NCBI GenBank assembly: GCA_918797485.1
Contig: CAKKNE010000004.1
Span: 248,001 to 312,000 of the forward strand
Direction: 5' to 3'
Length of the DNA stretch: 64,000 bases
From: Pelagomonas calceolata
Lineage: Eukaryota; Sar; Pelagophyceae; Pelagomonadales; Pelagomonadaceae
Numbering within the stretch: the first letter of the stretch is position 1; every line of letters begins with the position of its first letter. The notes beneath the pieces are model-generated. The model was not told where the DNA came from. It searched no databases and saw nothing but the letters and a program-made list of their open reading frames with translations. The position numbers were made by a program, and so were the translations under genes. Of the stretch, positions 1 through 64,000 are shown piece by piece.

Positions 1-285
1 CGGCGTCACGGCGCCGGCGTTTTGAATGGCCAGCGCCGAGACGCGCGCCTCGGCGCCCGGCGGGCCGTAGTATTCGCTGCCGCCGCCAATCAATCCTGCA
101 TCCGTGCGCGCGCCGATCGATGCGCAGGCGCGACTCGCGACCTTTGCTACGGCCGCGGTTTGTTGCGAGTCCGTCAGCCAGAGCAGCGCGTCCGGTTTCG
201 CCTCTTGGAGTTTAGCAGCGAACTTGGTGCAGAGCTGCTCGATGCTGGGTGCGGCTACTGCCAGGGATTTGATGCGTAGCGCCAT
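1..285 (-). CDS. FIST-domain protein, N-terminal part (runs off the window)
   Basis: An open frame starts at an ATG ending at 285 and runs without a stop to base 1, giving 95 residues. It begins MALRIKSLAVAAPS. Later comes a stretch with an IGARTDAGLIGGGSEYYG motif, which resembles the FIST N-terminal sensor fold (a predicted pocket, then a conserved G-x-x-x-x-G-x-x-x-E turn followed by small strands). FIST proteins bind small molecules; in plants the domain is coupled to F-box proteins. The rest lies outside the window, so partner domains are unknown. The gene is tandem with the WD40 gene upstream, separated by 189 bases. The call rests on motif resemblance only. Confidence 0.55.
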   Translation of the reverse strand, partial: MALRIKSLAVAAPSIEQLCTKFAAKLQEAKPDALLWLTDSQQTAAVAKVASRACASIGARTDAGLIGGGSEYYGPPGAEARVSALAIQNAGAVTP

Positions 286-474
286 TACTGCTGCAAAATT
301 TTGATGGCAAGCGACGTGCGGTAAGAAACAGCTTCTGTTCCAGAGAGATGCGGCAGCGCCGGTCGAGCAATGAGGCCGCGCACTCACAAAAAGTCGCCAC
401 TGCAGGCTGTGACGGGTTTTGAAGCTGCAATTGTGGACGATCTCTACTTAGGCAAGTTCGAAACGTAAGAATTG

Positions 475-1578
475 TTACTTCCTACCCGCGTCGATAGCGC
501 TCCGTCTCTCGCGCCGCCGACGCAACTCCCCCGTCTCGACATCGTAGAGAGATACGGTGTTGTCCCACGAGCCGATAGCGATGGTCGCGGAATCTGGGCT
601 GAACGCGACGGTGGGCACCGCGCCGCCGCGCCTCAGCACTCGGCGACAGATGAAGCGATCCCTCACGTCGAAGAGCGTCACGGCCCCGGTGAAGTCGCCC
701 ACCGCGAGCCAGCGCCCGCACCGCGAGAAGTCCGAGCTCTCGACGGAGCCGCCGAAATGGAGCGTGCGCAGTCGCGCGCCCGTCGCTGCGTCATATACGG
801 CGAGCATCATGAAACGGTTCCCGGCCACGACCATCGACGAGTCCGGAGAGAATTTGACGGTGAATATCAGGTTGCCGCCCGGCCTCTCCCACCTCATCGT
901 CGCTCCCGTGGCCAAATCATACACCGCCAATAAAGCGTCGTCGCCGCCGCAGGCCAGCAGTTGCCCGTCCGGACTGAATGCAACCGCGTTCACCTCTCCG
1001 TCGCGGAAGAGCTCCTTGCGCACCTCGTAGGTCGTCGTGTCGTACAAGGTAACCTTCTCGTCCTGACCGCCGGCGGCGAGCGTTGCGCCGCCCGGAGCGA
1101 ACGCCACGGCCCAGACGACGCCTTCGCGCTGCCACGTGTGCCGCAAGGCGCCGTCGACGTATAACGTGCAGAAATCAACGTTGCCCTCGTGATCAATACC
1201 GCCCGCTGCGAACGTCAGACCAGGCTCGTCCGAGAACGCGAGCGCCCGGACCTCGCGTCCCGTGCCCATGTCATAATTCGTCTGGCGATAACACAGCTGG
1301 CCCGTAGTTGAATCGTACACGCTAATATCGCGGCCGGCGTCCGTAGCCACATATCTCCCGTCGGACGAGTAGCACACGTTCCAGAGCTGTTTGCAGTCGC
1401 ACCCGCATCGGAGCACGAACGCCCGTCGCAGCGCCGCGTAGTCCTTGCAGATTCGCGCGACGCTCGCATCGTCGCGCTCGTCCAAAAAGCCGAGGACCGT
1501 GTACAAGATGCCCTCTTGGAGGGCCGGGCCGCGCAGGCGTGCCGCGCGGCGGCGTCCGGCACGAGTCGCGATGCGCAT
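475..1578 (-). CDS. WD40-repeat protein with F-box-like N-terminus
   Basis: 367 residues. Residues about 20-50 (ILYTVLGFLDERDDASVARI and following) look like a short F-box-type helix bundle. Then come about six to seven WD40 blades with repeated 'FSPDG..LA.G..D..V.LYD' patterns to the C-terminus. This fits a beta-propeller substrate receptor or scaffold; the F-box reading is weaker than the WD40 reading. The start is the first ATG (1576-1578) and no intron is needed. About 190 bases separate it from the FIST gene downstream. No specific orthologue is recognised. Confidence 0.75.
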   Translation of the reverse strand: MRIATRAGRRRAARLRGPALQEGILYTVLGFLDERDDASVARICKDYAALRRAFVLRCGCDCKQLWNVCYSSDGRYVATDAGRDISVYDSTTGQLCYRQTNYDMGTGREVRALAFSDEPGLTFAAGGIDHEGNVDFCTLYVDGALRHTWQREGVVWAVAFAPGGATLAAGGQDEKVTLYDTTTYEVRKELFRDGEVNAVAFSPDGQLLACGGDDALLAVYDLATGATMRWERPGGNLIFTVKFSPDSSMVVAGNRFMMLAVYDAATGARLRTLHFGGSVESSDFSRCGRWLAVGDFTGAVTLFDVRDRFICRRVLRRGGAVPTVAFSPDSATIAIGSWDNTVSLYDVETGELRRRRERRSAIDAGRK

Positions 1579-1886
1579 TGCAATTGATGCGGCGAGTTGG
1601 GCACTTCAGACACACAGCCTGATTTTGGCTCTATCTGCGCTTCCGCGGCGGCACGGATGCAACGCTCTCGTCGACGGCAGTGCCGCACAACCAGTAGTCA
1701 GTATGCGGGCGTCAGATTGAGATTGGCACCACCACCCTGGCCGTACGAGGCAGGAGGGCGCGGCGGGCGGCGCGCGGCGCGGGAGAGCAGCAAGAGCTGG
1801 ATAAGGAACCGAATTTGGCTCGACGCCATCGACGCGTCCCAAGGCCTCTTCTAAACCTCACTTTACGCCATGGGAACAACGCGTAC
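1579..1886. other. Intergenic region, no gene seen
   Basis: Lies between the start of the WD40 gene and the stop of argininosuccinate lyase. No convincing coding frame. It contains a CGACGCCATCGACGCG block near 1821-1836, a motif that recurs inside several introns of the window. The promoter palindrome found at many other genes was not seen here. Confidence 0.5.
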
Positions 1887-3410
1887 CTAGGGCTCCGTCA
1901 CGAGCGCCACGGCGTCCTGGGAAGGCCCGTCGTTCTCCGTCCGCGCGAGCCACGCCGACAACGCCGCGACCTGCTCCTTCTGGGCTCTGATGGACGTGCC
2001 GCCCTGCGCGTCCCGCGACTCCGCCGACCGGTCAAAGTCCCAGAGCGCCGCGACGTCCGCGTCGCTATCGTTCTCGAAGGCCGGGTGGAGAGTAGCTAAT
2101 TGAGCTTTGGACAACCCCGCGAGCGACGTGTTCTCCTTTTCAGCGAGCCGCACGGCGGCCCCAGCCACGTGGTGCGTCTCGCGGAAGGGCACGTTGTGCT
2201 TTCGCACCAGATGCTCGGCCAAATCGGTCGCGAGCATCGCCGGCTCCAGAGCGCTCCGCATGCGCTCGGGGTGGATCTCCGTCGTCGTGAGCACGCCCCG
2301 CGCCACCTCCAGAGCGACCCTCAACTGGTGCGCGGCGTCGAAGACGGGCTCCTTATCTTCTTGGAGGTCCTTGTTGTAGGCCGACGGGCACGACGCGAGG
2401 AGCGACGTGAGCGTCGCCTGGTGGCCCGCCAAGCGCGCGGCCTTGCCCCTCAAGAGTTCGAGCGCGTCGGGGTTGCGCTTCTGGGGCATGAGCGACGAGC
2501 CCGTCGAGTAGCGCTGCCCAAAGGACACGAACGCGAACTCTTTCGTCCCGTAAATAATCAAATCCTCGGCCCACCTCGACAGGTGCACGCCGAGCAACGC
2601 CGCCCACTGCGTGAACTCGACGGCGAAGTCGCGGTCCGAGACCGAGTCCATGGAATTGGGAGTGGGACCCCCGCCAAACTTGAGGGCATCGCTCAGCTTC
2701 CGGCGCTGCTCCTCGTCGAAGAAGGGGTGGCCCGCCAAAGCTCCCGAGCCGAGCGGGCACCGATCACTGCGCGCCCACAACGCGTCCAGCCGCTCCGCGT
2801 CGCGCGTCCACGCCCAGGCGTGGCTCATCAACCAGTGCGAATATCTCACCGGTTGGGCTCTCTGGAGATGCGTGTAGCCGGGCATGAGGGCGCCCTGCGC
2901 TTCGTCAGATCCGGCCACGTCTCTCGCATCTTCCACGAGGCCTCTGAGCAATGATCGCAACGCGTGCACCTCGGCCCGCAACCACAATCGCAGATCCGTG
3001 GCGACCTGATCATTTCTCGACCGGCCCGTGTGCAACCGGCCGGCGATGTCCGTGCCCACCAGATCACCTAATCGCCGTTCATTCGCGGTGTGAATGTCCT
3101 CGTCGCCCTCAATCTCCACAAATTTATTATCGGCCCACTCCTTGCGCACGTCGCTCAGTCCTTGGCGCATCTTGCTCGATTGGTCTGAATCAATGACGCC
3201 GGCCTCCGTGAGTGCAGCAGCGTAAGCTTTAGAGCCGGCAAGGTCCGCGGCCCAGAGCCTCTTGTCGAAGGGCAAGGAATCATTAAACAGCTCCATGGTC
3301 TTGTCCGTGGCCTCCCCGAAGGCGCCGCCCCAGAGCTTCGCCGGTTTCTTGGTCTCGCTCGACATGGCTCGGCCGGCGAGCCTTGCAGTGGTGCGGGAGA
3401 GGGCGCGCAT
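1887..3410 (-). CDS. argH: Argininosuccinate lyase
   Basis: 507 residues, full family length. Catalyses argininosuccinate to arginine plus fumarate (arginine synthesis/urea cycle). The family signature GSSLMPQKRNPDALE is intact, as are the N-terminal KLWGGAF block, the TGRSRNDQVATDLRLW block and the AYNKDLQEDKEP block. The first ATG (3410) adds about 15 basic, Ser/Arg-rich residues (MRALSRTTARLAGRA) before a second ATG at 3365. This could be a weak organelle presequence, or the real start may be 3365 (MSSETKKPAKLWGG). Single exon. Identification is very secure; localisation is inferred. Confidence 0.96.
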   Translation of the reverse strand: MRALSRTTARLAGRAMSSETKKPAKLWGGAFGEATDKTMELFNDSLPFDKRLWAADLAGSKAYAAALTEAGVIDSDQSSKMRQGLSDVRKEWADNKFVEIEGDEDIHTANERRLGDLVGTDIAGRLHTGRSRNDQVATDLRLWLRAEVHALRSLLRGLVEDARDVAGSDEAQGALMPGYTHLQRAQPVRYSHWLMSHAWAWTRDAERLDALWARSDRCPLGSGALAGHPFFDEEQRRKLSDALKFGGGPTPNSMDSVSDRDFAVEFTQWAALLGVHLSRWAEDLIIYGTKEFAFVSFGQRYSTGSSLMPQKRNPDALELLRGKAARLAGHQATLTSLLASCPSAYNKDLQEDKEPVFDAAHQLRVALEVARGVLTTTEIHPERMRSALEPAMLATDLAEHLVRKHNVPFRETHHVAGAAVRLAEKENTSLAGLSKAQLATLHPAFENDSDADVAALWDFDRSAESRDAQGGTSIRAQKEQVAALSAWLARTENDGPSQDAVALVTEP

Positions 3411-3674
3411 CGATGGCGTGCTGCTTGCGTGCAGTCGGTTGCTGCGCTATCGAGTGCTCGCTGTGCAACGCTCAGCCTTTGAGATTGCTTCACGATGTCA
3501 AATGACAGCTGCAATCCTAGACGCTGCGTATGCGTTATCTAGCGTAGCGACATACTAGCGATGCACGGTGGGCCCGGGGGAGCGGAGGGGGTACGGGGGA
3601 CCCCGCGACGTGACTAGCCTGAGCCATAGTTTACTACACCCACTTGCTTACCTAGTACGGAAGGACCCCACGTC

Positions 3675-4600
3675 TCACGGCATCGTCAGCCCGCCGTCGA
3701 CGGAGAGGCTCTGGCCCGTGACGGCGTCGGACGCCGGCGCCGCGAAGAAGACGCACGCCGTCGCGAAGTCTTCGACGGTCGTCGTCTTGCGGAGGGGCGT
3801 CGCTCCGGCGACGTAGCCGAAGACCTCGTCCGTCGTTAGCGACGACGCGTCCGTGCGCTCGAGCAGCCCGCCCGCAACGAGGTTGACGCGCACGCCGAGC
3901 GGGCCGAGCTCGGCGGCCAGATTGCGTGTTACACTCACGAGCGCGGCCTTCGCTGCGGAGTAGTCGTAGTACCTGTGTGGAAATCAAATTTCGGGGCCCC
4001 ACGCGCGTCGATGCTGTCTCCGTCAACCTAACTCACTGGTTGATTTCAACGCAGCTAGTACGTCACGACGGGATTATAAACCAGGTTCGTGCCGACGTTA
4101 ACAATCTTGCCGTACTTGGTGGCCTCGAACGACGGCAGGCACGCCTGCGCGGCGTTGACGGCGCCCTGCACAGTGCCTCGCATCTGCGCGTCGATGCTCT
4201 CCCACGACACCGTTTTGAGCGAGGCCGACGCGGACGTCGGGTCGAACTTATATGATTGCAGCGCGTTGTTGACGAGGACCGAGACCTTGGCGCCGAAGTG
4301 GGCCTCGGCCGTCGCTACCAATGCATCCATGTCCGCTTTCACTCTTACATCTCCGTAGACCGCCAACGCCTGCTCGCCGATCTCGGCGACCACGGTTTCG
4401 GCCTTTTCCTTGCTCTGAAAGTAGTTCACGACGACCATGGCGCCCTCGCTCGCAAAGGTTCTCGCGAGCTCGGCGCCGACGCCACGCGAGGCACCGGTGA
4501 TCACGACGAGACGGCCCGCGAGCTGGCCGGCGGGAGCGGAGCACTCGTCCGCCGCCGACGACACGACGGCGGCCATCGATAATAACAGGCGAGTGAGCAT
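3675..4600 (-). CDS. Short-chain dehydrogenase/reductase (FabG-like), two exons
   Basis: Exons 4062-4600 and 3675-3972 on the minus strand give 278 residues; phases fit exactly (539 + 298 nt). Classical SDR: hydrophobic N-terminus (possible signal or anchor), TGASRGVG nucleotide-binding motif (about 35-42), VLVNNA (about 108-113), catalytic Y184-S-A-A-K188, and a C-terminal GQSLSVDGGLTMP end typical of 3-oxoacyl-ACP reductase relatives. The intron is an introner copy placed four codons before the catalytic Tyr. The ATG at 4600 is preferred because an in-frame upstream extension (to 4783) has no family resemblance. The substrate is unknown. Confidence 0.88.
3973..4061 (-). mobile_element. Introner element forming the SDR intron (IE1)
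   Basis: 89-nt intron. Element ends are GATTTCCACACAG at the acceptor side and a decayed CTGCGTTGAAATC at the donor side. The donor is the GT of GTACTAGC (4054-4061 on the minus strand). The sequence after the acceptor is GTACTACG, matching in its first six bases, so the donor appears to come from a target-site duplication. Splicing restores ...VVTYYDYSAAK. The imperfect duplication and altered terminal repeat suggest an older copy. Confidence 0.85.
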
Positions 4601-4774
4601 GCTGAAGTGCAGTTTTGTGGCAACTTTTGTTGTGAGCCTTGCAAAGCCACACAACTTGTGGACAATGTGGCCTTCAATAAATGGTAGTTCGCAATTGCAG
4701 ATTTGAAAAACTATGCCTAATTCACGGCTAGCTCCTGAACCTTCACTGGCCACAAAAATCCTATAATCCCTAAG

Positions 4775-4789
4775 GTGTGACACACTAGC
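4775..4789 (-). promoter_or_regulatory. Half copy of the promoter palindrome
   Basis: Minus-strand GCTAGTGTGTCACAC, one arm plus core of the window-wide palindrome, about 175 bp upstream of the SDR start codon. The second arm is not evident. Confidence 0.4.
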
Positions 4790-4879
4790 ACCGAGGCTGA
4801 GGCGTCGTTACGCAAACGACGCGCTGCTGATGGAGATACAATAAAGTTACCAAATAAAAGGAGAAAGCGAACGAGCGGC

Positions 4880-5956
4880 TCAAGAACGCCACCGCCGGAA
4901 CGGGTTCCAAGACGACGACGCCGCCGCCGGCCACGGCCGCTCGTTCGCCGCCTTCGCCGCGTCGTCGATCACCGCCAGGAGCGCCTCCATGAATTTCCCC
5001 GTCGCCGTGTTGTGGATGCTGTGACCGCCTTCCACGAACTCCCTTACCTGAACCGAAGGCAGGCGCTTCTGCATGTCCCGAATGCCGTCCGGTCCGTCCC
5101 AATCCGTCACCGTGCCTCCAAACGCCGTGGGCCCCGCGACCCAGAGGTGGACCGAGAACGGCAATGCTTTGTGCGAAGCGAGGGCGTCCCAATTGCGAGT
5201 CGCAGCATCGCAGGCCAGCACGTTCGCGCGCGCGAGCTGCTGCGCTTGCGGGTTCACGTCGCTCCAGTAGCCGCCGCCGGCGATGGGCCGGACCCGCGAC
5301 CCGAGCCAGCCCTGGACGCGGTCGGCCTCGTAGTGCTTCTCGAGGGCCGCGACCGCGTCCTTTTCACTCGCAAATTCCCTATCAAATTCTTCGATCTCCT
5401 CGGTCTCCTGGGGCCGCCGGCCCCACTTCTCGCGGTTCCGGCAGTCCATGTCCTCGACGACGACCGCCGCGAGGCGGTCGGGTGCTTCCCGCGCGGAAAT
5501 CGCCGCCACGGCCATGGCCACGCGGCCGCCCATGCTGTGGCCCACGAGGATCCAAGGTCTCTGAACGCCGTGCTGGACCTCGACGGCGTGGATCACGTCC
5601 CTCGCCAGCGCCTCCGTGGAAAAGCTCGCCGGATCACCGAGCGGGCTCTCGCCGTGGCCGCGCTGGTCGAGCGCCAGCGCGGGCAGGCCCGCCTCGTGCA
5701 GCTTCGGCAATACCTGGTGCCACGTCTGCTTGCTGCTGTCGAGGCCGTGTACCAATACAGTGGTGGGCGTGTTCCTGCCGCGTACGCTCGAGGCGAGCGG
5801 CACGCGCTTATCGCCGCCCAGCGAGAGCGCGCTCGACTGTTGTCCGAGCAGCGCTGCTGCCGGCGCCCATCTAGCAAGCTGCCACAGTCTTGGGCTGGCC
5901 ATGGTGATGAGTGCTACGAGATAGCCAACGAGAGCGCCGACGAGGAGCTGGCGCAT
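4880..5956 (-). CDS. Alpha/beta hydrolase, ABHD11-like
   Basis: 358 residues. N-terminal hydrophobic segment (about 3-20; membrane anchor or signal), then an alpha/beta hydrolase fold: VLVHGLDSSKQTWH (oxyanion region, about 67-80), ALDQRGHGES (about 95-104), nucleophile elbow GHSMGG with S141, and GGHSIHNTATGKF carrying the catalytic His near 318. The LVHGL...HSMGG pattern and 'LALDQRGHGESP' fit the ABHD11/YbfF branch (serine hydrolases acting on lipid or acyl esters). Substrate is inferred only. It shares a divergent promoter region with the thioesterase gene at 6312. Confidence 0.85.
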   Translation of the reverse strand: MRQLLVGALVGYLVALITMASPRLWQLARWAPAAALLGQQSSALSLGGDKRVPLASSVRGRNTPTTVLVHGLDSSKQTWHQVLPKLHEAGLPALALDQRGHGESPLGDPASFSTEALARDVIHAVEVQHGVQRPWILVGHSMGGRVAMAVAAISAREAPDRLAAVVVEDMDCRNREKWGRRPQETEEIEEFDREFASEKDAVAALEKHYEADRVQGWLGSRVRPIAGGGYWSDVNPQAQQLARANVLACDAATRNWDALASHKALPFSVHLWVAGPTAFGGTVTDWDGPDGIRDMQKRLPSVQVREFVEGGHSIHNTATGKFMEALLAVIDDAAKAANERPWPAAASSSWNPFRRWRS

Positions 5957-6039
5957 GTATTTCTATACAGCACTGCACGAATTTGGCGTACAAGCCGCAG
6001 CGAGCTCTGTCCGCAGCTTTTGCTGCCTTGCCAATGGTT

Positions 6040-6063
6040 GCTAGTGTCTTACAGGACGCTAGC
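6040..6063 (+). promoter_or_regulatory. Promoter palindrome copy
   Basis: GCTAG arm, core TGTCTTACAGGACG, then CTAGC arm. It lies in the 355-bp divergent gap, 84 bp from the hydrolase start (5956) and 249 bp from the thioesterase start (6312). Nothing else is recognised in the gap. Confidence 0.7.
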
Positions 6064-6311
6064 TGTCGAGGTTTGGCGCAGAGAGAAATCGGCGCGACGC
6101 AGGCCCCGTCCGCGTGACCGAGTGCCGATCTTCTTTTCTCCGGCGCGGCTTCCACCCGCGGGACCAAAATAAAGCGTTCCTCACCATTTCCTGTCAGTGA
6201 TATTTTCACAAATCAATCCAGCTCCGACGGTCGCTTGCGGGTTGCGTAAGCGCGAGAATAGACAGCCCCGCGCAAGAGAGAGTAGTTAAGCGGTCACGGA
6301 CCCTGCGCAAT

Positions 6312-7070
6312 ATGGGTGATTTCGCAACCCTCCGATTCGGCCCGAAAAACGCTAGTCGACGCGTCGTCTTCGGCCACGGCATCGGCGGGTTAGATAGATT
6401 CGCCAACACCTTCATTAAGGGCGCCGTGGAGCACTGGTCCACGGACCCGCGGCTCCGCCACGTCGAGTTCATCGTGCCGACGGCGCCGACGCGGGATATG
6501 AGTATGTTTGCAGCAGGCGCAACGGCGGATGTCAGAGAGATGCTAGGTGACGCGAAGCTGCCGGCCTGGTTTGACGCTGGACAGGACGCGTCACTACCTA
6601 ATGGCTGGCGACTCAACCGCGAACACATCGCGGAGTCGAAGCGGACGTACATCAATCTGGCGACGCAGGACGGCGCAACACTCGAGACCACGGTCTTCGG
6701 CGGGTTCTCGAACGGCGGCGCCCAGGCCTTGGTCACCGGCCTCCAGACCCCGTGCGCCGGGATCTTGTGCCTCTGTTCGTCGCTCTTTGGCTTTCGCGAA
6801 TTTGATGACAAAGACCTGCAAATCCCGAAGCCAGTTCTCTACTGCACCGGCGAGAAGGACCCGTACGTACCGCTCGAAGAAATCGAGAAGGACAAGGCGT
6901 TCCTCGCGGACCGCTCGGCATGCGACGTCCAGGTCCGAACGTTCAATATGGGCCACGAGTCCTGCGAGCAGGAGCTCGCGGTCTGCGCGAACTGGCTGGC
7001 GAAGGTGCTCGCGGTCGACGGCGACGACGACGCTTTGGGGGCCGCGGCGGGCGTGGACTTCATCAAGTAG
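6312..7070 (+). CDS. Acyl-protein thioesterase / carboxylesterase-like
   Basis: 252 residues; phospholipase/carboxylesterase family (LYPLA/APT type). Motifs: VVFGHGIGG (about 18-26), nucleophile G-F-S133-N-G-G, acid D183 in TGEKDPYVP, and H215 in NMGHES. Length and triad spacing match the family (about 220-250). Members remove palmitoyl groups from proteins or hydrolyse lysophospholipids in the cytosol. GFSNGG replaces the common GFSQGG. Single exon, no targeting signal obvious. The start at 6312 is the first ATG; Kozak context is poor but no better choice exists. Confidence 0.87.
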   Translation: MGDFATLRFGPKNASRRVVFGHGIGGLDRFANTFIKGAVEHWSTDPRLRHVEFIVPTAPTRDMSMFAAGATADVREMLGDAKLPAWFDAGQDASLPNGWRLNREHIAESKRTYINLATQDGATLETTVFGGFSNGGAQALVTGLQTPCAGILCLCSSLFGFREFDDKDLQIPKPVLYCTGEKDPYVPLEEIEKDKAFLADRSACDVQVRTFNMGHESCEQELAVCANWLAKVLAVDGDDDALGAAAGVDFIK

Positions 7071-7173
7071 ACGGCGCGGTGCGAATCTTGGGGTTCTGGT
7101 GATAGAGCTTGAATAATTATCAATCAATCGGGTTTGGAGGCAGATGCCTCTAGAGGGATGCCCAGGGGCTATG

Positions 7174-7197
7174 GCTAGTGTCTTACAGGCCGCTAGG
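7174..7197 (+). promoter_or_regulatory. Promoter palindrome copy
   Basis: GCTAG arm, core TGTCTTACAGGCCG, then CTAGG arm. Lies in the 383-bp gap between the thioesterase stop and the HSP70 start, 257 bp before the HSP70 ATG. No other feature is evident in the gap. Confidence 0.7.
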
Positions 7198-7453
7198 CCA
7201 AAAAATATAAAGCCACGGCGAGCTGCAACTTTCAGCGTGCGACGACGACACTGAGTTGTTGAAGCATTGCGTGCAGTGCACAGTGCAAGGTTGCGTTGCG
7301 TGCAGCCAGAAGCAGCATCGCTGCGGAGCGTATCTTCTGAGCGAGTTGCACAACTCACCACAGAGCTGCTCCGCGTGGCATCCGCACGACAGCAAGATTC
7401 ACGCGATCGGAGCGCAATCGCGCACCAAGGCCTAGACAGCGACAGCAACAAGC

Positions 7454-8683
7454 ATGTCCGGCCACATCCTCATCCTCTTCGTGAGCGTGCTCGTCGCGGT
7501 GTCCGCGGTGCTCAGCGCGTTAGGATTCAAGGGAAGGGTGGAAGTCATCGGCGTCGACCTAGGAACCACGTACAGTGTGGCAGCAGTCTCGGAGAAGGGC
7601 CGGGTCCGAGTCTTCGAGGATCCGGTGCGGGGCAAATTGACAGCGTCGACCGTCGCCTTCCTCCAAGATGGGGGCGTCCTCGTGGGCAATGCCGCGAAGC
7701 GCCACGCGTTGAAGGACCCCAAGAACGTGATTTACGACGCGAAGCGCTTCATTGGCCGCAAGTACGACGACCCGACGGTCGCGGAACAGGCGAAAAAGTA
7801 CGCCTTTGCCGTCGTCGAGAACACGACGACGCACGACGCCGCCTTTCGGGTGCATGGTCGCACAATCGCACCAGCCGAAGTCGGCGCGGAGGTCGTGAAA
7901 GCGCTGCTGAAAACAGTGAACGAGGACCTCGGACACGAGAACGTCAAGCGAGCGGTCATAGCCGTCCCGGCGTCCTTTGGGGCCGCCCAGACCGCGGCGA
8001 CGGGCGAGGCTTTTAAAGCCGCCGGTTTGCGAGTGGCAAGAGTGATGCCGGAGCCGGTGGCCGCCGCTGTTGCTTATGGATTACACAAGAAGGAAAACGT
8101 CCATCATATACTGGTCTTTGACTTTGGCGGGGGTACCCTCGATGTGTCGATACTGTACGTCCAGAAAGGTAGCATAGAGGTCGTCGCGAACGGCGGCGAT
8201 AATGATTTAGGGGGTACCGACTTCGACGGCTGCATAGCGGACGACCTAACGAAGCAAGTCAATGCGGTAGCATCCTCAACGGACTGCGACGATTTCGTGA
8301 CGACGGAACCGTGCGAACCCCATGTGCTCCAGCAGCTCGCCGAGGAGATGAAGGTGCAGGTATCCTCGGTCGATACTGTACAAAGAAAGTGCGCCGCGCG
8401 CACGAAAAAGGGCTGCGAGGAGTTAGAACTCACTCTAACGAAGCAGCGCTTCGAGAAGACGTGTGCCCACCTCTTCCAGCGGGCCCTCAAAACCGTCGAC
8501 GACACGCTGACCAACGGCATGCTCACAAAAAAGGATGTGGACGAAGTGGTGCTGGTCGGCGGCACGAGTCGGGTCCCGCACATGAGGGAATTATTACGGA
8601 AGTCTATTGGAGTGTCCAAACTCAATCTAGAAATAGACCCGGACGTGACGGTCGCCGTCGGCGCGGCGAGCATCCTGGACTGA
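7454..8683 (+). CDS. HSP70-family protein lacking the substrate-binding domain (HSPA13/Stch-like)
   Basis: 409 residues. N-terminal hydrophobic segment (about 4-24, signal peptide or anchor), then an HSP70 ATPase domain: GVDLGTTYSVAAV phosphate-1 motif, RFIGRKYDD, EPVAAAVAYG, FDFGGGTLDVSIL phosphate-2 motif, GGTDFD, and VGGTSRVPHMRELL adenosine motif. The chain stops right after the nucleotide-binding domain (VAVGAASILD). A signal peptide plus ATPase-only layout is that of HSPA13/Stch, an ER or microsomal protein that regulates translocation or proteostasis. Orthology is inferred from architecture. Confidence 0.88.
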   Translation: MSGHILILFVSVLVAVSAVLSALGFKGRVEVIGVDLGTTYSVAAVSEKGRVRVFEDPVRGKLTASTVAFLQDGGVLVGNAAKRHALKDPKNVIYDAKRFIGRKYDDPTVAEQAKKYAFAVVENTTTHDAAFRVHGRTIAPAEVGAEVVKALLKTVNEDLGHENVKRAVIAVPASFGAAQTAATGEAFKAAGLRVARVMPEPVAAAVAYGLHKKENVHHILVFDFGGGTLDVSILYVQKGSIEVVANGGDNDLGGTDFDGCIADDLTKQVNAVASSTDCDDFVTTEPCEPHVLQQLAEEMKVQVSSVDTVQRKCAARTKKGCEELELTLTKQRFEKTCAHLFQRALKTVDDTLTNGMLTKKDVDEVVLVGGTSRVPHMRELLRKSIGVSKLNLEIDPDVTVAVGAASILD

Positions 8684-8804
8684 GTAAGTAGCTATGACTG
8701 GTAAAAAGTGCTCCTTAGAACCGGGAGGATGACTCCTCCGCGCGCTTCCGGCTGATGAGCGCCGCCGCGGGGCTCGACTTCCGCCGCGTCGCCGCGGCGC
8801 GCGC

Positions 8805-9047
8805 CTAGACGAAGTCGTCGTCGTCGTAGACCCTCTGCGGGTTGGACGGCCGGTAGAACCGCGCGCAGGCGCACTTGATCTCCCCGTCGTCGCGGTGCAG
8901 GCCCCCGTAGTCGTAGCGCTGCATGTAGTACGTGAGCACCACGAGGATGGTATAGAGGCCGGCGATCTGTAAAACCCGTTTTGTCCCTCGCAACTTACTC
9001 ACGCGAGCCGCGAGGGTGGGGAAGAGGGAAGGGAGGGAGTATTTCAT
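8805..9047 (-). CDS. Possible small membrane protein
   Basis: Low-certainty gene. The C-terminal part contains one hydrophobic helix (IAGLYTILVVLTYYM) and an acidic end (RVYDDDDFV). A 36-nt segment starting with a strong donor GTGAGTAAG (9002) and ending TTTTACAG (8967) sits in frame just before the helix. It may be a very short intron, or the acceptor of a longer one whose first exon includes the 9044-9274 stretch (residues DRVLVYEELSGPKPLSSF); the phases also fit in that case. No family recognised. Confidence 0.3.
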   Translation of the reverse strand: MKYSLPSLFPTLAARVSKLRGTKRVLQIAGLYTILVVLTYYMQRYDYGGLHRDDGEIKCACARFYRPSNPQRVYDDDDFV

Positions 9048-9281
9048 TCAAGCCCACACGTCGTCGTCGACGCCTTGATGATTCGTGGGCTGAGCGCGGT
9101 CGGCAGAGCATCATCATGCCGGCCGGCAGCACGCCGTCGCCGCGGCGCCGTGACGATGCCGCGCAGTAGCGTGAAGCTGCTTAGCGGCTTTGGGCCGGAG
9201 AGCTCCTCGTAGACGAGCACTCGATCCGAACCAAATTCGCAGGTCGGCTGAAAGGAAGAACGAGGCACCACCATAAAACAT

Positions 9282-10343
9282 CTACGCCTCGGCCGGGTCC
9301 CAGAGCCGGATCGTGCCGTCCTCGGACCCCGTGGCGAAGCGGCCCGCCTTCGCGTCGGGGTGGAAGCGCACGCACCTCACGGGACCGCAGTGCCCCTTGC
9401 GCTCCAATGAAACCTTGCCCGTCTTCACGTCAATCACGTGGACGCAGAGGTCACTCCCGACGTCGCCTACTTTTTTCGCACCCTTCTCCACACCCAGGGC
9501 GCCCTGGCGCGACCCCCCATGTCTTCCACCACCGACGACGATCTCTTTGCCGTCGTTCCTGAGAGAAGCCCCTCCTTCTTCCCGGAAGTGGACCGGACAA
9601 TCGATGACCTTCTTCGTAGACGTCCAGCGCACGGCGTCGACCAAGTGGACCTGTTCGCCCGAACAGACCGTTAACGTAGGCCCGAGAGCCCCATTCGTCA
9701 GCTCGAGGTCCATCACAGCATCTTTACCAACATCGATAATAGCAATAGGGTCATCACCGTCCACGCGCGGATCTAAAACACTGACTTTCCCGTCCGCCGC
9801 GCCGCAGACCAGTAACCCGGCTTCGGTCCAAGCGCACTTGTTAACGGTAACTTTCCTGCCATCACTATCGTCTCTCGCTCCAAACAAGCGCTCCGGGCCC
9901 GAAGCACCGAGGCCCGCCTCGACGTCGAAGACGCGTGCCGCGCCTTCTTTGCCCACCGTCGCGAGCAGTCTTCGGTCACTCGAGAAGTCCACACATTTCA
10001 CGACGTGGCGATGATCCAACGTAGCGAGGCAGTTGCCCGTGACCGCGTCCCAGACCTTGGCGGAGAAGTCGCCGCTCCCCGTGGCGCACAAGCGGGCCTC
10101 GGAACACAACTTCGCGGACCACACAGCCCCTTTGTGCCCCGCGAACGTGCCGATCCAGTCGCCCGTCGTCGCGTCTCTCAGCATGGGCTGGCCGTCCAAG
10201 CAGGCGCTCACGAGGAAGTAGCCGTCGGGCGTCTCGGGGCTGAAGGAGACCTCCGCTAAGGGCCGCGTGTGGCCGGGGCAGACGATGGGCGGCGGGCCCT
10301 TGGAGGAGTGCTCGCTGAGCAGTTCTTGGAGGGCGGCGGCCAT
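9282..10343 (-). CDS. STRAP: STRAP / unrip WD40 protein
   Basis: 353 residues from the ATG at 10343; an in-frame extension to 10463 looks like 5' leader. Seven WD40 blades. The N-terminal half matches STRAP closely: CPGHTRPLAEVSFSPETPDG, GYFLVSACLDGQPMLRD, TGDWIGTFAGHKGAVWSAKL and SAKVWDAVTGNCLATLDH. STRAP is a WD40 partner of the SMN/Gemin complex for snRNP assembly and was first described as a TGF-beta receptor-associated protein. The last blade ends SEDGTIRLWDPAEA. An Arg/Lys- and Gly-rich loop occurs about 80-90 residues before the end. Confidence 0.9.
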   Translation of the reverse strand: MAAALQELLSEHSSKGPPPIVCPGHTRPLAEVSFSPETPDGYFLVSACLDGQPMLRDATTGDWIGTFAGHKGAVWSAKLCSEARLCATGSGDFSAKVWDAVTGNCLATLDHRHVVKCVDFSSDRRLLATVGKEGAARVFDVEAGLGASGPERLFGARDDSDGRKVTVNKCAWTEAGLLVCGAADGKVSVLDPRVDGDDPIAIIDVGKDAVMDLELTNGALGPTLTVCSGEQVHLVDAVRWTSTKKVIDCPVHFREEGGASLRNDGKEIVVGGGRHGGSRQGALGVEKGAKKVGDVGSDLCVHVIDVKTGKVSLERKGHCGPVRCVRFHPDAKAGRFATGSEDGTIRLWDPAEA

Positions 10344-10545
10344 CTCTTTGTCGCGCCGGCGGCGTGCTGCGCGGATATGCTTGTGCAGCGAGTGTGCCTG
10401 GGGGGCTCGTAAAACGCAGCGGAAATGCTGTTTTTCGAGTGACCCTCGCAACAAGACGCTCACCGCTTATCCGCAACTTATTCCCACGCCGTGGTTCGCA
10501 GCGCTGGGGCTCAGCAAGCGAGCTGCCTCCTTTTTTGTCTGGCTT

Positions 10546-10569
10546 GCTAGTGTGTTACAGGCCGCTAGC
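10546..10569 (+). promoter_or_regulatory. Promoter palindrome copy
   Basis: GCTAG arm, core TGTGTTACAGGCCG, then CTAGC arm, 203 bp upstream of the STRAP ATG on the minus strand and just downstream of the glycosyltransferase-like gene. Confidence 0.7.
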
Positions 10570-10651
10570 CAAACTAGTGCTAGCTCCGTAAAAATATTAG
10601 CAAACGTCAGCACCGTAACAAGTCGGTTTTATAGTAAAAATTCACATCATA

Positions 10652-11992
10652 TTACGAACGCCGTCGCTGCGCCGGCCGCCGGCGCGCGACCTTCGCTTTT
10701 TTGGCGAAACCGCCGGGCGGCGCCTCGAGCAAACTCACGCTCGACCCCTTGCTCGTGGCGAAGGGACACCGGCCCGGCTCCTTGGCGCATTCGACAACGC
10801 ATTCTCGCGCTGCTAGATGGACATACGTCGCGTTCGGCCGGCCCCAGACGCAGTTCCTCGTGGGGCACGCCTCCTGGACGTGGTGCGGGCAGCCGACCGG
10901 ACACGAGAACGAGGGCTGGAAGGGCCGCGGGTTCGCCAGTAAGCATAGGGCCTCGTGCCGCCCGGCGGGCGCGTGGAACACGCCGTTGATCACCCTCGCA
11001 CGCGCCTGCTTGGGTTTTACGGAAACTCCCTTGGCGAGGCCGGAAACGCTGTCGAAGCTCGACGACGACGTCGTGTCCCGGACGGGGTGCATCAATTTGT
11101 GTGGAAACACCTTCTCGATCTCGTCGAAGACATCGGTGGAGATGGGCGGATCCAACAAGTAGTCGTTGATGCCGACCCAGCCTGCACTGATGTTTCCCAT
11201 CGTGCACCATTGGGTAATATTGCATAAAGTGGGCACGGCCGTCTCGGAGTGGCCGTAGGAGGGCGGGTCCGCCGCGCCGTCCTGGTCGAGCAACGCCGCG
11301 AATCTTGATGAAAAGCGCACGATCGCCCCGAACAAAATCGCGACCTCGGAATGGCCGCCGTGGCACGTGCTGAAGGGCCAGCCCCCCCGGTCGTTATGGA
11401 AACAGTCGAAGCGCGGGCCCTTCATCATGCCCGCGTTCCAGGCGCCGCCCTTGTGCGGCTTCGCATCTTTGGGCACCCACCCGACGCGCCACGCGAGCAG
11501 GTCCCTTGAATCATTCGCGTGGGCCTCGTAGAACCCGAGCCAGTTCCCGCCCGTGAGGGCGACGTCGTGCTCGACGCACCAGGCGTACTCGTAGTCCCTG
11601 CCCCGCAGCGCGTACGCATAAGCCAACTGCTGGTAGTGCGACTTCTTCAAGGCGGGCTGGCCTTTATTTTTGTGCATTTGGAGTTCTACATTTGGATAAT
11701 TCTCTTCAAACTCCTGGAGGCCGAACTTTATCGAGGACGCATCTTTGTGAAATTGCGCGCAGCACGTCGGCAGCGCGTCCGGGTCGTACAGGATGTGTAG
11801 ATCGTAGTTCTTCGCATTGTTCAGCGATGCGTGGAGCGATTTATAAATTCTTATGGTCAGAGCGTCGTCGACGTGCGTGCGGAAGAGCACGATCGACTTG
11901 AGGAGCCCGGCCCGCGCGCGCACGAACTGGGCCACCTCGTGGCCGCGGTTGCTGGCGCGCGCCGCGGCGGCGGCGAGGAGCAGCCTAAGCAT
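10652..11992 (-). CDS. Secreted glycosyltransferase-like protein
   Basis: 446 residues. Short N-terminal hydrophobic stretch (MLRLLLAAAAARAS, likely signal peptide). The first half looks like a GT-A nucleotide-sugar fold: KSIVLFRTH, YDLHILYDPD, then YEYAWCVEHDVALTGGNW, where EHDV could be the metal-binding DxD equivalent. A C-terminal Cys-rich block (PSFSCPVGCPHHVQEACPT) and a basic tail (KKAKVARRRPAQRRRS) follow. N-glycosylation sequons (NDS, NIT, NIS, NAT) suit the secretory pathway. The exact GT family is not recognised. Confidence 0.55.
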   Translation of the reverse strand: MLRLLLAAAAARASNRGHEVAQFVRARAGLLKSIVLFRTHVDDALTIRIYKSLHASLNNAKNYDLHILYDPDALPTCCAQFHKDASSIKFGLQEFEENYPNVELQMHKNKGQPALKKSHYQQLAYAYALRGRDYEYAWCVEHDVALTGGNWLGFYEAHANDSRDLLAWRVGWVPKDAKPHKGGAWNAGMMKGPRFDCFHNDRGGWPFSTCHGGHSEVAILFGAIVRFSSRFAALLDQDGAADPPSYGHSETAVPTLCNITQWCTMGNISAGWVGINDYLLDPPISTDVFDEIEKVFPHKLMHPVRDTTSSSSFDSVSGLAKGVSVKPKQARARVINGVFHAPAGRHEALCLLANPRPFQPSFSCPVGCPHHVQEACPTRNCVWGRPNATYVHLAARECVVECAKEPGRCPFATSKGSSVSLLEAPPGGFAKKAKVARRRPAQRRRS

Positions 11993-12054
11993 GCTGCCTC
12001 TTACTGATGTGGGGCAGCATCTGTATGAATTGCGAGATGGCAGCCTGTGAGTTT

Positions 12055-12078
12055 GCTAGTGTCTTACAGGCCGCTAGC
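12055..12078 (+). promoter_or_regulatory. Promoter palindrome copy
   Basis: Perfect-looking copy: GCTAG, TGTCTTACAGGCCG, CTAGC. It lies in the 425-bp divergent gap, 63 bp from the glycosyltransferase-like start (11992) and 340 bp before the gene at 12418. Confidence 0.75.
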
Positions 12079-12417
12079 GCCCGAATTTTAGCGAGACGCG
12101 TTGCGCACCCTTCTGACGACTAAAAGATTGAATGGGTTACGGATGCCTCGATCGAGCCAGGAAACTTTTCACTGCTTTGCTCTCCAAAAGCCCAAATCGA
12201 CTCGAGACTGCGAGGCGCGGCTCTCAATCGCATTCGCTTCCGCGTTGGCAAAAACTCAATTGACGCGACGATCCGGTTCAACAGACCGCAAACACTCGCG
12301 ATTTGAGCCATACAGCCGCGAGGCCGGGTCACCTCTCCGCGCGAGCGCTGGACAGTCGTGCGTGCCGCTTGACACTATTATTGTTGCCGCGGTGCTCGCA
12401 CGATCGGATTTGGAAGG

Positions 12418-13158
12418 ATGCGCAGCGCCGCCTGGCTCCTCGAGGCTCTCGTCGTCGCGTCGACCGCGCGAGGCGTCGCCGGAGTTACAGACGGAGCCGG
12501 CTGCGGCGCGACGTGCGGCGAGCGCGACGCGATCGTGGGGGCGGACGGTAAGTGGTCCGCGGTGCGCCGGGCGGTTCTCGACGACAACAAGGACTGGCCG
12601 ACGCGCGAGGAGAAACGCTTCGGCATCACGCTCCGTCTCCCGCGCGTGCCTGATGGATTTGATACGGACAAGACCCACGTCTCGCGTCCGGCGTTCTTTA
12701 GGACGGACGCGTTTAAATATTGTGTGGACGCGCGGCGGCCGTGGCCGACGGGCTGTAGCTCTATCGGTTCCTGGTCGCTGGTGCTGGAATTGACGTCCTA
12801 TGCCGCGACAATAACGTCAGCATTACTCTTCGCGTTCACGGGCGACTTCCTGGCGAACCGGAAGCTGTTTTCGCGGTTCTTGCTCTTCATCGCCTACGAA
12901 TGTCTGCTGGTCGCCGTGAAGGTGGCGTATCAATTGTTAAGGGACACGCCGCCGTTCGAAGTGAAGTTGCAAAGGAAGCGGGTGAATTTCTTAGGGAGGA
13001 AGATCGTCGCGGACGAGCCGGATGAAAGGAAGGAGGATAGTGATGATGAATCTGAAGAAGATGAAGCCCGACACCCGTTGATCGTGCACGACCGCGACCC
13101 GGAGCAGAACCTGGAAGCGTTACGGAACCCGGACGCGTACCGGCAGAACTTGGCCTAA
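12418..13158 (+). CDS. Membrane protein resembling the C-terminal end of anoctamins (TMEM16)
   Basis: 246 residues: signal-peptide-like N-terminus (about 1-22), a soluble stretch, two hydrophobic helices (SWSLVLELTSYAATITSALL about 121-140; FSRFLLFIAYECLLVAVKVA about 155-175), then an acidic tail with KEDSDDESEEDE. The first helix pair, preceded by CSSIGSW and followed by FAFTGDF, resembles the last helices of TMEM16 scramblases/channels, where IG-W....N.....FTSDF is common. The pore-forming helices are absent, so it is either a stand-alone relative, a truncated gene or a coincidental resemblance. The stop is 34 bp from the SEC31 stop (convergent). Confidence 0.5.
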   Translation: MRSAAWLLEALVVASTARGVAGVTDGAGCGATCGERDAIVGADGKWSAVRRAVLDDNKDWPTREEKRFGITLRLPRVPDGFDTDKTHVSRPAFFRTDAFKYCVDARRPWPTGCSSIGSWSLVLELTSYAATITSALLFAFTGDFLANRKLFSRFLLFIAYECLLVAVKVAYQLLRDTPPFEVKLQRKRVNFLGRKIVADEPDERKEDSDDESEEDEARHPLIVHDRDPEQNLEALRNPDAYRQNLA

Positions 13159-13192
13159 GTATCTATTACCCCTACTTATACGCAGCAACTAC

Positions 13193-16100
13193 TCACTGCA
13201 TCTTCTTCTGCGCCAGCTGGCAGAGGAACTTGACGCCCTTCAGCCAGTCCTTGTGCGCCGCCCAGTGGCTGTTCACGAGCGCGACCTGGACGGCCGACGC
13301 CGTCGCGTAGTCGCGCTGGAGCACGGCCGACACGAGGCGGTTGCACTGCACGATGACGTCCTCCTCGACCTGGCCGTAGGTCAGCTTCTCTTTGAGCTTT
13401 TCCGCGGCCTTACTACCTTCCGCGAGCTGGCGCTTCTCGGAGCCGTTCAGCGGGCATTGCGAGAGGTGCTGCACGAGCTGCTGCAGGCCCTGGGCGACGG
13501 CCGTCGCCTCCGGCGACTGGGCCACGGGCGCCGGCGGCGGCGCGGGCGCGGGCGGCGGCGCCGGCGCCGGGGCCGGCGGCGGCGCCGGGGCCGGCGCGGC
13601 CGTGAACCCGGCGCTCGAATACTGTGGTTGTTGCGGCGGCGGCGCGGCCCCGAAGCTCTGGGCCGGCTGGTCGAAGCCCTGGCTCGTCACGGGAGCCGGC
13701 GGCGCGAGGTTCGGCACGGAGTTCTGGCGCACGTGCGTCGGCATCGGAACCGAAGGCGCTTGCGTGATGGGCATGGGCATGGGCGCGGGCGCCGGCGTTG
13801 GTTGGACCGGTGCCGTCCGCACGGGCATCGGGACCGCCGTAGTAGGTTGCGGCGAAAACGCTTGCGTCGGCTGCGGCGAAAAAGTCTGAGGCTGCGGCGA
13901 GAAGGGCTGCGCCTGGGCGTAGGGGTCCGGCTGCGCGGGCTGCGGCGCGAAGGGCATCGGCGCCGGCGCCGGCGCGGCCCGCGTGAACGCCTGGGCCGGC
14001 TGCGCAACGGGTTGGGGAGGCGGGTCCCAGCGCGTCTCGCCCGTGTCCGCGTTGGCGTAGTACGTTCTTCCACTGGAAGGATCGCTGTGGGCCTGCCAGG
14101 GGTGCGGCAAAGCACCATCAGCTGGTTGCGCCGGCACGATGCCCGTGATCGCGGAAGAAGGTCTGACATCAGTAACTGGAAAGGAGGGTTGCACGTGATC
14201 ATAGGCGTTCGACGCCGCGCGATGCAACCGATCTAGTAACAACCTTGATGAATCATCTTGCGCTCCACAATATTTCGTGGCTGCGGCGATCTCGCCCTCG
14301 GCCGCGAGCTTTTCAGAGTACTGCGTGAACAGGTCCACGACCTCCGGTCCTAATGATCCTAAGGCTTGCGTCGGGTCCTGGTTCGGGTTCGAATCGTCCC
14401 TCGCGAAGACCGTGACCTTTTCTACCAAGTCCTGTAGTCCTGCAGTGTTCTCCTGTTTCTTGTAGTCGCTAATCCAAAAACTGACAGTCTTGGCGACGTT
14501 GACGGCGCACATGTAGCACAGCGAGGCCGCCGTCTGGTCGCGCTTCTCGTTCTCCAGGCGTTGTCCTAGGGCCTCGCAGAGTTGCGGGAACTCCTCGCTT
14601 TTGCCGTAGGTAGATAAAATAGCCAGGGTCTCCTCCCACTTATTCAAATCCGCGGTCTGGACGAGCTGATCGAGCTCGTTCGTGATGATGGCCCGGACGA
14701 CGCCGAGGAAGGGTCGTTTCCGAGCCGCTTTCTCGAAGTATCTCGCCCTAGTTTTCTCCCAGAGCTCGGCACCGCCGCACGACGCCAGCAACAGAGCGTC
14801 GGCCAGCGCGCCGTTCTTGAAGCAGCCCTCGACGGCGGCGTCGAAGTTCCCTACCAGTAAAGCTCGCTTCACGTCCGCCTCGGCCGCAGGTGTAAGTGGA
14901 GACTTCTCCTCGATAGATCTGTCAGAAGAGATGGACAACGATTGCGTTCTAGTAGCAAAAACATCTTCCGCCGACGTGTCGTCAACTGCAGGAGACGACG
15001 GCGTCGACGAGGGCGGCGGCGGCGGTGCGAACTGCTGCGCTATTTTTTGGGCGTCATACCCTAAGCATTCGAGCAGCTTCTCGCGGGCGTTCGGCTCGAA
15101 GATGAGCGCCATGAAGGTCCAGGTCCTCTTGTCTGCTGAGGTCTTTGCGGTTGCGACTTTGGCGTCGCAGAAGGCCGCATAATCCTGGGACGCTAGAGCG
15201 GCTTCGAACGCGCGACTAGCGTTCACCAGCGATCGATCTTCGACGTGCCTTCCTAGCTTTACTTGGGCCTTGGATTTGGACGAGAAGGACGCTAAGCGAC
15301 CACCAAAGCCGAAGGCGACACCGGAAGGCCTTCGGAGCCACTTCGGGGCCGTCCCGGAACCCGACGAGATCGAATGGATCTGCACGCTGCGATCAAAAGC
15401 GCAGGTCGCCAGGACGCCTTGCTGGGACGGACTCCATGCCACTTGATACCTTCTTCCTGCTGCGGCCTTGCCGAAGCCCCCGTTGCCCGGGGCAGAACCA
15501 CCAAATAAATCGGACGCGCCAGAACCAGAAGCCGCGCCGAAGTTCGTCGCTTGGGGAGAGCCCGGTTCCGCGCCGCCGCCCGGCAGTTCGTAGACGGCCT
15601 GCTGCGTGGACAGGTCCCACAGCAGCGTCTTGTTGTCCCGCGCGCAGGACGCGAGTAACGCGGTGTCGTCCGGGCACCAGTCAATACTCAGAATACCTTG
15701 CGTGTGGCCCCGTAACGTGCCGAGGGGCATTGTTGTTGATGACCGTAAATCCCACAGCCGCACGACGGGGTTGCCGTCGTCTCCGGAGGCAGTGGCCAGA
15801 TGGAGACCTTCTAGTGGATTCCAGGCAACGTCACTCACAGGACTCCTGGAGGCCGCGTCCCGTAACTCGCACCAGGGCTTCTTCTGCCTTAAATCCCACA
15901 CAATCGTCGCCCCCGATTGACTGGCCGTGGCGAGGATGTGGGACACTTGCGAGTTCCAGGCGACCCTCGTCACTTCGGCCGAATGTTTTGCCGCGTTCGG
16001 GGGCGGCGCCGGCACGAAGACCGTCGGCGCCTCGGGCCGTTCTAACGATGCAACAAACACCTCCTTGTCGGCGCCTCCTGATGCTAATAAATGCGCAGAG

Positions 16101-16510
16101 GCAGAGTGCGGATTGAATTGCAATCCATTCACGGGTCCGGAGTGCCTCTGCACGCGCGAGACATGCGCTTGCGGGTGGCCCGCGACCATCTTCGCCGCGT
16201 CCCACACATCCACGGAGCCGTCGGACATGCCGCCCGCCACCAAGCCTAGGGAGAGAGCATCGGCGGAGGCCTTCCCGGGTAGGGCGGACCAGGCCAACGA
16301 CACAAATCTCGACGAGGTCTTCGCTACCGCCGCCGGTTTCGACGTCGCACTCTCGTCGGTGAGGTCCAACGCATGGAGTTCTAGGCGCGCCCCATAATCG
16401 TCGAACCCCGCTCCTGACGCCTCGGTCGTGCCCAACGCGACCATACTCTTGGGGCCGGGGTACCAGGCGAGCGTCGCGCCGACATCTTCCACCGTTTTGA
16501 GGACGGTCAT
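13193..16510 (-). CDS. SEC31: SEC31, COPII outer coat, with an added WW domain
   Basis: 1105 residues. N-terminal seven-blade WD40 propeller (about 1-390; WDAAKMV, HKNDPV-like VTRVAWN, LWDLRSSTTMPLGTLRGHTQ), alpha-solenoid ACE1-like region (about 480-760), a Pro/Ala-rich linker (about 780-1000) and a C-terminal SRA1/Sec31 helical domain (CPLNGSEKRQLAEG...). This is the COPII cage rod that pairs with SEC13 on ER exit sites. Unusually, residues about 801-830 form a WW domain (PWQAHSDPSSGRTYYANADT followed by GETRWDPPPQP) with both Trp and the YY pair. Pro-rich repeats (APAPPPAPAPAPPP) follow. Single exon. Confidence 0.93.
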   Translation of the reverse strand: MTVLKTVEDVGATLAWYPGPKSMVALGTTEASGAGFDDYGARLELHALDLTDESATSKPAAVAKTSSRFVSLAWSALPGKASADALSLGLVAGGMSDGSVDVWDAAKMVAGHPQAHVSRVQRHSGPVNGLQFNPHSASAHLLASGGADKEVFVASLERPEAPTVFVPAPPPNAAKHSAEVTRVAWNSQVSHILATASQSGATIVWDLRQKKPWCELRDAASRSPVSDVAWNPLEGLHLATASGDDGNPVVRLWDLRSSTTMPLGTLRGHTQGILSIDWCPDDTALLASCARDNKTLLWDLSTQQAVYELPGGGAEPGSPQATNFGAASGSGASDLFGGSAPGNGGFGKAAAGRRYQVAWSPSQQGVLATCAFDRSVQIHSISSGSGTAPKWLRRPSGVAFGFGGRLASFSSKSKAQVKLGRHVEDRSLVNASRAFEAALASQDYAAFCDAKVATAKTSADKRTWTFMALIFEPNAREKLLECLGYDAQKIAQQFAPPPPPSSTPSSPAVDDTSAEDVFATRTQSLSISSDRSIEEKSPLTPAAEADVKRALLVGNFDAAVEGCFKNGALADALLLASCGGAELWEKTRARYFEKAARKRPFLGVVRAIITNELDQLVQTADLNKWEETLAILSTYGKSEEFPQLCEALGQRLENEKRDQTAASLCYMCAVNVAKTVSFWISDYKKQENTAGLQDLVEKVTVFARDDSNPNQDPTQALGSLGPEVVDLFTQYSEKLAAEGEIAAATKYCGAQDDSSRLLLDRLHRAASNAYDHVQPSFPVTDVRPSSAITGIVPAQPADGALPHPWQAHSDPSSGRTYYANADTGETRWDPPPQPVAQPAQAFTRAAPAPAPMPFAPQPAQPDPYAQAQPFSPQPQTFSPQPTQAFSPQPTTAVPMPVRTAPVQPTPAPAPMPMPITQAPSVPMPTHVRQNSVPNLAPPAPVTSQGFDQPAQSFGAAPPPQQPQYSSAGFTAAPAPAPPPAPAPAPPPAPAPPPAPVAQSPEATAVAQGLQQLVQHLSQCPLNGSEKRQLAEGSKAAEKLKEKLTYGQVEEDVIVQCNRLVSAVLQRDYATASAVQVALVNSHWAAHKDWLKGVKFLCQLAQKKMQ

Positions 16511-17028
16511 CTTGCTAACCCTTGCGCGCGCGCACGCGCCGCGTGGCAGACAGGCCTCCTTGGGAGTTTGGCTGCGGCCGCGTTTCTCTGGTGCAGCGCT
16601 CGACTACTGGCTGCACGCGTCGTGAAGGCAGCGCTACGCTATTTTCTTAGCACAATGGAGCAATGCTCCAGTCGTAATGGCCAAAGCGAGAGGCGGCGGC
16701 TTTGCTTATTTTTAGAGGCAGGCGAGATGGACCAATCGATTTCCCTTCACTGAGTAGCGCAGGCGTCCGGAGAGCTCTGTCTTGACTCGTCATCACCCTC
16801 TTTGTTATATTGAGCTAGTTATAACACACTAGAGATCCCCCAAAACAGCACTGTTGTGCCGCTAGATCACTGCAGTAGCCGGTGCAGACGCATACGGTGC
16901 GAGATATTACTTGTTGGGACAGCTGCGTCCGGTGCGCAAAGCAGGAGCTGCTAGTTTTGGCGCCCTGCACTGTTCACAGCAGTCTCAGCCAGGGCAGCGC
17001 TATCTGCGCAAGCGCTATCACTGCAGCA
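16511..17028. other. Divergent intergenic region with a weak palindrome copy
   Basis: 518 bp between the SEC31 and LRR gene starts. The only structured signal is GCTAGTTATAACACACTAG at 16814-16832, a diverged copy of the promoter palindrome (304 bp and 196 bp from the two start codons). An in-frame extension of the LRR gene to 16882 has no family resemblance and is taken as leader. Confidence 0.5.
16814..16833 (-). promoter_or_regulatory. Degenerate promoter palindrome copy
   Basis: GCTAG arm and CACACTAG arm retained; the inner GGCC/TGTAAG portion is diverged and four bases shorter than the full copies. Confidence 0.4.
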
Positions 17029-18600
17029 ATGAACGGCACACCGCCAAAACCGCCGCAATCGGCAGAAAAATGGCGCAAAAAGCGCGACGACGCCCGGCAA
17101 AAGAAGCAAGACCTCGACAGCGACGTCGCAACCGCGACCACCGTCCCGCTAAAAAACGTCTTCGCCACCTTAGCACCGACGACGGCAGAACGCATCAAGC
17201 GCATGCAAGCGAAGGCCGCACCGTCCAGTCCACCTCCTCCGCCGCCGCCGCGCCGGAGCATCGATCCGGCCGCGTGCGCAAGGCGGGAGGCCCGCGTCGC
17301 GTCCTTAGTGAGGTCGTCGCGCGACGCCTCGCCCGTGTCGAGCGTGGCGTCGACGCCGGTCAAAGTGCCGGTCGAGTCCGAGGCGCTGACGACGACGAGC
17401 CCCGACGTCGTGTCCGCCGCCGCCGCGTCGCTCCGCCGCGCGCCCGCGCGCTTCGCCACGGACGATTCGCCGGACGCCAAGACCGTGAACTCCGCCGCCG
17501 CGGCGCTCGCGGCGCTTTCGGTGCACGACAAAGCTGTTGCCGCGGGCGTCGTCGCCCACGCGGCCGCGGTCGACGCGGAGAAGCGCGACTCCACCGAGTC
17601 CTGGGACCAGTCGCCGCCGCAGCAACTAAGGGTCTGGCGGGGCGGCGGCGTCGGCGGGACAGGAAGAAGTGGCGTCGGCCGCGTCGGCCGCGAACCCGTG
17701 GAGCGGTCCCGGGCCCTCACGGCGCGATCCCGGGCGCCGCGGACCCCGATCCACGGCGCGCCGCGGAAACGAGCTTTGCCTCGCAGGAAGAAGGGCGATC
17801 CCGGCTTGGATGCGGCCGCCGAAGCCTACGCGGACTACTTCTGGCCCTGGCGGCGGAAGAAGCGGGAGGCGGCTTTTGATGAAGACATCATACCGAGAAA
17901 CTGGGACGTGGTCGGCGAGGGCGACTGCGACGACGGCGCGTGGCGGGCAAGATGGCGCACGCTGCGCATCGTCACGCAGAACTACCACGAGGGCGACGCC
18001 GTCGACGTGCGGGTCCCGCCGCCGGATTCTCATTTAGTAGAGACGGCGGGGCGGCCCTGGGCCGACGCCGTGGGCCGGGCCGCGAAGGACGCGACGTCGT
18101 TGGACGACTCGCGGCCGCTCGTCGCCGTGTCCTGCGTGGCGACGACGCAGAGCGACGCGGACGGCGTAGCTGCTCTATTTAGGGGATTGGACGCGGGGCC
18201 GCGCCTACCCTGGCGCGTGTCGCTGCGCTGCGTGTCTTTGGTGGGCCTCGGACTCGGCGACGAGAAAAGTCTCGGGGCGACGCTCCATGCGCTCACGAAG
18301 CTGCGGTGCCTGGACCTGTCGCGGAATTGTTTGCGGAGCGCGCCGCCGCAGCTGCCCGCGGGGTTGGTGCGATTGGCGCTCGCGGAGAATCGACTCAAGA
18401 GTTGCGTGCGGCTGGAGCAGCTGGCGTCGTTACGTGTACTAGATGTAGCGGGCAACCCGATCACGTCGACGCGCGCCTTCTTTCCGCTGGTGCTGTGCCG
18501 GATGACGCTGGTGGAGCTGCGCGTGCGCGACCTGAGGACGTGGGAGCCGTGCTGGCGGCGCAAGGTGAAGGACCTGTTTCCGAAGGCGACGGTGTTGTAA
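17029..18600 (+). CDS. Leucine-rich repeat protein (SDS22-like C-terminus)
   Basis: 523 residues from the ATG at 17029 (MNGTPPKPPQ). The first about 300 residues are low-complexity: basic, Pro-rich (SSPPPPPPPRR) and Ala/Ser-rich, probably disordered. The C-terminal about 120 residues hold LRRs of the SDS22 type: LTKLRCLDLSRNCLRSAPPQ, LVRLALAENRLKSC, LASLRVLDVAGNPITS, then an LRR-cap-like end (VLCRMTLVELRVRDLRTWEP, KVKDLFPKATVL). Such proteins bind phosphatases, tubulin or motor partners; the partner here is unknown. Convergent with the LRR gene at 18728. Confidence 0.7.
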   Translation: MNGTPPKPPQSAEKWRKKRDDARQKKQDLDSDVATATTVPLKNVFATLAPTTAERIKRMQAKAAPSSPPPPPPPRRSIDPAACARREARVASLVRSSRDASPVSSVASTPVKVPVESEALTTTSPDVVSAAAASLRRAPARFATDDSPDAKTVNSAAAALAALSVHDKAVAAGVVAHAAAVDAEKRDSTESWDQSPPQQLRVWRGGGVGGTGRSGVGRVGREPVERSRALTARSRAPRTPIHGAPRKRALPRRKKGDPGLDAAAEAYADYFWPWRRKKREAAFDEDIIPRNWDVVGEGDCDDGAWRARWRTLRIVTQNYHEGDAVDVRVPPPDSHLVETAGRPWADAVGRAAKDATSLDDSRPLVAVSCVATTQSDADGVAALFRGLDAGPRLPWRVSLRCVSLVGLGLGDEKSLGATLHALTKLRCLDLSRNCLRSAPPQLPAGLVRLALAENRLKSCVRLEQLASLRVLDVAGNPITSTRAFFPLVLCRMTLVELRVRDLRTWEPCWRRKVKDLFPKATVL

Positions 18601-18727
18601 GTTTTGTTGTTTGGTTTTTACGCGACGCTCCCCGGGGGGTGGGGAGTTTTGCTGGGTCTGGAGCGCTCGCATGTGAGTGGTGTGCCTCGCCGGGGAGGCT
18701 TCGCGCCGGGCGCGTTGATTTTCTTGT

Positions 18728-19262
18728 TCAGGCTACGATGCAGTTGCACGAGTTGTTGCACGTACCGTTGGCCTTCGCCAGCGCTTTCACTAACTCCTCG
18801 TTGACTGCGTTTTGTCCTTGAGAGCCGGACGGGGGCGCGCGGTCGGTGTTGGACGCTGTAGGTGAGCTCCGTCAAGGCTCCGAGCTTGCCGATCGAATCC
18901 GGTAGCACTGTGATGACTGCGCGAGATAACCGGAACTTCATCAGCTTCGTAAGCTTGCCGATCGCCTCTGGTAGCTCGGTGAGACTTCCGCATTGGAGCA
19001 TGTTGAGCTCCCTCAGCGCGCCGAGCTCGCCGATCGCGTCCGGCAGCGCGACGAGGCTCGAGCACTTGTACAAGTCGAGCTCCGTCACCCGACCGTCCTC
19101 TACCGTGACAATTGTATCTCCATCGGGCTGTTTCCACTCGCGCGGGTCCTCGTCGCCCCCGAAGTACTCCTTGAGCGCACCGCTCTCGTCGTCGTCGCGC
19201 AGTTTTCGCAGAGCGACGAAGTCGGCCTCTAGCGCCGGCGGAATCTCGTCAGACGACGCCAT
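18728..19262 (-). CDS. Short leucine-rich repeat protein with a possible frame break
   Basis: From the ATG at 19262: acidic N-terminus, then LRRs (VTELDLYKCSSLVALPDAIG, LRELNMLQCGSLTELPEAIG, LMKFRLSRAVITVLPDSIG). After LTELTYS the LRR frame becomes Arg/Pro-rich and runs on to 18618. A neighbouring frame gives a more protein-like end, QGQNAVNEELVKALAKANGT then a Cys/Asn-rich tail, stopping at 18728. Either a one-base frameshift or a cryptic intron lies near 18820-18850. The feature end given here is the alternative stop. The family is common in algae; the function is unknown. Confidence 0.5.
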
Positions 19263-19497
19263 TACGCCGTCGCCGCCGCCGCTCGCTTGGAAACTCAGCA
19301 GTGGTGAATTAATGCAGTGAGAGCACTCACAGCCACTGAGCTCTGCAACGCAACGCAGGGCCTTTCAGGCGTATCGCAAGACGTCCAATAACGCGATTTA
19401 TCTAGCACAGGTCGCGGGCCGCCGCAAAGCCTCGTGCGCTGCGTAAAAGGCAGTGGAAAACCCGCTCGAAACACAGTAATTACGCCCCCAGGAGATA

Positions 19498-22400
19498 TCA
19501 CTCCCCACACTTCAACACATACCAGTCGGGACAACACCCGTCCGGGTCGTTCCCCGCCGTCACGTACACTCTCAAATTGCGCACCGCGGCGAACTCGTCG
19601 ACGGCATCTTTCACGCCGAAGGTCACGCCCGCGGCCGCGACGTGGCCCGTGTAGTAGTCGTTGCCCGCGAAAAGGCCGCCCACTTTCACCTTCGGCCACC
19701 AGTCGATGAGGTCCGCGCGGCAGTTGCGGTAGTCGTGCGAGGCGTCGACGTACACGAAGTCCAAGCTCTGGTCCTCGAAGCTCTTGGCCGCGTCGCTCGT
19801 CCAGTTCCGGTGGACGCGCGTCCTCGCCTTATATGGTGCAACCGCCTGTAAAGTTTCCGCATACGCATCGTCCTGCTTCTCCACGGATTGATAGATGTCG
19901 ACCGGCTCCCACGAGTCGACCAGGTGGAGCGTGAGGTCGGGGAGCTCGCTCAGCAGGCGCCGCGAGTAGGAACCTTTCCAGACCCCGAGCTCGGCTCCCA
20001 CTCTATCTAAGCCGAGATCTCGCAATAGCGAAGGCAGCTCGTGTCGGTGCGGGATGATCCGGAGCAGTGGCGTCGCCCGCGCGGCGGGGTCCGGCGAGTG
20101 CTGCGCGACCGCTAAATTGGAAGCGGGCCCGCCGTGGTGCGCTTGTAGTATCGGGTGATCAAAACACGCGTCGCGCCGCGACGCCGGTAGATCTCCTCGT
20201 TCCGCGTCGTAGCCGGCCGCGGATGCCCGCGTCGTGGCGTCGCGCACGCCGTCGGCCCGGCGCTTTGCCGCATTCAACGCGTCCTTCACGCCATCGAACG
20301 CCTCTTCCAGTGCGGCTCGCTGCGGACCGTCCACGGCGTCGACGGCTCTCCTCAACGCGTCGAGCGCGTCCGTCGGTTTCGAGGACGCCCACGCGGCGTG
20401 GGCCTCGAGCCGCTCCGTGCGCCGGTCGCGCTCCCCCTGCACGTGTTGTATCAGATGCGCTTTGGACCTGCGTCGACGGCGTGACAACTCGAAGGTGAAC
20501 GGGACGCTGCAAGACAAACGCGTCGTCGACGGCGTCCCGCACATCAGCATCATCAATCTCCGCGAGGAACGCCTCCACGCTCTCCTCGGCGGACTGCGCG
20601 CCGTAGACGCTCATCGTCCAGCGCCCGCAGTTGTCGGCAGAGCACAGATCCACGGGCACGTGGAAGAGGGCCTGTTCGTTGGACGACGATAACGGCTTCC
20701 GCGTGGCGTCGAAGGGCGAGCCCAGGACTCCCCCATCCGTCACGAGCGCCGCTCGCCTGCCAGGCGCGTTGTACGCAACAGCTGGCTTGCCCCGCGCGTG
20801 ATAGAACGCCGACAGCTCCTGGAAGAACGAGGACCACGTGTTGCCCGCCACCACGTCCGCTTGCTCGCAGACCGCCATATCTAACGCCGCGCGAGCGAGT
20901 AAGTGGTCGGCCTCCGGGTCCCAGGCGTCGCTCAGTACTGATAAAGAAGTGAGGTTCTTTCGGTTGAGCAGGGGCGCACCATTTAATGAAGAAGGCGGTG
21001 GCGTATCGGTGTCGTTGCCCACCGCGAGAAACACGACATCGACGTTGGCGAAGGCAGGATGGGCCGCCACTCTTCTGACCGCCTCATCCCCGTCCACCCA
21101 GTACAGATTGTCGTGGGGCACCTGCGTCGCCTTCCCCAGGGATATGGCGTGCGACTTCCAGTCGTTCTCGACCCGCAGGTGCAAGCAGCCGAGCCGCGGG
21201 CCGTGTAATCTTCTAGCCTCTGAAGCCAACTCCGACGCCCTCACCGAAATCTTCGCGGACCAGCGGAAGGCGTCCCGGATTTTTGGCAGTCGGATTGGCT
21301 CATCGAAGAGATTCAGCATGGTCGTCTGCGAGTAGGTCCCCGCCGGCCAGACGACATGAAGGAATTCATCTGTCACAGCACCCATCCGCTCTTTGTAAAA
21401 ATCTTCGCCCACGTCGGGGTCCGGACTACAATCCCTCTCCGCGATCTCATTTCGTTTATGCGCGGCGATGGACCGATTTCTTGTGATGATCTCAGGCTCC
21501 GCACTCACGCCCAACGAAGACAGCGTCGCAATAAAGTAGTCTTCATCATAGATCTCCCCGAAATCCAAAAAGCGCATCTTCGAGCCGTCCTCGCCATACG
21601 TGAAGAGGAAGGGCAGCACGAACTTTCTCCGGAGAACGTTCGCAATGAGGACCATGGTGGCGATGTCCCGTCTCTGGTTCGACAGGCCGTTCGGCGGGCT
21701 CCGGAAGCTCACGTACCTGTTCCCAGAAGGCATCTCGGAGGAGAAGTCCCGGAAGGGCTGGAGCTCGCTCTGTCCCGTCCACTCCGCGAGCGCGAGAAAC
21801 AGCGCCTCCGACGCCCTAGCTTCTTCATGATAGCCGTTCCGCCGCAACACTTCCGCCCTTCCGGGTAACTGCCAGGGCCGCTGGAGGTACCAGGTCTTCG
21901 CCGCGTTGCCATCTTCATGAGATGGGAAGGCGTCGCTCGCCGCCTTGCCCTCATTCCCTTGCAGCTCGCACCGGAAGGTCGCCCTTATCGGTTCCGCCAA
22001 CGGCCGGCCGCTCCCGTCCAGAATCACGACAAACAACGAATGGGTCCCGACGGCCATCCTCAAATACCCGAAGACCGGTAGCGAATCCGCGTCTCGCGGA
22101 TACCTAGATATTGACCAAGTGTACAAATCAACCGAAGTAGCGATGGTGGCGTTCAAGTCGAGATCGTCCCGCAACACGTCCATGAAGTCCCTCGACGACC
22201 CGTCGGCGTTCCGTATTCGTAATGAGGGAGAAAATGTGCCTCGCTGCAGCGTCGGTTGGTACGTCGCGCCGTCCCTCGGCTCGTCGACAAACAGGTAGGC
22301 GCCCTCGCAGTAGGCCGAGTTTTGTGAAGGTCCATTGGGACCACATAGCGACGGCGTCAGAGGAATATCATTACCTCTCTCGTCGAAATCAAAACTCTTG

Positions 22401-22822
22401 AGTAAACGCCCTTGCGCCGGGACGCTCTCGGCCTTCGACGGGTCGTGGACGCACCATTCATCGGGCCGGTTCTCGCGGGCGATCTGTTTTAAACTTCGAC
22501 ATTCAAACCCATTCAAATTACGTTTCTCGCACAGATCGGCCGCGGCTAAGGACGCGGGCAATTCGGGAGCCATGAGCACGGGCCAGACCGGCGCCGAGTC
22601 GTTCTGCTGGACCAAGCGCGGGTGTCGATGGGACACGCGGAGCTGCGACCAGTCCTCGGTTAAAACTTGCCGGAAGCCGCAGCTCGTCGTGTTGCACTTG
22701 GCCTCGATCTGCGGTGCCAGTTCCGCATTGACGTCGATTGCTACGTCAAGGTACTCATAGGAGCTTCGCACGCAGTCCTGGGCGGCCGCGATCGCTGCTA
22801 GCCCGCATAGGAGGCGTGCCAT
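19498..22822 (-). CDS. O-fucosyltransferase-like protein continuing into a methyltransferase domain
   Basis: From the ATG at 22822 (MARLLCGLAAIAAAQD, signal peptide) a frame runs about 790 convincing residues. The middle has YVSFRSPPNGLSNQRRDI and LGCLHLRVENDW, hallmarks of GDP-fucose protein O-fucosyltransferases (GT65/68 type). Near 20430-20500 coding character moves to another frame that continues through an Ala/Asp-rich helical stretch to a class I SAM methyltransferase: VGAELGVWKGSYSRRLLSEL, LHLVDSWEPV, LDFVYVDASHDYRNC, VGGLFAGNDYYTG, stop at 19498. The first frame stays open only to 20159, with Arg-rich filler. A short intron or a frameshift would make one bifunctional protein; two overlapping genes is the alternative, but the second frame has no good start of its own. 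Confidence 0.65.
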
Positions 22823-23271
22823 GGGGCAGCCTCCTCTATGAATGCGTCGTTTGCCGTGCGCAAGCACGTGCGCTCGGATGAATGCGATCTATGCGCGATG
22901 CGTGCAGGGCGGCGTTGCGTTGCGCGCCGCTCGCACGCGTTTGTTTCCGCTGCCCAGTGTGGTGAGATGTCGGAGACGAGCGGTCATTGGGGGAAAGACC
23001 AGTCCAGTGAGGTCTCCTGGAAGCCTGGAAGAGAAATATCTCCGCCGGAATACTCGAATCCAGACAAAACGGGTTTGACTAGTATGTTGCTACACTAGAT
23101 GATCAGCCCAAAAATCGCGGCTTTGGCTGTCTGCGCCAATATCGCTGCCTTCCGCGGCTCTATAATACGCTCAGACATTCATAAATCACAGCGCTGCAAC
23201 GTGAGAGCACCGCGCTGCAAGCCGCATAGCTTTTAAGCAGCAGCCTCGCCTCGCCGACGCCGCGCGCCGCC
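22823..23271. other. Divergent intergenic region
   Basis: 449 bp between the O-fucosyltransferase-like and DBP5 starts. A GCTGCCCCATGG leader lies at the minus-strand start codon. A degenerate palindrome (CTAG-TATGTTGCTACA-CTAG) lies at 23079-23097. No credible coding frame. Confidence 0.45.
23079..23097 (+). promoter_or_regulatory. Degenerate promoter palindrome copy
   Basis: CTAG arms flank a short core ending in TACA. It is 174 bp before the DBP5 ATG and 257 bp from the opposite start. Confidence 0.35.
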
Positions 23272-24966
23272 ATGTCGCTCTTCGACACGAAGGCCACGAA
23301 CTGGGGTGATGATGAAGACGAAGAAAAGAAGGACGCCAGCAAGCTAAGCGCAAATGCACCTACATTCTCCTTCGGCGCGCCCCCACCAGCGGCGGCGGCC
23401 CCCACAACCTTCAGCTTCGACGCGCCCAAGGAGCCCGTGAGAACAGCGACGGAGCGCACGACGTCGAACCAGTCGTCCGTTGGTGGTATTACTGAAACTT
23501 TATCAAAACAAGCTGTATCAGTAGTGGAAACGGTACAAACGGCCGAGGGCGACACGATTCAAGTGCAGCGCGCCGACGGCGCCGCGGCGCTCGTGGCCGC
23601 GCGGACCTGGGAGGAGCTCAATCTGGATCCGGCGTTGCTGAAGGGCGTCTACCTGGCGAACTTTGCCAAACCCTTTAAGATCCAGGAGGCGGCCTTACCT
23701 TTGATTTTAGATGGGTTCAAGAAGACGCCGGTGCGCGAGAATTTGTTGGCGCAGGCCAAGTCCGGGTCGGGCAAGACGGCGGCCTTTGCGTTAGGGATGT
23801 TGCAGAATGTTGACCTGACGAAGCCTCATGTCCAGGGGCTGTGTGTCTGTCCTACGCGGGAATTGGCCACACAGAACGCCGCGGTGGTGCGGTTGATCGG
23901 GAAGACGCTGGTGGAGGAGAAGGGTCTCGTAGTTGCGTTGGCTCTGTCGGAAGGTCCCTCAGGAGGTAGGGGACGGGGCGGTCGCGGTCGAGGCCGAGGA
24001 GCAAGGCAGGAGCCGATCAGAGGTCATATTGTCGTAGGGACACCGGGCCGGACGCTCCAATTGATCAAAGCGCGAGCGTTAGATACGCGGGGCATCAGTA
24101 TGTTAGTCCTTGATGAGGCGGACGAAATGGACGCGAGGGGTCATAGGGATGATACCCGATCATTGAGGAAAGCCTTACCGGACGCCTGCCAGGTCCTTTG
24201 TTTCTCGGCTACCTACACCGATGAAGTGGTCAAAGACATCGAGACGTCGGTCTTCAAGCGGCACCCGTCCTCGAAAGTACTCATCGCGGCCACCGATGAA
24301 GATAGATCAGCATTAATGGTCCACGAGATTGCTCATGTGTGGTGCGACGCGAAGGAGCACCCCCAGGGCAAGATTGGGATCGTGGAGGACATTTATGATT
24401 TACTGTCAGCACAACAATCGATCATTTTTGTGAACACTCGAAAAGACGTGTCGAGCATCACGCAAGTGCTCAAAGCAAAAAACTTCTCGGTGGAGGATTT
24501 GACGGGTGGTCGAGGAAGTACGGGCATGGACGCGAACGAACGCGATAGAGTGATGGCGGCGTTCCGCGATGGCAAGGTCAAAGTACTTATCACGACAAAT
24601 GTCATCGCTAGGGGTATCGATGTCCCAGGAGTGAATATTGTCATAAACTACGACTTGCCCGTGGTCATTGATTATAGCATACCGCGCGGCGCCTCGCAAA
24701 AGCCGCCGGAGCCCGACTCCGATACTTACATACATAGGGTGGGCCGGACGGGTAGAGCGGGCGCTCGAGGTGTAGCCATCAATCTGGTGGACCAAGCTCA
24801 ATCAAATAACCAGGACCTCGCCGTTTTGGCAGCGCTGGAGACGCGGTGCTTCGGCGCCCAAAAAGCGCCGTGGACGATGATCCAGAAGGTGCCCGACGCG
24901 TCGGACGTCGAGGCCATCAAGGACATGGTGCGGAAGAAGATGGCCTCTTCTTCTTCGGATAAGTAG
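23272..24966 (+). CDS. DBP5: DEAD-box RNA helicase DBP5/DDX19
   Basis: 564 residues. All helicase motifs are present: F-x-KPFKIQEAALPLIL (Q motif), AQAKSGSGKT (I), PTRELA (Ia), TPGR (Ib), DEAD (II), SAT (III), IIFVNTRKD (IV), TTNVIARGIDV (V), HRVGRTGRAG (VI). The spacing of motif V-VI, with an insertion around YDLPVVIDYS, and the N-terminal helix region match DBP5, the mRNA-export helicase at the nuclear pore. Two extras: an N-terminal segment with TFSFGAPPP and TFSFDAP, like nucleoporin FG patches, and an RGG-rich insertion (GGRGRGGRGRGRGARQEP) before motif Ib. Single exon. Confidence 0.92.
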   Translation: MSLFDTKATNWGDDEDEEKKDASKLSANAPTFSFGAPPPAAAAPTTFSFDAPKEPVRTATERTTSNQSSVGGITETLSKQAVSVVETVQTAEGDTIQVQRADGAAALVAARTWEELNLDPALLKGVYLANFAKPFKIQEAALPLILDGFKKTPVRENLLAQAKSGSGKTAAFALGMLQNVDLTKPHVQGLCVCPTRELATQNAAVVRLIGKTLVEEKGLVVALALSEGPSGGRGRGGRGRGRGARQEPIRGHIVVGTPGRTLQLIKARALDTRGISMLVLDEADEMDARGHRDDTRSLRKALPDACQVLCFSATYTDEVVKDIETSVFKRHPSSKVLIAATDEDRSALMVHEIAHVWCDAKEHPQGKIGIVEDIYDLLSAQQSIIFVNTRKDVSSITQVLKAKNFSVEDLTGGRGSTGMDANERDRVMAAFRDGKVKVLITTNVIARGIDVPGVNIVINYDLPVVIDYSIPRGASQKPPEPDSDTYIHRVGRTGRAGARGVAINLVDQAQSNNQDLAVLAALETRCFGAQKAPWTMIQKVPDASDVEAIKDMVRKKMASSSSDK

Positions 24967-24999
24967 ATTTTAGCCTAGTCATGGTGGTGATGCTTACGC

Positions 25000-25552
25000 T
25001 CAGGACGCGACGACCGTCACGTCCGCCGGCCCGTCGACCTCCCTTACGAACAAGACCTCGTCGCCCCGCAACGCCAGCAACAGGTCGCCGACGACGGCCT
25101 TGACGGAAGTCCACGTCTCCGTCGACACGTCCTCGACGAGAATGCGCGGCGTCGACGCCGTGCAGCCACTCACGACCTTGCAGCTCACGGGGCAGTGCGG
25201 CCGCATCCACGTCGGGTTGTTCTTGCACTCTCCTAATTTGGACCATGGTCCACATGACTCGTGGCGATCAACGCACGTCTCGTTGCCGTGGAGCCATCCC
25301 AGCTTGAGGTTGGGCTCCTTCGTCTGGACGCGGACCCTCACGACCTCGGCGTCCGGGGTTAATGAAGCGCCCTTGGCGAGCGATCGCCACCCATCTAAGA
25401 CGTCGTGGTAGCCCCGCGTCACGAGCAAAGCGTCTCTATAAGTCCTCGAAGGCCGCTTGCCGCACGAAGCGCTGGTGCTGCTCCTCCCAATTTGTTATTC
25501 TTGTTTGGGCGCTCGCGGCGGCGGCGAGGAGAAGGAGTAGGCTCTGTCGCAT
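25000..25552 (-). CDS. Secreted ShKT-domain protein with an apparent frameshift
   Basis: The start at 25552 gives a clean signal peptide (MRQSLLLLLAAAASAQ) and then RITNWEEQHQRFVRQAAFED. That frame meets a stop; the neighbouring frame carries on as YRDALLVTRGYHDVLDGW to the end at 25000. A net one-base change near 25435-25445 therefore separates the halves (assembly error, allele or real break). Downstream is a six-Cys ShKT domain: CVDRHESCGPWSKLGECKNN then PTWMRPHCPVSCKVVSGC. ShKT domains are common in stramenopile secreted enzymes such as prolyl hydroxylases. Function unknown. The stop is 33 bp from the DBP5 stop. Confidence 0.6.
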
Positions 25553-25762
25553 CGCGTTCGTCTCCTGACGCCGCGACGCCGGCCGTTCCTAGTCTGACCA
25601 ATGCAAACTTGATTGGTACTCTCGGCGACGTGTGACTCGCTCCGTGCTTAGTGACACGTCAAGTCGTATCACAACTGACTACGAGACAATACTACGACGT
25701 ATAACCGTGTACCTACGGCGGAGGACTGGGCTTTTGTCTGTCGGCGCCGCGGCTTTGTGTGT

Positions 25763-25786
25763 GCTAATGTCTTACAGGCCACTAGG
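25763..25786 (+). promoter_or_regulatory. Promoter palindrome copy
   Basis: GCTAA arm, core TGTCTTACAGGCCA, then CTAGG arm. In the 650-bp divergent gap, 211 bp from the ShKT gene start and 417 bp from the gene at 26203. Nothing else is recognised in the gap. Confidence 0.65.
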
Positions 25787-26202
25787 CCAGAGCAAGTCAC
25801 AGAGGGGGAGATTGGATGTTGAACGAGTGCTTTCGACGGCGTTCGAAAAATCGTGCGGGGCCTCGCTGTCAAACCTGCATGCAGAATCGAGAGCCGCGCG
25901 TGCCCTAAAGACGGCCGCGACAGCCGATAAAGCAGCCAAAGCGAGGTGAGCAAGCCGCCATGCATCCCCAGTCCCGGACTGCAACTTCACGCCGTTCGCG
26001 CAAGCGCGTGGCATAAACAATAGCTGCTGCACCAAGCACTGTTTGCATGCATGCGCGGCGCTCAGCCGCCGACAGATTTCGCGACCGCACCCCCGCGGAA
26101 CGACACACCTGCAAAATACACGCGCGCAACCGAAACCCTGCAAACGCCGTCGACGCGCGCGCGTTCGAACACCCGGCCGCGCTTCCGCAGGCAAAAGCAA
26201 GC

Positions 26203-27706
26203 ATGGCCCAGCCCTACGAGCCCGTCGACGGCTCCGCCTCGCCGCGGCGCAAGCGTATTCTGGTGGCACTGGCCGCCACAGCAGTCCTCTTCGTCGGGGC
26301 CGTCGCGGTGTATGGTACTCCTTCCAGTACTCTAGAAGACTTCAAGAAGGACAAGGAGAAGATGTGGGCGCCGGAGCTCGAGAAGCAGTACCGCGAGTGC
26401 GCCACGGCTCAAAGATACAGAAACGAGCACGTGAAGGCGGTTCACGACTCGCCCGTCGCGTCACTCTTCGAGTACTCAACTCTCAAGGGCGAGGCGAAGT
26501 TCGAGGCCTCCGACGTCGTTCGTATTGGAGAGCACTTCTACTCCATTTGTGATTCCTCGTGGGCCGTGCTGCGCGTGCACGAGTCGCTGCCGATGCGGAG
26601 CAAGCTGAACGCGCATATGGGCGACCCCCAGCACGGCTTCGCGGAAAGGGAATCGGGCTTCGAGGGCATCTTCCACGACAAGACCCAGGACGGCATGTAC
26701 GTCGTCCGCGAGGCGGTCGACATCTCCGGCGGGCGGCGGCGCGGTAACTTTCAGCAAGGTGCCTTCCCAGGGTCGCGTCGACGGCGTCGGCGCGTCGCGT
26801 CGACGGCGTGGTGGCGTCGGCGCGTCGCCTCGATGGCGTGAGGCGGACACAATCGATCGAGCCACGCCCTCGACGCGACTGCGGCGGCTCGACGGCGTGG
26901 CGCGTGGCGCGTGCGCTCCGCGACTTTCAGGCAGCTTACGCCATCGACGCGAGGCGTGAATCGCGTCCCGCGCAGGCGAGTACGCCGACGACACGAACCG
27001 GAGGCGCCTGGGATTGCCGCCCGTGACGGATCATCCCAAGTACCACGCCATCGTCATGCAGATCCTGTTGCCTCCTCCCGATAGTGATGATACGGATTAT
27101 GCGGTCTTAGATAGCTGCCCGTCGGAGATGCTCTTTGACGGTGACTCGAAGGGTTTTGAAGGTGCTCGTAGCATCCGAGGCGCGGACGGCGTCTTATATG
27201 TGCTAGGATTGTGCGAGGGCAACCACTGCTCGTCGCAGACGGGCAAGGACGTGGGCCACGGCAAGGTGATTGTCATGGCGCGCGAGGACGAGGGCGGGCC
27301 GACGGGCGGTTGTTACTGGAAGACGGTCCGAACGATTGATTTACCGATGAAGGAGTTTGTGGACTATTCGGCGCTGGCGATTCATCATCGCACGAAGGCC
27401 GTGGCCATCACGTCGCAGGAGAACAGTCAAGTGTGGGTCGGGGAGTTATCTACCGGTAGTGATGGCGAGTTCGACCCCATGACGGCGGAATTCAGCAAGG
27501 GCAAGGTCTACGACTTCCCGCGCGCCGCGACGTGCGCCGTCCAGTACTGCAACATCGAGGGTATCGAGTGGGTCGACGATGGCGGGGCCGACGAAGATGC
27601 TCCTAGAACTCTCGTTGGTGTTTCGGACAAGATGAAGGGCAAGGGCAAGCAGCCGTTCACCTGCCTCGAGAAGGACCAGTCCTTCCACCTCTTCCAGCTG
27701 CCCTGA
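26203..27706 (+). CDS. Single-pass membrane protein with propeller-like luminal domain, two exons
   Basis: Exons 26203-26758 and 26976-27706 (556 + 731 nt) give 428 residues. Joining yields ...NFQQGEYADDTNRRRLGLPP. Basic cytosolic N-terminus, one membrane helix (RILVALAATAVLFVGAVAVYG), then a large domain with repeated acidic turns and strand patterns (DVVRIGEHFYSICDSSWAVL, GSRGADG-like SIRGADGVLYVLG, DYSALAIHHRTKAVAITSQE). This recalls esterase-like or phytase-like beta-propellers, but no catalytic motif can be named. Cys pairs suggest a luminal or extracellular location. Function unknown. Confidence 0.75.
26759..26975 (+). other. Intron with internal GTCGACGGCGT repeats
   Basis: 217-nt GT-AG intron (donor GTGCCTTCCC, acceptor CCCGCGCAG), supported by exact reading-frame continuity. 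It is filled with near-repeats of CGCGTCGACGGCGTGG/CTCGATGGCGTG, the same motif seen inside introner introns elsewhere. It lacks the CTGTGTGGAAATC ends, so it is another intron class or a very old copy. Confidence 0.7.
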
Positions 27707-27849
27707 TCGCTCAGGGCACTGGCTCAGAATTCTCCTCGTGCGCGCGCCTATTCCCGCTGACGGCTGCGCCGCCTCCCCCTCTAAGTTTATCACTCGTAAC
27801 TTGACGTGCGTCGATGGCGTGCTTTGGCTGTTCCTGCGGTTTCATCGCT

Positions 27850-27873
27850 GCTAGTGTCTTAGTCCGCTTAGCT
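27850..27873 (+). promoter_or_regulatory. Promoter palindrome copy (variant)
   Basis: GCTAG arm, core TGTCTTAGTCCG, then CTTAGC arm, 258 bp before the small gene at 28131. A GCGTCGATGGCGTG block lies about 40 bp upstream (near 27809). The 424-bp gap holds nothing else recognisable. Confidence 0.55.
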
Positions 27874-28130
27874 AAAGAGAGGGACAAGATCACGTGAAGC
27901 AGGCCAGCAACTGGCCATTCGACGAACGGCGAAGGACAAAAAACGGGCAGTCGTCCCTGCTGAGGCGCCTCGTGAGTTCGCGAGAATTTCAGCCCGCGCG
28001 ACGCCCTAGAACTGGTGAATTCTTGTTTCGCTAGATATCCTCGTTCTCCGGCCAGAGCGCGCCCGCCCGCGCACCCGCGTAACTCTCTGCGGGCGTGTAA
28101 GCCTGTAAGCGACCGCGACTGTCCTCCACC

Positions 28131-28538
28131 ATGGCCTCGTCCGCCGACGGCATGATCCTCGACAACGACGACTCGCGCGACGGCGACGGCAGCGTCTTGT
28201 CGGCGACGCCGGCCCCGACCCCGGCCCAGACGCCGTCGCCGCCTATGCCTTTGCGGGCGCCGCTCCACTCCGATCCGCCGCCGCCGCGCGTCTGCCAGCC
28301 CTGTGCGAACGACGAAAGCGGACCCCCGGTACAGTCCGTGAGGTACGAGCGCTCCTTCAGCAGCGATTCTGCCGTGATGACGGAATTGCCGACGCCTCCC
28401 TCCCGACCGCGGACTTCTGAAACGGAGTACCTCAACCGCGTCGCGGAGGCACTGGGCGTCCGCGGCTTCGGCACCTACCGGCCGCCGATGCCTCCCGTGC
28501 CGGCCGTACCGCCCAGGCCGGCCTCCCCGACGGAATGA
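28131..28538 (+). CDS. Small Pro-rich hypothetical protein
   Basis: 135 residues, no known domain. Acidic start (MASSADGMILDNDDSRDGDG), Pro/Thr/Ala-rich centre, one possible helix (TSETEYLNRVAEALGVRGFG) and a Pro-rich end. The Kozak-like ACCATGG context and position after a promoter palindrome favour the plus strand; an overlapping minus-strand frame is open too. The GGCTTCGGCAC block near its 3' end and sequence just past the stop recur around 33000. Confidence 0.45.
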   Translation: MASSADGMILDNDDSRDGDGSVLSATPAPTPAQTPSPPMPLRAPLHSDPPPPRVCQPCANDESGPPVQSVRYERSFSSDSAVMTELPTPPSRPRTSETEYLNRVAEALGVRGFGTYRPPMPPVPAVPPRPASPTE

Positions 28539-28689
28539 ACCACGTGTGCAGAACCCGATGGTCGCTGGCCCCTATCGTAAAAATATCGTGTCATCGTGAG
28601 AGCTTGCTCTTAGCTAGCGAGGATTTTTCCGTATCAAAGTTAGTAGAGAAAGGAAGCTACTTATGCTTCAAGCGTGTAGGGGAAGGAGC

Positions 28690-31578
28690 TCAGGCGGCGT
28701 GCGCCTTGAGGAGCTCGAGGAGGAAGAGCCGCTTGTCGAGCACGCGGCCGTCCGGCAGCAAGATGACGAAGTCGACGCCGGCCCAGATCGTGTAGGTGTG
28801 GTTGTGTCGGCACTCGACCGTCGGATCGAAGACCTCCAGGAGCGAAGAAGGCCCCGGCGCGACCTCGCGGATGTCCATCCCGCGGAAGATCAGCGCCGCG
28901 CCGGCCGCTAGCGCGCGCAGCGTCTTGGACTCGAAGACCCAGTCGGGCACGGGGTCCCAGTACTTGCGATTGAGCTCCGGCATGACCGTCGCGAAGTCGT
29001 CGACGAGGAACCAGTCCGTGAGCTTCGAAGAGTTCGGCTTGTGGAAGCGGATGTAGAAGTAAGGCACCGACACCGAGAGTGGGGACCCGAGCTGCGAAGA
29101 CAGGAGCGCCGAGCCGCGCCGCGCGCACGTCGGGAACGAGGAGAAATCGATGGCCGCGTAGTCGACGCCCGCCGAAAAGAGCGACGACACCGCATCAGAA
29201 GAGCCGCCCGCCGCCGAAGACCGCACGACCGCCCGCGAGCGCGTCGCGTCGCGCGTCGCGACGAGGGAGCCGGGGTCGACGCCGGCCACGGTGAGCGCGA
29301 ACGCCGGGACCACGGCGGTGGTGCCGACGAGGCCGGCGCAGGTGGCGTTCCAGAGCAAGCACTTGCAGTCGAAGAACAAGCCGTTCGACCGCTGCAGGAG
29401 CTCCTTGATCACCGCGGTCGACTCGAAGCGCAGGCCCCGCGGGAACACGACGCGGACCCACGACGGCAGCAGGTGCAGGTCCTCGGGGCGTATCTCCAAA
29501 GGAACCCAGAGCAGCGGCAGCCGCATCTTCATCGCGTCCAGCATCGTCTTTCTGCCCAACCATAAGAATTTTGCGAGGGCGTAGCGGCCGAAGACGCACC
29601 GGAAGATGCTGATGCCAGTGTCACCGAAGCAGACGTCCCCGAAGATGAGAGCCATCTGCGCCGCGAACAAGAGGATCTTGTAGATGTACCACCGAGCAGG
29701 GTTTCTACTACCCGTCTCCTTCCGCTTCTCCTGGTCTAACTCCTCCAAATCGTCAATCATAGAACCCCCGCCGACCGTGCACGTCCCCTTGATGACCGCA
29801 AATAAATTGAAGCGCAGTAACAGGGCCGCGAGGCAGCTCGAAGGCGTCTTCCCCGGCGGTAGATCGTTCAGGGCCTTCCGAGCCTCTGGAGTCTTGGGCT
29901 TCGCCCCGGCGTTGCGCACCGCCGCCGTGAGGGGGTCGTCGACATCATCATCATCATCGTCGTCGGCGCGTCGCAGTGGAGGCATGGGCGCGTCCGAGCC
30001 GCTGAAGGCCGCCGATTCAGCCGCACCGCGATCCAGGGAAGGCCCATCTAACGAAGCGACAGGCGCGCCGCGCTGAGAAGACGCCGAGGCGTCCGAAGCA
30101 GCAAGCGCGCGGAGCCCGCGCGACGGCAACGAGCGCAACGCGTCGTCAGAGGCGCCCGCCGTCGGATCATCTAAAGCGTCGAGCGTGCGGGCACCATCGA
30201 GTAGATCGGCGCGGGGCTTCTCGGGCGGCACGTCGCCGCCCGCAGCACCGCCAAACGCCGAAGCCGCGACGACGCGCGGCGCCGCGGGCTGCACGGCGCG
30301 CATCTCCACATCACCATCTAAAGCGGCGCCGGCCGACGCGACGTCGTCGACGGGCAGCGCGCCGCGCGCGTCGCCGCAGGTCGCCGCGGCCGACGCGGCG
30401 ACGGCGTTCACGTCGCCGAGCGGCACGCGCCGCGCCGACGCTTCGGCGGCGAGCTTCTCGTCGCGCTCCTTCCGCAGCTCGGCCTCGAGCTTCTCCTTGG
30501 CCTGCGCGGAGAACCGTCAGCGTGAACGCGTCGCGTCGATGGCGTGAAGGTCGACGCGCCGCTACCGTTTCAGGCTGAAGAGTTCGGACTCGGAAGCACA
30601 CGATCATAATGTGCACGCGCGTCGTCTCCGCGGCGACCGTCAGACACCGACTCAGGGTGCGCATGAGGCCCCGCAGCTTCGTCTCCCGCGACATGCCGTC
30701 CGTCCAGGCGATTTTGATGAACTCGGTCCCGAACAGGGCCCAATCTTCCTTGGACATCTTCTCCAACAAGACCTCGAAGATGGCCTCGCAGTCGGCGTCG
30801 CCCCAGCCCCAGTAATGGCTCTTCACGCCGTCGGGGTTGCCGAAGGGCACCAGGCCGTCGTGCTTGTTCTTGTCGTCATCTGGATGATAGAAGTCCGTCG
30901 GCGTGCCTGCGGGGACGTCGACCAGTGGACGAGGGCCACGCAGTCGAGCGGACGTCGCGTCGATGGCGCGGAGGTCGACGCGATGCTTCAACGACCGTAA
31001 TTCTAGGACGCCGCGTGAGTACAATCGCGGTCCGATCTCCACAATTCGCCGCTCGCCTTGGCCTTCGCGACCATCGCGTCGGCCCGCTCCCTACTGAGTG
31101 CCTTCCAGTAATTTCCACCAATGCCGCCGGTGCGCGCGAGGAAGTCGGTCTTGCCGATCCTCAACTCGAACGAGTCCGGATCCACGAGCGCCTCGCGCCA
31201 CTTGACCTTCCGCCCCAGGTCGTCGAGGCTCTTGAACTCGAGGTCGAGCTTGCCGTCCTCCCGTAACTTGGCGCGCTTCTCTTCCTTGGCGCCGGCTTCG
31301 TCCGGCTGCGCGGCGCGCGCGAGCCGGTCCCTGAGACGCTGCCTCACGGCCGTGCGGTTCGTGCCGCGCCCGCCGTCGCCCGGACCGAGGTCCTTCAAAT
31401 CTTCTTGCGCGAGGCCCGCGAGCGGCACGTCGTCGACGTTCGACGCGTCGATGCTCGCTAAGAAGCCCTGGTGCCCGCGGGGCAGCAGCTCCGTCGGCCC
31501 GCCGTACTCGTCCGCAATCGCCTTGCGCTGCAGCTCGATGCTTCGTTCATTTTTTGTTCTATTCTCCGGACTCAGCAT
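28690..31578 (-). CDS. 902-residue protein of unknown function, three exons
   Basis: Exons 31023-31578, 30566-30906 and 28690-30501 on the minus strand (556 + 341 + 1812 nt, phases 1 and 0) make one 902-residue frame. The first third is charged and conserved-looking (SLDDLGRKVKWREALVDPD, LRIGKTDFLARTGGIGGNYW, GVKSHYWGWGDADCEAIFEV). The middle is low-complexity Ala/Asp with a run of Asp. The last third has hydrophobic stretches (YIYKILLFAAQMALIFGDVC; LVGTTAVVPAFALTVAGVD) and ends in a folded-looking region (YTIWAGVDFVILLPDGRVLD). No family recognised. The donor of the second intron is less certain than its acceptor. Confidence 0.65.
30502..30565 (-). other. 64-nt intron
   Basis: Donor ACG/GTAGCGG, acceptor CTCCGCGCAG/GCC; phase 0 on both sides. 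It contains GCGTCGACCTTCACGCC followed by ATCGACGCGACGCG, an inverted pair that could fold. It has no introner terminal repeats. Confidence 0.55.
30907..31022 (-). other. 116-nt intron
   Basis: Donor GATT/GTACTCACGC, acceptor GTCCCCGCAG/GCACG; phase 1 on both sides, joining ...WRSDRDC-TPTDFYHP. It contains CATCGCGTCGACCTCCGCGC then CATCGACGCGACG, the same hairpin-like motif as the neighbouring intron. Confidence 0.6.
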
Positions 31579-32485
31579 GCCACCGGCAGCTGCGAGCCGC
31601 GCTTCTTGCCCGCCGGCATGCTGCCGGCGTCGACGGATGCGTGCGTCTGAAGGTGTTTTCGAGCGTCGTGGCGGCCTCGAGAGGCGTCTCGGACTCCAAT
31701 CGGCGCGAGAGTAACGCAGCGGCAACGGGCGGCGTAGCAGTGTACCGAAGCGGCGGTTGAGAGACCGAATGACGTGCAGTGTCCGCGAGCGCACGAAATC
31801 AAGGCACTAACAGCAAATAGCTGCACAGCAGCAAATGAAGCGCACTGGTCGTACTGGTGGACGCGTTCGCTTGCGATCGCGCGCAGTGAGCTATTCCAAC
31901 TGTGCAACGAGTTTACGCGGCGTCGCAGCACAAATTGGGGCTGTAGCAGCAAGGGGCACAGGCTTGGCAGCTTGGCCTTTTGGAGCGGGTTTTTTTCGTT
32001 TTTCGAGCAAGGCGAGCGAAGTTCGGCGAGAACGGCATTTACGGAAACGACATCACAATAAAACACAGCAACCGCGGCCTGGCTGTCAGAATCAAGCCGC
32101 GGCCGCGTGTTATCGATGTGCGCGTCGACGAGCCGCGTCCATCGTCTGCGCCCGGCGAAAGCCCGCGACGTCGCGGCCCACCGCGCGCGGCGGCTGCGCT
32201 GTCTATCGTGACCCCAGCGCGCGGCTCTGCCGCTGGGGCTCCAGCGGGAGCCCATGGGGCAGCATCTGATGAGACAGCACGCCAGGACTAGGCACGCCCG
32301 CGCTCGCGGCGCTGCGGCGATGGCGTCGAGACGCTGCCGCACTCCCATTATGTCGGGCCCCCGGCTGCGCACAGGCGCTGCGTGTTGCCGCAGCAACGAA
32401 TTTCAGCTCGGCCTGAATTGTTTTTTAGTGTGCACGCGTCCGCGCGGCACGCACCAGAGGCAGGCAGCCACTCGCTCCGAGAAGT
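31579..32485. other. About 0.9-kb region without a convincing gene
   Basis: Open frames here are short or Arg/Cys-rich on either strand and show no motif. A GCTGCCCCATGGG block near 32250 (minus strand) resembles the leader motif seen at other minus-strand starts, but no good frame follows it. No promoter palindrome was found. Confidence 0.4.
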
Positions 32486-33102
32486 CTAATATGGAATAGT
32501 TGTGGATAGATACACACACACAACTGAGTTAAGAATGACACATCTGGGTGTCGCCACCGGTGCTGCACACTCCTCCACCACGCGACGGCACTCCTCGGCG
32601 TACGACGCTTGATGAGGGAAGGACCAGTCGTGGTCCCAGAAGCCCGTGAGTCGGAAGCCCCCGGGTCCGAAGCGCCGCGACTGTCGCGCGTCGAGGACGA
32701 CGAAGTCAGGCAGCTCGTGCTGAACAGCTGCCGCGACATCGACGGGATCGTCGGCGTCGCAAGGAGCTCGATTGTCGTGTCGAGGGCTTCGGCACCTGTG
32801 TGGAAATCAAATTTACGGCGCGTTCGTCCTGAATAGCCGCGTCGATCTCCACGCCATCGACGCGATGCCTGCTCGATGGCGTGGCGATGCCGGTTCCTCA
32901 CCGCTCGACGGAGCCAGCGCGGCCACGTCATCGTCGAGAAATGACTTAGTGAAGAATTATCGGCACCCGACGCACTGGTTGATTTCCACACAGTTCGGCA
33001 CTCGTCGCAGCGATCAGTCCCCGCCGACGGAGTGAACCGGGCTCGACTAGACCGCCGCGCGCGAAGCGCGACCGGCCACGTGTGCAGAACCCGGACGGTC
33101 AT
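32486..33102 (-). CDS. Possible small gene split by an introner, uncertain
   Basis: Minus-strand exons 33002-33102 and 32486-32795 join in phase across the introner. The second exon reads like real protein: VDVAAAVQHELPDFVVLDAR, RRFGPGGFRLTGFWDHDW, SYAEECRRVVEECAAPVATP. The first exon is Arg-rich and its true 5' end is unknown; the frame stays open upstream to the MITE. No family recognised. Strand choice rests on the introner's duplication starting with GT in this direction. Confidence 0.4.
32796..33001 (-). mobile_element. Introner element, long form, with perfect 8-bp duplication (IE2)
   Basis: Perfect 13-bp inverted ends (CTGTGTGGAAATC / GATTTCCACACAG) at 32796-32993. Flanked by TTCGGCAC at 32788-32795 and 32994-33001, an exact 8-bp target duplication. 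On the minus strand the duplication reads GTGCCGAA, giving a GT donor; the acceptor is the element's CAG. The internal sequence is nearly the same as the element at 45132-45340, so both are recent insertions. Confidence 0.9.
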
Positions 33103-33149
33103 ACGGTCCACCTCTCGGTCCCCCAGCGGCTCCGACTGGCTCCTCGACC

Positions 33150-33425
33150 CAGGGCCCTTGCATACGCACGTATGTCCAAACTCGTACCCCTACATGCGTA
33201 CTTCTGAGATCGCTCCCGCATGCGCGTCTGCATACGTGGGCCGTAGTAGGGGGGTAAATGGTTCAAGTTCAACATCGACCTTCAACTAGGGTATACCCCC
33301 CAGCAAAGAAAACGCCCCCAGACCCACAAAAAATACGATGGTAAGGGTCCTAGAAAAACACCAAATACGCGCCTGCATGCGGCGCATACGGAGGTATGCG
33401 AGCGTCTGTGTATGCAAGGGCCCTG
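33150..33425 (+). mobile_element. hAT-like MITE, 276 bp
   Basis: Perfect 16-bp terminal inverted repeats starting CAGGGCCCTTGCATAC. Flanked by an exact 8-bp duplication CCTCGACC at 33142-33149 and 33426-33433. No coding capacity. Ends beginning CAGGG and 8-bp duplications are typical of hAT-superfamily non-autonomous elements. It lies in the broken-looking stretch next to an introner end. The perfect ends suggest a recent insertion. Confidence 0.85.
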
Positions 33426-33433
33426 CCTCGACC

Positions 33434-33496
33434 TGCTCACACGCCATCGAGCCGCACATCGCGTCATGGGGCGCCCGAAATTTGATTTCCACACAG
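33434..33496 (+). mobile_element. One end of an introner (IE3)
   Basis: Ends with AAATTTGATTTCCACACAG at 33496 and contains the usual CACGCCATCGAG / ATCGCGTCATGG block. The other terminal repeat was not found upstream of the MITE, so the element is incomplete or rearranged. Confidence 0.6.
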
Positions 33497-33606
33497 GCGC
33501 CGTGCCGGGCGGTGTCTTGAATAACGGAGATCGCGTCGAGTACCGCGTCGCCGTGTTCAACGAACGCCCGCGCGCCAAGGACGTCCGGGTGCTGAAGCGT
33601 GCCTGA
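33497..33606 (+). pseudogene. C-terminal half of a cold-shock-domain protein, orphan exon
   Basis: Reads GVLNNGDRVEYRVAVFNERP then RAKDVRVLKRA and stop. This matches the second half of a cold-shock domain (GDxVEFxV...xPxAxxVxxL), a single-stranded nucleic acid binding fold. An introner acceptor immediately precedes it, as for a last exon. The first half of the domain (with the RNP1 motif, KGFGFI type) was not found within 1 kb upstream on the plus strand. It may be a gene broken by the nearby insertions, or a gene with a remote first exon. Confidence 0.4.
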
Positions 33607-33672
33607 GGACTACGCTACGACTCTTCTCCCCTTCTAAACCCCCGTATTATTCCAGATTAACAGACAAACAAC

Positions 33673-34743
33673 TCACAACATCGAAGCCACCGCCTCGGCG
33701 CACCGCGCCGGCTTCGCCGTCACCACGCTCCATCCCCTCTCGCCCGCGAGCGCCTCCGCGCGCGCCGCGGCGTCGGGCGACGCCCCAGGCGTGACGAGCA
33801 CCACCGCACGCCTATCGACGCGATGCGCGGCACTCGCGTCGGGATCGGGCGCGGCCACGACGTCCGCCCGCAGATGCGCCGCGGTGAGCGCAGCGCGTGC
33901 CCGGTCCGCGGCCGCAGTGGGTCCCACCACCAACACAAGGGTCGGCGCCGGCACGAAGCTGGGAGGCGCGCCAGCATGAGTGTCGACCGAGGCTGGCGCC
34001 CAATGCCCCCGCGGCGGCGTGTCGTCTTCAAACACACCGCACGCGCAGACCACCACGGGCGCTCTTGGCTTTTCGTCGCCCTCGCCGGCGACGGCCTCCA
34101 CGGCGCGCACGACGTCCATGCCCGCGATGACGCGCCCAAAGACGACGTGCTTCCCGTCGAGCTGCGGAACCGGCGCGAGCGTGACGAAGAACTGCGAGGA
34201 GTTGGAATTTTTGCCCGAGTTGCCCATCGAGAGCACGCCAGGCGCGTCATGCTGGAGCCGCAGGCCCTTGGTCTCATCTTTGAACTTTTTGCCGAAGCAG
34301 CTCGCGCCGCCCGAGCCGTTGCCTTTCACAATGTCGCCGCCCTGCATAACGAATCCCTTCACGACGCGGTGTACGGGACAATTCGCATAGTGCAGTTTCA
34401 CGCCGCTGCCCTTGTCCACGCCGCGGTCGCCGCGGCACAGCGCTAGGAAGTTCTCCACCGCGAGCGGCGCAATGTTCCCATACAGCTCGAACACGACGCG
34501 GCAGTTCGGCTGCGGCCGCGCCCGCATCGGGCCTTTCGAACTCCACTCGTAGTCGTTCGCGTAGAGCTCGGGCAGACGTAGAACCTCGCCTCCGCCCAAC
34601 TCGTCGATCTTCTTCGACGACAGCGCGTACTTCAGATCGCAGCTCTCGACGAAGTGCGACGCGCGCTTAAATTTCGCGCAGGCGTCGTCGACGTCGAAGT
34701 CGAGGTAGGCGCGTGGCCTATCCTTTGCGAGCTGAGCAGCCAT
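33673..34743 (-). CDS. Cyclophilin-type peptidyl-prolyl isomerase with C-terminal extension
   Basis: 356 residues. A cyclophilin domain spans about 75-240: CRVVFELYGNIAPLAVENFL, VHRVVKGFVMQGGDI (catalytic Arg), SSQFFVTLAPVPQLDGKHVV, FGRVIAGMDVV. The cyclosporin-contact Trp is His here (LDGKHVVFG), as in several large cyclophilins. The first 75 residues are a charged helical stretch. The C-terminal about 100 residues are Ala-rich with a Rossmann-like pattern (TLVLVVGPTAAADRARAALT; AVVLVTPGASPDAAARAEAL). Catalyses Xaa-Pro isomerisation; location unknown. Confidence 0.88.
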   Translation of the reverse strand: MAAQLAKDRPRAYLDFDVDDACAKFKRASHFVESCDLKYALSSKKIDELGGGEVLRLPELYANDYEWSSKGPMRARPQPNCRVVFELYGNIAPLAVENFLALCRGDRGVDKGSGVKLHYANCPVHRVVKGFVMQGGDIVKGNGSGGASCFGKKFKDETKGLRLQHDAPGVLSMGNSGKNSNSSQFFVTLAPVPQLDGKHVVFGRVIAGMDVVRAVEAVAGEGDEKPRAPVVVCACGVFEDDTPPRGHWAPASVDTHAGAPPSFVPAPTLVLVVGPTAAADRARAALTAAHLRADVVAAPDPDASAAHRVDRRAVVLVTPGASPDAAARAEALAGERGWSVVTAKPARCAEAVASML

Positions 34744-34754
34744 TGCTTGAACCG

Positions 34755-34820
34755 CCTCCGTTCGAGCGCTGCGGCCAGTATCGCTTGCCTCCGTTCGAGC
34801 GCTGCGGCCAGTATCGCTTG
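34755..34820. repeat. 33-bp tandem duplication in the cyclophilin leader
   Basis: Two identical 33-bp units (34755-34787 and 34788-34820), each beginning CCTCCGTTCGAGCGC and ending AGTATCGCTTG, directly upstream of the cyclophilin ATG. Recent local duplication. Confidence 0.9.
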
Positions 34821-34995
34821 CAATGGGCTATTTTGCTGCAGGCAGCACTGCAGGCAGCGCTGCGTCCCTGGTAGCCGCACGGATGGCGCCGACGGCTGCA
34901 GGGGTCTCAAGCGCACCGCTGGCTGCGTCTCGCACCACGTATACGTGCACGACTGCTTGCTATGGCCTGGTGAGCCCTTTTGTGAAGACGGCCGA

Positions 34996-35019
34996 GCTAG
35001 CGGCATGTGAGACACTAGC
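34996..35019 (-). promoter_or_regulatory. Promoter palindrome copy
   Basis: Reverse orientation: GCTAG, CGGCATGTGAGACA, CTAGC; 253 bp upstream of the cyclophilin ATG. Confidence 0.65.
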
Positions 35020-35315
35020 AAGGAAACTCGGAACGACATGCAGCCGTTTAAGCATCGTTCAGTTTGCTGTTGTTCCAAAGACATCAATGGGGCACTTACT
35101 GGGGGGCGAAAAAAATAATTTTTTTAATTCGCGATATTGACGACGCCACCATGGCGGCTGCGCCGGTGGAAACCTGTCAATTCGTGGCCCCGAGGTCCCC
35201 CTGGTGTCGCCTAGGGTCGATACAAGTCACGTGCAATCGCCTACGCCGCGTACGCGGGCGCTTCCAGAATAATATACATCTCCCAAGGTGCTTTGCGCTA
35301 TACCTCTATTGGCCA

Positions 35316-35660
35316 TTTTTTTTTTTTTTTTAATGTTTAGGCCATGATTTGCCACAGATTTCGATCCAGAGCTCTCTGGAGAGCCCCAAGAACCGGCGCA
35401 TGCGGCGTAGGGGACCACCCGACCTTAGACCTATCCCGTAGGGCGTCTGCGAGCCGATCTGCATCCGAAAAAAGTAAATAATTTGGACCCGATGGTGCCT
35501 CGTCCCCGTTAAAAACGTCAATTACCCGAGGGCCCCCAGGCCGAACTTCTCGGACCTGCGCGGCGCGTGCACGTTTTACGCGGGAGACGCGGCTCCACGG
35601 CGGCGTTTTGTTTCGTCGCGCCAACGGCACCGCCTCTTCCACGGCGCGGCCACAAGTAAC
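35316..35660 (-). pseudogene. Retroposed gene fragment with poly(A) tail
   Basis: A minus-strand frame (VFNGDEAPSGPNYLLFSDAD, RLADALRDRSKVGWSPTP, GALQRALDRNLWQIMA, stop at 35337) is followed after five bases by a run of 16 A (plus-strand T at 35316-35331). It has no start codon and no matching promoter. This is the mark of reverse-transcribed, 5'-truncated RNA: either a processed pseudogene or the 3' end of a non-LTR element. No parent was identified in the window and no clear flanking duplication was found. Confidence 0.55.
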
Positions 35661-35834
35661 TTACACTGCTGGTTCACATATCAGCTTTTGGTGGTTCACT
35701 CGTCTGAGGAGGCTCGGTTTCCGCCATTGCCATAGACGTTCTCGTTGAAGATATTGTGCTTACGAGGCTCACGACCGTGGCAATTAACCTGAACGTCCAG
35801 GAGCCGCGGAAAAAATTTGGCCGGAGTATAATGA

Positions 35835-35858
35835 GCTAGCGTCTTGTAAGACACTAGC
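35835..35858 (-). promoter_or_regulatory. Promoter palindrome copy
   Basis: Reverse orientation: GCTAG, CGTCTTGTAAGACA, CTAGC; 228 bp before the gene at 36086. The centre (TGTCTTACAAGACG on the other strand) is nearly a perfect palindrome here. Confidence 0.65.
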
Positions 35859-36085
35859 AAAGCATTTTGGAGGCCAATGCTGCGTATACGACAAACGCGA
35901 CAATCTCACACGTGCCTGAGGTCAGGATTTAAGCATAGAATCGCAGCGCTGCAACGTCGCAATCGCTGCGGCTAAACTCGCATCGCTGCGGTAGATCTGC
36001 TATATCTGCCAGTCTCCAGCGTAGGCCTCAAAGCTCAGTGAACGCACCGAAGCGCTGGACGAATCACAGAAGAACAAGCGCACAA

Positions 36086-37541
36086 ATGAAGCAACGCCGC
36101 AGACGCACGAGTTGTGCTACCGCGAAGCTCGTCGCCGCCGTCGCCGTCGCCCTCTACGTCTACGTCATCATCAGACTCCACCCACACACTCCGCGCCACT
36201 ACGACGGGCCGCAGCTCGGCGAGACGGGCGACGGCTTCGACGCCACGGGCGAAACTGATGACGACGCCGACGCCATCCACCTCGTCTTCTCGACGGACTG
36301 CGGGGGCTACCAGCACTGGCAGGCCATTTCGAGCTGGTACGCGTCGCTGGCGGCGGGCCACCGCGGGCCCGTCACGAGGATCGCGAGCGGCTGCTCCGCC
36401 GAGCAGGCGGCGAAAATCCGGGCGGAGTTCGCGCGCATCGACAAGACGGGCCGCCTCCGCCTCCATGCGGCACCGTCCACAGCAATCGGCGGCTACAAGT
36501 ACAGCAACAAGCCCGGCGGCCTCGTGCACTTTTTGCAGCACGCGCCCGTCGACGCTAGGTTCGTGGCCCTCGTGGATCCCGACATGCTCATGATCAAGCC
36601 GCTGACGTTGGATGTGGGGCGGGGGACGCGGCGGCCGCGCGGCACGAAGCTGACGGAATACGTCGTCGACGGCGTCGCGGCGGCGCTGAGCGTCTTTGGG
36701 GATTTGCCGGGGCATGTGGCCCACGGCGCGCCCGCGGGCCAGCACTTCGGCGTCGGCGGCGCGTGGCAGCGTGCGGGCCCCGGCGCGCGGCCGGCCTGGG
36801 CGGGCTTCAGCAAGGCCGCCGTCTGTGGCGCGGGCGCGCCGTGCACGCCTGTGTGGAAATCAACCAGTGAGTTAGGTTACGGGGACAACGTCGCGTCGAT
36901 GGCGTGGGGCGTCCGAAAGTTGATCTCCACACAGGTGCACGCGGACGACGGCGAAGGAGGCCGACGAGAAATTTGCCGTGGGACCGGTTTATATTGCTCA
37001 CGTCGACGACTGGAAAAATCTAGCGCCGGCGTGGTGGGCGGCCATGCCTAGAGTTCATGAGCAGTACCCGCATCTCCTCGCCGAAATGTATGCGTTAACG
37101 ATGAGCGCCGCAAACATGACGACACCGTGGTCGCAGCTGTCGTCATATATGGTGAGTGACCCTCGGACCATGTCTCCGACCGAGGCCTGGGCGTGGATCG
37201 ACGATTTAGCGACGCGCGAGGGGCCGGGAGCCGTCTGCGCCGGCGCCACGGCGACGACGCTGCCCGCCGCGACGCGCGACCGGTCGCGCGTCGCGCTGCC
37301 AGTGTTCCTGCACTTTTGCCAAAGATACGAGCTCGCGGGGTATTTCTTCGCCAAGAGGCGGCTTGACCACGGCTTCTTTGGGTGTGGGAGTGAACCACTC
37401 CGATTTGATGCTGACGCGATCATCGGCGGCCTCGGGGGCTCCCCGTCGACCACTGCGGTTCGAACGGCCTTTATGCTCTGCCACATCATCCCGATGATGA
37501 ATTCATTTCTAGCCTCGTACAAACGGGACGCCTGTGATTAA
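36086..37541 (+). CDS. Golgi glycosyltransferase of the HPAT / peptidyl-serine galactosyltransferase type, two exons
   Basis: Exons 36086-36840 and 36935-37541 give 453 residues in exact phase. Type II membrane protein: basic start (MKQRRRRTSC), one helix (TAKLVAAVAVALYVYVIIRL), stem, then catalytic domain with HLVFSTDCGGYQHWQAISSW and GPVTRIASGC (typical opening of hydroxyproline O-arabinosyltransferases and serine galactosyltransferases), DPDMLMIKPL as the DxD metal site, and later PVYIAHVDDWKNLAPAWW. These enzymes glycosylate Hyp/Ser-rich secreted proteins. The intron is an introner. Confidence 0.78.
36841..36934 (+). mobile_element. Introner element forming an intron, perfect duplication (IE4)
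   Basis: 94-nt intron. The element proper (36849-36934) has ends CTGTGTGGAAATC and GATCTCCACACAG. An exact 8-bp duplication GTGCACGC lies at 36841-36848 and 36935-36942. The donor is the GT of the first copy, the acceptor is the element's CAG, so splicing restores the pre-insertion exon precisely (APC-TRTTAKEADEKF). Confidence 0.93.
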
Positions 37542-37561
37542 GTGATTAGTTGTTACAAAAC

Positions 37562-38478
37562 TTAGAGTGGCGTCATATCCTGGACGGCGCGAAGATCCTC
37601 GGCGAACCACCAGTTGTGCGGCGCTTCGACATGCATGAACGGCGACGACTCGACGACGGCGACGGCCGCGGGCACGGACCAGCTCAGCCTGGGCGGCGGC
37701 CTTTCGGGCACGTGGGACCCAAATTTCGTGTAGACCCGCTCCGGCGGCTTCTCGTCCACCACCACATCATCAGGCGCAAACCGCGGGCCGGCGATTTGCT
37801 CGAACGCCGCCTTCGCAGCGTCGCGGTCGTTCGGCTCCGCCGCCCACCGCATGACGGTGCAGTGGCAGATGTCCGGCAGATGCGGTGCAGGATCATCAGC
37901 CGCGCACACCGACGGCGGCCTCCCTTTGCTCCGGTCGCCACCGCCCACGACCTATGTAAAAATCAAAGTTCAAGGCACCGCACGCCATCGACGCGAGATC
38001 GGTTGATTTCCACGCCGCCTGCGACAGCGTGGCCGCCCCGCGCCCGGATCGACAGCTCGAGCGCGGACCGCATCGCCGCGATGGCCCCGTCCTCGTCGCT
38101 AATGTCCAGCGTCGCGCAGCCGCCCCGAAACGTCGCGCCCGTGACACGCAGCCGGAAGGGCGACGGCGGCCAGCCCTGAGAAATTTTTGCGCCGTCCAGG
38201 ATGTGCCGCCACTCGTCCAGCGTCACCTCGCGGTCCGCGGGATTCAGTTTCGCCGCGTCGTATCGTCTAAGCGTCGCGATCGTCACGTGGAGGTGCTCCG
38301 GCGGCATCCAATAGGCGCCGTTAAGCCGGTGGTCGCGTTCGAGTGTTGCACGCGCCTGCGCCCACTCATTTCTCAGCTCGTCGGAGACCGGGTACGCCAA
38401 GAGCAGCAGCCCGAAGTGGTCGTCGGACGCCTCGCCCTTCTTCAGGGCGGCGGCGTCTGCTGAGGCCCAGGCGCTCAT
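37562..38478 (-). CDS. 2H phosphoesterase (LigT/AKAP7-like), two exons
   Basis: Exons 38026-38478 and 37562-37951 (453 + 390 nt, phase 0) give 280 residues. Two H-x-T motifs define the 2H superfamily: HLH64-V-T66 in PPEHLHVTIATLRRYD and H181-C-T183 in ICHCTVMRW, about 115 residues apart, which fits the two-lobed fold. Members hydrolyse or form 2',5' or cyclic phosphates on RNA or nucleotides. The exact substrate is unknown. The intron separates the two lobes. ATG at 38478 chosen; convergent with the glycosyltransferase (20 bp apart). Confidence 0.8.
37952..38025 (-). mobile_element. Short, eroded introner (IE6)
   Basis: 74-nt intron. Ends have decayed to GGCGTGGAAATC and GATTTTTACATAG. The duplication is imperfect (GTCGCAGG versus GTCGTGGG). 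The core CTCGCGTCGATGGCGTG is kept. Phase 0 on both sides. Probably an old copy. Confidence 0.8.
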
Positions 38479-38565
38479 CACTGGCACAGATGCTTATGTT
38501 ATACAGCTTCCGTTTGAATTATAACCCACGATCAAAGCAAAAAAGCGTTTTGGGCAGCCAGGATA

Positions 38566-38589
38566 GCTAGCGGCATGTAACACACTAGC
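38566..38589 (-). promoter_or_regulatory. Promoter palindrome copy
   Basis: GCTAG, CGGCATGTAACACA, CTAGC in reverse orientation, centred in a 212-bp divergent gap: 88 bp from the 2H gene start and 102 bp from the GT92 gene start. Confidence 0.7.
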
Positions 38590-38690
38590 AAGCTGCCAAC
38601 TAAACTTGGGCAGCCCAAAAACGGAAGCCATGCATTGCATTCGAGACGAGGCTGCCCCAAACGCATGCCCTAATATGCCATAACACACCA

Positions 38691-40400
38691 ATGCGTCGAC
38701 CGCGCGACCCAAGACGCAACAAGAAGCAGCGCCCGGTCGCCGCCCTCGCTGGGGCAGCATTGATCGTCGTCGTGTCGGTTCCCTACGTGGCCCTGCACCT
38801 GCCGCAGCAACGAACGCAGCGCACGGAAGCGACACCTATCATACCCGACGAGCTCCACGACCAGCCATTCGCGATTTATGACTCTTTCGTATCCGCCAAG
38901 GATCGCTGCTCGACAGCGACAGTGATAGCGCAGCTCGACGGCGGGCCGAGCCGCCGGCTCGCCGTGCTGCGCGCCGCGGGTTTAGAGGAATGGAACAATA
39001 AAAGACAGGAGCTGCGGCGGTCGCTCGACGGCTGCGAGGCCTGCGTGGCCGGGCGCATGCGCGTGCGGCCGGCCGTGAAGGAGGCGGCCGCCGCGCACCT
39101 GGCGAAGCTGGGCGGTTTGCCGCAAAGTCTGGAGTGCGGCTTTGGCGATGAGAGGTGGGTCGCCGCGGCGGAGCATCTCGAGCGGAGTGCCAATAAAGGA
39201 CTCGAGCGGAAGGCCACGTTGATCGTCGAGTGTCCCGTGCCGCGCGATTTGATGGAGGCGGCGTGCGCCGGGCGCTTGACGATTGCGTTGAGAACGCCTG
39301 GTAGGTTGAGACCACACCCGGCGGTCCCGCTCCACGTGCAACGCCAGGCGACGCCAACGTTTTTAGGCGCGTGCCTCTGGGCGACGGGCGACGCGTTTGC
39401 GGAACGATCCAAGCGCGTCGGCACCGCCACGGCTAAGAGTGAAGAGGAGGTGGCAACGTGGCTCGCGCTGCACGAGGTCGCGGGCGTCGAGCGCTTTCTG
39501 GTGTTTGATAATAGTAAAGGCGTCCACGCGCGAGCCTTGAAAGGGCAATTCCAGTCGCCCCTCGACGCCGTCTACGCGCCCTTTATTCAGAGAGGTATGC
39601 TGGAGGTTGTCCCGTGGCCTGACGAGCGTTTTTTGGACGAGCGCGTCCAGGCCGCGACGGAGGGGAACCTGACCGCCCAAACCTTCTTCGGACGACCGTC
39701 GCAGTTCGCTGCTATAAACAGCTGCCACCGGCGCATGCTCGCACAAAGTGTCGAGTGGGTCTTACATGCGGACGCGGACGAGTACGCTCTGCCATCCGTC
39801 CCGAGCGAGTCGCTACAGGATGTGCTGAGGAGGCAACCGCCAGCAACGGCCTACGCCATGCCGTCGATCTTCTACGCGCCCTGTGAAGGCTCGAACGATG
39901 GGTTGAAATCACTGACCTGCGCCGGCCGGGCCGTCATGCACCGCCGGAAGATCATCGCGCATGCACGTCAGGCGCGGCTCCTCCACCCGCACGGCGTGGC
40001 GATTGGGGGAGAGGCTGCGGAGCTGGACCCATCGAAAGACGCGCGCCTCGTCCACGCGCGGCGGGGCTACAGCTTCGATGACGCGTACGTCGCGCGCGCG
40101 GTCATGGGCACGCGGGAAGGCGGCGCGTCGAGGAGGGACACGGCTCGTTTTGACGAGCTCGTGCGGCCGCGCCTCGCGGGTCCCGGGACGGTGCCCTGCG
40201 TGGACGCGCCGGCGGGGCGCGTGACGTCAAAGGCGCTCCCTGGTGAAAGGCGCGTCGAGATGTGGACGCGGCGCCGCGACGCCATGGAGGTCTGCGACAG
40301 CGCGGACAAGAGTTGGAGGTGGTGCTGGTGCGTCGATTCTGATGTTGCGACGGCGTGGGCGCCGCGCGTCGAGGCGGCGCGGCGGCGGCTTTATGGCTAA
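38691..40400 (+). CDS. Glycosyltransferase family 92 protein
   Basis: 569 residues, type II membrane topology (basic start MRRPRDPRRNKKQR, helix about 18-37). The catalytic region follows the GT92 (DUF23) pattern: ATWLALHEVAGVERFLVFDN, FAAINSCHRRML, SVEWVLHADADEYALP with DADE as the metal site, then MPSIFYAPCEGSND and a His-rich segment. GT92 includes galactan synthases and N-glycan core modifiers; the acceptor is unknown. Start at the first ATG, a few bases after a GCTGCCCCA leader motif. Single exon; stop is 27 bp from the J-protein stop. Confidence 0.82.
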   Translation: MRRPRDPRRNKKQRPVAALAGAALIVVVSVPYVALHLPQQRTQRTEATPIIPDELHDQPFAIYDSFVSAKDRCSTATVIAQLDGGPSRRLAVLRAAGLEEWNNKRQELRRSLDGCEACVAGRMRVRPAVKEAAAAHLAKLGGLPQSLECGFGDERWVAAAEHLERSANKGLERKATLIVECPVPRDLMEAACAGRLTIALRTPGRLRPHPAVPLHVQRQATPTFLGACLWATGDAFAERSKRVGTATAKSEEEVATWLALHEVAGVERFLVFDNSKGVHARALKGQFQSPLDAVYAPFIQRGMLEVVPWPDERFLDERVQAATEGNLTAQTFFGRPSQFAAINSCHRRMLAQSVEWVLHADADEYALPSVPSESLQDVLRRQPPATAYAMPSIFYAPCEGSNDGLKSLTCAGRAVMHRRKIIAHARQARLLHPHGVAIGGEAAELDPSKDARLVHARRGYSFDDAYVARAVMGTREGGASRRDTARFDELVRPRLAGPGTVPCVDAPAGRVTSKALPGERRVEMWTRRRDAMEVCDSADKSWRWCWCVDSDVATAWAPRVEAARRRLYG

Positions 40401-40427
40401 CTTAAACTGTTATGTGTCACAAAATTA

Positions 40428-41378
40428 CTAAACAAAGGCGCCGAGCCGCACCCGCTCGCGGTCGAGGGCCTGGAACGCCACCTTGGCGACGACGAGGGCC
40501 GGATCCAATGGGGGCGGCGCATCCGCGGCTGCAATCGCGCGGTCGTCGCCGGCCCGCCGTTCCACATATGTTGAGGCGGCCGAACCGTCACTCGCGTAGG
40601 CGTCCTCGGCGGCGCCGAACGGCCACCAACGGCGGTGCGGCCTCCACGCCCGCACGACGCTCGCGACGGTGCAGGGAAGTCCATGGTTTGACCGCCACGT
40701 CGTTTGCGTGACACCAGGCAGCTTCACGCGTACACAGGTATAACCACAGGGCGTGTCGAACGCGTCTGCTACATCAAAAAATGAGGTCCTTGGCCGCGGC
40801 GCGAGACTTGCTGTGGCGCCAGCACCGCGTCGTACAGATACTACGCCGCTTGGCGAGCGCTCGGCCGTCGCCACATCGCGTCCGAAGAGCGACACGCGCA
40901 ATTTGTCGTCTCGATCCGCTTCGACGGATCCGATGACGCGATCGCCGTGCCTGAGACGGAGTAGTGGCCCCACCACCCCGTGATTCCTTTCGTCGAGCTC
41001 GAACTCTTTCGGAAATTCGTCCGCCCCCGCGACTCGAAGCGTGTCTGGATCAACGCGGAGCTCCGGTCCGGTCCGCGCGCGCTCGAACGCCGCCGCAAGC
41101 TCCTCATCAAGTGAGCGAATGGTGCGGTGCGCCACAGCGCGTGCGTCGGTGGTATGACTCGGTTGCGGAGCGGCGCGTGGCGGCACGTATGACGGCTGCG
41201 ATTCCGGTCGCAGGAGCAGATCGGCCGCGTCGCGCGCAGCCAAGAATTGAGTAGCGGAGCCACCCTTACGGTCCGGGTGCGTCTCCAGGGCCTTTTTGCG
41301 GAAGGCGGCTTGTATGTGCCGTGAGCTTGCGTTGGGTGCCACGCCTAGCAGGCGTGCAGCGCTGGTGCGACAGGCCAT
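40428..41378 (-). CDS. J-domain (DnaJ-like) protein
   Basis: 316 residues from the ATG at 41378. An N-terminal J domain spans about 5-58: AARLLGVAPNASSRHIQAAF, RKKALETHPDRKGG with the HPD motif, FLAARDAADLLL. The J domain stimulates HSP70 ATPase activity. The remaining about 250 residues have no recognised domain but contain ordered-looking segments (GPLLRLRHGDRVIGSVEADR; CGYTCVRVKLPGVTQTTW). No G/F-rich or zinc-finger region, so a class C J-protein. Shares a divergent promoter with the PHD-RING gene. Confidence 0.85.
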   Translation of the reverse strand: MACRTSAARLLGVAPNASSRHIQAAFRKKALETHPDRKGGSATQFLAARDAADLLLRPESQPSYVPPRAAPQPSHTTDARAVAHRTIRSLDEELAAAFERARTGPELRVDPDTLRVAGADEFPKEFELDERNHGVVGPLLRLRHGDRVIGSVEADRDDKLRVSLFGRDVATAERSPSGVVSVRRGAGATASLAPRPRTSFFDVADAFDTPCGYTCVRVKLPGVTQTTWRSNHGLPCTVASVVRAWRPHRRWWPFGAAEDAYASDGSAASTYVERRAGDDRAIAAADAPPPLDPALVVAKVAFQALDRERVRLGAFV

Positions 41379-41464
41379 CACACTACGGCTCTCTCCCGGC
41401 AGTTTCTGGCACCACTAAGGCGGCTATGGCCATAGATGGCCCGCTGAGCTTGGGCCGTGGATTT

Positions 41465-41489
41465 CCTAGTGTCTTTACAGGACGCTAGC
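41465..41489 (+). promoter_or_regulatory. Promoter palindrome copy
   Basis: CCTAG, TGTCTTTACAGGACG, CTAGC with one extra T. It sits midway in a 194-bp divergent gap, 87 and 84 bp from the two start codons. Confidence 0.7.
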
Positions 41490-41572
41490 CGCGGAGAGCG
41501 GCCAAAAAAAGGGCCTAGAACTCAAATTTACAGGCAGTTTTTGCACCATAACACGGTCTGGGTTCGTTATTT

Positions 41573-44500
41573 ATGCAGCAGCAGTCGTCGCCGGCTGTGG
41601 GAGCCGGCGCGGCGCCGCGCGTCGCGGTAGAAACTGCAGGAGAGCGCTTGGCGCCCGCGGCTCAAAATGCCGCCTTGCCGCCGGCCTACGCCGCACAACA
41701 CGCGCTCGTAGCCGCGCCGCAGCACCCAGCTGCGTGGGGCGCGGTTCCGCCGGCCGTATACGCGCCACAACACGCACTGGTCGCCGCGCCGTACGGCTTC
41801 CCACCGGTCGCGGCGGCGCCGCCGCCATACCCAGCAGTAGCGCCGGACAACGCGCTGACGGCACTGGAGCTCGCCCTCGCCCCGAAAGTAGAACCGACGC
41901 CCGCGTTTCTCGAGCTCGGGCGCTGGGTCGAGGCCCACGTCGCGAACGTTGAGAGAAGACGGAGCGTCCTCGACGCCGCCGAGTCGCTCGAAGACCTGAA
42001 GGCGTGCGACGCCGAAGAACTGGAGGAGATCCTCGACCTGAACACGTGGCCGCGCCTCGCGCGGCAGCGCTTCCTGGGCGCGTGGCGCGAGCTGAAAGGC
42101 GAGGCTCAGGAGGAGGAGGTCGAGGAAGGCGCTTTGGTCCCCTTCGCGCTGCCGACATTCGCCGTCGGCGCACTCGTCGACGCGGATTTTCAGGCGCGGG
42201 GCCACTACTTCCCGGCCATAATCGACGCGGCCCACGGCGACGGATCGTACCGCGTCGTTTTTGATGACGGAGCCGTCGAAGAGCGTACGGATCGCGTGCG
42301 GGCCTCGCCGTGGCGGCGGGACGGGAACCGGTGGGACGGCCGGCCGCTCCTCTGCCCGTGGGGGCGGATTGGCGCTTCGAATTGTACCTGTGCCGCGGCG
42401 CTCGTGAAGTGGCTCCCGGCGGACGGCAACACGCCGGCGCTCTACCGTGTCGAGTGCCGCGGCGTGCACGCCGGCGCGCGCATGGATCTACAAGCTGCCG
42501 CGTTAGAATCTTGTGTGAGGGCCTACCGACCGCCGCCGCCGCGCGCGCCGTTAGCCCTCGCCGCGGCGCCGCTCGCCCTCGACCCCGACCGCGCCGCGTT
42601 GGCCGAGCGCGTCGCGCGGGCCGGGCGGGACGCCATGGACGTCGACGGCGGCGACGTGGCCGCGCCAGTCCAGGACGATGATGATATCGAGGCGCCGCCG
42701 CCGGCCGCCGACGAGGATGATGACGCCGACATGACCGGCGAAGCCACGAATCGCGAGTCCGAGCCAGACGAGCCCATAGACGGCGAGGCGAGCGACGACG
42801 AGCCCGTCGATGGCGCGGCGTCGTTTCCGGTGGGGTCTTGGGTGCGCCACGCCACGACGGGTGCGAAGGCTGTCGTCATCAGAGTCATCAATGGGCGCAG
42901 CCGCGCCGTCCGCTGCGTCGAGGGCCAGAGTGAAGAGAAATGGAGTCTGACGCAGATTGATATCGCACCAGGCACCCCACCTGCCGCCCTCGTCCGCGAA
43001 GCCGCGGCGTATAGCGCAAAGCGCGGAGCTTGGGTGCGCGACACTGAAACCGGCACGTGCGGATTTCTCGTCGATATCAGCCAAACTGGCTGGAGAACCA
43101 TCCTCTGCGACGACGGCGAAGAGTTAAAGCGGTTTCCACGCTTTTTCCGCCTCGCCGATGGTTCCGCACCGGCGGGCCTCGTCGCCAAGGCCGCGGCGTG
43201 GCGCAAGTCTACGAAGAAAAAGGCCCCCCCGCCGCCGCCTCTGCGGAAACGCGCGGCGCCGGCCGACGCCGAGTCCTCGGAAGAAGAGGACGAAGAGCAG
43301 TCAGAAGAGAGCGCCGCGCCGAAGCGCGCGCGAGCGCCGAGGAAATCTGGCGACGCCGTGTCTTTCCCAGTGGGGTCGTGGGTACGGGACGCCAAGGCCA
43401 TGCGGGGTCCGGGGGACAATCCCATCGGCGGGACCGGTGCCGACGGCATCGTCGTTCAAATCACTGGAGGCTGGAGGACCATCCTCTGCGCCGACGGCAC
43501 TACACTAAAAAGGCACCAGCCCTCGCTCCAGCCCGCGCCCGGCTCGCCGCCCGCCGCCCTCGTAGCTAAAGCCGCCAAGTGGCAAGCACCGGCGACGCCG
43601 AAGCCGCCTCCTCGCGCCACGGCGCCTCCGCGCACGGCACCTCCGCGCGCGGCGCGCGCCGATGCTCCGCCGCGAGCCCAGCAGCCGCGCCCGAAGGGGG
43701 CCCCGGAAGGCGCCGTCTTCGACCACGCGGTGAAGTGGCTCGGCGAATGGCGGTCGCCGACGTCAAGCAGCAATAATCGCATTCGGCCCTTGTGGTGCGT
43801 CTGGCGACCTGGTATTCGCCTGCTGGACGACGACGAGTTAGATACACCGATGCGGAAGAAGGGTGCCTGGGAGGTTCGGTGGGCGGACCGTACGGAAAGC
43901 TTCGTGGCGCGCTCGGACGTGAGGGTCTGCGTCCCGACGCGCGAGCGCCTCAAGGCCGAGGCCCAAGCACTGGCGCCACCTCCACCAAAGCGGGCTCGAC
44001 GCGTAACCGAGTCGCCGCAGCCGCCGCGGCGGCCGCCGTCGCCCCAGGACCACGACCCGCCGGCGCCGCGCCGCTGCGAAAAACGGAACGCCAGCGCCGA
44101 CACGCGCGCGCTCGCCGAGTACTTACGGGTCTGCGGCGCCCAAGACCCAGAGAAGCTTGCCTCTGGCTGGACTTTTTCTTACAAGACGCGCATGTTCGGT
44201 AACACGGCGGGGACCGGAGATAGATACTTTCATCCGCCGGACGGCGGAAAGCAGCTGAGAAGCATGGCCGAGGTCGCACGCTGGCATGGCCTCGCGGCGG
44301 CGACGTCGCGCGGCGGACCAGGCAAAATTCTCTCCGAAGAGGAGAAGCGCGAGCTAGAAGAACGACGAGCTATGGCCAAGGAAGACGGGCGGGCCGCGTC
44401 GCGCACCGGCCATCCGCCGGAAAAGCGCGACTGGTACGCGGTCGCGGGCGGCAAGAAGAAAGATTATACCCCTGCAGCGGACGGCCTCATCACGAAAATA

Positions 44501-46032
44501 CGTAACCAGAGGGGCCAGGCAGGTGGCGTATATGCTCGGTTAGCCGTCGGTGGAGTTTTCCTGCAGTCGCGCTTTGACGCACCAAGGATCGCAGAGTGCG
44601 CCCTAAAAGTCGCTGCCATGGCCCAGCGCTGCGTGTGCGGTAGGAGCGAGGGTGGCGACTACGTGAAGTGTGCTGGCGGCGGGCGCTGTCACGGGTTCGT
44701 GCATCGTCGCTGCGTCGGATTAAAAGCTGACGAAGATGTTCCTGAAGGTTGGCTCTGCCCTTTGTGCGACACGAGCGGTGTTGCCGCGAAGCTCTCGGTT
44801 CACGGCGACGGCCCGCTGGCCAAATCTTCGCCTCTCATCGGTCGGGTCCTACTTCAGGCGCAAGGTGACGACGACGACGACGGCGCCGCTCAGGCGCCAC
44901 TGTTGTTGCGTGCGGTCGGCGCGAGAAAACAGCGCGGCGGAGAAGTTCTAGTGCGCTGCGTAGCCCTCTTCGGCGAGGGCGATGAGACGTATGAAATTAG
45001 CGAGGCGACCGCTCGCCGCGCTGCAATTAGGCGCGAGACGGCTGAAGCGCAGGCCATGGTGGCGATGCACGCCAGGGGCGGCAAGTACACCTTCCACACG
45101 ACTACGGAAGATTGCAATGTGTGCGCGCATTGCCTTGGCCTGTGTGGAAATCAAAATTTTACGGCGCGTTCGTGCTGAATCATCGCGTCGTCCTCCACGC
45201 CATCGACACGACGCCTGCTCGATGGCGTGGCGATGCCGGTTCCTCGCCGCTCGACCGAGCCAGGTCGGCCGCGTCATCGCCGAGAAATGACTTAGTGACG
45301 AATTGTCGTGCACCCGACACACTGATTGATTTCCACACAGGCCTCGATAAACCTAGCAATGGCGGCACCGGCACCCTTAAACGAGCGTGCATAGCGAAAG
45401 ATGATGAGCGCGCCGTAGCATTATTGTATCTCGCCTCGGGCGCGCCACCGCCGGGCGGAGGTCAGTGGGCAACGCACGGCGCCGCGCCGCCGCCGGCCAC
45501 GACACCGCAGCGCAAACACGTCTACTGGGACAATGATCGCGGGGAGCCCGACGACTCGGACGATGAAGAAGGCTTCGTCAAGAAGGATGCGCGCGTCGTC
45601 GCACCCTGGATCGACGGGCAGTGGTATTCTGCGACGATCGTACACGTGGGTCACCGGACCGCTCGCGTGGCGTTCGAAGATGGAACGATTCACACTGTGC
45701 AGCGCTCCGAGCTCCTCGAGGACGACCGCTCCTCGCGACGAAGCGTCGCAAAAAAGGTCGTCACTCCGGCCAAGCCGCGGCCCGCGCCACCGCCTCCGCC
45801 GCCGCCGCCGCCGCCGCCGCGGCCGACGGGGCCGTGCGCGATCTGCATGTCGACGATCGACGACGGCGCGCACGTGCTGCAGTGCGGCCACGCCTTCCAC
45901 GCGAGCTGCCTGCGCGACATGTCGGATGTTGTGCGCATCGCGTCGGCCACGAGACGCTCCCGAGGGGTCGCGTGCCCGCTCTGCCGCAAGGTGACGCGCG
46001 CCGAAGTAGGCGTCGACGCCGACGAGGCCTAG
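41573..46032 (+). CDS. Tudor-like / MBD / PHD / RING protein, copy 1
   Basis: Exons 41573-45131 and 45341-46032 give 1416 residues. Order: repeats of YA.QHALVAAP (about 37-75); helical, possibly SAM-like stretch (113-175); Tudor-like VGALVDADFQARGHYFPAII (196-245); acidic linker; three SFPVGSWVR...RTILCDDG modules; an MBD-like domain near 843-905 (LASGWTFSYKTRMF, GDRYFHPPDGGKQLRS, MAEVARWHGL); PHD near 1018-1066 (CVCGRSEGGDYVKC, CHGFVHRRCVG, GWLCPLC); Tudor-like KDARVVAPWIDGQWYSATIV; poly-Pro; C-terminal RING near 1350-1403 (CAICMSTIDDGAHVLQCGHA, CPLCRKV). Predicted nuclear chromatin reader with E3 ubiquitin ligase activity. Tandem paralogue at 46362. Confidence 0.8.
45132..45340 (+). mobile_element. 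Introner element, long form, making a GC-AG intron (IE5)
   Basis: 209 nt. Perfect ends CTGTGTGGAAATC / GATTTCCACACAG. The only donor that keeps the frame and matches the paralogue is the GC of GCCTTGGC (45132), giving AHC-LDKPSNGG against AHCLDAPRNGG in copy 2. The sequence after the acceptor, GCCTCGAT, is a partly decayed duplication. The interior closely matches the element at 32796-33001 but lies in the opposite orientation to its host gene. The paralogous gene has no intron here. Confidence 0.88.
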
Positions 46033-46171
46033 GCTGTGCCCTGTTAAGTATAACGTATGAAAATCGATCTTCTAGGTGACGCAATTCCTTAAGTCGCGGA
46101 ATGGAATCCGGGCCGAGGCTGAGGCTGAGGCTAGTTACGTCGCAGGGCTCCCCGTACCCCTCCCGCTCCTT

Positions 46172-46194
46172 GCTAGTGTCTTACGGCCGCTAGA
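46172..46194 (+). promoter_or_regulatory. Promoter palindrome copy
   Basis: GCTAG, TGTCTTACGGCCG, CTAGA; 168 bp upstream of the second PHD-RING gene in the 329-bp gap between the tandem copies. No other feature in that gap. Confidence 0.65.
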
Positions 46195-46361
46195 TCTGCT
46201 CTCAGGTCGAGAGAGAGCAGCGGTCCCGCAGGGCGAAAAACGAAGCGCGGAGGGTACCGAACAAACCAAATCATAGTCCATCTCGAGCGCTGCTGCGGCG
46301 CGAACCTAGCAGCTTCAGGCAGCTGGGTTTTTTGCATTGCTTTTACAGAGGCAGAGGCGAA

Positions 46362-49300
46362 ATGCACAGCGAAGGCGAGCAAGCCGTGCCGGTCGATGCG
46401 GATCAAGCCGTGCCGCCGGTGAACGCGGAGCAAGCTATGCCGCCGGTGATTCACGCGCAGCCTCCGCCGCGCTCGGCAGGCGAGCCGGTGATTCACGCGC
46501 AGCCTCCGCTAAGCTCGGCGGCAGGCGAGGCTCTCCAAGCGCGGCTCGACGAGGTGATCTGCGTTCACATCTTGGACCGCAATCCGGCAGGAGGAATGCA
46601 AGTCATTAGGAATCGCTTCACATCTTGCGACGGCACGGCAATGCGACAGTTCGTCGTGACCTCGACGGGCGGCGTCCGGTGCGCCATCTGCTGCGACAAC
46701 GACGCGCCATTCGTACTGTCTTCGCGGACTCCATTAGTGACGCAGTTGCATGATATGAAGAAGCACTGCGGCCAGTACGAGTCCGAACGGGGTCAGCCTC
46801 AGACGCGGACCCACCTCCAACTACTTCGCCTGCTGCTTGAGGGCGCGCTGCACGAGGCGCCCGCCGAGGCGCCCGTCGAGCCCGAGGCGCCCGTCGAGCC
46901 CGAGGCGCCCGCCGAGGCGCCTATTCCTGAACCGGTCGCGGCCGACGACTCCGACGCGGATGACGAGGGACCCTGGCCGCAGCCGGGCCAGGTCGTCGAG
47001 GTCGTCTGGACCAAGGGGACGACGCTCGAGAACCCGGGCGAAGACGGCGTGGATGGCGTGGATAGGTGTGTGGTAGAATCGATCTGGGGTCTCAAACCAC
47101 AAAAGCGCCGCGGTTCAGGCTACCAGTGCTACGCGAAGCTGCAGTCGCTCATCAGGCTCGCGGGCGACGCGGACGAGCCGTACAAGATCGTGTCGGCGGA
47201 TGATCCGCGGCCGAAGCACGTCCACCTGAAGCACAAATTAGTAGATGCCGGCGAAGGGCGGACGTGGCGCATCCTCGCGCCCGCGACCGCCAACGAGTTA
47301 CTCGACCGCGTTGCTTCAAGTGCTGCCGCGGTGTCCGACGAGGCGCCGCTCCCTCCACCGGAAGACGTCGACGTCGTGGCGCCTCCAGTCGCTGAGATGG
47401 CGATCGAGGCGATGCCCGAGGAGCCGGCGGCCGCCGCTGAGGCGACGCCCGCCCCGGCGCGGCCGCCGAAGCGCGCGCGCGAGGAGAGCGAGTCCGACAC
47501 CGAAGCGCCGGCCGAGCCCGACGTTTCTGGGGACGACGAGCCCGTTGATGGCGCGGCATCGTTTCCCGTGGGGTCTTGGGTGCGGCATGCAACGACGGGA
47601 GCGAAGGGCGTCGTCGTCAGCGTCTACGATGGGAAAAGGTCTGTCCTCTGCGACGACAAGGCGCACAACTGGGGCCTAGGCATGATCCAGTCTGCGCCGG
47701 GCGCCCCGCCGGAGGCCATCGCCGCTGTGGCAGCGGCACGCTACGCAAAGCGAGGTGATTGGGTGCGCGACGAACAGACGGGGAAGAAGGGCGTCATCGT
47801 CGAGATCATTCCAAAGGGCCGGCGGACCATCCTCTGCGACAACGACGAAGAGTTGAAGCGGACTACCTCCGAGTTCCGCATCGCCAGCGGCGCCCCGCCC
47901 GCGGCCCTCGTCGCCAAGGCTGCCGCGTGGCGCAAAACAGCAAAGAAAAAAATGGCCCCACCGCCACCGCGGAAGCGCGCCGCGCCGGCCGACGCCGAGT
48001 CCTCGCGGCCACCTCCGCAGCGGCCGACGCCGCAGCATCCGTTCGCCGTCGGTGAGCTCGTCGCGGACATTGACGCGCCGGAGCACGCGCTCGAGGTCGT
48101 CTCCGTCGACGGCGGCACGTACACGCTCAAGTATCGCGACGCTGGCGCCTGGCGGGGCCAGGAGGTGTCGCGAGGGCGGGAAAATCTCGCCGCCTTCGGG
48201 TCCGCGCTGCCGCGGCGGCGGCGTGTGGCAGCGCCCCCCGCGCCGAAGGCGAAGCCGCCGCCGCCAGCGCCGACGAAGAAGAAGAAGCCGGCGGCGAAGA
48301 AGGCGCGGCGCGTCACGCAACCGCCCGCCGCGGCCAGACCGGCGAACGCTCCTGAAGGGGCCGTCTTCGACCACGCGGCGCAACTGCACGGAAAGTGGGT
48401 GTCACCGTGGCGCCGGGGCGGACCCAAGGGCCCGGCGCCGCTCTGGTGTAAATGGCACGACGACATGGACCTCGCGGAGGACGACGACGCGGACACGCCG
48501 CTCGGGAGAGGCTGTTGGGAGGTGCAGTGGTCGGATCGTACCGCGTCGTATCTCGCTCGAGACGACGTGCGCGTGTGCGTGCCGACGCGCGAGCGCCTCA
48601 AGGCCGAGGCCCAAGCGCCGACCCCGACTTCTACAAAGCGCGCGCGCCGCGTGACCGAGTCGCCGCAAGCGCCGCCGCCACGTCCGCGGCCGCCGACGCC
48701 CCCACCTGCGCCGGCGCCCGAGCCGGCGACGGACGATGACGAGTCCTACGACGAGTTCGGGCCCGGAGCCAAGGTCGTCGCGCCCGCCAGCGACGGAAAA
48801 GTCTACCGCGCGACCGTCGTCCAAGCGTACAAAAATGCGTTACGAGTACAGTGGGAGGACGGCGCCATCGACAGCGCGCCGCGCGAGGAGTGCGAACTCC
48901 TCGAGCGGGCGCCGAAGCGGGTCCGCATCACGGACGAGGACAAGCGCGAGCGGCGCCGCGAGCAGCAGGAGCTCCGCGACATGGCCCAGCACGACACGCC
49001 CGCTCTTTTATTATTATTGGAGCGGCGCGCGATGGCGCTACATGACAAGCCGCGCCAGCGGGCGGCGGCTTTGCGCGCCGCGCGACCTGTCGAGCGCCGC
49101 GACTGGTATGGCGACATCACGGCGGTGAAAGACGGCCTCATCGTCCGCGCGCGCAAGGAGGACGAGAACGTGAATGGATGCTGCGTGCGCCTCGCCGTCG
49201 GCGGCGTCTTCCTGTCGTCGCAGTTCAGTTCCGCGAAAGAGGGCGAGGCGGCGCTAGTCGCGGCGGCCACGGCGCAGCGCTGCGTCTGCGGCCGACACGA

Positions 49301-50705
49301 TACAGGCGGCGGCGATTACGTGAAGTGCGCCGGAGGCGCGACCGGTCGCTGCCGCGGCTTCGTGCACCGCCGCTGCGTCGGGCTGAAAGCTGACGCGATT
49401 GTGTCGGAAGATTGGCTTTGCCCGCTGTGTGACGATAGCGTTGCGACCAGGCTCTCGGTCCACGGCGGCCCGCTGGCGACACCGCTCATCGGACGCGTCC
49501 TTCTGCAGACGCCTGGTGCCACCATGGCTGCCCCGTCAGCGCCTCTACTGTTACGCGCCGTCGGCGCGAGGACGCGGCCCGAGGCCGTGACCGCTGATGC
49601 GACCAAGTCGCCTCCGTCCGGCAGCCGCGTCGCTGTGACGTTCGACTGCGGTGAAGAATACGAAGGGACGGTGGACGACGTGCTTGATGACAAAAGTGCC
49701 ATGATAGATTTCGACGACGGCCAGAGCGAGAAGGTGAACTTTACGGAGGGAGGCGTGCGACTGATCTCGGGCAACGATGTCGTCGTGCGGTGCGTGGCGC
49801 TCGTCGGCGACGGCGACGAGTCGTGGGAATTAAGCGAGGCGGCCGCGCGGCACGCGGCCCTCCGGCGCGAGACGGCCGAGCTCCAATCGCAAATGGCCAT
49901 GCTGTCGCGGGGTGGGAAATATGTTTTCCATACCACGACGCCCAACTGCGAGTGCTGTGCTCACTGCCTTGACGCGCCGCGGAACGGCGGGCCTGGAACG
50001 CTAAAAAAGGCCTGCATCGAGAAGGACGGCGAGCGCGCAATCGCGCTCTTGCACCTCGCGAGCGGCGCGCAGCCACCGGGCGGCGGGCGCTGGCTCACGC
50101 ACAACCTCAAGGCGCCGAATAAACCGCGGCCGGCGAAGTCGCCGTCGCGAGCGTTCGACCCGAACAGCCTGCCAGTCTTCGATCCGAATGACGAGGACGT
50201 TTTCGGGCGCGGTGCCAAGGTCGTGGCGCCGTATACCGATGGGCACTGCTACCGAGCCACTGTTGTCCGTGCTCAACAAAACTGTGTTCGCGTGATCTTC
50301 GAGGACGGGACGCCGCATACCTGCCAGCGATCGGAGCTCGATTTGGACGACAGCCCTGTGGGCGGCGGCGGGGGCGACGCGGACGACGCGGGCGACGACG
50401 AGAAGGCGACGCCGCCTCCAAAGAGTGCGACGCGGCCGAAGAAGCGTCCGAAGCTGTCAGCCCCTACGCCGCCGCCTCCTCCTGCACGGGTGGCGCCGTC
50501 GGAGCCGTGCGCCATCTGCATGTCGATGATCGACGCCGACGAGGCGCATGTGCTCCAATGTTCTCACGCCTTTCACGCCGACTGCCTTCGTCAGATGGCG
50601 GGCCACGTGCGGCTCTCGTCGCATACGCGGCGTTCGATCACGGTGAGCTGTCCGCTCTGCCGGAAAGTGACGCGCGCGGAAGTGGGCGTCGACGCCGAGG
50701 CCTGA
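46362..50705 (+). CDS. Tudor-like / PHD / RING protein, copy 2
   Basis: 1447 residues, single exon, from the ATG at 46362. The N-terminus differs from copy 1: VIHAQPPPRSAGEP-type repeats, then a zinc-finger-like block (CAICCDNDAPFVLSSRTPLV then LHDMKKHCG). Shared parts: SFPVGSWVRHATTGAKGVVV, KRGDWVRDEQTGKKGVIVEI, a module ending DVRVCVPTRERLKAEAQ, PHD near 973-1027 (CVCGRHDTGGGDYVKC, GFVHRRCVGL, DWLCPLC) and C-terminal RING near 1382-1440 (CAICMSMIDADEAHVLQC, HADCLRQM, CPLCRKVTRAEVGVDAEA). It has extra Tudor-like modules (GAKVVAPASDGKVYRATVVQ; SRVAVTFDCGEEYEGTVDDV) but no MBD-like domain. Likely a chromatin-associated E3 ligase. Function unproven. Confidence 0.8.
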   Translation: MHSEGEQAVPVDADQAVPPVNAEQAMPPVIHAQPPPRSAGEPVIHAQPPLSSAAGEALQARLDEVICVHILDRNPAGGMQVIRNRFTSCDGTAMRQFVVTSTGGVRCAICCDNDAPFVLSSRTPLVTQLHDMKKHCGQYESERGQPQTRTHLQLLRLLLEGALHEAPAEAPVEPEAPVEPEAPAEAPIPEPVAADDSDADDEGPWPQPGQVVEVVWTKGTTLENPGEDGVDGVDRCVVESIWGLKPQKRRGSGYQCYAKLQSLIRLAGDADEPYKIVSADDPRPKHVHLKHKLVDAGEGRTWRILAPATANELLDRVASSAAAVSDEAPLPPPEDVDVVAPPVAEMAIEAMPEEPAAAAEATPAPARPPKRAREESESDTEAPAEPDVSGDDEPVDGAASFPVGSWVRHATTGAKGVVVSVYDGKRSVLCDDKAHNWGLGMIQSAPGAPPEAIAAVAAARYAKRGDWVRDEQTGKKGVIVEIIPKGRRTILCDNDEELKRTTSEFRIASGAPPAALVAKAAAWRKTAKKKMAPPPPRKRAAPADAESSRPPPQRPTPQHPFAVGELVADIDAPEHALEVVSVDGGTYTLKYRDAGAWRGQEVSRGRENLAAFGSALPRRRRVAAPPAPKAKPPPPAPTKKKKPAAKKARRVTQPPAAARPANAPEGAVFDHAAQLHGKWVSPWRRGGPKGPAPLWCKWHDDMDLAEDDDADTPLGRGCWEVQWSDRTASYLARDDVRVCVPTRERLKAEAQAPTPTSTKRARRVTESPQAPPPRPRPPTPPPAPAPEPATDDDESYDEFGPGAKVVAPASDGKVYRATVVQAYKNALRVQWEDGAIDSAPREECELLERAPKRVRITDEDKRERRREQQELRDMAQHDTPALLLLLERRAMALHDKPRQRAAALRAARPVERRDWYGDITAVKDGLIVRARKEDENVNGCCVRLAVGGVFLSSQFSSAKEGEAALVAAATAQRCVCGRHDTGGGDYVKCAGGATGRCRGFVHRRCVGLKADAIVSEDWLCPLCDDSVATRLSVHGGPLATPLIGRVLLQTPGATMAAPSAPLLLRAVGARTRPEAVTADATKSPPSGSRVAVTFDCGEEYEGTVDDVLDDKSAMIDFDDGQSEKVNFTEGGVRLISGNDVVVRCVALVGDGDESWELSEAAARHAALRRETAELQSQMAMLSRGGKYVFHTTTPNCECCAHCLDAPRNGGPGTLKKACIEKDGERAIALLHLASGAQPPGGGRWLTHNLKAPNKPRPAKSPSRAFDPNSLPVFDPNDEDVFGRGAKVVAPYTDGHCYRATVVRAQQNCVRVIFEDGTPHTCQRSELDLDDSPVGGGGGDADDAGDDEKATPPPKSATRPKKRPKLSAPTPPPPPARVAPSEPCAICMSMIDADEAHVLQCSHAFHADCLRQMAGHVRLSSHTRRSITVSCPLCRKVTRAEVGVDAEA
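46855..46925 (+). repeat. Coding minisatellite in PHD-RING copy 2
   Basis: GAGGCGCCCGTCGAGCCC-type units repeated in frame, encoding EAPAEAP and EPEAPVEP repeats. Probably length-variable linker. Confidence 0.7.
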
Positions 50706-50809
50706 ACTGTGCCCTGTGCTTAAGTATTACAAGACCCATAATTTGCCCGACGGCGTTGGAGGGAGAAATTCCATGTTACGACGAAAAACAAAATGGACGA
50801 GCCCGTACG

Positions 50810-51729
50810 CTAGTCCTCCTTCCGCGGCGCGTACGCCCGGATCTGCCAGGCCAGCATTCCGTTCAACGTGAACGACGCTCCATACCCCAGCAGCAGCACC
50901 GCGTCGGCGCTCTCTACCGCTGTCGTGAACAAGCGCGCGGCGTTGCCGAGGAGGCGCATTTGAACCTGTGGTGGAAATCAACCAGTGAGTAGGTGCACAG
51001 TAATTTCTCGGCGACAGCGCGGCCGTGATGACTGCATCAAGAGGGATGTAAGACCCACACCGCCACGCCATCGAGCAGACATCGCGTCGATGGCGTGGAG
51101 GCATGATTCAGCCGTATGCGAGAAGCGCCGCGAAGTTTGATTTCCACACGCGTCCGCGCCGTCGCGGCCGAGAGCGCGCCGGTCTCTTGCCGCCGCCGGT
51201 TCTTCAGGATCTGCGGCACGAGCGAGCCGATATTCGCGACGAGGGACACGGACGACAGGACCCACGCGTAGGCCAGGGGCGTCGCGGCGCAGAGGGCGAC
51301 CGCGCCGGCGCCGAGCGCCGCGCTCATGACGCCGCGCGTCCCATTCTTCTCGAACCCGTAGGCCAGCAAACATAAGACCACGTTCTGGATGAGTACGAGC
51401 ACCTGCTCGCCGTAGCTGTGCAACGAATAGCTCAGCTTCACAGAGTACGCGATCGACGCGATGAAAACGAGGACGTCGAGCTCGAGCGACAGCAAGGAGA
51501 GGCCGTCGGCGCTCTTGGCTTTCAGTACGTTGAGGATCTGGGGCACTTTGAGCAACGCGGCGCCGGCCACGATGCAGAGGGACGCGGCTCGGCTGACGGC
51601 GTCCAACGCGCACGGCAGGTAGTAGTCCAGTTTTCGCACGCAGCCGACCGGGTCCAGCTCCACGAAAAGTTGTTTGAGGCCTTCGAGGAAGATCGGCCAG
51701 CACTCGTCGCTGAAGACGAGGAGAGGCAT
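50810..51729 (-). CDS. MPDU1: MPDU1 (Lec35), PQ-loop protein for dolichol-phosphate-mannose use, two exons
   Basis: Exons 51160-51729 and 50810-50965 give 241 residues, close to the human length. Two PQ-loops: AALLKVPQILNVLKAKSADG with LSLLSLE following, and SLVPQILKNRRRQETGALSA. About seven hydrophobic helices. Joining at the GC donor gives TGALSAATVQMRLLGNAARL, which aligns without gaps to the conserved MPDU1 segment after the second PQ-loop, and then FTTAVESADAVLLLGYGASF. MPDU1 is an ER membrane protein needed to use Man-P-Dol and Glc-P-Dol in N-glycan and GPI synthesis. ATG at 51729 chosen. Confidence 0.9.
50966..51159 (-). mobile_element. Introner making a GC-AG intron in MPDU1 (IE7)
   Basis: 194-nt intron. 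Ends GCGTGTGGAAATC and GATTTCCACCACAG (one-base insertion). Carries the AATCAACCAGTGAG end and a GCGTCGATGGCGTGG block. The frame and the family alignment place the donor at GC (ACG/GCGCGGAC). The expected duplication is not visible (GCGCGGAC versus GTTCAAAT), so the left flank has changed. Confidence 0.8.
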
Positions 51730-51945
51730 GGTGATCTGTTCAATCAATGCGGGCTGTGCGAGGGCTGTGCAGGCTGTCAGGCTGCAGGAGGCTGAGCAGT
51801 CTATACGGGGGAGCGGCGACGGCGTCTAGTTTGCAGCTGTCGAACGCTTGTCAGCTGGCAGCTGTATGCGATCGTTGGGTGCACTTCAGCGCTCCCACGA
51901 CGATTACAAGCTCGCAAAGCAGCGCATCCTTGCTTGCTAGGGAAT

Positions 51946-51970
51946 GCCTAGTGTCTTACAGGGCGCTAGC
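51946..51970 (+). promoter_or_regulatory. Promoter palindrome copy
   Basis: GCCTAG, TGTCTTACAGGGCG, CTAGC in the 588-bp divergent gap: 217 bp from the MPDU1 start and 348 bp from the vWA gene start. No other feature is recognised there. Confidence 0.65.
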
Positions 51971-52317
51971 TCAAGGGCGTTGACTCAAAATGCATTGTAG
52001 CAGTGGTCAAGGAGGCAGCTGAAACGCAGCCGTGCTTGGATCGATGCGTTGCCGGCGCCGAGGCCGACTTGGAATTGTTGTCGAATTGGCCCGATTTTTT
52101 TGCTGCCTCCGCAGCAAAGACGTGCAACCAAGCCCATACAATCCTTCACCGCGTGCTCAGCGACGCAGACCCTTCACCCCTTGAAGGACAGGGTCCGTCC
52201 ATAGCAACAACATCAGCAAGCTCTCCCTCCCTGTTGCTGCAGTTACGCGCGCGCGCATCGATTGATTGATCCAATTACGCCATCACCACACTCCCACGTA
52301 AAGCACAACAAGCCACC

Positions 52318-53227
52318 ATGTCACAGTACCCCGTTGCCCAGGTCGTCGGCGGACAGCAGGGCGGCGTCGTCGGAGTAGTGAGCCAGCCCTCGGACGTGAA
52401 CCTAGATATCGGCGGCCGCGTGGAACGGATGCAGAACGAGCTCGACGTGCCGGAGCAGATCGTGCGCGATTTGTTGAGCGTGGCGGGCGCGGACATCGTC
52501 GTGATCGCCGACGACAGTGGCTCGATGGGCGCCGTCGCGAACTACGTCACGCGGTCGACGCGGTGGACGGAGTCGGGAGCCGTGTGGAAACCAAATGTCG
52601 CGACGTGGGCCCGGTAGCTGGCATAACATAACTCACCGGTTGATTCCACACAGGTTGCGCGATACGCTCCAGAAGCTCGCGCACATGCTTTTGGTCGTGG
52701 ACCACACGGACGGCTTCCACATCCAGTTCTTGAACGATCCGACGTGGCACGAGATCCGCAGCGGCTCCCAGGTCGAGACGCTGTTCTACGGGCGGCAGCC
52801 CAAGGGCCGGACGCCGCTCGCGACGCGACTGAGACCGCTCCTCAGCGGCCAGTGGCACCCCAAGGGCCACGGCGCCGAGACGGACTTGATATTACTGATC
52901 ATGACGGACGGCGAGCCGTCGGACTGCTCCTTTTCGGAACTTAGGCAGTTAGTCGGCCAGAAGTCCCCGAAAGTGTACTGCACGTTCATGATGTGCACCG
53001 AGGAGGACGACGTCGTCGAGCAGTACAACAAGTCGCTGGACCGCCTGCCCGGCGTGGACATCACCGACGATTATGTGAGCGAGAAGAAGGAGGTGGAGAA
53101 GCTGGGCAACAAGCTGAGCTACTACAAGTGGATGGCCAAGGCCGTGCTCGGCGGTAAGATGCCGAAATACGACCACATGGACGAGAAGCGGGCCGGCGGC
53201 GGCGGGGCGTGCTGCGTGATCGCGTGA
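52318..53227 (+). CDS. von Willebrand A-domain protein with CaaX-like C-terminus, two exons
   Basis: Exons 52318-52571 and 52654-53227 give 275 residues. The vWA domain carries a complete MIDAS opening D65-D-S67-G-S69 in DIVVIADDSGSM and a later LILLIMTDGEPSD strand-acid motif. The N-terminal 50 residues are Gly/Gln/Val-rich. The chain ends GGGGACCVIA; CVIA fits a CaaX box, so the protein may be farnesylated and membrane-bound. Intracellular vWA proteins often assemble complexes through metal-dependent binding. Partner unknown. The intron is an introner. Confidence 0.8.
52572..52653 (+). mobile_element. Introner element, diverged (IE8)
   Basis: 82-nt intron, ends CCGTGTGGAAACC and GATTCCACACAG. 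Flanks GTCGGGAG and GTTGCGCG agree at five of eight positions. Donor GT comes from the upstream flank, acceptor from the element. Splicing gives ...RWTE-LRDTLQKL in exact phase. Confidence 0.82.
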
Positions 53228-53601
53228 GGCTTCCGTCCTATTTTTTTTATCGCGGGCGGCGGCGGCGGCGCTGCGCATCGGCTGAGGCTTTCTTTCATCA
53301 TCTAGGCCGTAAGCAACTTCTCGGGAGGTGTCGCCGCGTAGTCGCCGCGCGTTCGGCTCAGGCTTTCTTTTCATCTGGGCCGTGAGTTCACTTCTCGGAG
53401 GGGTCCTTGTAGTTCTTTAGAAGGCCGCGCGTTGCGCGTCCGATGCGAAGTGTGCCTCGACTGCGCGCAGAGCATTGCAAAGCAGTCAAGCACCATTGAC
53501 CAAAGAGCACACATCCGTGTGAAAAGAGAGGCCTCCTAAGTTTCATACTTCCCGTCGAATTCTACTTATGCGCGCGGCCCGCGCCAGAAGAGTCATAATA
53601 A
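53228..53601. other. Convergent gap with a degenerate tandem duplication
   Basis: Two related stretches at about 53276-53335 and 53348-53405 share GGCT.AGGCTTTCTTT, TAGGCCGT or TGGGCCGT, and ACTTCTCGG.AGG. It is a diverged about 65-bp duplication in the 3' flank of the vWA gene. No gene seen. Confidence 0.6.
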
Positions 53602-54378
53602 TTAGTCCTCGGCGGCGGCAGGAGGAGGAGGCTTCTTCCCGTGCAGGTCCCCCGCGACCTCGGCCGGCAGCTCGAACGTGGGATCGGACGGCAGCCGCTC
53701 CGTCCGCCATTTATAGGTCGTGTGGTCCTGGCCCTCGGGGTAGAACGGCGCGACCGGGCACTGGCGCAGCTCTTCCTCTTCGTCGGCCTCGGCCTTGAGC
53801 GCCGCTTCGGCGATCTGGGCCATCGCAGCTTCAACAATTTCGGGGTCGGTCCCGAGTTCGGCAGAAGCGCCGTGCAGGGCCAGGCCCTCGCGTTTGACAC
53901 ACTCAAGCACGAGGTCGCGGTTCGCCCGCAGCTCGTCCGACGCGTACTTCAGGGCCCGCGGCGCCTGCCCCACGGCCGCCCGCACAATCTCCTCGTCACT
54001 GCGGAACGAAACAGGCGCCCGCGCGAGCGCGAACCCGTCCCGTTGGACAGCCTTCAGCACCACATCGCGGTCGTCCGCCAGCAGAGGTGTTGTCGAAGGC
54101 TCGTCCTCGTAGGGGCGCTCCCCCTCGCAGAGGGTCATTTCTTCTTTCTCCTCAATTGCTTTGCGCAGCGCCTCGTTCTTCGCGACGTGGTCGGCGACCC
54201 ATGCCGGCTCGCCACTAGCTTCCGACTTCTTTTTGTCTGCACCGTACATACTGTCGAGCCATTCTCTCGTGGGCCGCTTGAGCTCCGGCTGGTCCTTCGA
54301 GAGTCGCGGCGGCGGCGCGTTCTCCATGAGCTGCGTCATGCGCGCGAGGGCGTCGCTTGCGTCGAGGATGGCGGCCAT
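53602..54378 (-). CDS. DUF4116-repeat protein
   Basis: 258 residues. Three tandem DUF4116-like units: DRDVVLKAVQRDGFALARAP, SDEEIVRAAVGQAPRALKYA, NRDLVLECVKREGLALHGAS, then DPEIVEAAMAQIAEAALKAE. This repeat is abundant in algae and some large-virus genomes; its function is not known. The N-terminal 100 residues are charged and the C-terminus is Pro-rich (HGKKPPPPAAAED). Single exon, divergent with the CCCH-WD40 gene. Confidence 0.78.
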   Translation of the reverse strand: MAAILDASDALARMTQLMENAPPPRLSKDQPELKRPTREWLDSMYGADKKKSEASGEPAWVADHVAKNEALRKAIEEKEEMTLCEGERPYEDEPSTTPLLADDRDVVLKAVQRDGFALARAPVSFRSDEEIVRAAVGQAPRALKYASDELRANRDLVLECVKREGLALHGASAELGTDPEIVEAAMAQIAEAALKAEADEEEELRQCPVAPFYPEGQDHTTYKWRTERLPSDPTFELPAEVAGDLHGKKPPPPAAAED

Positions 54379-54522
54379 GGTTTGCTGGGGCAGCTTGGGG
54401 AGGTGTCGTGGGTGGCAGCCTCGCGGCGCGGGACAGCGTCGACGGCGTCAAGGAGACGTGTGCGTGCTCCCTGGCGGGCTCGGGCGGCGATGGCAGGCGT
54501 TCGAGTCGATTATGCTGCTCTC

Positions 54523-54546
54523 GCTAGAGTCTTACATGACGCTAGC
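54523..54546 (+). promoter_or_regulatory. Promoter palindrome copy
   Basis: GCTAG, AGTCTTACATGACG, CTAGC in a 425-bp divergent gap; 145 bp from the DUF4116 start and 259 bp from the CCCH-WD40 start. Confidence 0.65.
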
Positions 54547-54803
54547 TCAGTTTGCGGGCGCCGACGCCGCAAGACGCCATACAGCAGGAACTGTACCGGG
54601 TGGGTGGCAGAAAGTAGCTATCGTTCAGCCACTTCGGCACGAGCTTGTCTTCAGCGGCACACGCGACGCCACCGTAGAGCAACAGCTAGCTCCGCCAGCG
54701 GGAGCGGAGCGACGCGAGGCACCGAGTGCGCGCGAGGCGCACCGGACACCGATAAAAAACGAGGCGTTCCCACACGCACCCCGCGCCGCAGCAGGGGGGG
54801 ACC

Positions 54804-56072
54804 ATGGCGTCGCGGCGGCGCGGCGGCGGCAACTCGAATCGTTTTGGCGGAGGCCGAAGCAATAACAACAACTTCGGAGGGAGCAGGAACCGGAACCAGC
54901 AGCAGCAGCAGAACCAGGGCGGCCACGAGCAGCCCGACGCGCGGCTGTGCAAGTTCTTTTTGCTGGGCGGGGCGCAGCAGTGCCAGAGCGGCCATAAAAG
55001 TGGAGGCTGCCAGTTCGCGCATTCTTTACAACGGGTCGCCGACGTGTTGGTGGCGAAGAACACGGGCCAGAGAGGTCGGGGCGGGTCAGCTTCAAACGCC
55101 GTGACGGCCGTCTGCTCGCATAAAGACGAAAGTGGCGGAGTCAGAGTCTTTACGGGTACGAAAGACGGCCACTGGCGCATGTGGAACGCTTTGAGTTGGC
55201 AATTGGAGCAGGACGTGGCCATGGAGGGCGAGGTCCACGCTCTCGAGGTTGCTGCGGGTTTCCTGGTTTGCGGTTATGAAGGGCCCACACCTACTCTGCC
55301 TGGAGTTACGGTCGGCTTGGTGCGGGCCTGGAACCTCGCGAACCCCGCGACGCCCTACGACTTCCATATTAGTACAGAAATGCCCTTCGCTCATTTACAG
55401 AGGACTTACTCCGTCCAGCTGAAAATTGATGCCTCTCCAGAGGTCTACACCGGTTCGCACGACGGCGCGATCCACTGCTGGGGCTTCGATGCCGCTCAAA
55501 ATAAATTTCATTTGAAGCAGAAGCTCGAGGGCCACGTGCTTGGGGTCACTTCCTTATCGCTATTCACGTCCGGAGGAACATTTTTATTGAGTGGTAGTAT
55601 GGACCGGAGTGTCAGAGTCTGGTCCGTGGACAGCGACCCGAAGGCCTGCCAGGGTCTACTGACGAAGAACAACTCGGGCCATTCAGATGTGGTGACGTCG
55701 GTGACCACCCTGTCGATGGGTGAAGCGCAATATTTCCTCACTGGTTCCATGGACCGGCACGTCAAGGTCTGGAACTCTTCCGGGGGTTGTGACCACGACC
55801 AACAATGTGGTGGGCCCGTGCTTTCGCTTTGTACGACGGTGGATCCCGGCCAGAAACAGATCGTGCTCGTTGGTTTAGTTGATGGTACCATAGAACTGAG
55901 GCAGCCGGACCTGGGCTTTCGGTTGCGGGCCACGCTCAGTAATAGGTTCAGCGTGGGCCACCCGGACCAGCTCAAGGCGTTGTGCGCCGGCGACGGCTAC
56001 TTTTGTAGCGGCGGCGCTGACGCGAAGCTGATGGTCTGGCAGTGGGTCGGGCCGCTGCCGCCGGGGCGCTGA
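54804..56072 (+). CDS. CCCH zinc finger plus WD40 protein (ZFWD type)
   Basis: 422 residues. Gly/Asn/Gln/Arg-rich start (RGGGNSNRFGGGRSNNNNFG), one CCCH-like finger (CKFFLLGGAQQCQ, HKSGGCQFAH) at about 49-73, then a WD40 propeller (GTKDGHWRMWNA, GSHDGAIHCWGF, SGSMDRSVRVWSVD, TGSMDRHVKVWNSS, SGGADAKLMVWQW). Plant ZFWD proteins have this order and bind RNA. The spacing of the finger is wider than usual. Single exon. Confidence 0.85.
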   Translation: MASRRRGGGNSNRFGGGRSNNNNFGGSRNRNQQQQQNQGGHEQPDARLCKFFLLGGAQQCQSGHKSGGCQFAHSLQRVADVLVAKNTGQRGRGGSASNAVTAVCSHKDESGGVRVFTGTKDGHWRMWNALSWQLEQDVAMEGEVHALEVAAGFLVCGYEGPTPTLPGVTVGLVRAWNLANPATPYDFHISTEMPFAHLQRTYSVQLKIDASPEVYTGSHDGAIHCWGFDAAQNKFHLKQKLEGHVLGVTSLSLFTSGGTFLLSGSMDRSVRVWSVDSDPKACQGLLTKNNSGHSDVVTSVTTLSMGEAQYFLTGSMDRHVKVWNSSGGCDHDQQCGGPVLSLCTTVDPGQKQIVLVGLVDGTIELRQPDLGFRLRATLSNRFSVGHPDQLKALCAGDGYFCSGGADAKLMVWQWVGPLPPGR

Positions 56073-56154
56073 GGGGTGGTTTGGCGAGTAACGGGGGCAC
56101 TTTAGTTTTTCGTCGCGGCGATGGCGTGCTGTGGTGGGGTTAGTCTAGACGTAC

Positions 56155-56343
56155 TTATGATTCCTCGCGGGCGCGGAGGCTTGCTCGCGCGGCTGGCAAG
56201 ACCCATTCAATTTGCTCTGTGAGGGGATGTGTGCCGCCGAACACCCGCCGCGCGATCCGTCTCGCGTCCTCTAGCGTCGTCACGGCCTCGCGGAGATCGT
56301 CGAGGGTGGGGCCGGTGTCCTGGCACTGCCAGTGGCAGAGCAC
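56155..56343 (-). pseudogene. TPR-protein C-terminal fragment, inverted
   Basis: A 62-residue frame, GPTLDDLREAVTTLEDARRI then ARRVFGGTHPLTEQIEW, matches the C-terminus of the plus-strand TPR gene next to it (GATLDDFREAVATLAEIERT, ARRVFGGTHPLTEGFG). The rest of the gene is missing. The two are head to head, as left by an inverted duplication with deletion. Confidence 0.7.
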
Positions 56344-57143
56344 CCGCCCGTCACGTTTCGTGTCTGGCGGAACAGGCGAAGATTTTGGTCGCAGAGGCCC
56401 TGGAGAACAATTTGAGTGACAAGGCGTTGAATGAGAGGTGGGATCGGTGGCAGACGTGTAGCCTGTGCGGGCAAGACTATCACGGCGTCGTGGAGTGCGC
56501 GCTCGCGTGGGCGTGCTGGAAGACGTACGTGGGTCGGCCGGAGGGGGACCACCTGCGGTACCCTGCGATGACCCTGCTTGGCAACGGTTTATCCAATGCA
56601 GGCCACAGCGAGGAGGCGTTGTCCGTGTACGAGGCCGAGTTGTCTATGAAACGGCGCATTGGCGTATCAGAAGAAAGCATTCTTGTCACGCAGAGTAATC
56701 TTGCGGTCACGTACGAAAAAATTGGACGTCATGAGTGCGCCCTGCGCTTACGGCACGATGTATACTCCGGACGTGTTGGGCTCCACGGCGAGAAAGCGAC
56801 AGAGACCCTCGTACCGGCCTACAACTACGCGGTGTCCCTTAAAGACCTACAGCGCTTCGAAGAGGTCAAGTCGGTGCTCCGCAGAGCAATACCCGTGTCG
56901 CGACGCACTCTTGGAGAGGGGTGTGATTCCACGCTCTCGATGCGGTCGCTTTACGCGGAGGCGCTCTGCAGGGACCCCGGCGCCACACTCGACGATTTCC
57001 GCGAGGCCGTGGCGACGCTCGCGGAGATTGAACGGACCGCACGGCGCGTGTTCGGTGGCACGCACCCGCTCACAGAAGGGTTTGGGCACAATCTGTCCGA
57101 GGCTCGAGGCGCGCTCCGCGCCCGCGAAAGGCTAGACGCATAA
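56229..57143 (+). CDS. TPR (kinesin-light-chain-like) repeat protein, probably 5'-truncated
   Basis: From about 56370 the frame matches an algal TPR_12-type family: NERWDRWQTCSLCGQDYHGV, VECALAWACWKTYVGRPEGD, LLGNGLSNAGHSEEALSVYE, VTQSNLAVTYEKIGRHECAL, AYNYAVSLKDLQRFEEVKSV, then the DDFREAVATL and GGTHPLTEG end. The first about 45 residues from the ATG at 56229 are Arg/Pro-rich and overlap the inverted fragment, so the original N-terminus seems lost. TPRs bind proteins; the C-x2-C-x3-H segment may bind zinc. It may be expressed in shortened form. Confidence 0.6.
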   Translation: MCRRTPAARSVSRPLASSRPRGDRRGWGRCPGTASGRAPARHVSCLAEQAKILVAEALENNLSDKALNERWDRWQTCSLCGQDYHGVVECALAWACWKTYVGRPEGDHLRYPAMTLLGNGLSNAGHSEEALSVYEAELSMKRRIGVSEESILVTQSNLAVTYEKIGRHECALRLRHDVYSGRVGLHGEKATETLVPAYNYAVSLKDLQRFEEVKSVLRRAIPVSRRTLGEGCDSTLSMRSLYAEALCRDPGATLDDFREAVATLAEIERTARRVFGGTHPLTEGFGHNLSEARGALRARERLDA

Positions 57144-57219
57144 GTATTCTACAAGACGCCACCCCGCAGACGACAAAGTTTAAATTCGATTGATCAATTT
57201 ACCCCACAGACACGCGTCG

Positions 57220-58911
57220 TCACCGGACCGGCCCCCCGGACGGATCGAAGCGCGAGTGCGGGTTCTCCTTCGACACGCCGTCGCGGAGCCACTGCGTCAC
57301 GACCCACTTCGACCCCTCCCTCACGGGGCAGCCGGAATGCTCCGTGTGCCAGTCCTCCATGAGGCCTTCGGAATCCGAACTCCGAAAGCTGAAGTAGACG
57401 GCCTGGCCCCTTTTGGGAACGACGTGCACGCCGGCGTTCGGAAAGGCCGTGCCGCCGCCGTCCGCCGCGGCGCAGTACATCAAGACGGTCGCTAACCTAC
57501 CACCACTGACGAAGGGCGTGCCGTCGCACGAGCCGTCGCAATGCAGCATGTACTGCTGGCCCGGGTTGTACTGGACCGCCATCAAATCTTCTTGCCCATC
57601 TAACTGTAATGTGTAATTTGAGAGGTGGTTCGCCATGGCCACGGACCGAGCTTTGAGCCTCGCTATCGGGTCGCTCAGGTCGCGCTCGTTCTTCCGACCG
57701 CCTTCGGGCCTCACGGTCGCCTGCTGGCTGTCGCGCGCTTTAGAAACATGGCTCAAATCGCCCTCGTGGGCGTGCGTCGCCCGCGCGAGTCGCGGCGTGG
57801 CCTGAGTCTGCACCGCATCGCACTCCTCATCGCTAATAAAATCATCAATAACGATAATCTGCGCATCTATACTTGAAGGATCAAATAAATAACGAATCGC
57901 CCGATCCGGTTCGGCGGGGCCCTTCTTGTCCGGTGCGGTACCGGCCCATATATCAGAAGTGTAAGGGTCATATTTCCAAATCTTCTCGACGACCGGCGAA
58001 TGGGGAGAGACGTCTTCGTGGTTTCTACAGGTCGCGTTCCGGACGTCGTGGCGCCGCGCCCGTGTGGCCTTTCGTAGCGTACCGATGGTACTCGTGAGGA
58101 ACACAGTCTCATGCGTCGCCTTGTCCCGCAAACACTCTCTAGCACCGTCGGGGCACGCTTCCGATAGATCCGTCTCCTTCGACGCCCGCTCGATGTCTCT
58201 ATAGAGCTTGGGCAGGTCCTCGCTGTACGCAGCACCCTTCGCGTCCGGATCAGGCGTCGCCTTCGGCGCGATTTTCAGGGCATGGTCGAACAAAAACTTC
58301 TCTATCGATAGTTCATCTCGTTTCGGGGCGAAGAACGTCTGCAATTCGTCAGAAACACATTGCACGGTAGCCTCACCACAAGTTGGTGCTCCATCTTCGT
58401 GCGTCGCACTACAAGCGTCCAAAGCACTTGCAACTGCTTTCTGGGCGTCGTGCGCCGGTCCTGTTCGAACGACCTCCCAGACGCCGTCGTTGTCGACGAT
58501 CGACACCGTTTCTCTATTATCAGCGACGGCGAAAATTGCCTTCAGCTCGCCGTTGTTCTTCTTCTTCCCTTCATTATTACAAGCGTTGGCACACGTAACC
58601 AACATATAACCCGGGTTCGCGGCGCACTCCCCCACAGAAGCCCAGAACTCGCAGCTTTCGTGTCCGTCCGGCTTTTCTACATATTTTTCTGCTGCGGCGT
58701 CGTAGACGATGAACTCGTGCGTCGCGAAGGAGTCGATGGACATGACGCTGCTATTTGTTAGTGGTTTCGCCTGCTGCGGGATCCTTTTTCGCGGCTCCGG
58801 GCCGGGCTGGAGCCACGCCACTATCACATCTCTTCCCACCAAATTCCTTACTGCTACTGGTACGCCGGCTAGGGTCGCTTGGAGGAGCGCTAGTATTGCT
58901 AGGGCGCGCAT
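57220..58911 (-). CDS. Prolyl 4-hydroxylase with ShKT domain
   Basis: 563 residues. Signal peptide (about 1-16), ShKT-like block (CEFWASVGECAANPGYMLVT then CANAC), a long insert rich in acidic residues, and a C-terminal 2-oxoglutarate/Fe(II) dioxygenase domain. Iron ligands H457-C-D459 (YMLHCDGSCDG) and H525, with 2OG-binding K535 (H-x9-K in EHSGCPVREGSKW). Also SGGRLATVLMYCAAADGGGT. Hydroxylates proline in secreted proteins, which would suit the HPAT/SGT-type transferase at 36086. ER/Golgi lumen. Single exon. Confidence 0.9.
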   Translation of the reverse strand: MRALAILALLQATLAGVPVAVRNLVGRDVIVAWLQPGPEPRKRIPQQAKPLTNSSVMSIDSFATHEFIVYDAAAEKYVEKPDGHESCEFWASVGECAANPGYMLVTCANACNNEGKKKNNGELKAIFAVADNRETVSIVDNDGVWEVVRTGPAHDAQKAVASALDACSATHEDGAPTCGEATVQCVSDELQTFFAPKRDELSIEKFLFDHALKIAPKATPDPDAKGAAYSEDLPKLYRDIERASKETDLSEACPDGARECLRDKATHETVFLTSTIGTLRKATRARRHDVRNATCRNHEDVSPHSPVVEKIWKYDPYTSDIWAGTAPDKKGPAEPDRAIRYLFDPSSIDAQIIVIDDFISDEECDAVQTQATPRLARATHAHEGDLSHVSKARDSQQATVRPEGGRKNERDLSDPIARLKARSVAMANHLSNYTLQLDGQEDLMAVQYNPGQQYMLHCDGSCDGTPFVSGGRLATVLMYCAAADGGGTAFPNAGVHVVPKRGQAVYFSFRSSDSEGLMEDWHTEHSGCPVREGSKWVVTQWLRDGVSKENPHSRFDPSGGPVR

Positions 58912-59116
58912 CGTTGTGTTGCCGCTGCGATGGCGTCCACGTGGGCTAGGCAGCCTCTCCCAGCTGCTTTGAGGCGTTTCAGTGTCCGTGCAGCCGCGTG
59001 TCGCTGCTGTGGGCTGCCAGGGACTTGTGGAACAGCTCTCACAGCAACGCTCTTGCTGTGAGCTCCGCTATCTTGTATAATAGCTGCGCCGACAAAATTT
59101 TCACAAAGGCTGAATT

Positions 59117-59138
59117 GCTAGTGTCTTACAGCCGCTAG
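59117..59138 (+). promoter_or_regulatory. Promoter palindrome copy (prolyl hydroxylase side)
   Basis: GCTAG, TGTCTTACAGCCG, CTAGA; 206 bp upstream of the prolyl 4-hydroxylase ATG (58911). Confidence 0.7.
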
Positions 59139-59461
59139 ATAATGCATCTTGGCGACCCTTAGGAGCCGATGCGCTTTGATATATCCAGGCGCTTTAGGTC
59201 GAGAATTATTGGTAGCGTGTCTACGTACGGGTTGAACGATGGTCACGCCACGGCCCCACAAGGCGCTGGCAGTCGTTGTAACGACGTCCGCCGGCACCGG
59301 AAGAACTCGTCCATGGAGAGTGGCATTGCTCTCAGACGATTTTTTATTCTTCGGAGATCGACCAGTCGGATTCGCGCTTGAGTGAGCGCGCACAGATAGC
59401 GCCAAATCGTTTCAGTCTACCGCCGAAACGCCGCCAAAAAACGCAAAAATACCGATAAAAA

Positions 59462-59481
59462 CCTAGCGGTAAGACACTAGC
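59462..59481 (-). promoter_or_regulatory. Promoter palindrome copy (membrane-protein side)
   Basis: Reverse orientation, CCTAG, CGGTAAGACA, CTAGC; 207 bp before the gene at 59688. It is in opposite orientation to the copy at 59117, so each divergent gene has its own copy at the same distance. Nothing else is seen in the 776-bp gap. Confidence 0.7.
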
Positions 59482-59687
59482 AAGCTCTGCGATCCGGCGC
59501 CTTCTGGCTGCCCCGGACGCGTAGGGCCAGCTGGACGCGCGCCAGACACGTGCGGCAAGCGAGGAGGCGTCTGCCAGACACGAGTTCATTGGGGCTGCAA
59601 AGGGGCAGCGTAACGATTTCATACATTACACCTGCTGCCTGCTGCCTTGGCTGCGGCCAGGCTGCCAGCCACAGCCACACAGCATAG

Positions 59688-60167
59688 ATGGCCGTCTGCT
59701 GCTGCTTTCACCGGACACCGAAGAGCCGGCTTTGTAGCCTCCTATTCACATTGGCAATTGTCGTCGCGCTGCACGTGTTCGCGTTCTTCGCGAAATTCCA
59801 CGCCAGTCGGCAAGTGCACCATTGCAACAATTACGGCTGCGGGTCCAAGGAACATTTTTACCTAGCAGTCATCGTGATGTGTTTCGTCGCGGAGTTTCTT
59901 TATCTCCTCGCGTTTGCCTTCCCCAAGTACATTTGCCCGGTCGACCCCCGCGAAGAGCCGCCGACAATTCCGGCCACGAGCGACGAGGTCCGCGCGATCT
60001 ACCGACCGATGGCCGCGTGGTATCGGGCGCCGGCGCGCGACGCGCTGCGGAGGCATAACGGCGAGTTTCCGCCGACGTCCGAGGCGCTCTTGGCCTGGAA
60101 GTCGTTCGAAGCCGTGACGACGGCGTTCCTCGAAGATCAGCCTGCGGGCGCCGCCGCCCGAGTTTGA
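59688..60167 (+). CDS. Small two-helix membrane protein
   Basis: 159 residues. Cys-rich start (MAVCCCFHRTPK), helix 1 (LLFTLAIVVALHVFAFFAKF), a short loop with two Cys (HHCNNYGCGSKEH), helix 2 (FYLAVIVMCFVAEFLYLLAF), then a soluble tail with a possible helix (SEALLAWKSFEAVTTAFLED). No family recognised. The N-terminal Cys cluster could be palmitoylated (inference). Stop is 42 bp from the CCDC12 stop. Confidence 0.6.
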   Translation: MAVCCCFHRTPKSRLCSLLFTLAIVVALHVFAFFAKFHASRQVHHCNNYGCGSKEHFYLAVIVMCFVAEFLYLLAFAFPKYICPVDPREEPPTIPATSDEVRAIYRPMAAWYRAPARDALRRHNGEFPPTSEALLAWKSFEAVTTAFLEDQPAGAAARV

Positions 60168-60209
60168 TACCGTTTCATGGCGTTCCGTCGCCTTCACTAC
60201 GTAAATTCA

Positions 60210-60629
60210 TTATTGCCTAGCCTCCGCCTTCAGCCGCTCCCGCAGGATCTCGACGATCGCCTTCTGCGTCCGCTTCCGGAGGACCTCGGCGCGCGGCTCG
60301 AGGTCGCGCTTCAGGTCCCAGTTCGGGTCGCGGGGCACGACGTTCAGCGCGCCCTCGGGCTCGTCCGCTTGAATGCGACTGAGCTCCGCGTCGAAGGCGC
60401 TCGGCGCCGGCGCCGGCGCCGCCGGCGTGTCTCCGTCGTCCTCGTCCGCAACCGGCGGCGGCGGCGGCGCCTGGAGCTCGGGGAGCGGCGGCGGCTCGAA
60501 GGCCGGGGCGAGTTCCTCGGACTGCGGCAGATAATTGCGGAACTTCAGCTTCTTCTCGCCGCCGACCTTGTCGTCGCGCGCGGCCCGCAAAGCCTTGAGC
60601 CTCGCTTTCCGCTCGGCGGCGGACTCCAT
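60210..60629 (-). CDS. CCDC12: CCDC12 / Cwf18, spliceosome component
   Basis: 139 residues. N-terminal coiled coil (ERKARLKALRAARD), KLKFRNYLPQSEELAP, a Pro-rich middle, then PRDPNWDLKRDLEPRAEVLR and KRTQKAIVEILRERLKAEAR, a close match to the CCDC12/Cwf18 family signature (PxxPxWDLKRD...LxKRTQxAIxEIIRERL). The protein belongs to the NTC-related/B-complex spliceosome. The ATG at 60629 is chosen; an in-frame upstream extension is leader. Confidence 0.9.
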   Translation of the reverse strand: MESAAERKARLKALRAARDDKVGGEKKLKFRNYLPQSEELAPAFEPPPLPELQAPPPPPVADEDDGDTPAAPAPAPSAFDAELSRIQADEPEGALNVVPRDPNWDLKRDLEPRAEVLRKRTQKAIVEILRERLKAEARQ

Positions 60630-61116
60630 GCCTGCGTGAGCGGGGGACGTTAGGACGGCGCGGCAGGCGGTCGCTCCCGCGCCGTCAGACATATGCACCC
60701 CCGACAATTGGTCTCCCCCGCCTTTGACAACCGAGTAAGACCACAGAAAGGCCAAAAACGGATAACACTGGACGGGGTCTGCTGCTGTGCGGGCGCTCGG
60801 ATTAGCTTGGCCAGTACGATCACAACACATACAGTGTTCATATGACACGCATGAATGAAGTTGTGGGCATTTGTCTTCATCGCGCTTTTCGCAGCAGTGT
60901 TTTGGGGTGACGTCTTCTCTGGTTTGCGGACGCGGCGGCGCGCCGCGGCGACGGCGTGAGGCTGTGCTGCAGCAGTGGGCGAGCCGTCCGCGCCGGCCCG
61001 AGCGATGCGTGCAGTGCGCGGCAGCGCTTCAGAACGACGAATCAACGTATGCGGTCGCGCCTTGCGCAACAAAGCCCGTCGCGCCGGCGCTTTTTGGCAA
61101 TTATTTTTGGTGGCGA

Positions 61117-61139
61117 GCTAGCGGCCTGAAGACACTAGC
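61117..61139 (-). promoter_or_regulatory. Promoter palindrome copy
   Basis: Reverse orientation, GCTAG, CGGCCTGAAGACA, CTAGC, in the 774-bp divergent gap: 265 bp before the myosin ATG and 488 bp from CCDC12. No other feature found in the gap. Confidence 0.65.
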
Positions 61140-61403
61140 AAAGCAGGCGAAAAATTGATCTGGTGCTTCGGACGCCAACGATAGCTATTGTTGGTCACCT
61201 CATGACTCCTGGGCCCCGCTTGAGTAGCCTCTACTCCAGTGTCTAGTGACTGAATTTCACACAAAATTTGGATGTAAGCGTCGAGCGCGCGGCGGAACCG
61301 ATGCAGCCCAGCCAGCAGCGATCGCCGTGAGCCGCCCACGCATACCTACGAAGCAGCCCCAGCAAGTAAAGGGCAGCCCGCGCACGGCTAGCACCGGAAG
61401 ACA

Positions 61404-64000
61404 ATGTCGGGCTGGGCCTCAGGCGAGAGATGCCTCGTGAAGGACCAGGACCACGGCTGGGCCACGGCCGTCGTCACGGGGTCGCAAGGTATTGGTTCGC
61501 AAGCGACGCTGAAGCTGCGACTGGACGACGGCGGCGTGCTGCTCGAGAGGCTCGGTAGCGACGTCGAACGCTTGACAAATGATAAAACACTGGAAGAAAC
61601 GGAGGACATGGCCGCGCTCGAGAACCTGAGCGAGGCGACGATGCTCGAGTGTTTGCGGCGGAGGTATCGGCGGGATCGCATTTATAGTTCTCTCGGAGGG
61701 GTGGTCGTCGCGATAAACCCGTTCCGGAAAATTGAGCGGTTGTATGACGATGGGTATGCGCGCTTCGGCGCCGGCGACGATGCGAATTTGTTGAAACCCC
61801 ACCCTTATGCTCTTGCTGAATCCGCTGTCCGAGGCGTCGTGAGAGATAGGACCTCCCAATCTTTGTTGGTGAGCGGCGAGAGTGGTGCGGGCAAGACAGA
61901 AACCGTAAAAATCATGCTCGGGTACATCGCCAAACGAAGTCATCGGGCCAAAGGCACGTCCGCCTCTCCGGGCGTCGACGATGCGTTAATTGCCGCCAAT
62001 CCTTTACTGGAGGCCTTCGCGAACGCGACCACGGTACGGAACGGCAACTCCAGTCGTTTTGGGAAGTTCGTGCGAGTCTTCGTCGATCGGCTGTCGGGGA
62101 CCGTTGCCAGCGCCACGGTCGACCACTACTTGCTGGAAAAAACGAGGTGCGTTTCACTGAATGAAGGCGAGCGGAACTTTCACGTTTTTTATCAATTAGT
62201 AGCGGATTCTCATTTGAGGGCGGACGACCGGCGTTTGTTAAATCTTGGGAATCGCGTTCACCCGCCGCGCGACCAGCCGGACGATTATCAAGAGACCCTG
62301 CGGTCGATGCGCGCTCTCTCGGTTCCGGAAGATGTGATCAAGGACATCTCATCGACTTTAAAAGGCATTTTAGCTGTCGGCGAGGCCCACTTCGAGAGCG
62401 TAGAAATCCCGGGCCAAGATGCGGGTAGCAGGATGGCCAACGTGACGAGTGACGCGTCGAAGTGTCTGGGCGTGGCGTCCGACGACTTGGCGGAAGCTTT
62501 TGTAGCGAGACGCGTCGCTGGTGTGCGCGTACCTAACAGCAGTAAGCAGGCCGAGGACGCCCGTGACGGGTTACTCAAAGCTTTGTATGCTAGGTTGTTC
62601 GACAAGATCGTAGCGTTGGTGAACAGCGCTCTGGGTGATGACAGTTCAAAGCCGAACATGGGGAAGGACGAACGGTTGTTCGTGGGGTTACTTGACATCT
62701 TTGGCTTTGAATCATTTGTTTCGAATAGTCTGGAGCAACTGTTAATTAACTACGCGAATGAACGGTTGCAAGCCCACTTCAACAACTTCGTCTTCGAGAC
62801 GGAGGCGAAGTTGTATACGCAGGAGGACATACCGGTACCCCCGACGGCCTATGTAGATAACGCCGGGGTCGTCGCATCTCTCGAAGATGGCGTGCTGCGG
62901 TTGTTGGACGAAGAATGCGCTTTACGGAGAGGTTCGGATCAACAGTTCGTGGCGAAATTGGATCGGGTCTCTGATGGGGATGTGCTAGCACCTTATAGGG
63001 GTACCGCGAGAACTGGAGGGGAACTCGTAGGGAGAGCCTTTATCATCTCTCATTTCGCGGGCAAGGTCACCTATACGACGGATGGCTTCGTGGCCAAGAA
63101 TAGAGATGCTCTCCCCGATGCGGGCGCGTCAACACTCGCCGCGTCCTCGAACCCGCTCGTAGCATCCCTCTTCGCAACATCGGTCGCTGTTGAGCGCAAA
63201 GGTGCTAGAGCGGCTAGACGAGGGAATAGACGAAGGGAGTGCGTCGCCAAGGCCTTCGGGAAATCACTAAAAGAGCTCACGCGGACGGTGGAGAGTACGA
63301 GACCGCAGTTCGTCCGCTGCGTGAAACCGAACGCCGACCAAGCGCCGGCGTCCTGGCGCGGCGCGCTGGTCTTGGAGCAATTAAGATATATGGGCCTCCT
63401 GCAAGTCGTCGAGGCTCGTAGAAGAGGCTACCCGCGACGGTACTCCTATGAAGCCTTTTTGAAAAGGTTCGGGAAACTCTGCGACATGACGCATTCTCCC
63501 AACCGGGAGGGCGCCGTGTGTTTGGTGGATGCTCTAGCGTCATCTTTATCTCTAGAGAGGGATGCCATTGTGGTCGGTCGTACGAAAGTGTTCCTAAGGG
63601 CAAGAGCGGAGGCTCTGATCGAAGGGGCACGGGACAAAGCCTTGCGCAAGTCGGCCCTCAAGGAGTTGGAAACGGCCATCGAGATGGAAAATGTGGATGC
63701 GTTGGAGGCGGCGGTCGCCATCGCTACCGAGTTGCGATTGGACGGGTCCGTGCTAGATAGAGCTAGAAGTAGAGTAGCGGTTCTGAGGTTCCGGAAGCAC
63801 ACCGCAAGCTTCAAGGAGGTCATGAAAGCTATACTGCCGGACATGCACCGCGACGTCTTGAAAGATATTTACAAGAATGCTTCTGTTTGTTTGGACGACG
63901 CCGCGCGTGTTGCGCAAGCGGAGACCACGGCGGCGTGGGCGATGGCCGCAGATATTGATACGTTTAAGCAGATCTTGCGGAGGTTGCGACGTAAATTGCG
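61404..64000 (+). CDS. Unconventional myosin heavy chain, motor domain and neck start (runs off the window)
   Basis: Open from the ATG at 61404 to the window end, 865 residues so far. SH3-like N-terminus (GERCLVKDQDHGWATAVVTG), then a full motor: INPFRKI, P-loop GESGAGKT, switch I NATTVRNGNSSRFGKF, switch II LDIFGFESF, LINYANERLQAHFN, PQFVRCVKPN, LEQLRYMGLLQVVEARRRGY and converter VVGRTKVFLRA. After the converter comes a helical, Ala/Glu-rich stretch without clear IQ motifs. ATP-driven actin motor; class not assigned because the tail is missing. Confidence 0.93.
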   Translation, partial: MSGWASGERCLVKDQDHGWATAVVTGSQGIGSQATLKLRLDDGGVLLERLGSDVERLTNDKTLEETEDMAALENLSEATMLECLRRRYRRDRIYSSLGGVVVAINPFRKIERLYDDGYARFGAGDDANLLKPHPYALAESAVRGVVRDRTSQSLLVSGESGAGKTETVKIMLGYIAKRSHRAKGTSASPGVDDALIAANPLLEAFANATTVRNGNSSRFGKFVRVFVDRLSGTVASATVDHYLLEKTRCVSLNEGERNFHVFYQLVADSHLRADDRRLLNLGNRVHPPRDQPDDYQETLRSMRALSVPEDVIKDISSTLKGILAVGEAHFESVEIPGQDAGSRMANVTSDASKCLGVASDDLAEAFVARRVAGVRVPNSSKQAEDARDGLLKALYARLFDKIVALVNSALGDDSSKPNMGKDERLFVGLLDIFGFESFVSNSLEQLLINYANERLQAHFNNFVFETEAKLYTQEDIPVPPTAYVDNAGVVASLEDGVLRLLDEECALRRGSDQQFVAKLDRVSDGDVLAPYRGTARTGGELVGRAFIISHFAGKVTYTTDGFVAKNRDALPDAGASTLAASSNPLVASLFATSVAVERKGARAARRGNRRRECVAKAFGKSLKELTRTVESTRPQFVRCVKPNADQAPASWRGALVLEQLRYMGLLQVVEARRRGYPRRYSYEAFLKRFGKLCDMTHSPNREGAVCLVDALASSLSLERDAIVVGRTKVFLRARAEALIEGARDKALRKSALKELETAIEMENVDALEAAVAIATELRLDGSVLDRARSRVAVLRFRKHTASFKEVMKAILPDMHRDVLKDIYKNASVCLDDAARVAQAETTAAWAMAADIDTFKQILRRLRRKL

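What the first reader, a model, noticed from the sequence alone, without database searches (positions are those of the whole stretch)
4775..61139. A roughly 24-bp palindrome marks promoters of unrelated genes
About 19 copies of GCTAG + TGTCTTACAGGCCG + CTAGC (either orientation) occur in the window. Nearly all lie in 5' intergenic DNA, most 60-350 bp from a start codon. None was seen in the tail-to-tail gaps or inside confident coding exons. In the 59-kb gap each divergent gene has its own copy at about 206 bp. Genes served include housekeeping ones (HSP70, STRAP, MPDU1, CCDC12/myosin) and secretory ones. This looks like a core promoter or factor site general to this genome, not known to me from other algae.
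Basis: partly seen in the sequence, partly recalled or inferred. Interest (0 to 1): 0.85.

Follow-up and report, generated by a model that had tools for sequence, protein, structure and literature searches.

The report
Palindromic promoter element of an alga
A roughly 24-base near-palindrome sits just upstream of most genes in this stretch of a eukaryotic (probably pelagophyte algal) genome and looks like the docking site of a general gene-regulating protein that is not yet identified.

Summary
The window holds 15 firm copies of GCTAGTGTCTTACAGGCCGCTAGC, 3 intermediate and 3 weak ones. None of the 21 lies inside my gene models. All 21 lie in gaps that hold a 5' end: 12 of 12 head-to-head gaps (10 by firm copies) and 6 of 9 tandem gaps (3 by firm copies) have one, 0 of 11 tail-to-tail gaps. 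Nearest start codons are 62-264 bp away. Pieces of this element are the top over-represented words of the upstream gaps, and TATAWA is rare there. The element recurs, in the same position class where that can be told, on eight eukaryotic contigs that contaminate a Spirochaeta MAG, and not on that MAG's bacterial contigs. Most flanks are not shared, target-site duplications show no excess, and changes inside the arms are not compensated; this argues against a mobile repeat and against an RNA hairpin. Orientation relative to the gene is mixed and total length varies from 20 to 25. Best reading: an orientation-independent duplex-DNA site for a dimeric or multi-finger general regulatory factor at TATA-poor, often bidirectional promoters. 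No factor, TSS or chromatin data were available. It is a new member of a known kind.

The parts
3538..3559 (-). intermediate member GCTAGTATGTCGCTACGCTAGA, 172 bp upstream of the argininosuccinate-lyase gene (- strand)
4769..4789 (-). weak: left half site with degenerate right arm, 168 bp upstream of SDR gene start (4600, hand-set)
   Evidence: below simulated maxima
6040..6063 (+). firm site in head-to-head gap, 83/248 bp from the two starts
7174..7197 (+). firm site 256 bp upstream of HSP70-family gene (tandem gap)
10546..10569 (+). firm site 202 bp upstream of STRAP-like WD40 gene (tandem gap)
10579..10601 (-). weak: A/T-richer look-alike right beside the previous site
   Evidence: 13.1-15.0, below simulated maxima
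12055..12078 (+). firm, consensus copy in head-to-head gap, 62/339 bp
16814..16833 (-). weak 20-nt member TCTAGTGTGTTATAACTAGC in head-to-head gap, 303/195 bp
   Evidence: 15.1-16.8, below simulated maxima
23078..23099 (.). intermediate member in head-to-head gap, 255/172 bp
25763..25786 (+). firm site in head-to-head gap, 210/416 bp (left gene start hand-set)
27850..27872 (+). intermediate copy 258 bp upstream of a weakly predicted gene (28131)
34996..35019 (-). firm site 252 bp upstream of cyclophilin gene; long head-to-head gap with two sites
35835..35858 (-). firm, nearly perfect palindrome 227 bp upstream of gene at 36086; same gap
38566..38589 (-). firm site in 212-bp head-to-head gap, 87/101 bp
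41465..41489 (+). firm 25-nt variant in 194-bp head-to-head gap, 86/83 bp
46172..46194 (+). firm 23-nt variant 167 bp upstream of the second Tudor/RING-like gene
51947..51970 (+). firm site with longer shared left flank, head-to-head gap 217/347 bp
54523..54546 (+). firm site in head-to-head gap, 144/257 bp
59117..59139 (+). firm 23-nt site 205 bp from the start of the 2OG-oxygenase gene
59462..59481 (-). firm 20-nt site 206 bp from the start of the opposite gene (59688)
61117..61139 (-). firm 23-nt site between cwf18/CCDC12 (487 bp) and myosin (264 bp)

Best explanation
The element is a double-stranded DNA binding site for one sequence-specific general regulatory factor that probably contacts two CTAG-containing half-sites (left CTAGTGTCTTA, right CGCTAG), as a dimer or with separate finger groups. 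Bound about 60-260 bp upstream of start codons, it would keep the promoter free of nucleosomes and recruit the transcription machinery to TATA-poor promoters, in both directions where genes are head to head. Shown: the sequence, its abundance, its placement only in 5' gaps, mixed orientation, sharp edges in most copies, variable length, no excess of duplications, no compensatory changes, rarity of TATAWA. Inferred: that a protein binds it, that the protein is one general factor, that it opens chromatin and activates rather than insulates or represses.
For: Placement: 21 of 21 window sites in 5' gaps; 12 of 12 head-to-head and 6 of 9 tandem gaps have one (firm sites only: 10 of 12 and 3 of 9), 0 of 11 tail-to-tail, 0 in gene spans. 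A matrix trained on contig sites puts its 20 best window places all in 5' gaps. In the two longest head-to-head gaps (1,342 and 777 bp) each gene has its own copy, at 252/227 and 205/206 bp; the third (774 bp) has one. Contigs: 13 sites on 8 eukaryotic contigs of G001; 9 in predicted 5' gaps, 2 in predicted introns that are better read as 5' gaps (on L015 the upstream frame ends in a stop before the site; on L013 the first exon is a doubtful 11 bp), 2 too near contig ends to assign; 0 in coding exons, 0 in tail-to-tail gaps. Word search in 20 upstream gaps (the 2-kb gap 31579-33672 left out): ACACTAG in 15, 0.78 expected, and the top 7- and 8-mers are pieces of the element; TATAWA facing a gene in 2 of 20. 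About 31 bits lie in the two arms, partly by construction. The upstream regions of paralogous genes 24 and 25 have the element as their best local match.
Against: No binding, TSS, chromatin or expression data. Three of 21 upstream gaps have no copy even counting weak ones; 8 of 21 have no firm copy. On the contigs 4 of 8 head-to-head gaps lack a site, by eye. Gene models are home-made; with the first parameter set tandem genes were fused and sites such as 7174 and 10546 fell in 'introns', and I changed parameters because the fusions joined unrelated Pfam families. Left flanks are slightly more alike than shuffled ones (mean score 1.66 against 1.36; 2 of 528 pairs at 9 or more against 0), which a bare binding site need not show. 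No orthologous promoter from another species could be compared, so selective constraint is not shown directly.
Confidence: 0.72

Rival explanations
1. It is a true core promoter element: general transcription factors contact it directly and it fixes the start site, as TATA or Inr does.
For: High frequency, TATA-poor promoters, a gap with near-identical spacing 205/206 bp.
Against: Mixed orientation, start-codon distances 62-264 bp, single copies between divergent genes. 5'-UTR lengths are unknown, so a constant TSS distance is not excluded.
Confidence: 0.12
2. It is a short interspersed palindromic repeat, a remnant or minimal form of a mobile element that inserts into open promoter DNA.
For: Many near-identical copies; a slight excess of left-flank similarity, with pairs 25763/L015:461 and 51947/L013/L015:2198 among the most alike; open 5' gaps are favoured targets of some transposons (recalled).
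Against: Most flank pairs are no more alike than shuffled ones and right flanks show no clear excess; no excess of flanking direct repeats of 3-8 bp over 33 sites (4-bp: 3 against 1.3 expected, 16% of nulls as high); length changes lie in the centre while arms are kept; usually one copy per promoter.
Confidence: 0.07
3. It is a chromatin boundary or a replication-origin element that happens to lie in 5' gaps.
For: Located between genes, mostly head to head.
Against: Two copies in the two longest divergent gaps sit near each gene, several tandem genes have their own copy, none seen in tail-to-tail gaps; one copy per about 3 kb is dense for origins.
Confidence: 0.06
4. It acts as an RNA or single-strand hairpin in the 5' leader.
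For: Outer pairs can form: positions 2-4 complementary in 32 of 32 (partly by construction), position 5 in 30, position 7 in 25.
Against: Position 6 is T opposite G in 28 of 32, position 8 T opposite C in 17 of 32, and the G7-to-A changes (4 of 32) keep C opposite: no compensation. Orientation relative to the gene is mixed. No Rfam match in the window.
Confidence: 0.03

Closest known systems
CGCG element (TCTCGCGAGA) of vertebrate CpG-island promoters (PMC6192621: abstract and section list seen); BANP as its binder (PMC10206803 and others: search listing only)
   Same: Palindromic, TATA-less promoters, many housekeeping genes, bidirectional transcription
   Different: 10 bp, CpG-centred and methylation-sensitive; here 20-25 bp, two CTAG arms, variable centre, unknown factor, activity untested
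Yeast general regulatory factor sites (Abf1, Reb1, Rap1, Cbf1) (recalled; PMC6602560, PMC8163841 seen as search listings)
   Same: Long information-rich sites upstream of many unrelated genes in a gene-dense genome
   Different: Sequence unrelated as far as recalled; no factor identified here
Oomycete Inr/FPR element and other Phytophthora motifs (PMC3520976, PMC11267843: passages seen)
   Same: Stramenopile promoter motifs; canonical TATA boxes said to be lacking
   Different: Inr/FPR is a start-site element; 'ctag' at the start of a word has 0 occurrences in either main text (motif logos are not searchable)
Human M4 motif, a THAP11 site (PMC5006282: search listing only)
   Same: General promoter motif over many unrelated genes
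   Different: ACTAYRNNNCCCR, a different and non-palindromic sequence

Membership tests
General regulatory factor (GRF) promoter site | Long, information-rich motif at many promoters of unrelated genes | tested here: met
   18 of 21 upstream gaps (13 by firm copies), about 31 bits
General regulatory factor (GRF) promoter site | Absent from coding DNA | tested here: met
   0 of 21 in gene spans
General regulatory factor (GRF) promoter site | Absent from 3'-3' gaps | tested here: inconclusive
   0 of 11 gaps, but only 1,109 bp
General regulatory factor (GRF) promoter site | Works in either orientation | tested here: inconclusive
   Both orientations occur (8 with, 10 against); function untested
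General regulatory factor (GRF) promoter site | Bound by a factor that makes a nucleosome-depleted region | not testable with these tools
   Needs MNase/ATAC and pull-down
CGCG/BANP element | Sequence TCTCGCGAGA | tested here: not met
   Consensus has no CGCG core
Core promoter element (TATA/Inr/DPE type) | Fixed orientation and fixed distance to TSS | tested here: inconclusive
   Orientation mixed, start-codon distance 62-264 bp; TSS unknown
MITE or other transposable element | Target-site duplications | tested here: not met
   No excess over shifted controls, 33 sites
MITE or other transposable element | Shared body of tens to hundreds of bp | tested here: not met
   Similarity ends near the arms in most of 528 pairs; slight left-flank excess
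Structured RNA element | Compensatory base-pair changes | tested here: not met
   Inner pairs often mismatched and uncompensated

The most novel reading that the evidence does not exclude
In this algal lineage (probably pelagophytes) one long CTAG palindrome, read by a lineage-specific factor, is the main mark that defines a Pol II promoter genome-wide, in place of TATA-type signals, and one copy can define two divergent promoters.
Probability: 0.3. Interest if true: 0.8.

Novelty: new member of a known kind. Interest (0 to 1): 0.6.

Why it matters
As far as my searches show, promoter grammar is hardly described in pelagophytes, which include abundant ocean picoplankton and brown-tide algae. 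A common, long and easily recognised element would give a handle for annotating start sites, building expression vectors and fishing out the factor. It would also test how often lineages arrive independently at a single general promoter-opening site.

Tried and rejected
Viral origin or spread: the strict pattern had 0 hits in viral contigs. A looser pattern gave 19 hits; all have other centres and none is a full copy, read as chance. RNA hairpin, mobile repeat and known-RNA readings were tested and not supported. CTAG avoidance outside the sites: weak (63 observed against 74 expected in gene spans, 33 against 24 in gaps), not used. The weight matrix mixed two registers for + and - sites (an error of mine found on re-checking) and is replaced; alone would have called 10579 strong and did not list 3538, 23078 or 16814 among its 45 best. 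The text library holds none of three 14-15-letter pieces. Of four 9-12-letter pieces at least one is in 151 papers, 30 listed; by title none of the 30 is about algal promoters, 121 were not seen. No paper on pelagophyte promoter motifs appeared in the listings; two searches returned mostly irrelevant papers because few terms were required, so this is weak evidence of absence. The Pelagomonas genome paper has no word beginning 'motif', 'promoter' or 'palindrom' in its main text. The L009 copy was left out of the placement counts because that contig is bacterial apart from an odd end.
Full report
What was checked. The finding says that about 19 copies of a 24-bp palindrome mark promoters. The consensus GCTAGTGTCTTACAGGCCGCTAGC at up to 3 mismatches gives 10 matches and none in 100 dinucleotide shuffles. 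With insertions and deletions there are 15 copies at up to 6 edits, and none below 7.0 in two simulations. Two weight matrices, one trained on 13 contig sites and one on 14 window sites, were run against 40 simulated windows (this replaces, whose matrix mixed two registers). Fifteen window sites beat every simulation under both matrices, three (3538, 23078, 27850) under one, and three (16814, 10579, 4769) under neither. The contig sites were first found with the window consensus, so the contig-trained test is not wholly independent. The broader pattern CTAGTRT-n3..11-YRCTAG has 15 places in the window, 0 in 30 simulations, 11 on the eukaryotic contigs and 0 on the bacterial ones, but was written after seeing variants.

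Anatomy. Over 32 aligned sites (18 window, 13 on G001 contigs, 1 on L009; 4769, 10579 and 16814 not included) the arms carry about 19.7 and 11.5 bits. The CTAG boxes are nearly invariant, partly because the search patterns demand them. The next bases differ between arms, so the element is a palindrome in its outer five bases and only partly inside. Length is 24 in 16, 23 in 7, 22 in 6, 20 in 2 and 25 in 1 of 32; length changes fall in the centre. A T is common just outside each arm.

Setting. No whole genome is held for the window. I wrote a small gene finder trained on Pfam-supported frames. With the first parameters it fused tandem genes across what look like promoters; with stricter intron costs it separated them. 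I then edited by hand: genes 3 and 4 split, the start of gene 15, genes 23 and 31 added, and a small 3' piece (8805-9047) joined to gene 7. If that piece were its own gene there would be one more tandem gap without a site. Pfam supports many of the 33 models, among them argininosuccinate lyase, HSP70, WD40 proteins, DEAD helicase, cyclophilin, DnaJ, cwf18 and myosin. All 21 sites lie outside gene spans and in gaps with a 5' end: 12 of 12 head-to-head gaps and 6 of 9 tandem gaps have one; firm sites alone serve 10 of 12 and 3 of 9; the 11 tail-to-tail gaps have none. Those 11 gaps total only 1,109 bp, where about two sites would be expected, so their emptiness is suggestive only. The chance that 15 firm sites all miss gene spans is about 2e-11 under uniform placement.

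Copies follow promoters. In the two longest head-to-head gaps one site lies near each gene, at 252 and 227 bp and at 205 and 206 bp; a third gap of 774 bp has one site. In the two gaps of about 200 bp one site lies midway, 87/101 and 86/83 bp. Where one gene is clearly served (tandem gaps, two-copy gaps and contigs) 8 sites run with their gene and 10 against it: in the window with 3538, 4769, 7174, 10579, 27850, 34996, 46172 and against 10546, 35835, 59117, 59462; on contigs with L043:2947 and against all four on L015, L016:2685 and L032:5363 (tallied by eye). Among words in 20 upstream gaps the top 7- and 8-mers are pieces of this element; TATAWA facing a gene occurs in 2 of 20.

Other DNA. 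A scan of the bacterial and archaeal genome collection gave three contigs, all in bins titled Spirochaeta, from marine samples judging by their names. Of 104 contigs examined from one bin (G001, which has at least 182), eight (73 kb) resemble the window in tetranucleotide use (r 0.82-0.91) and not the bacterial contigs; I read them as contaminating eukaryotic DNA. They carry 13 sites. Ninety-three other contigs (1.30 Mb) carry none at 6 edits or fewer, and three more carry one poor 6-edit match each. Nine of the 13 sites are in predicted 5' gaps, 2 in predicted introns better read as 5' gaps, 2 too near contig ends; none in coding exons or tail-to-tail gaps. Four of 8 head-to-head gaps on these contigs lack a site by eye, so the element is common, not universal.

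What organism. The window has 63% GC, about one gene per 1.9 kb (33 models), and introner-like repeats with inverted ends. The Pelagomonas calceolata paper gives 63% GC, 16,667 genes in 32.4 Mb and an intron length peak near 210 bp as in introner elements (PMC9481584, passages seen). I infer a pelagophyte, quite possibly this species; this is not shown.

What it is not. Over 528 pairs of 33 sites, right flanks are hardly more alike than shuffled ones (mean 1.11 against 0.99); left flanks are slightly more alike (1.66 against 1.36), led by 25763 with L015:461 and by 51947 with L013 and L015:2198. There is no excess of flanking direct repeats. Inner arm positions are often mismatched without compensation. 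The paralogous genes 24 and 25 (59% identity in the best blocks) have upstream regions whose best local match is the element.

Mechanism. The simplest account is a docking site for a general regulatory factor that reads the DNA duplex through two half-sites with a flexible centre and opens promoters in either direction. It would work like the vertebrate CGCG element, reported to drive bidirectional transcription from TATA-less promoters (PMC6192621, abstract), and like yeast general regulatory factor sites (recalled). It is not a member of the CGCG family by sequence. The factor, the activity and the chromatin effect are inferred.

Noticed in passing
window 32790-33502, 36848-36936, 45155-45340, 4024-4054; L016 1484-1541 and 2330-2403; G001:C146: Introner-like repeats ending TTGATTTCCACACAG with inverted-repeat ends, shared in short stretches between the window and the eukaryotic contigs at about 81-96% identity.
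   Followed up: partly
L013-L016, L032, L040, L043, L062 (G001, record 'Spirochaeta sp. isolate MED672'): Eight eukaryotic contigs contaminate a Spirochaeta MAG held in the genome collection.
   Followed up: partly
L009 1-3500 (G002 contig 13): Near one end of an otherwise bacterial 77-kb contig lies a perfect copy of the element in CTAG-richer DNA; possible assembly chimera.
   Followed up: no
window 41573-46032 and 46362-50705: Tandem paralogous large genes with weak Tudor and, in the second, RING matches.
   Followed up: no
window 7454-8683: HSP70-family gene that appears to encode only the ATPase domain (profile 1-369 of 599) behind a hydrophobic N-terminus; resembles Stch/HSPA13 (recalled).
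   Followed up: no
window 56216-56325 and 56967-57076: 110-nt inverted repeat, 80% complementary, overlapping the WD40/TPR gene model.
   Followed up: no
window 51947; L013 9064; L015 2198: Sub-group of sites with first base C and a longer shared left flank (about GGGATG just outside the arm); may be a composite site.
   Followed up: partly
L015 7635-7654; L062 2126-2147: Further degenerate look-alikes (16.9 and 10.0) upstream of genes on the contigs, not counted as sites.
   Followed up: no
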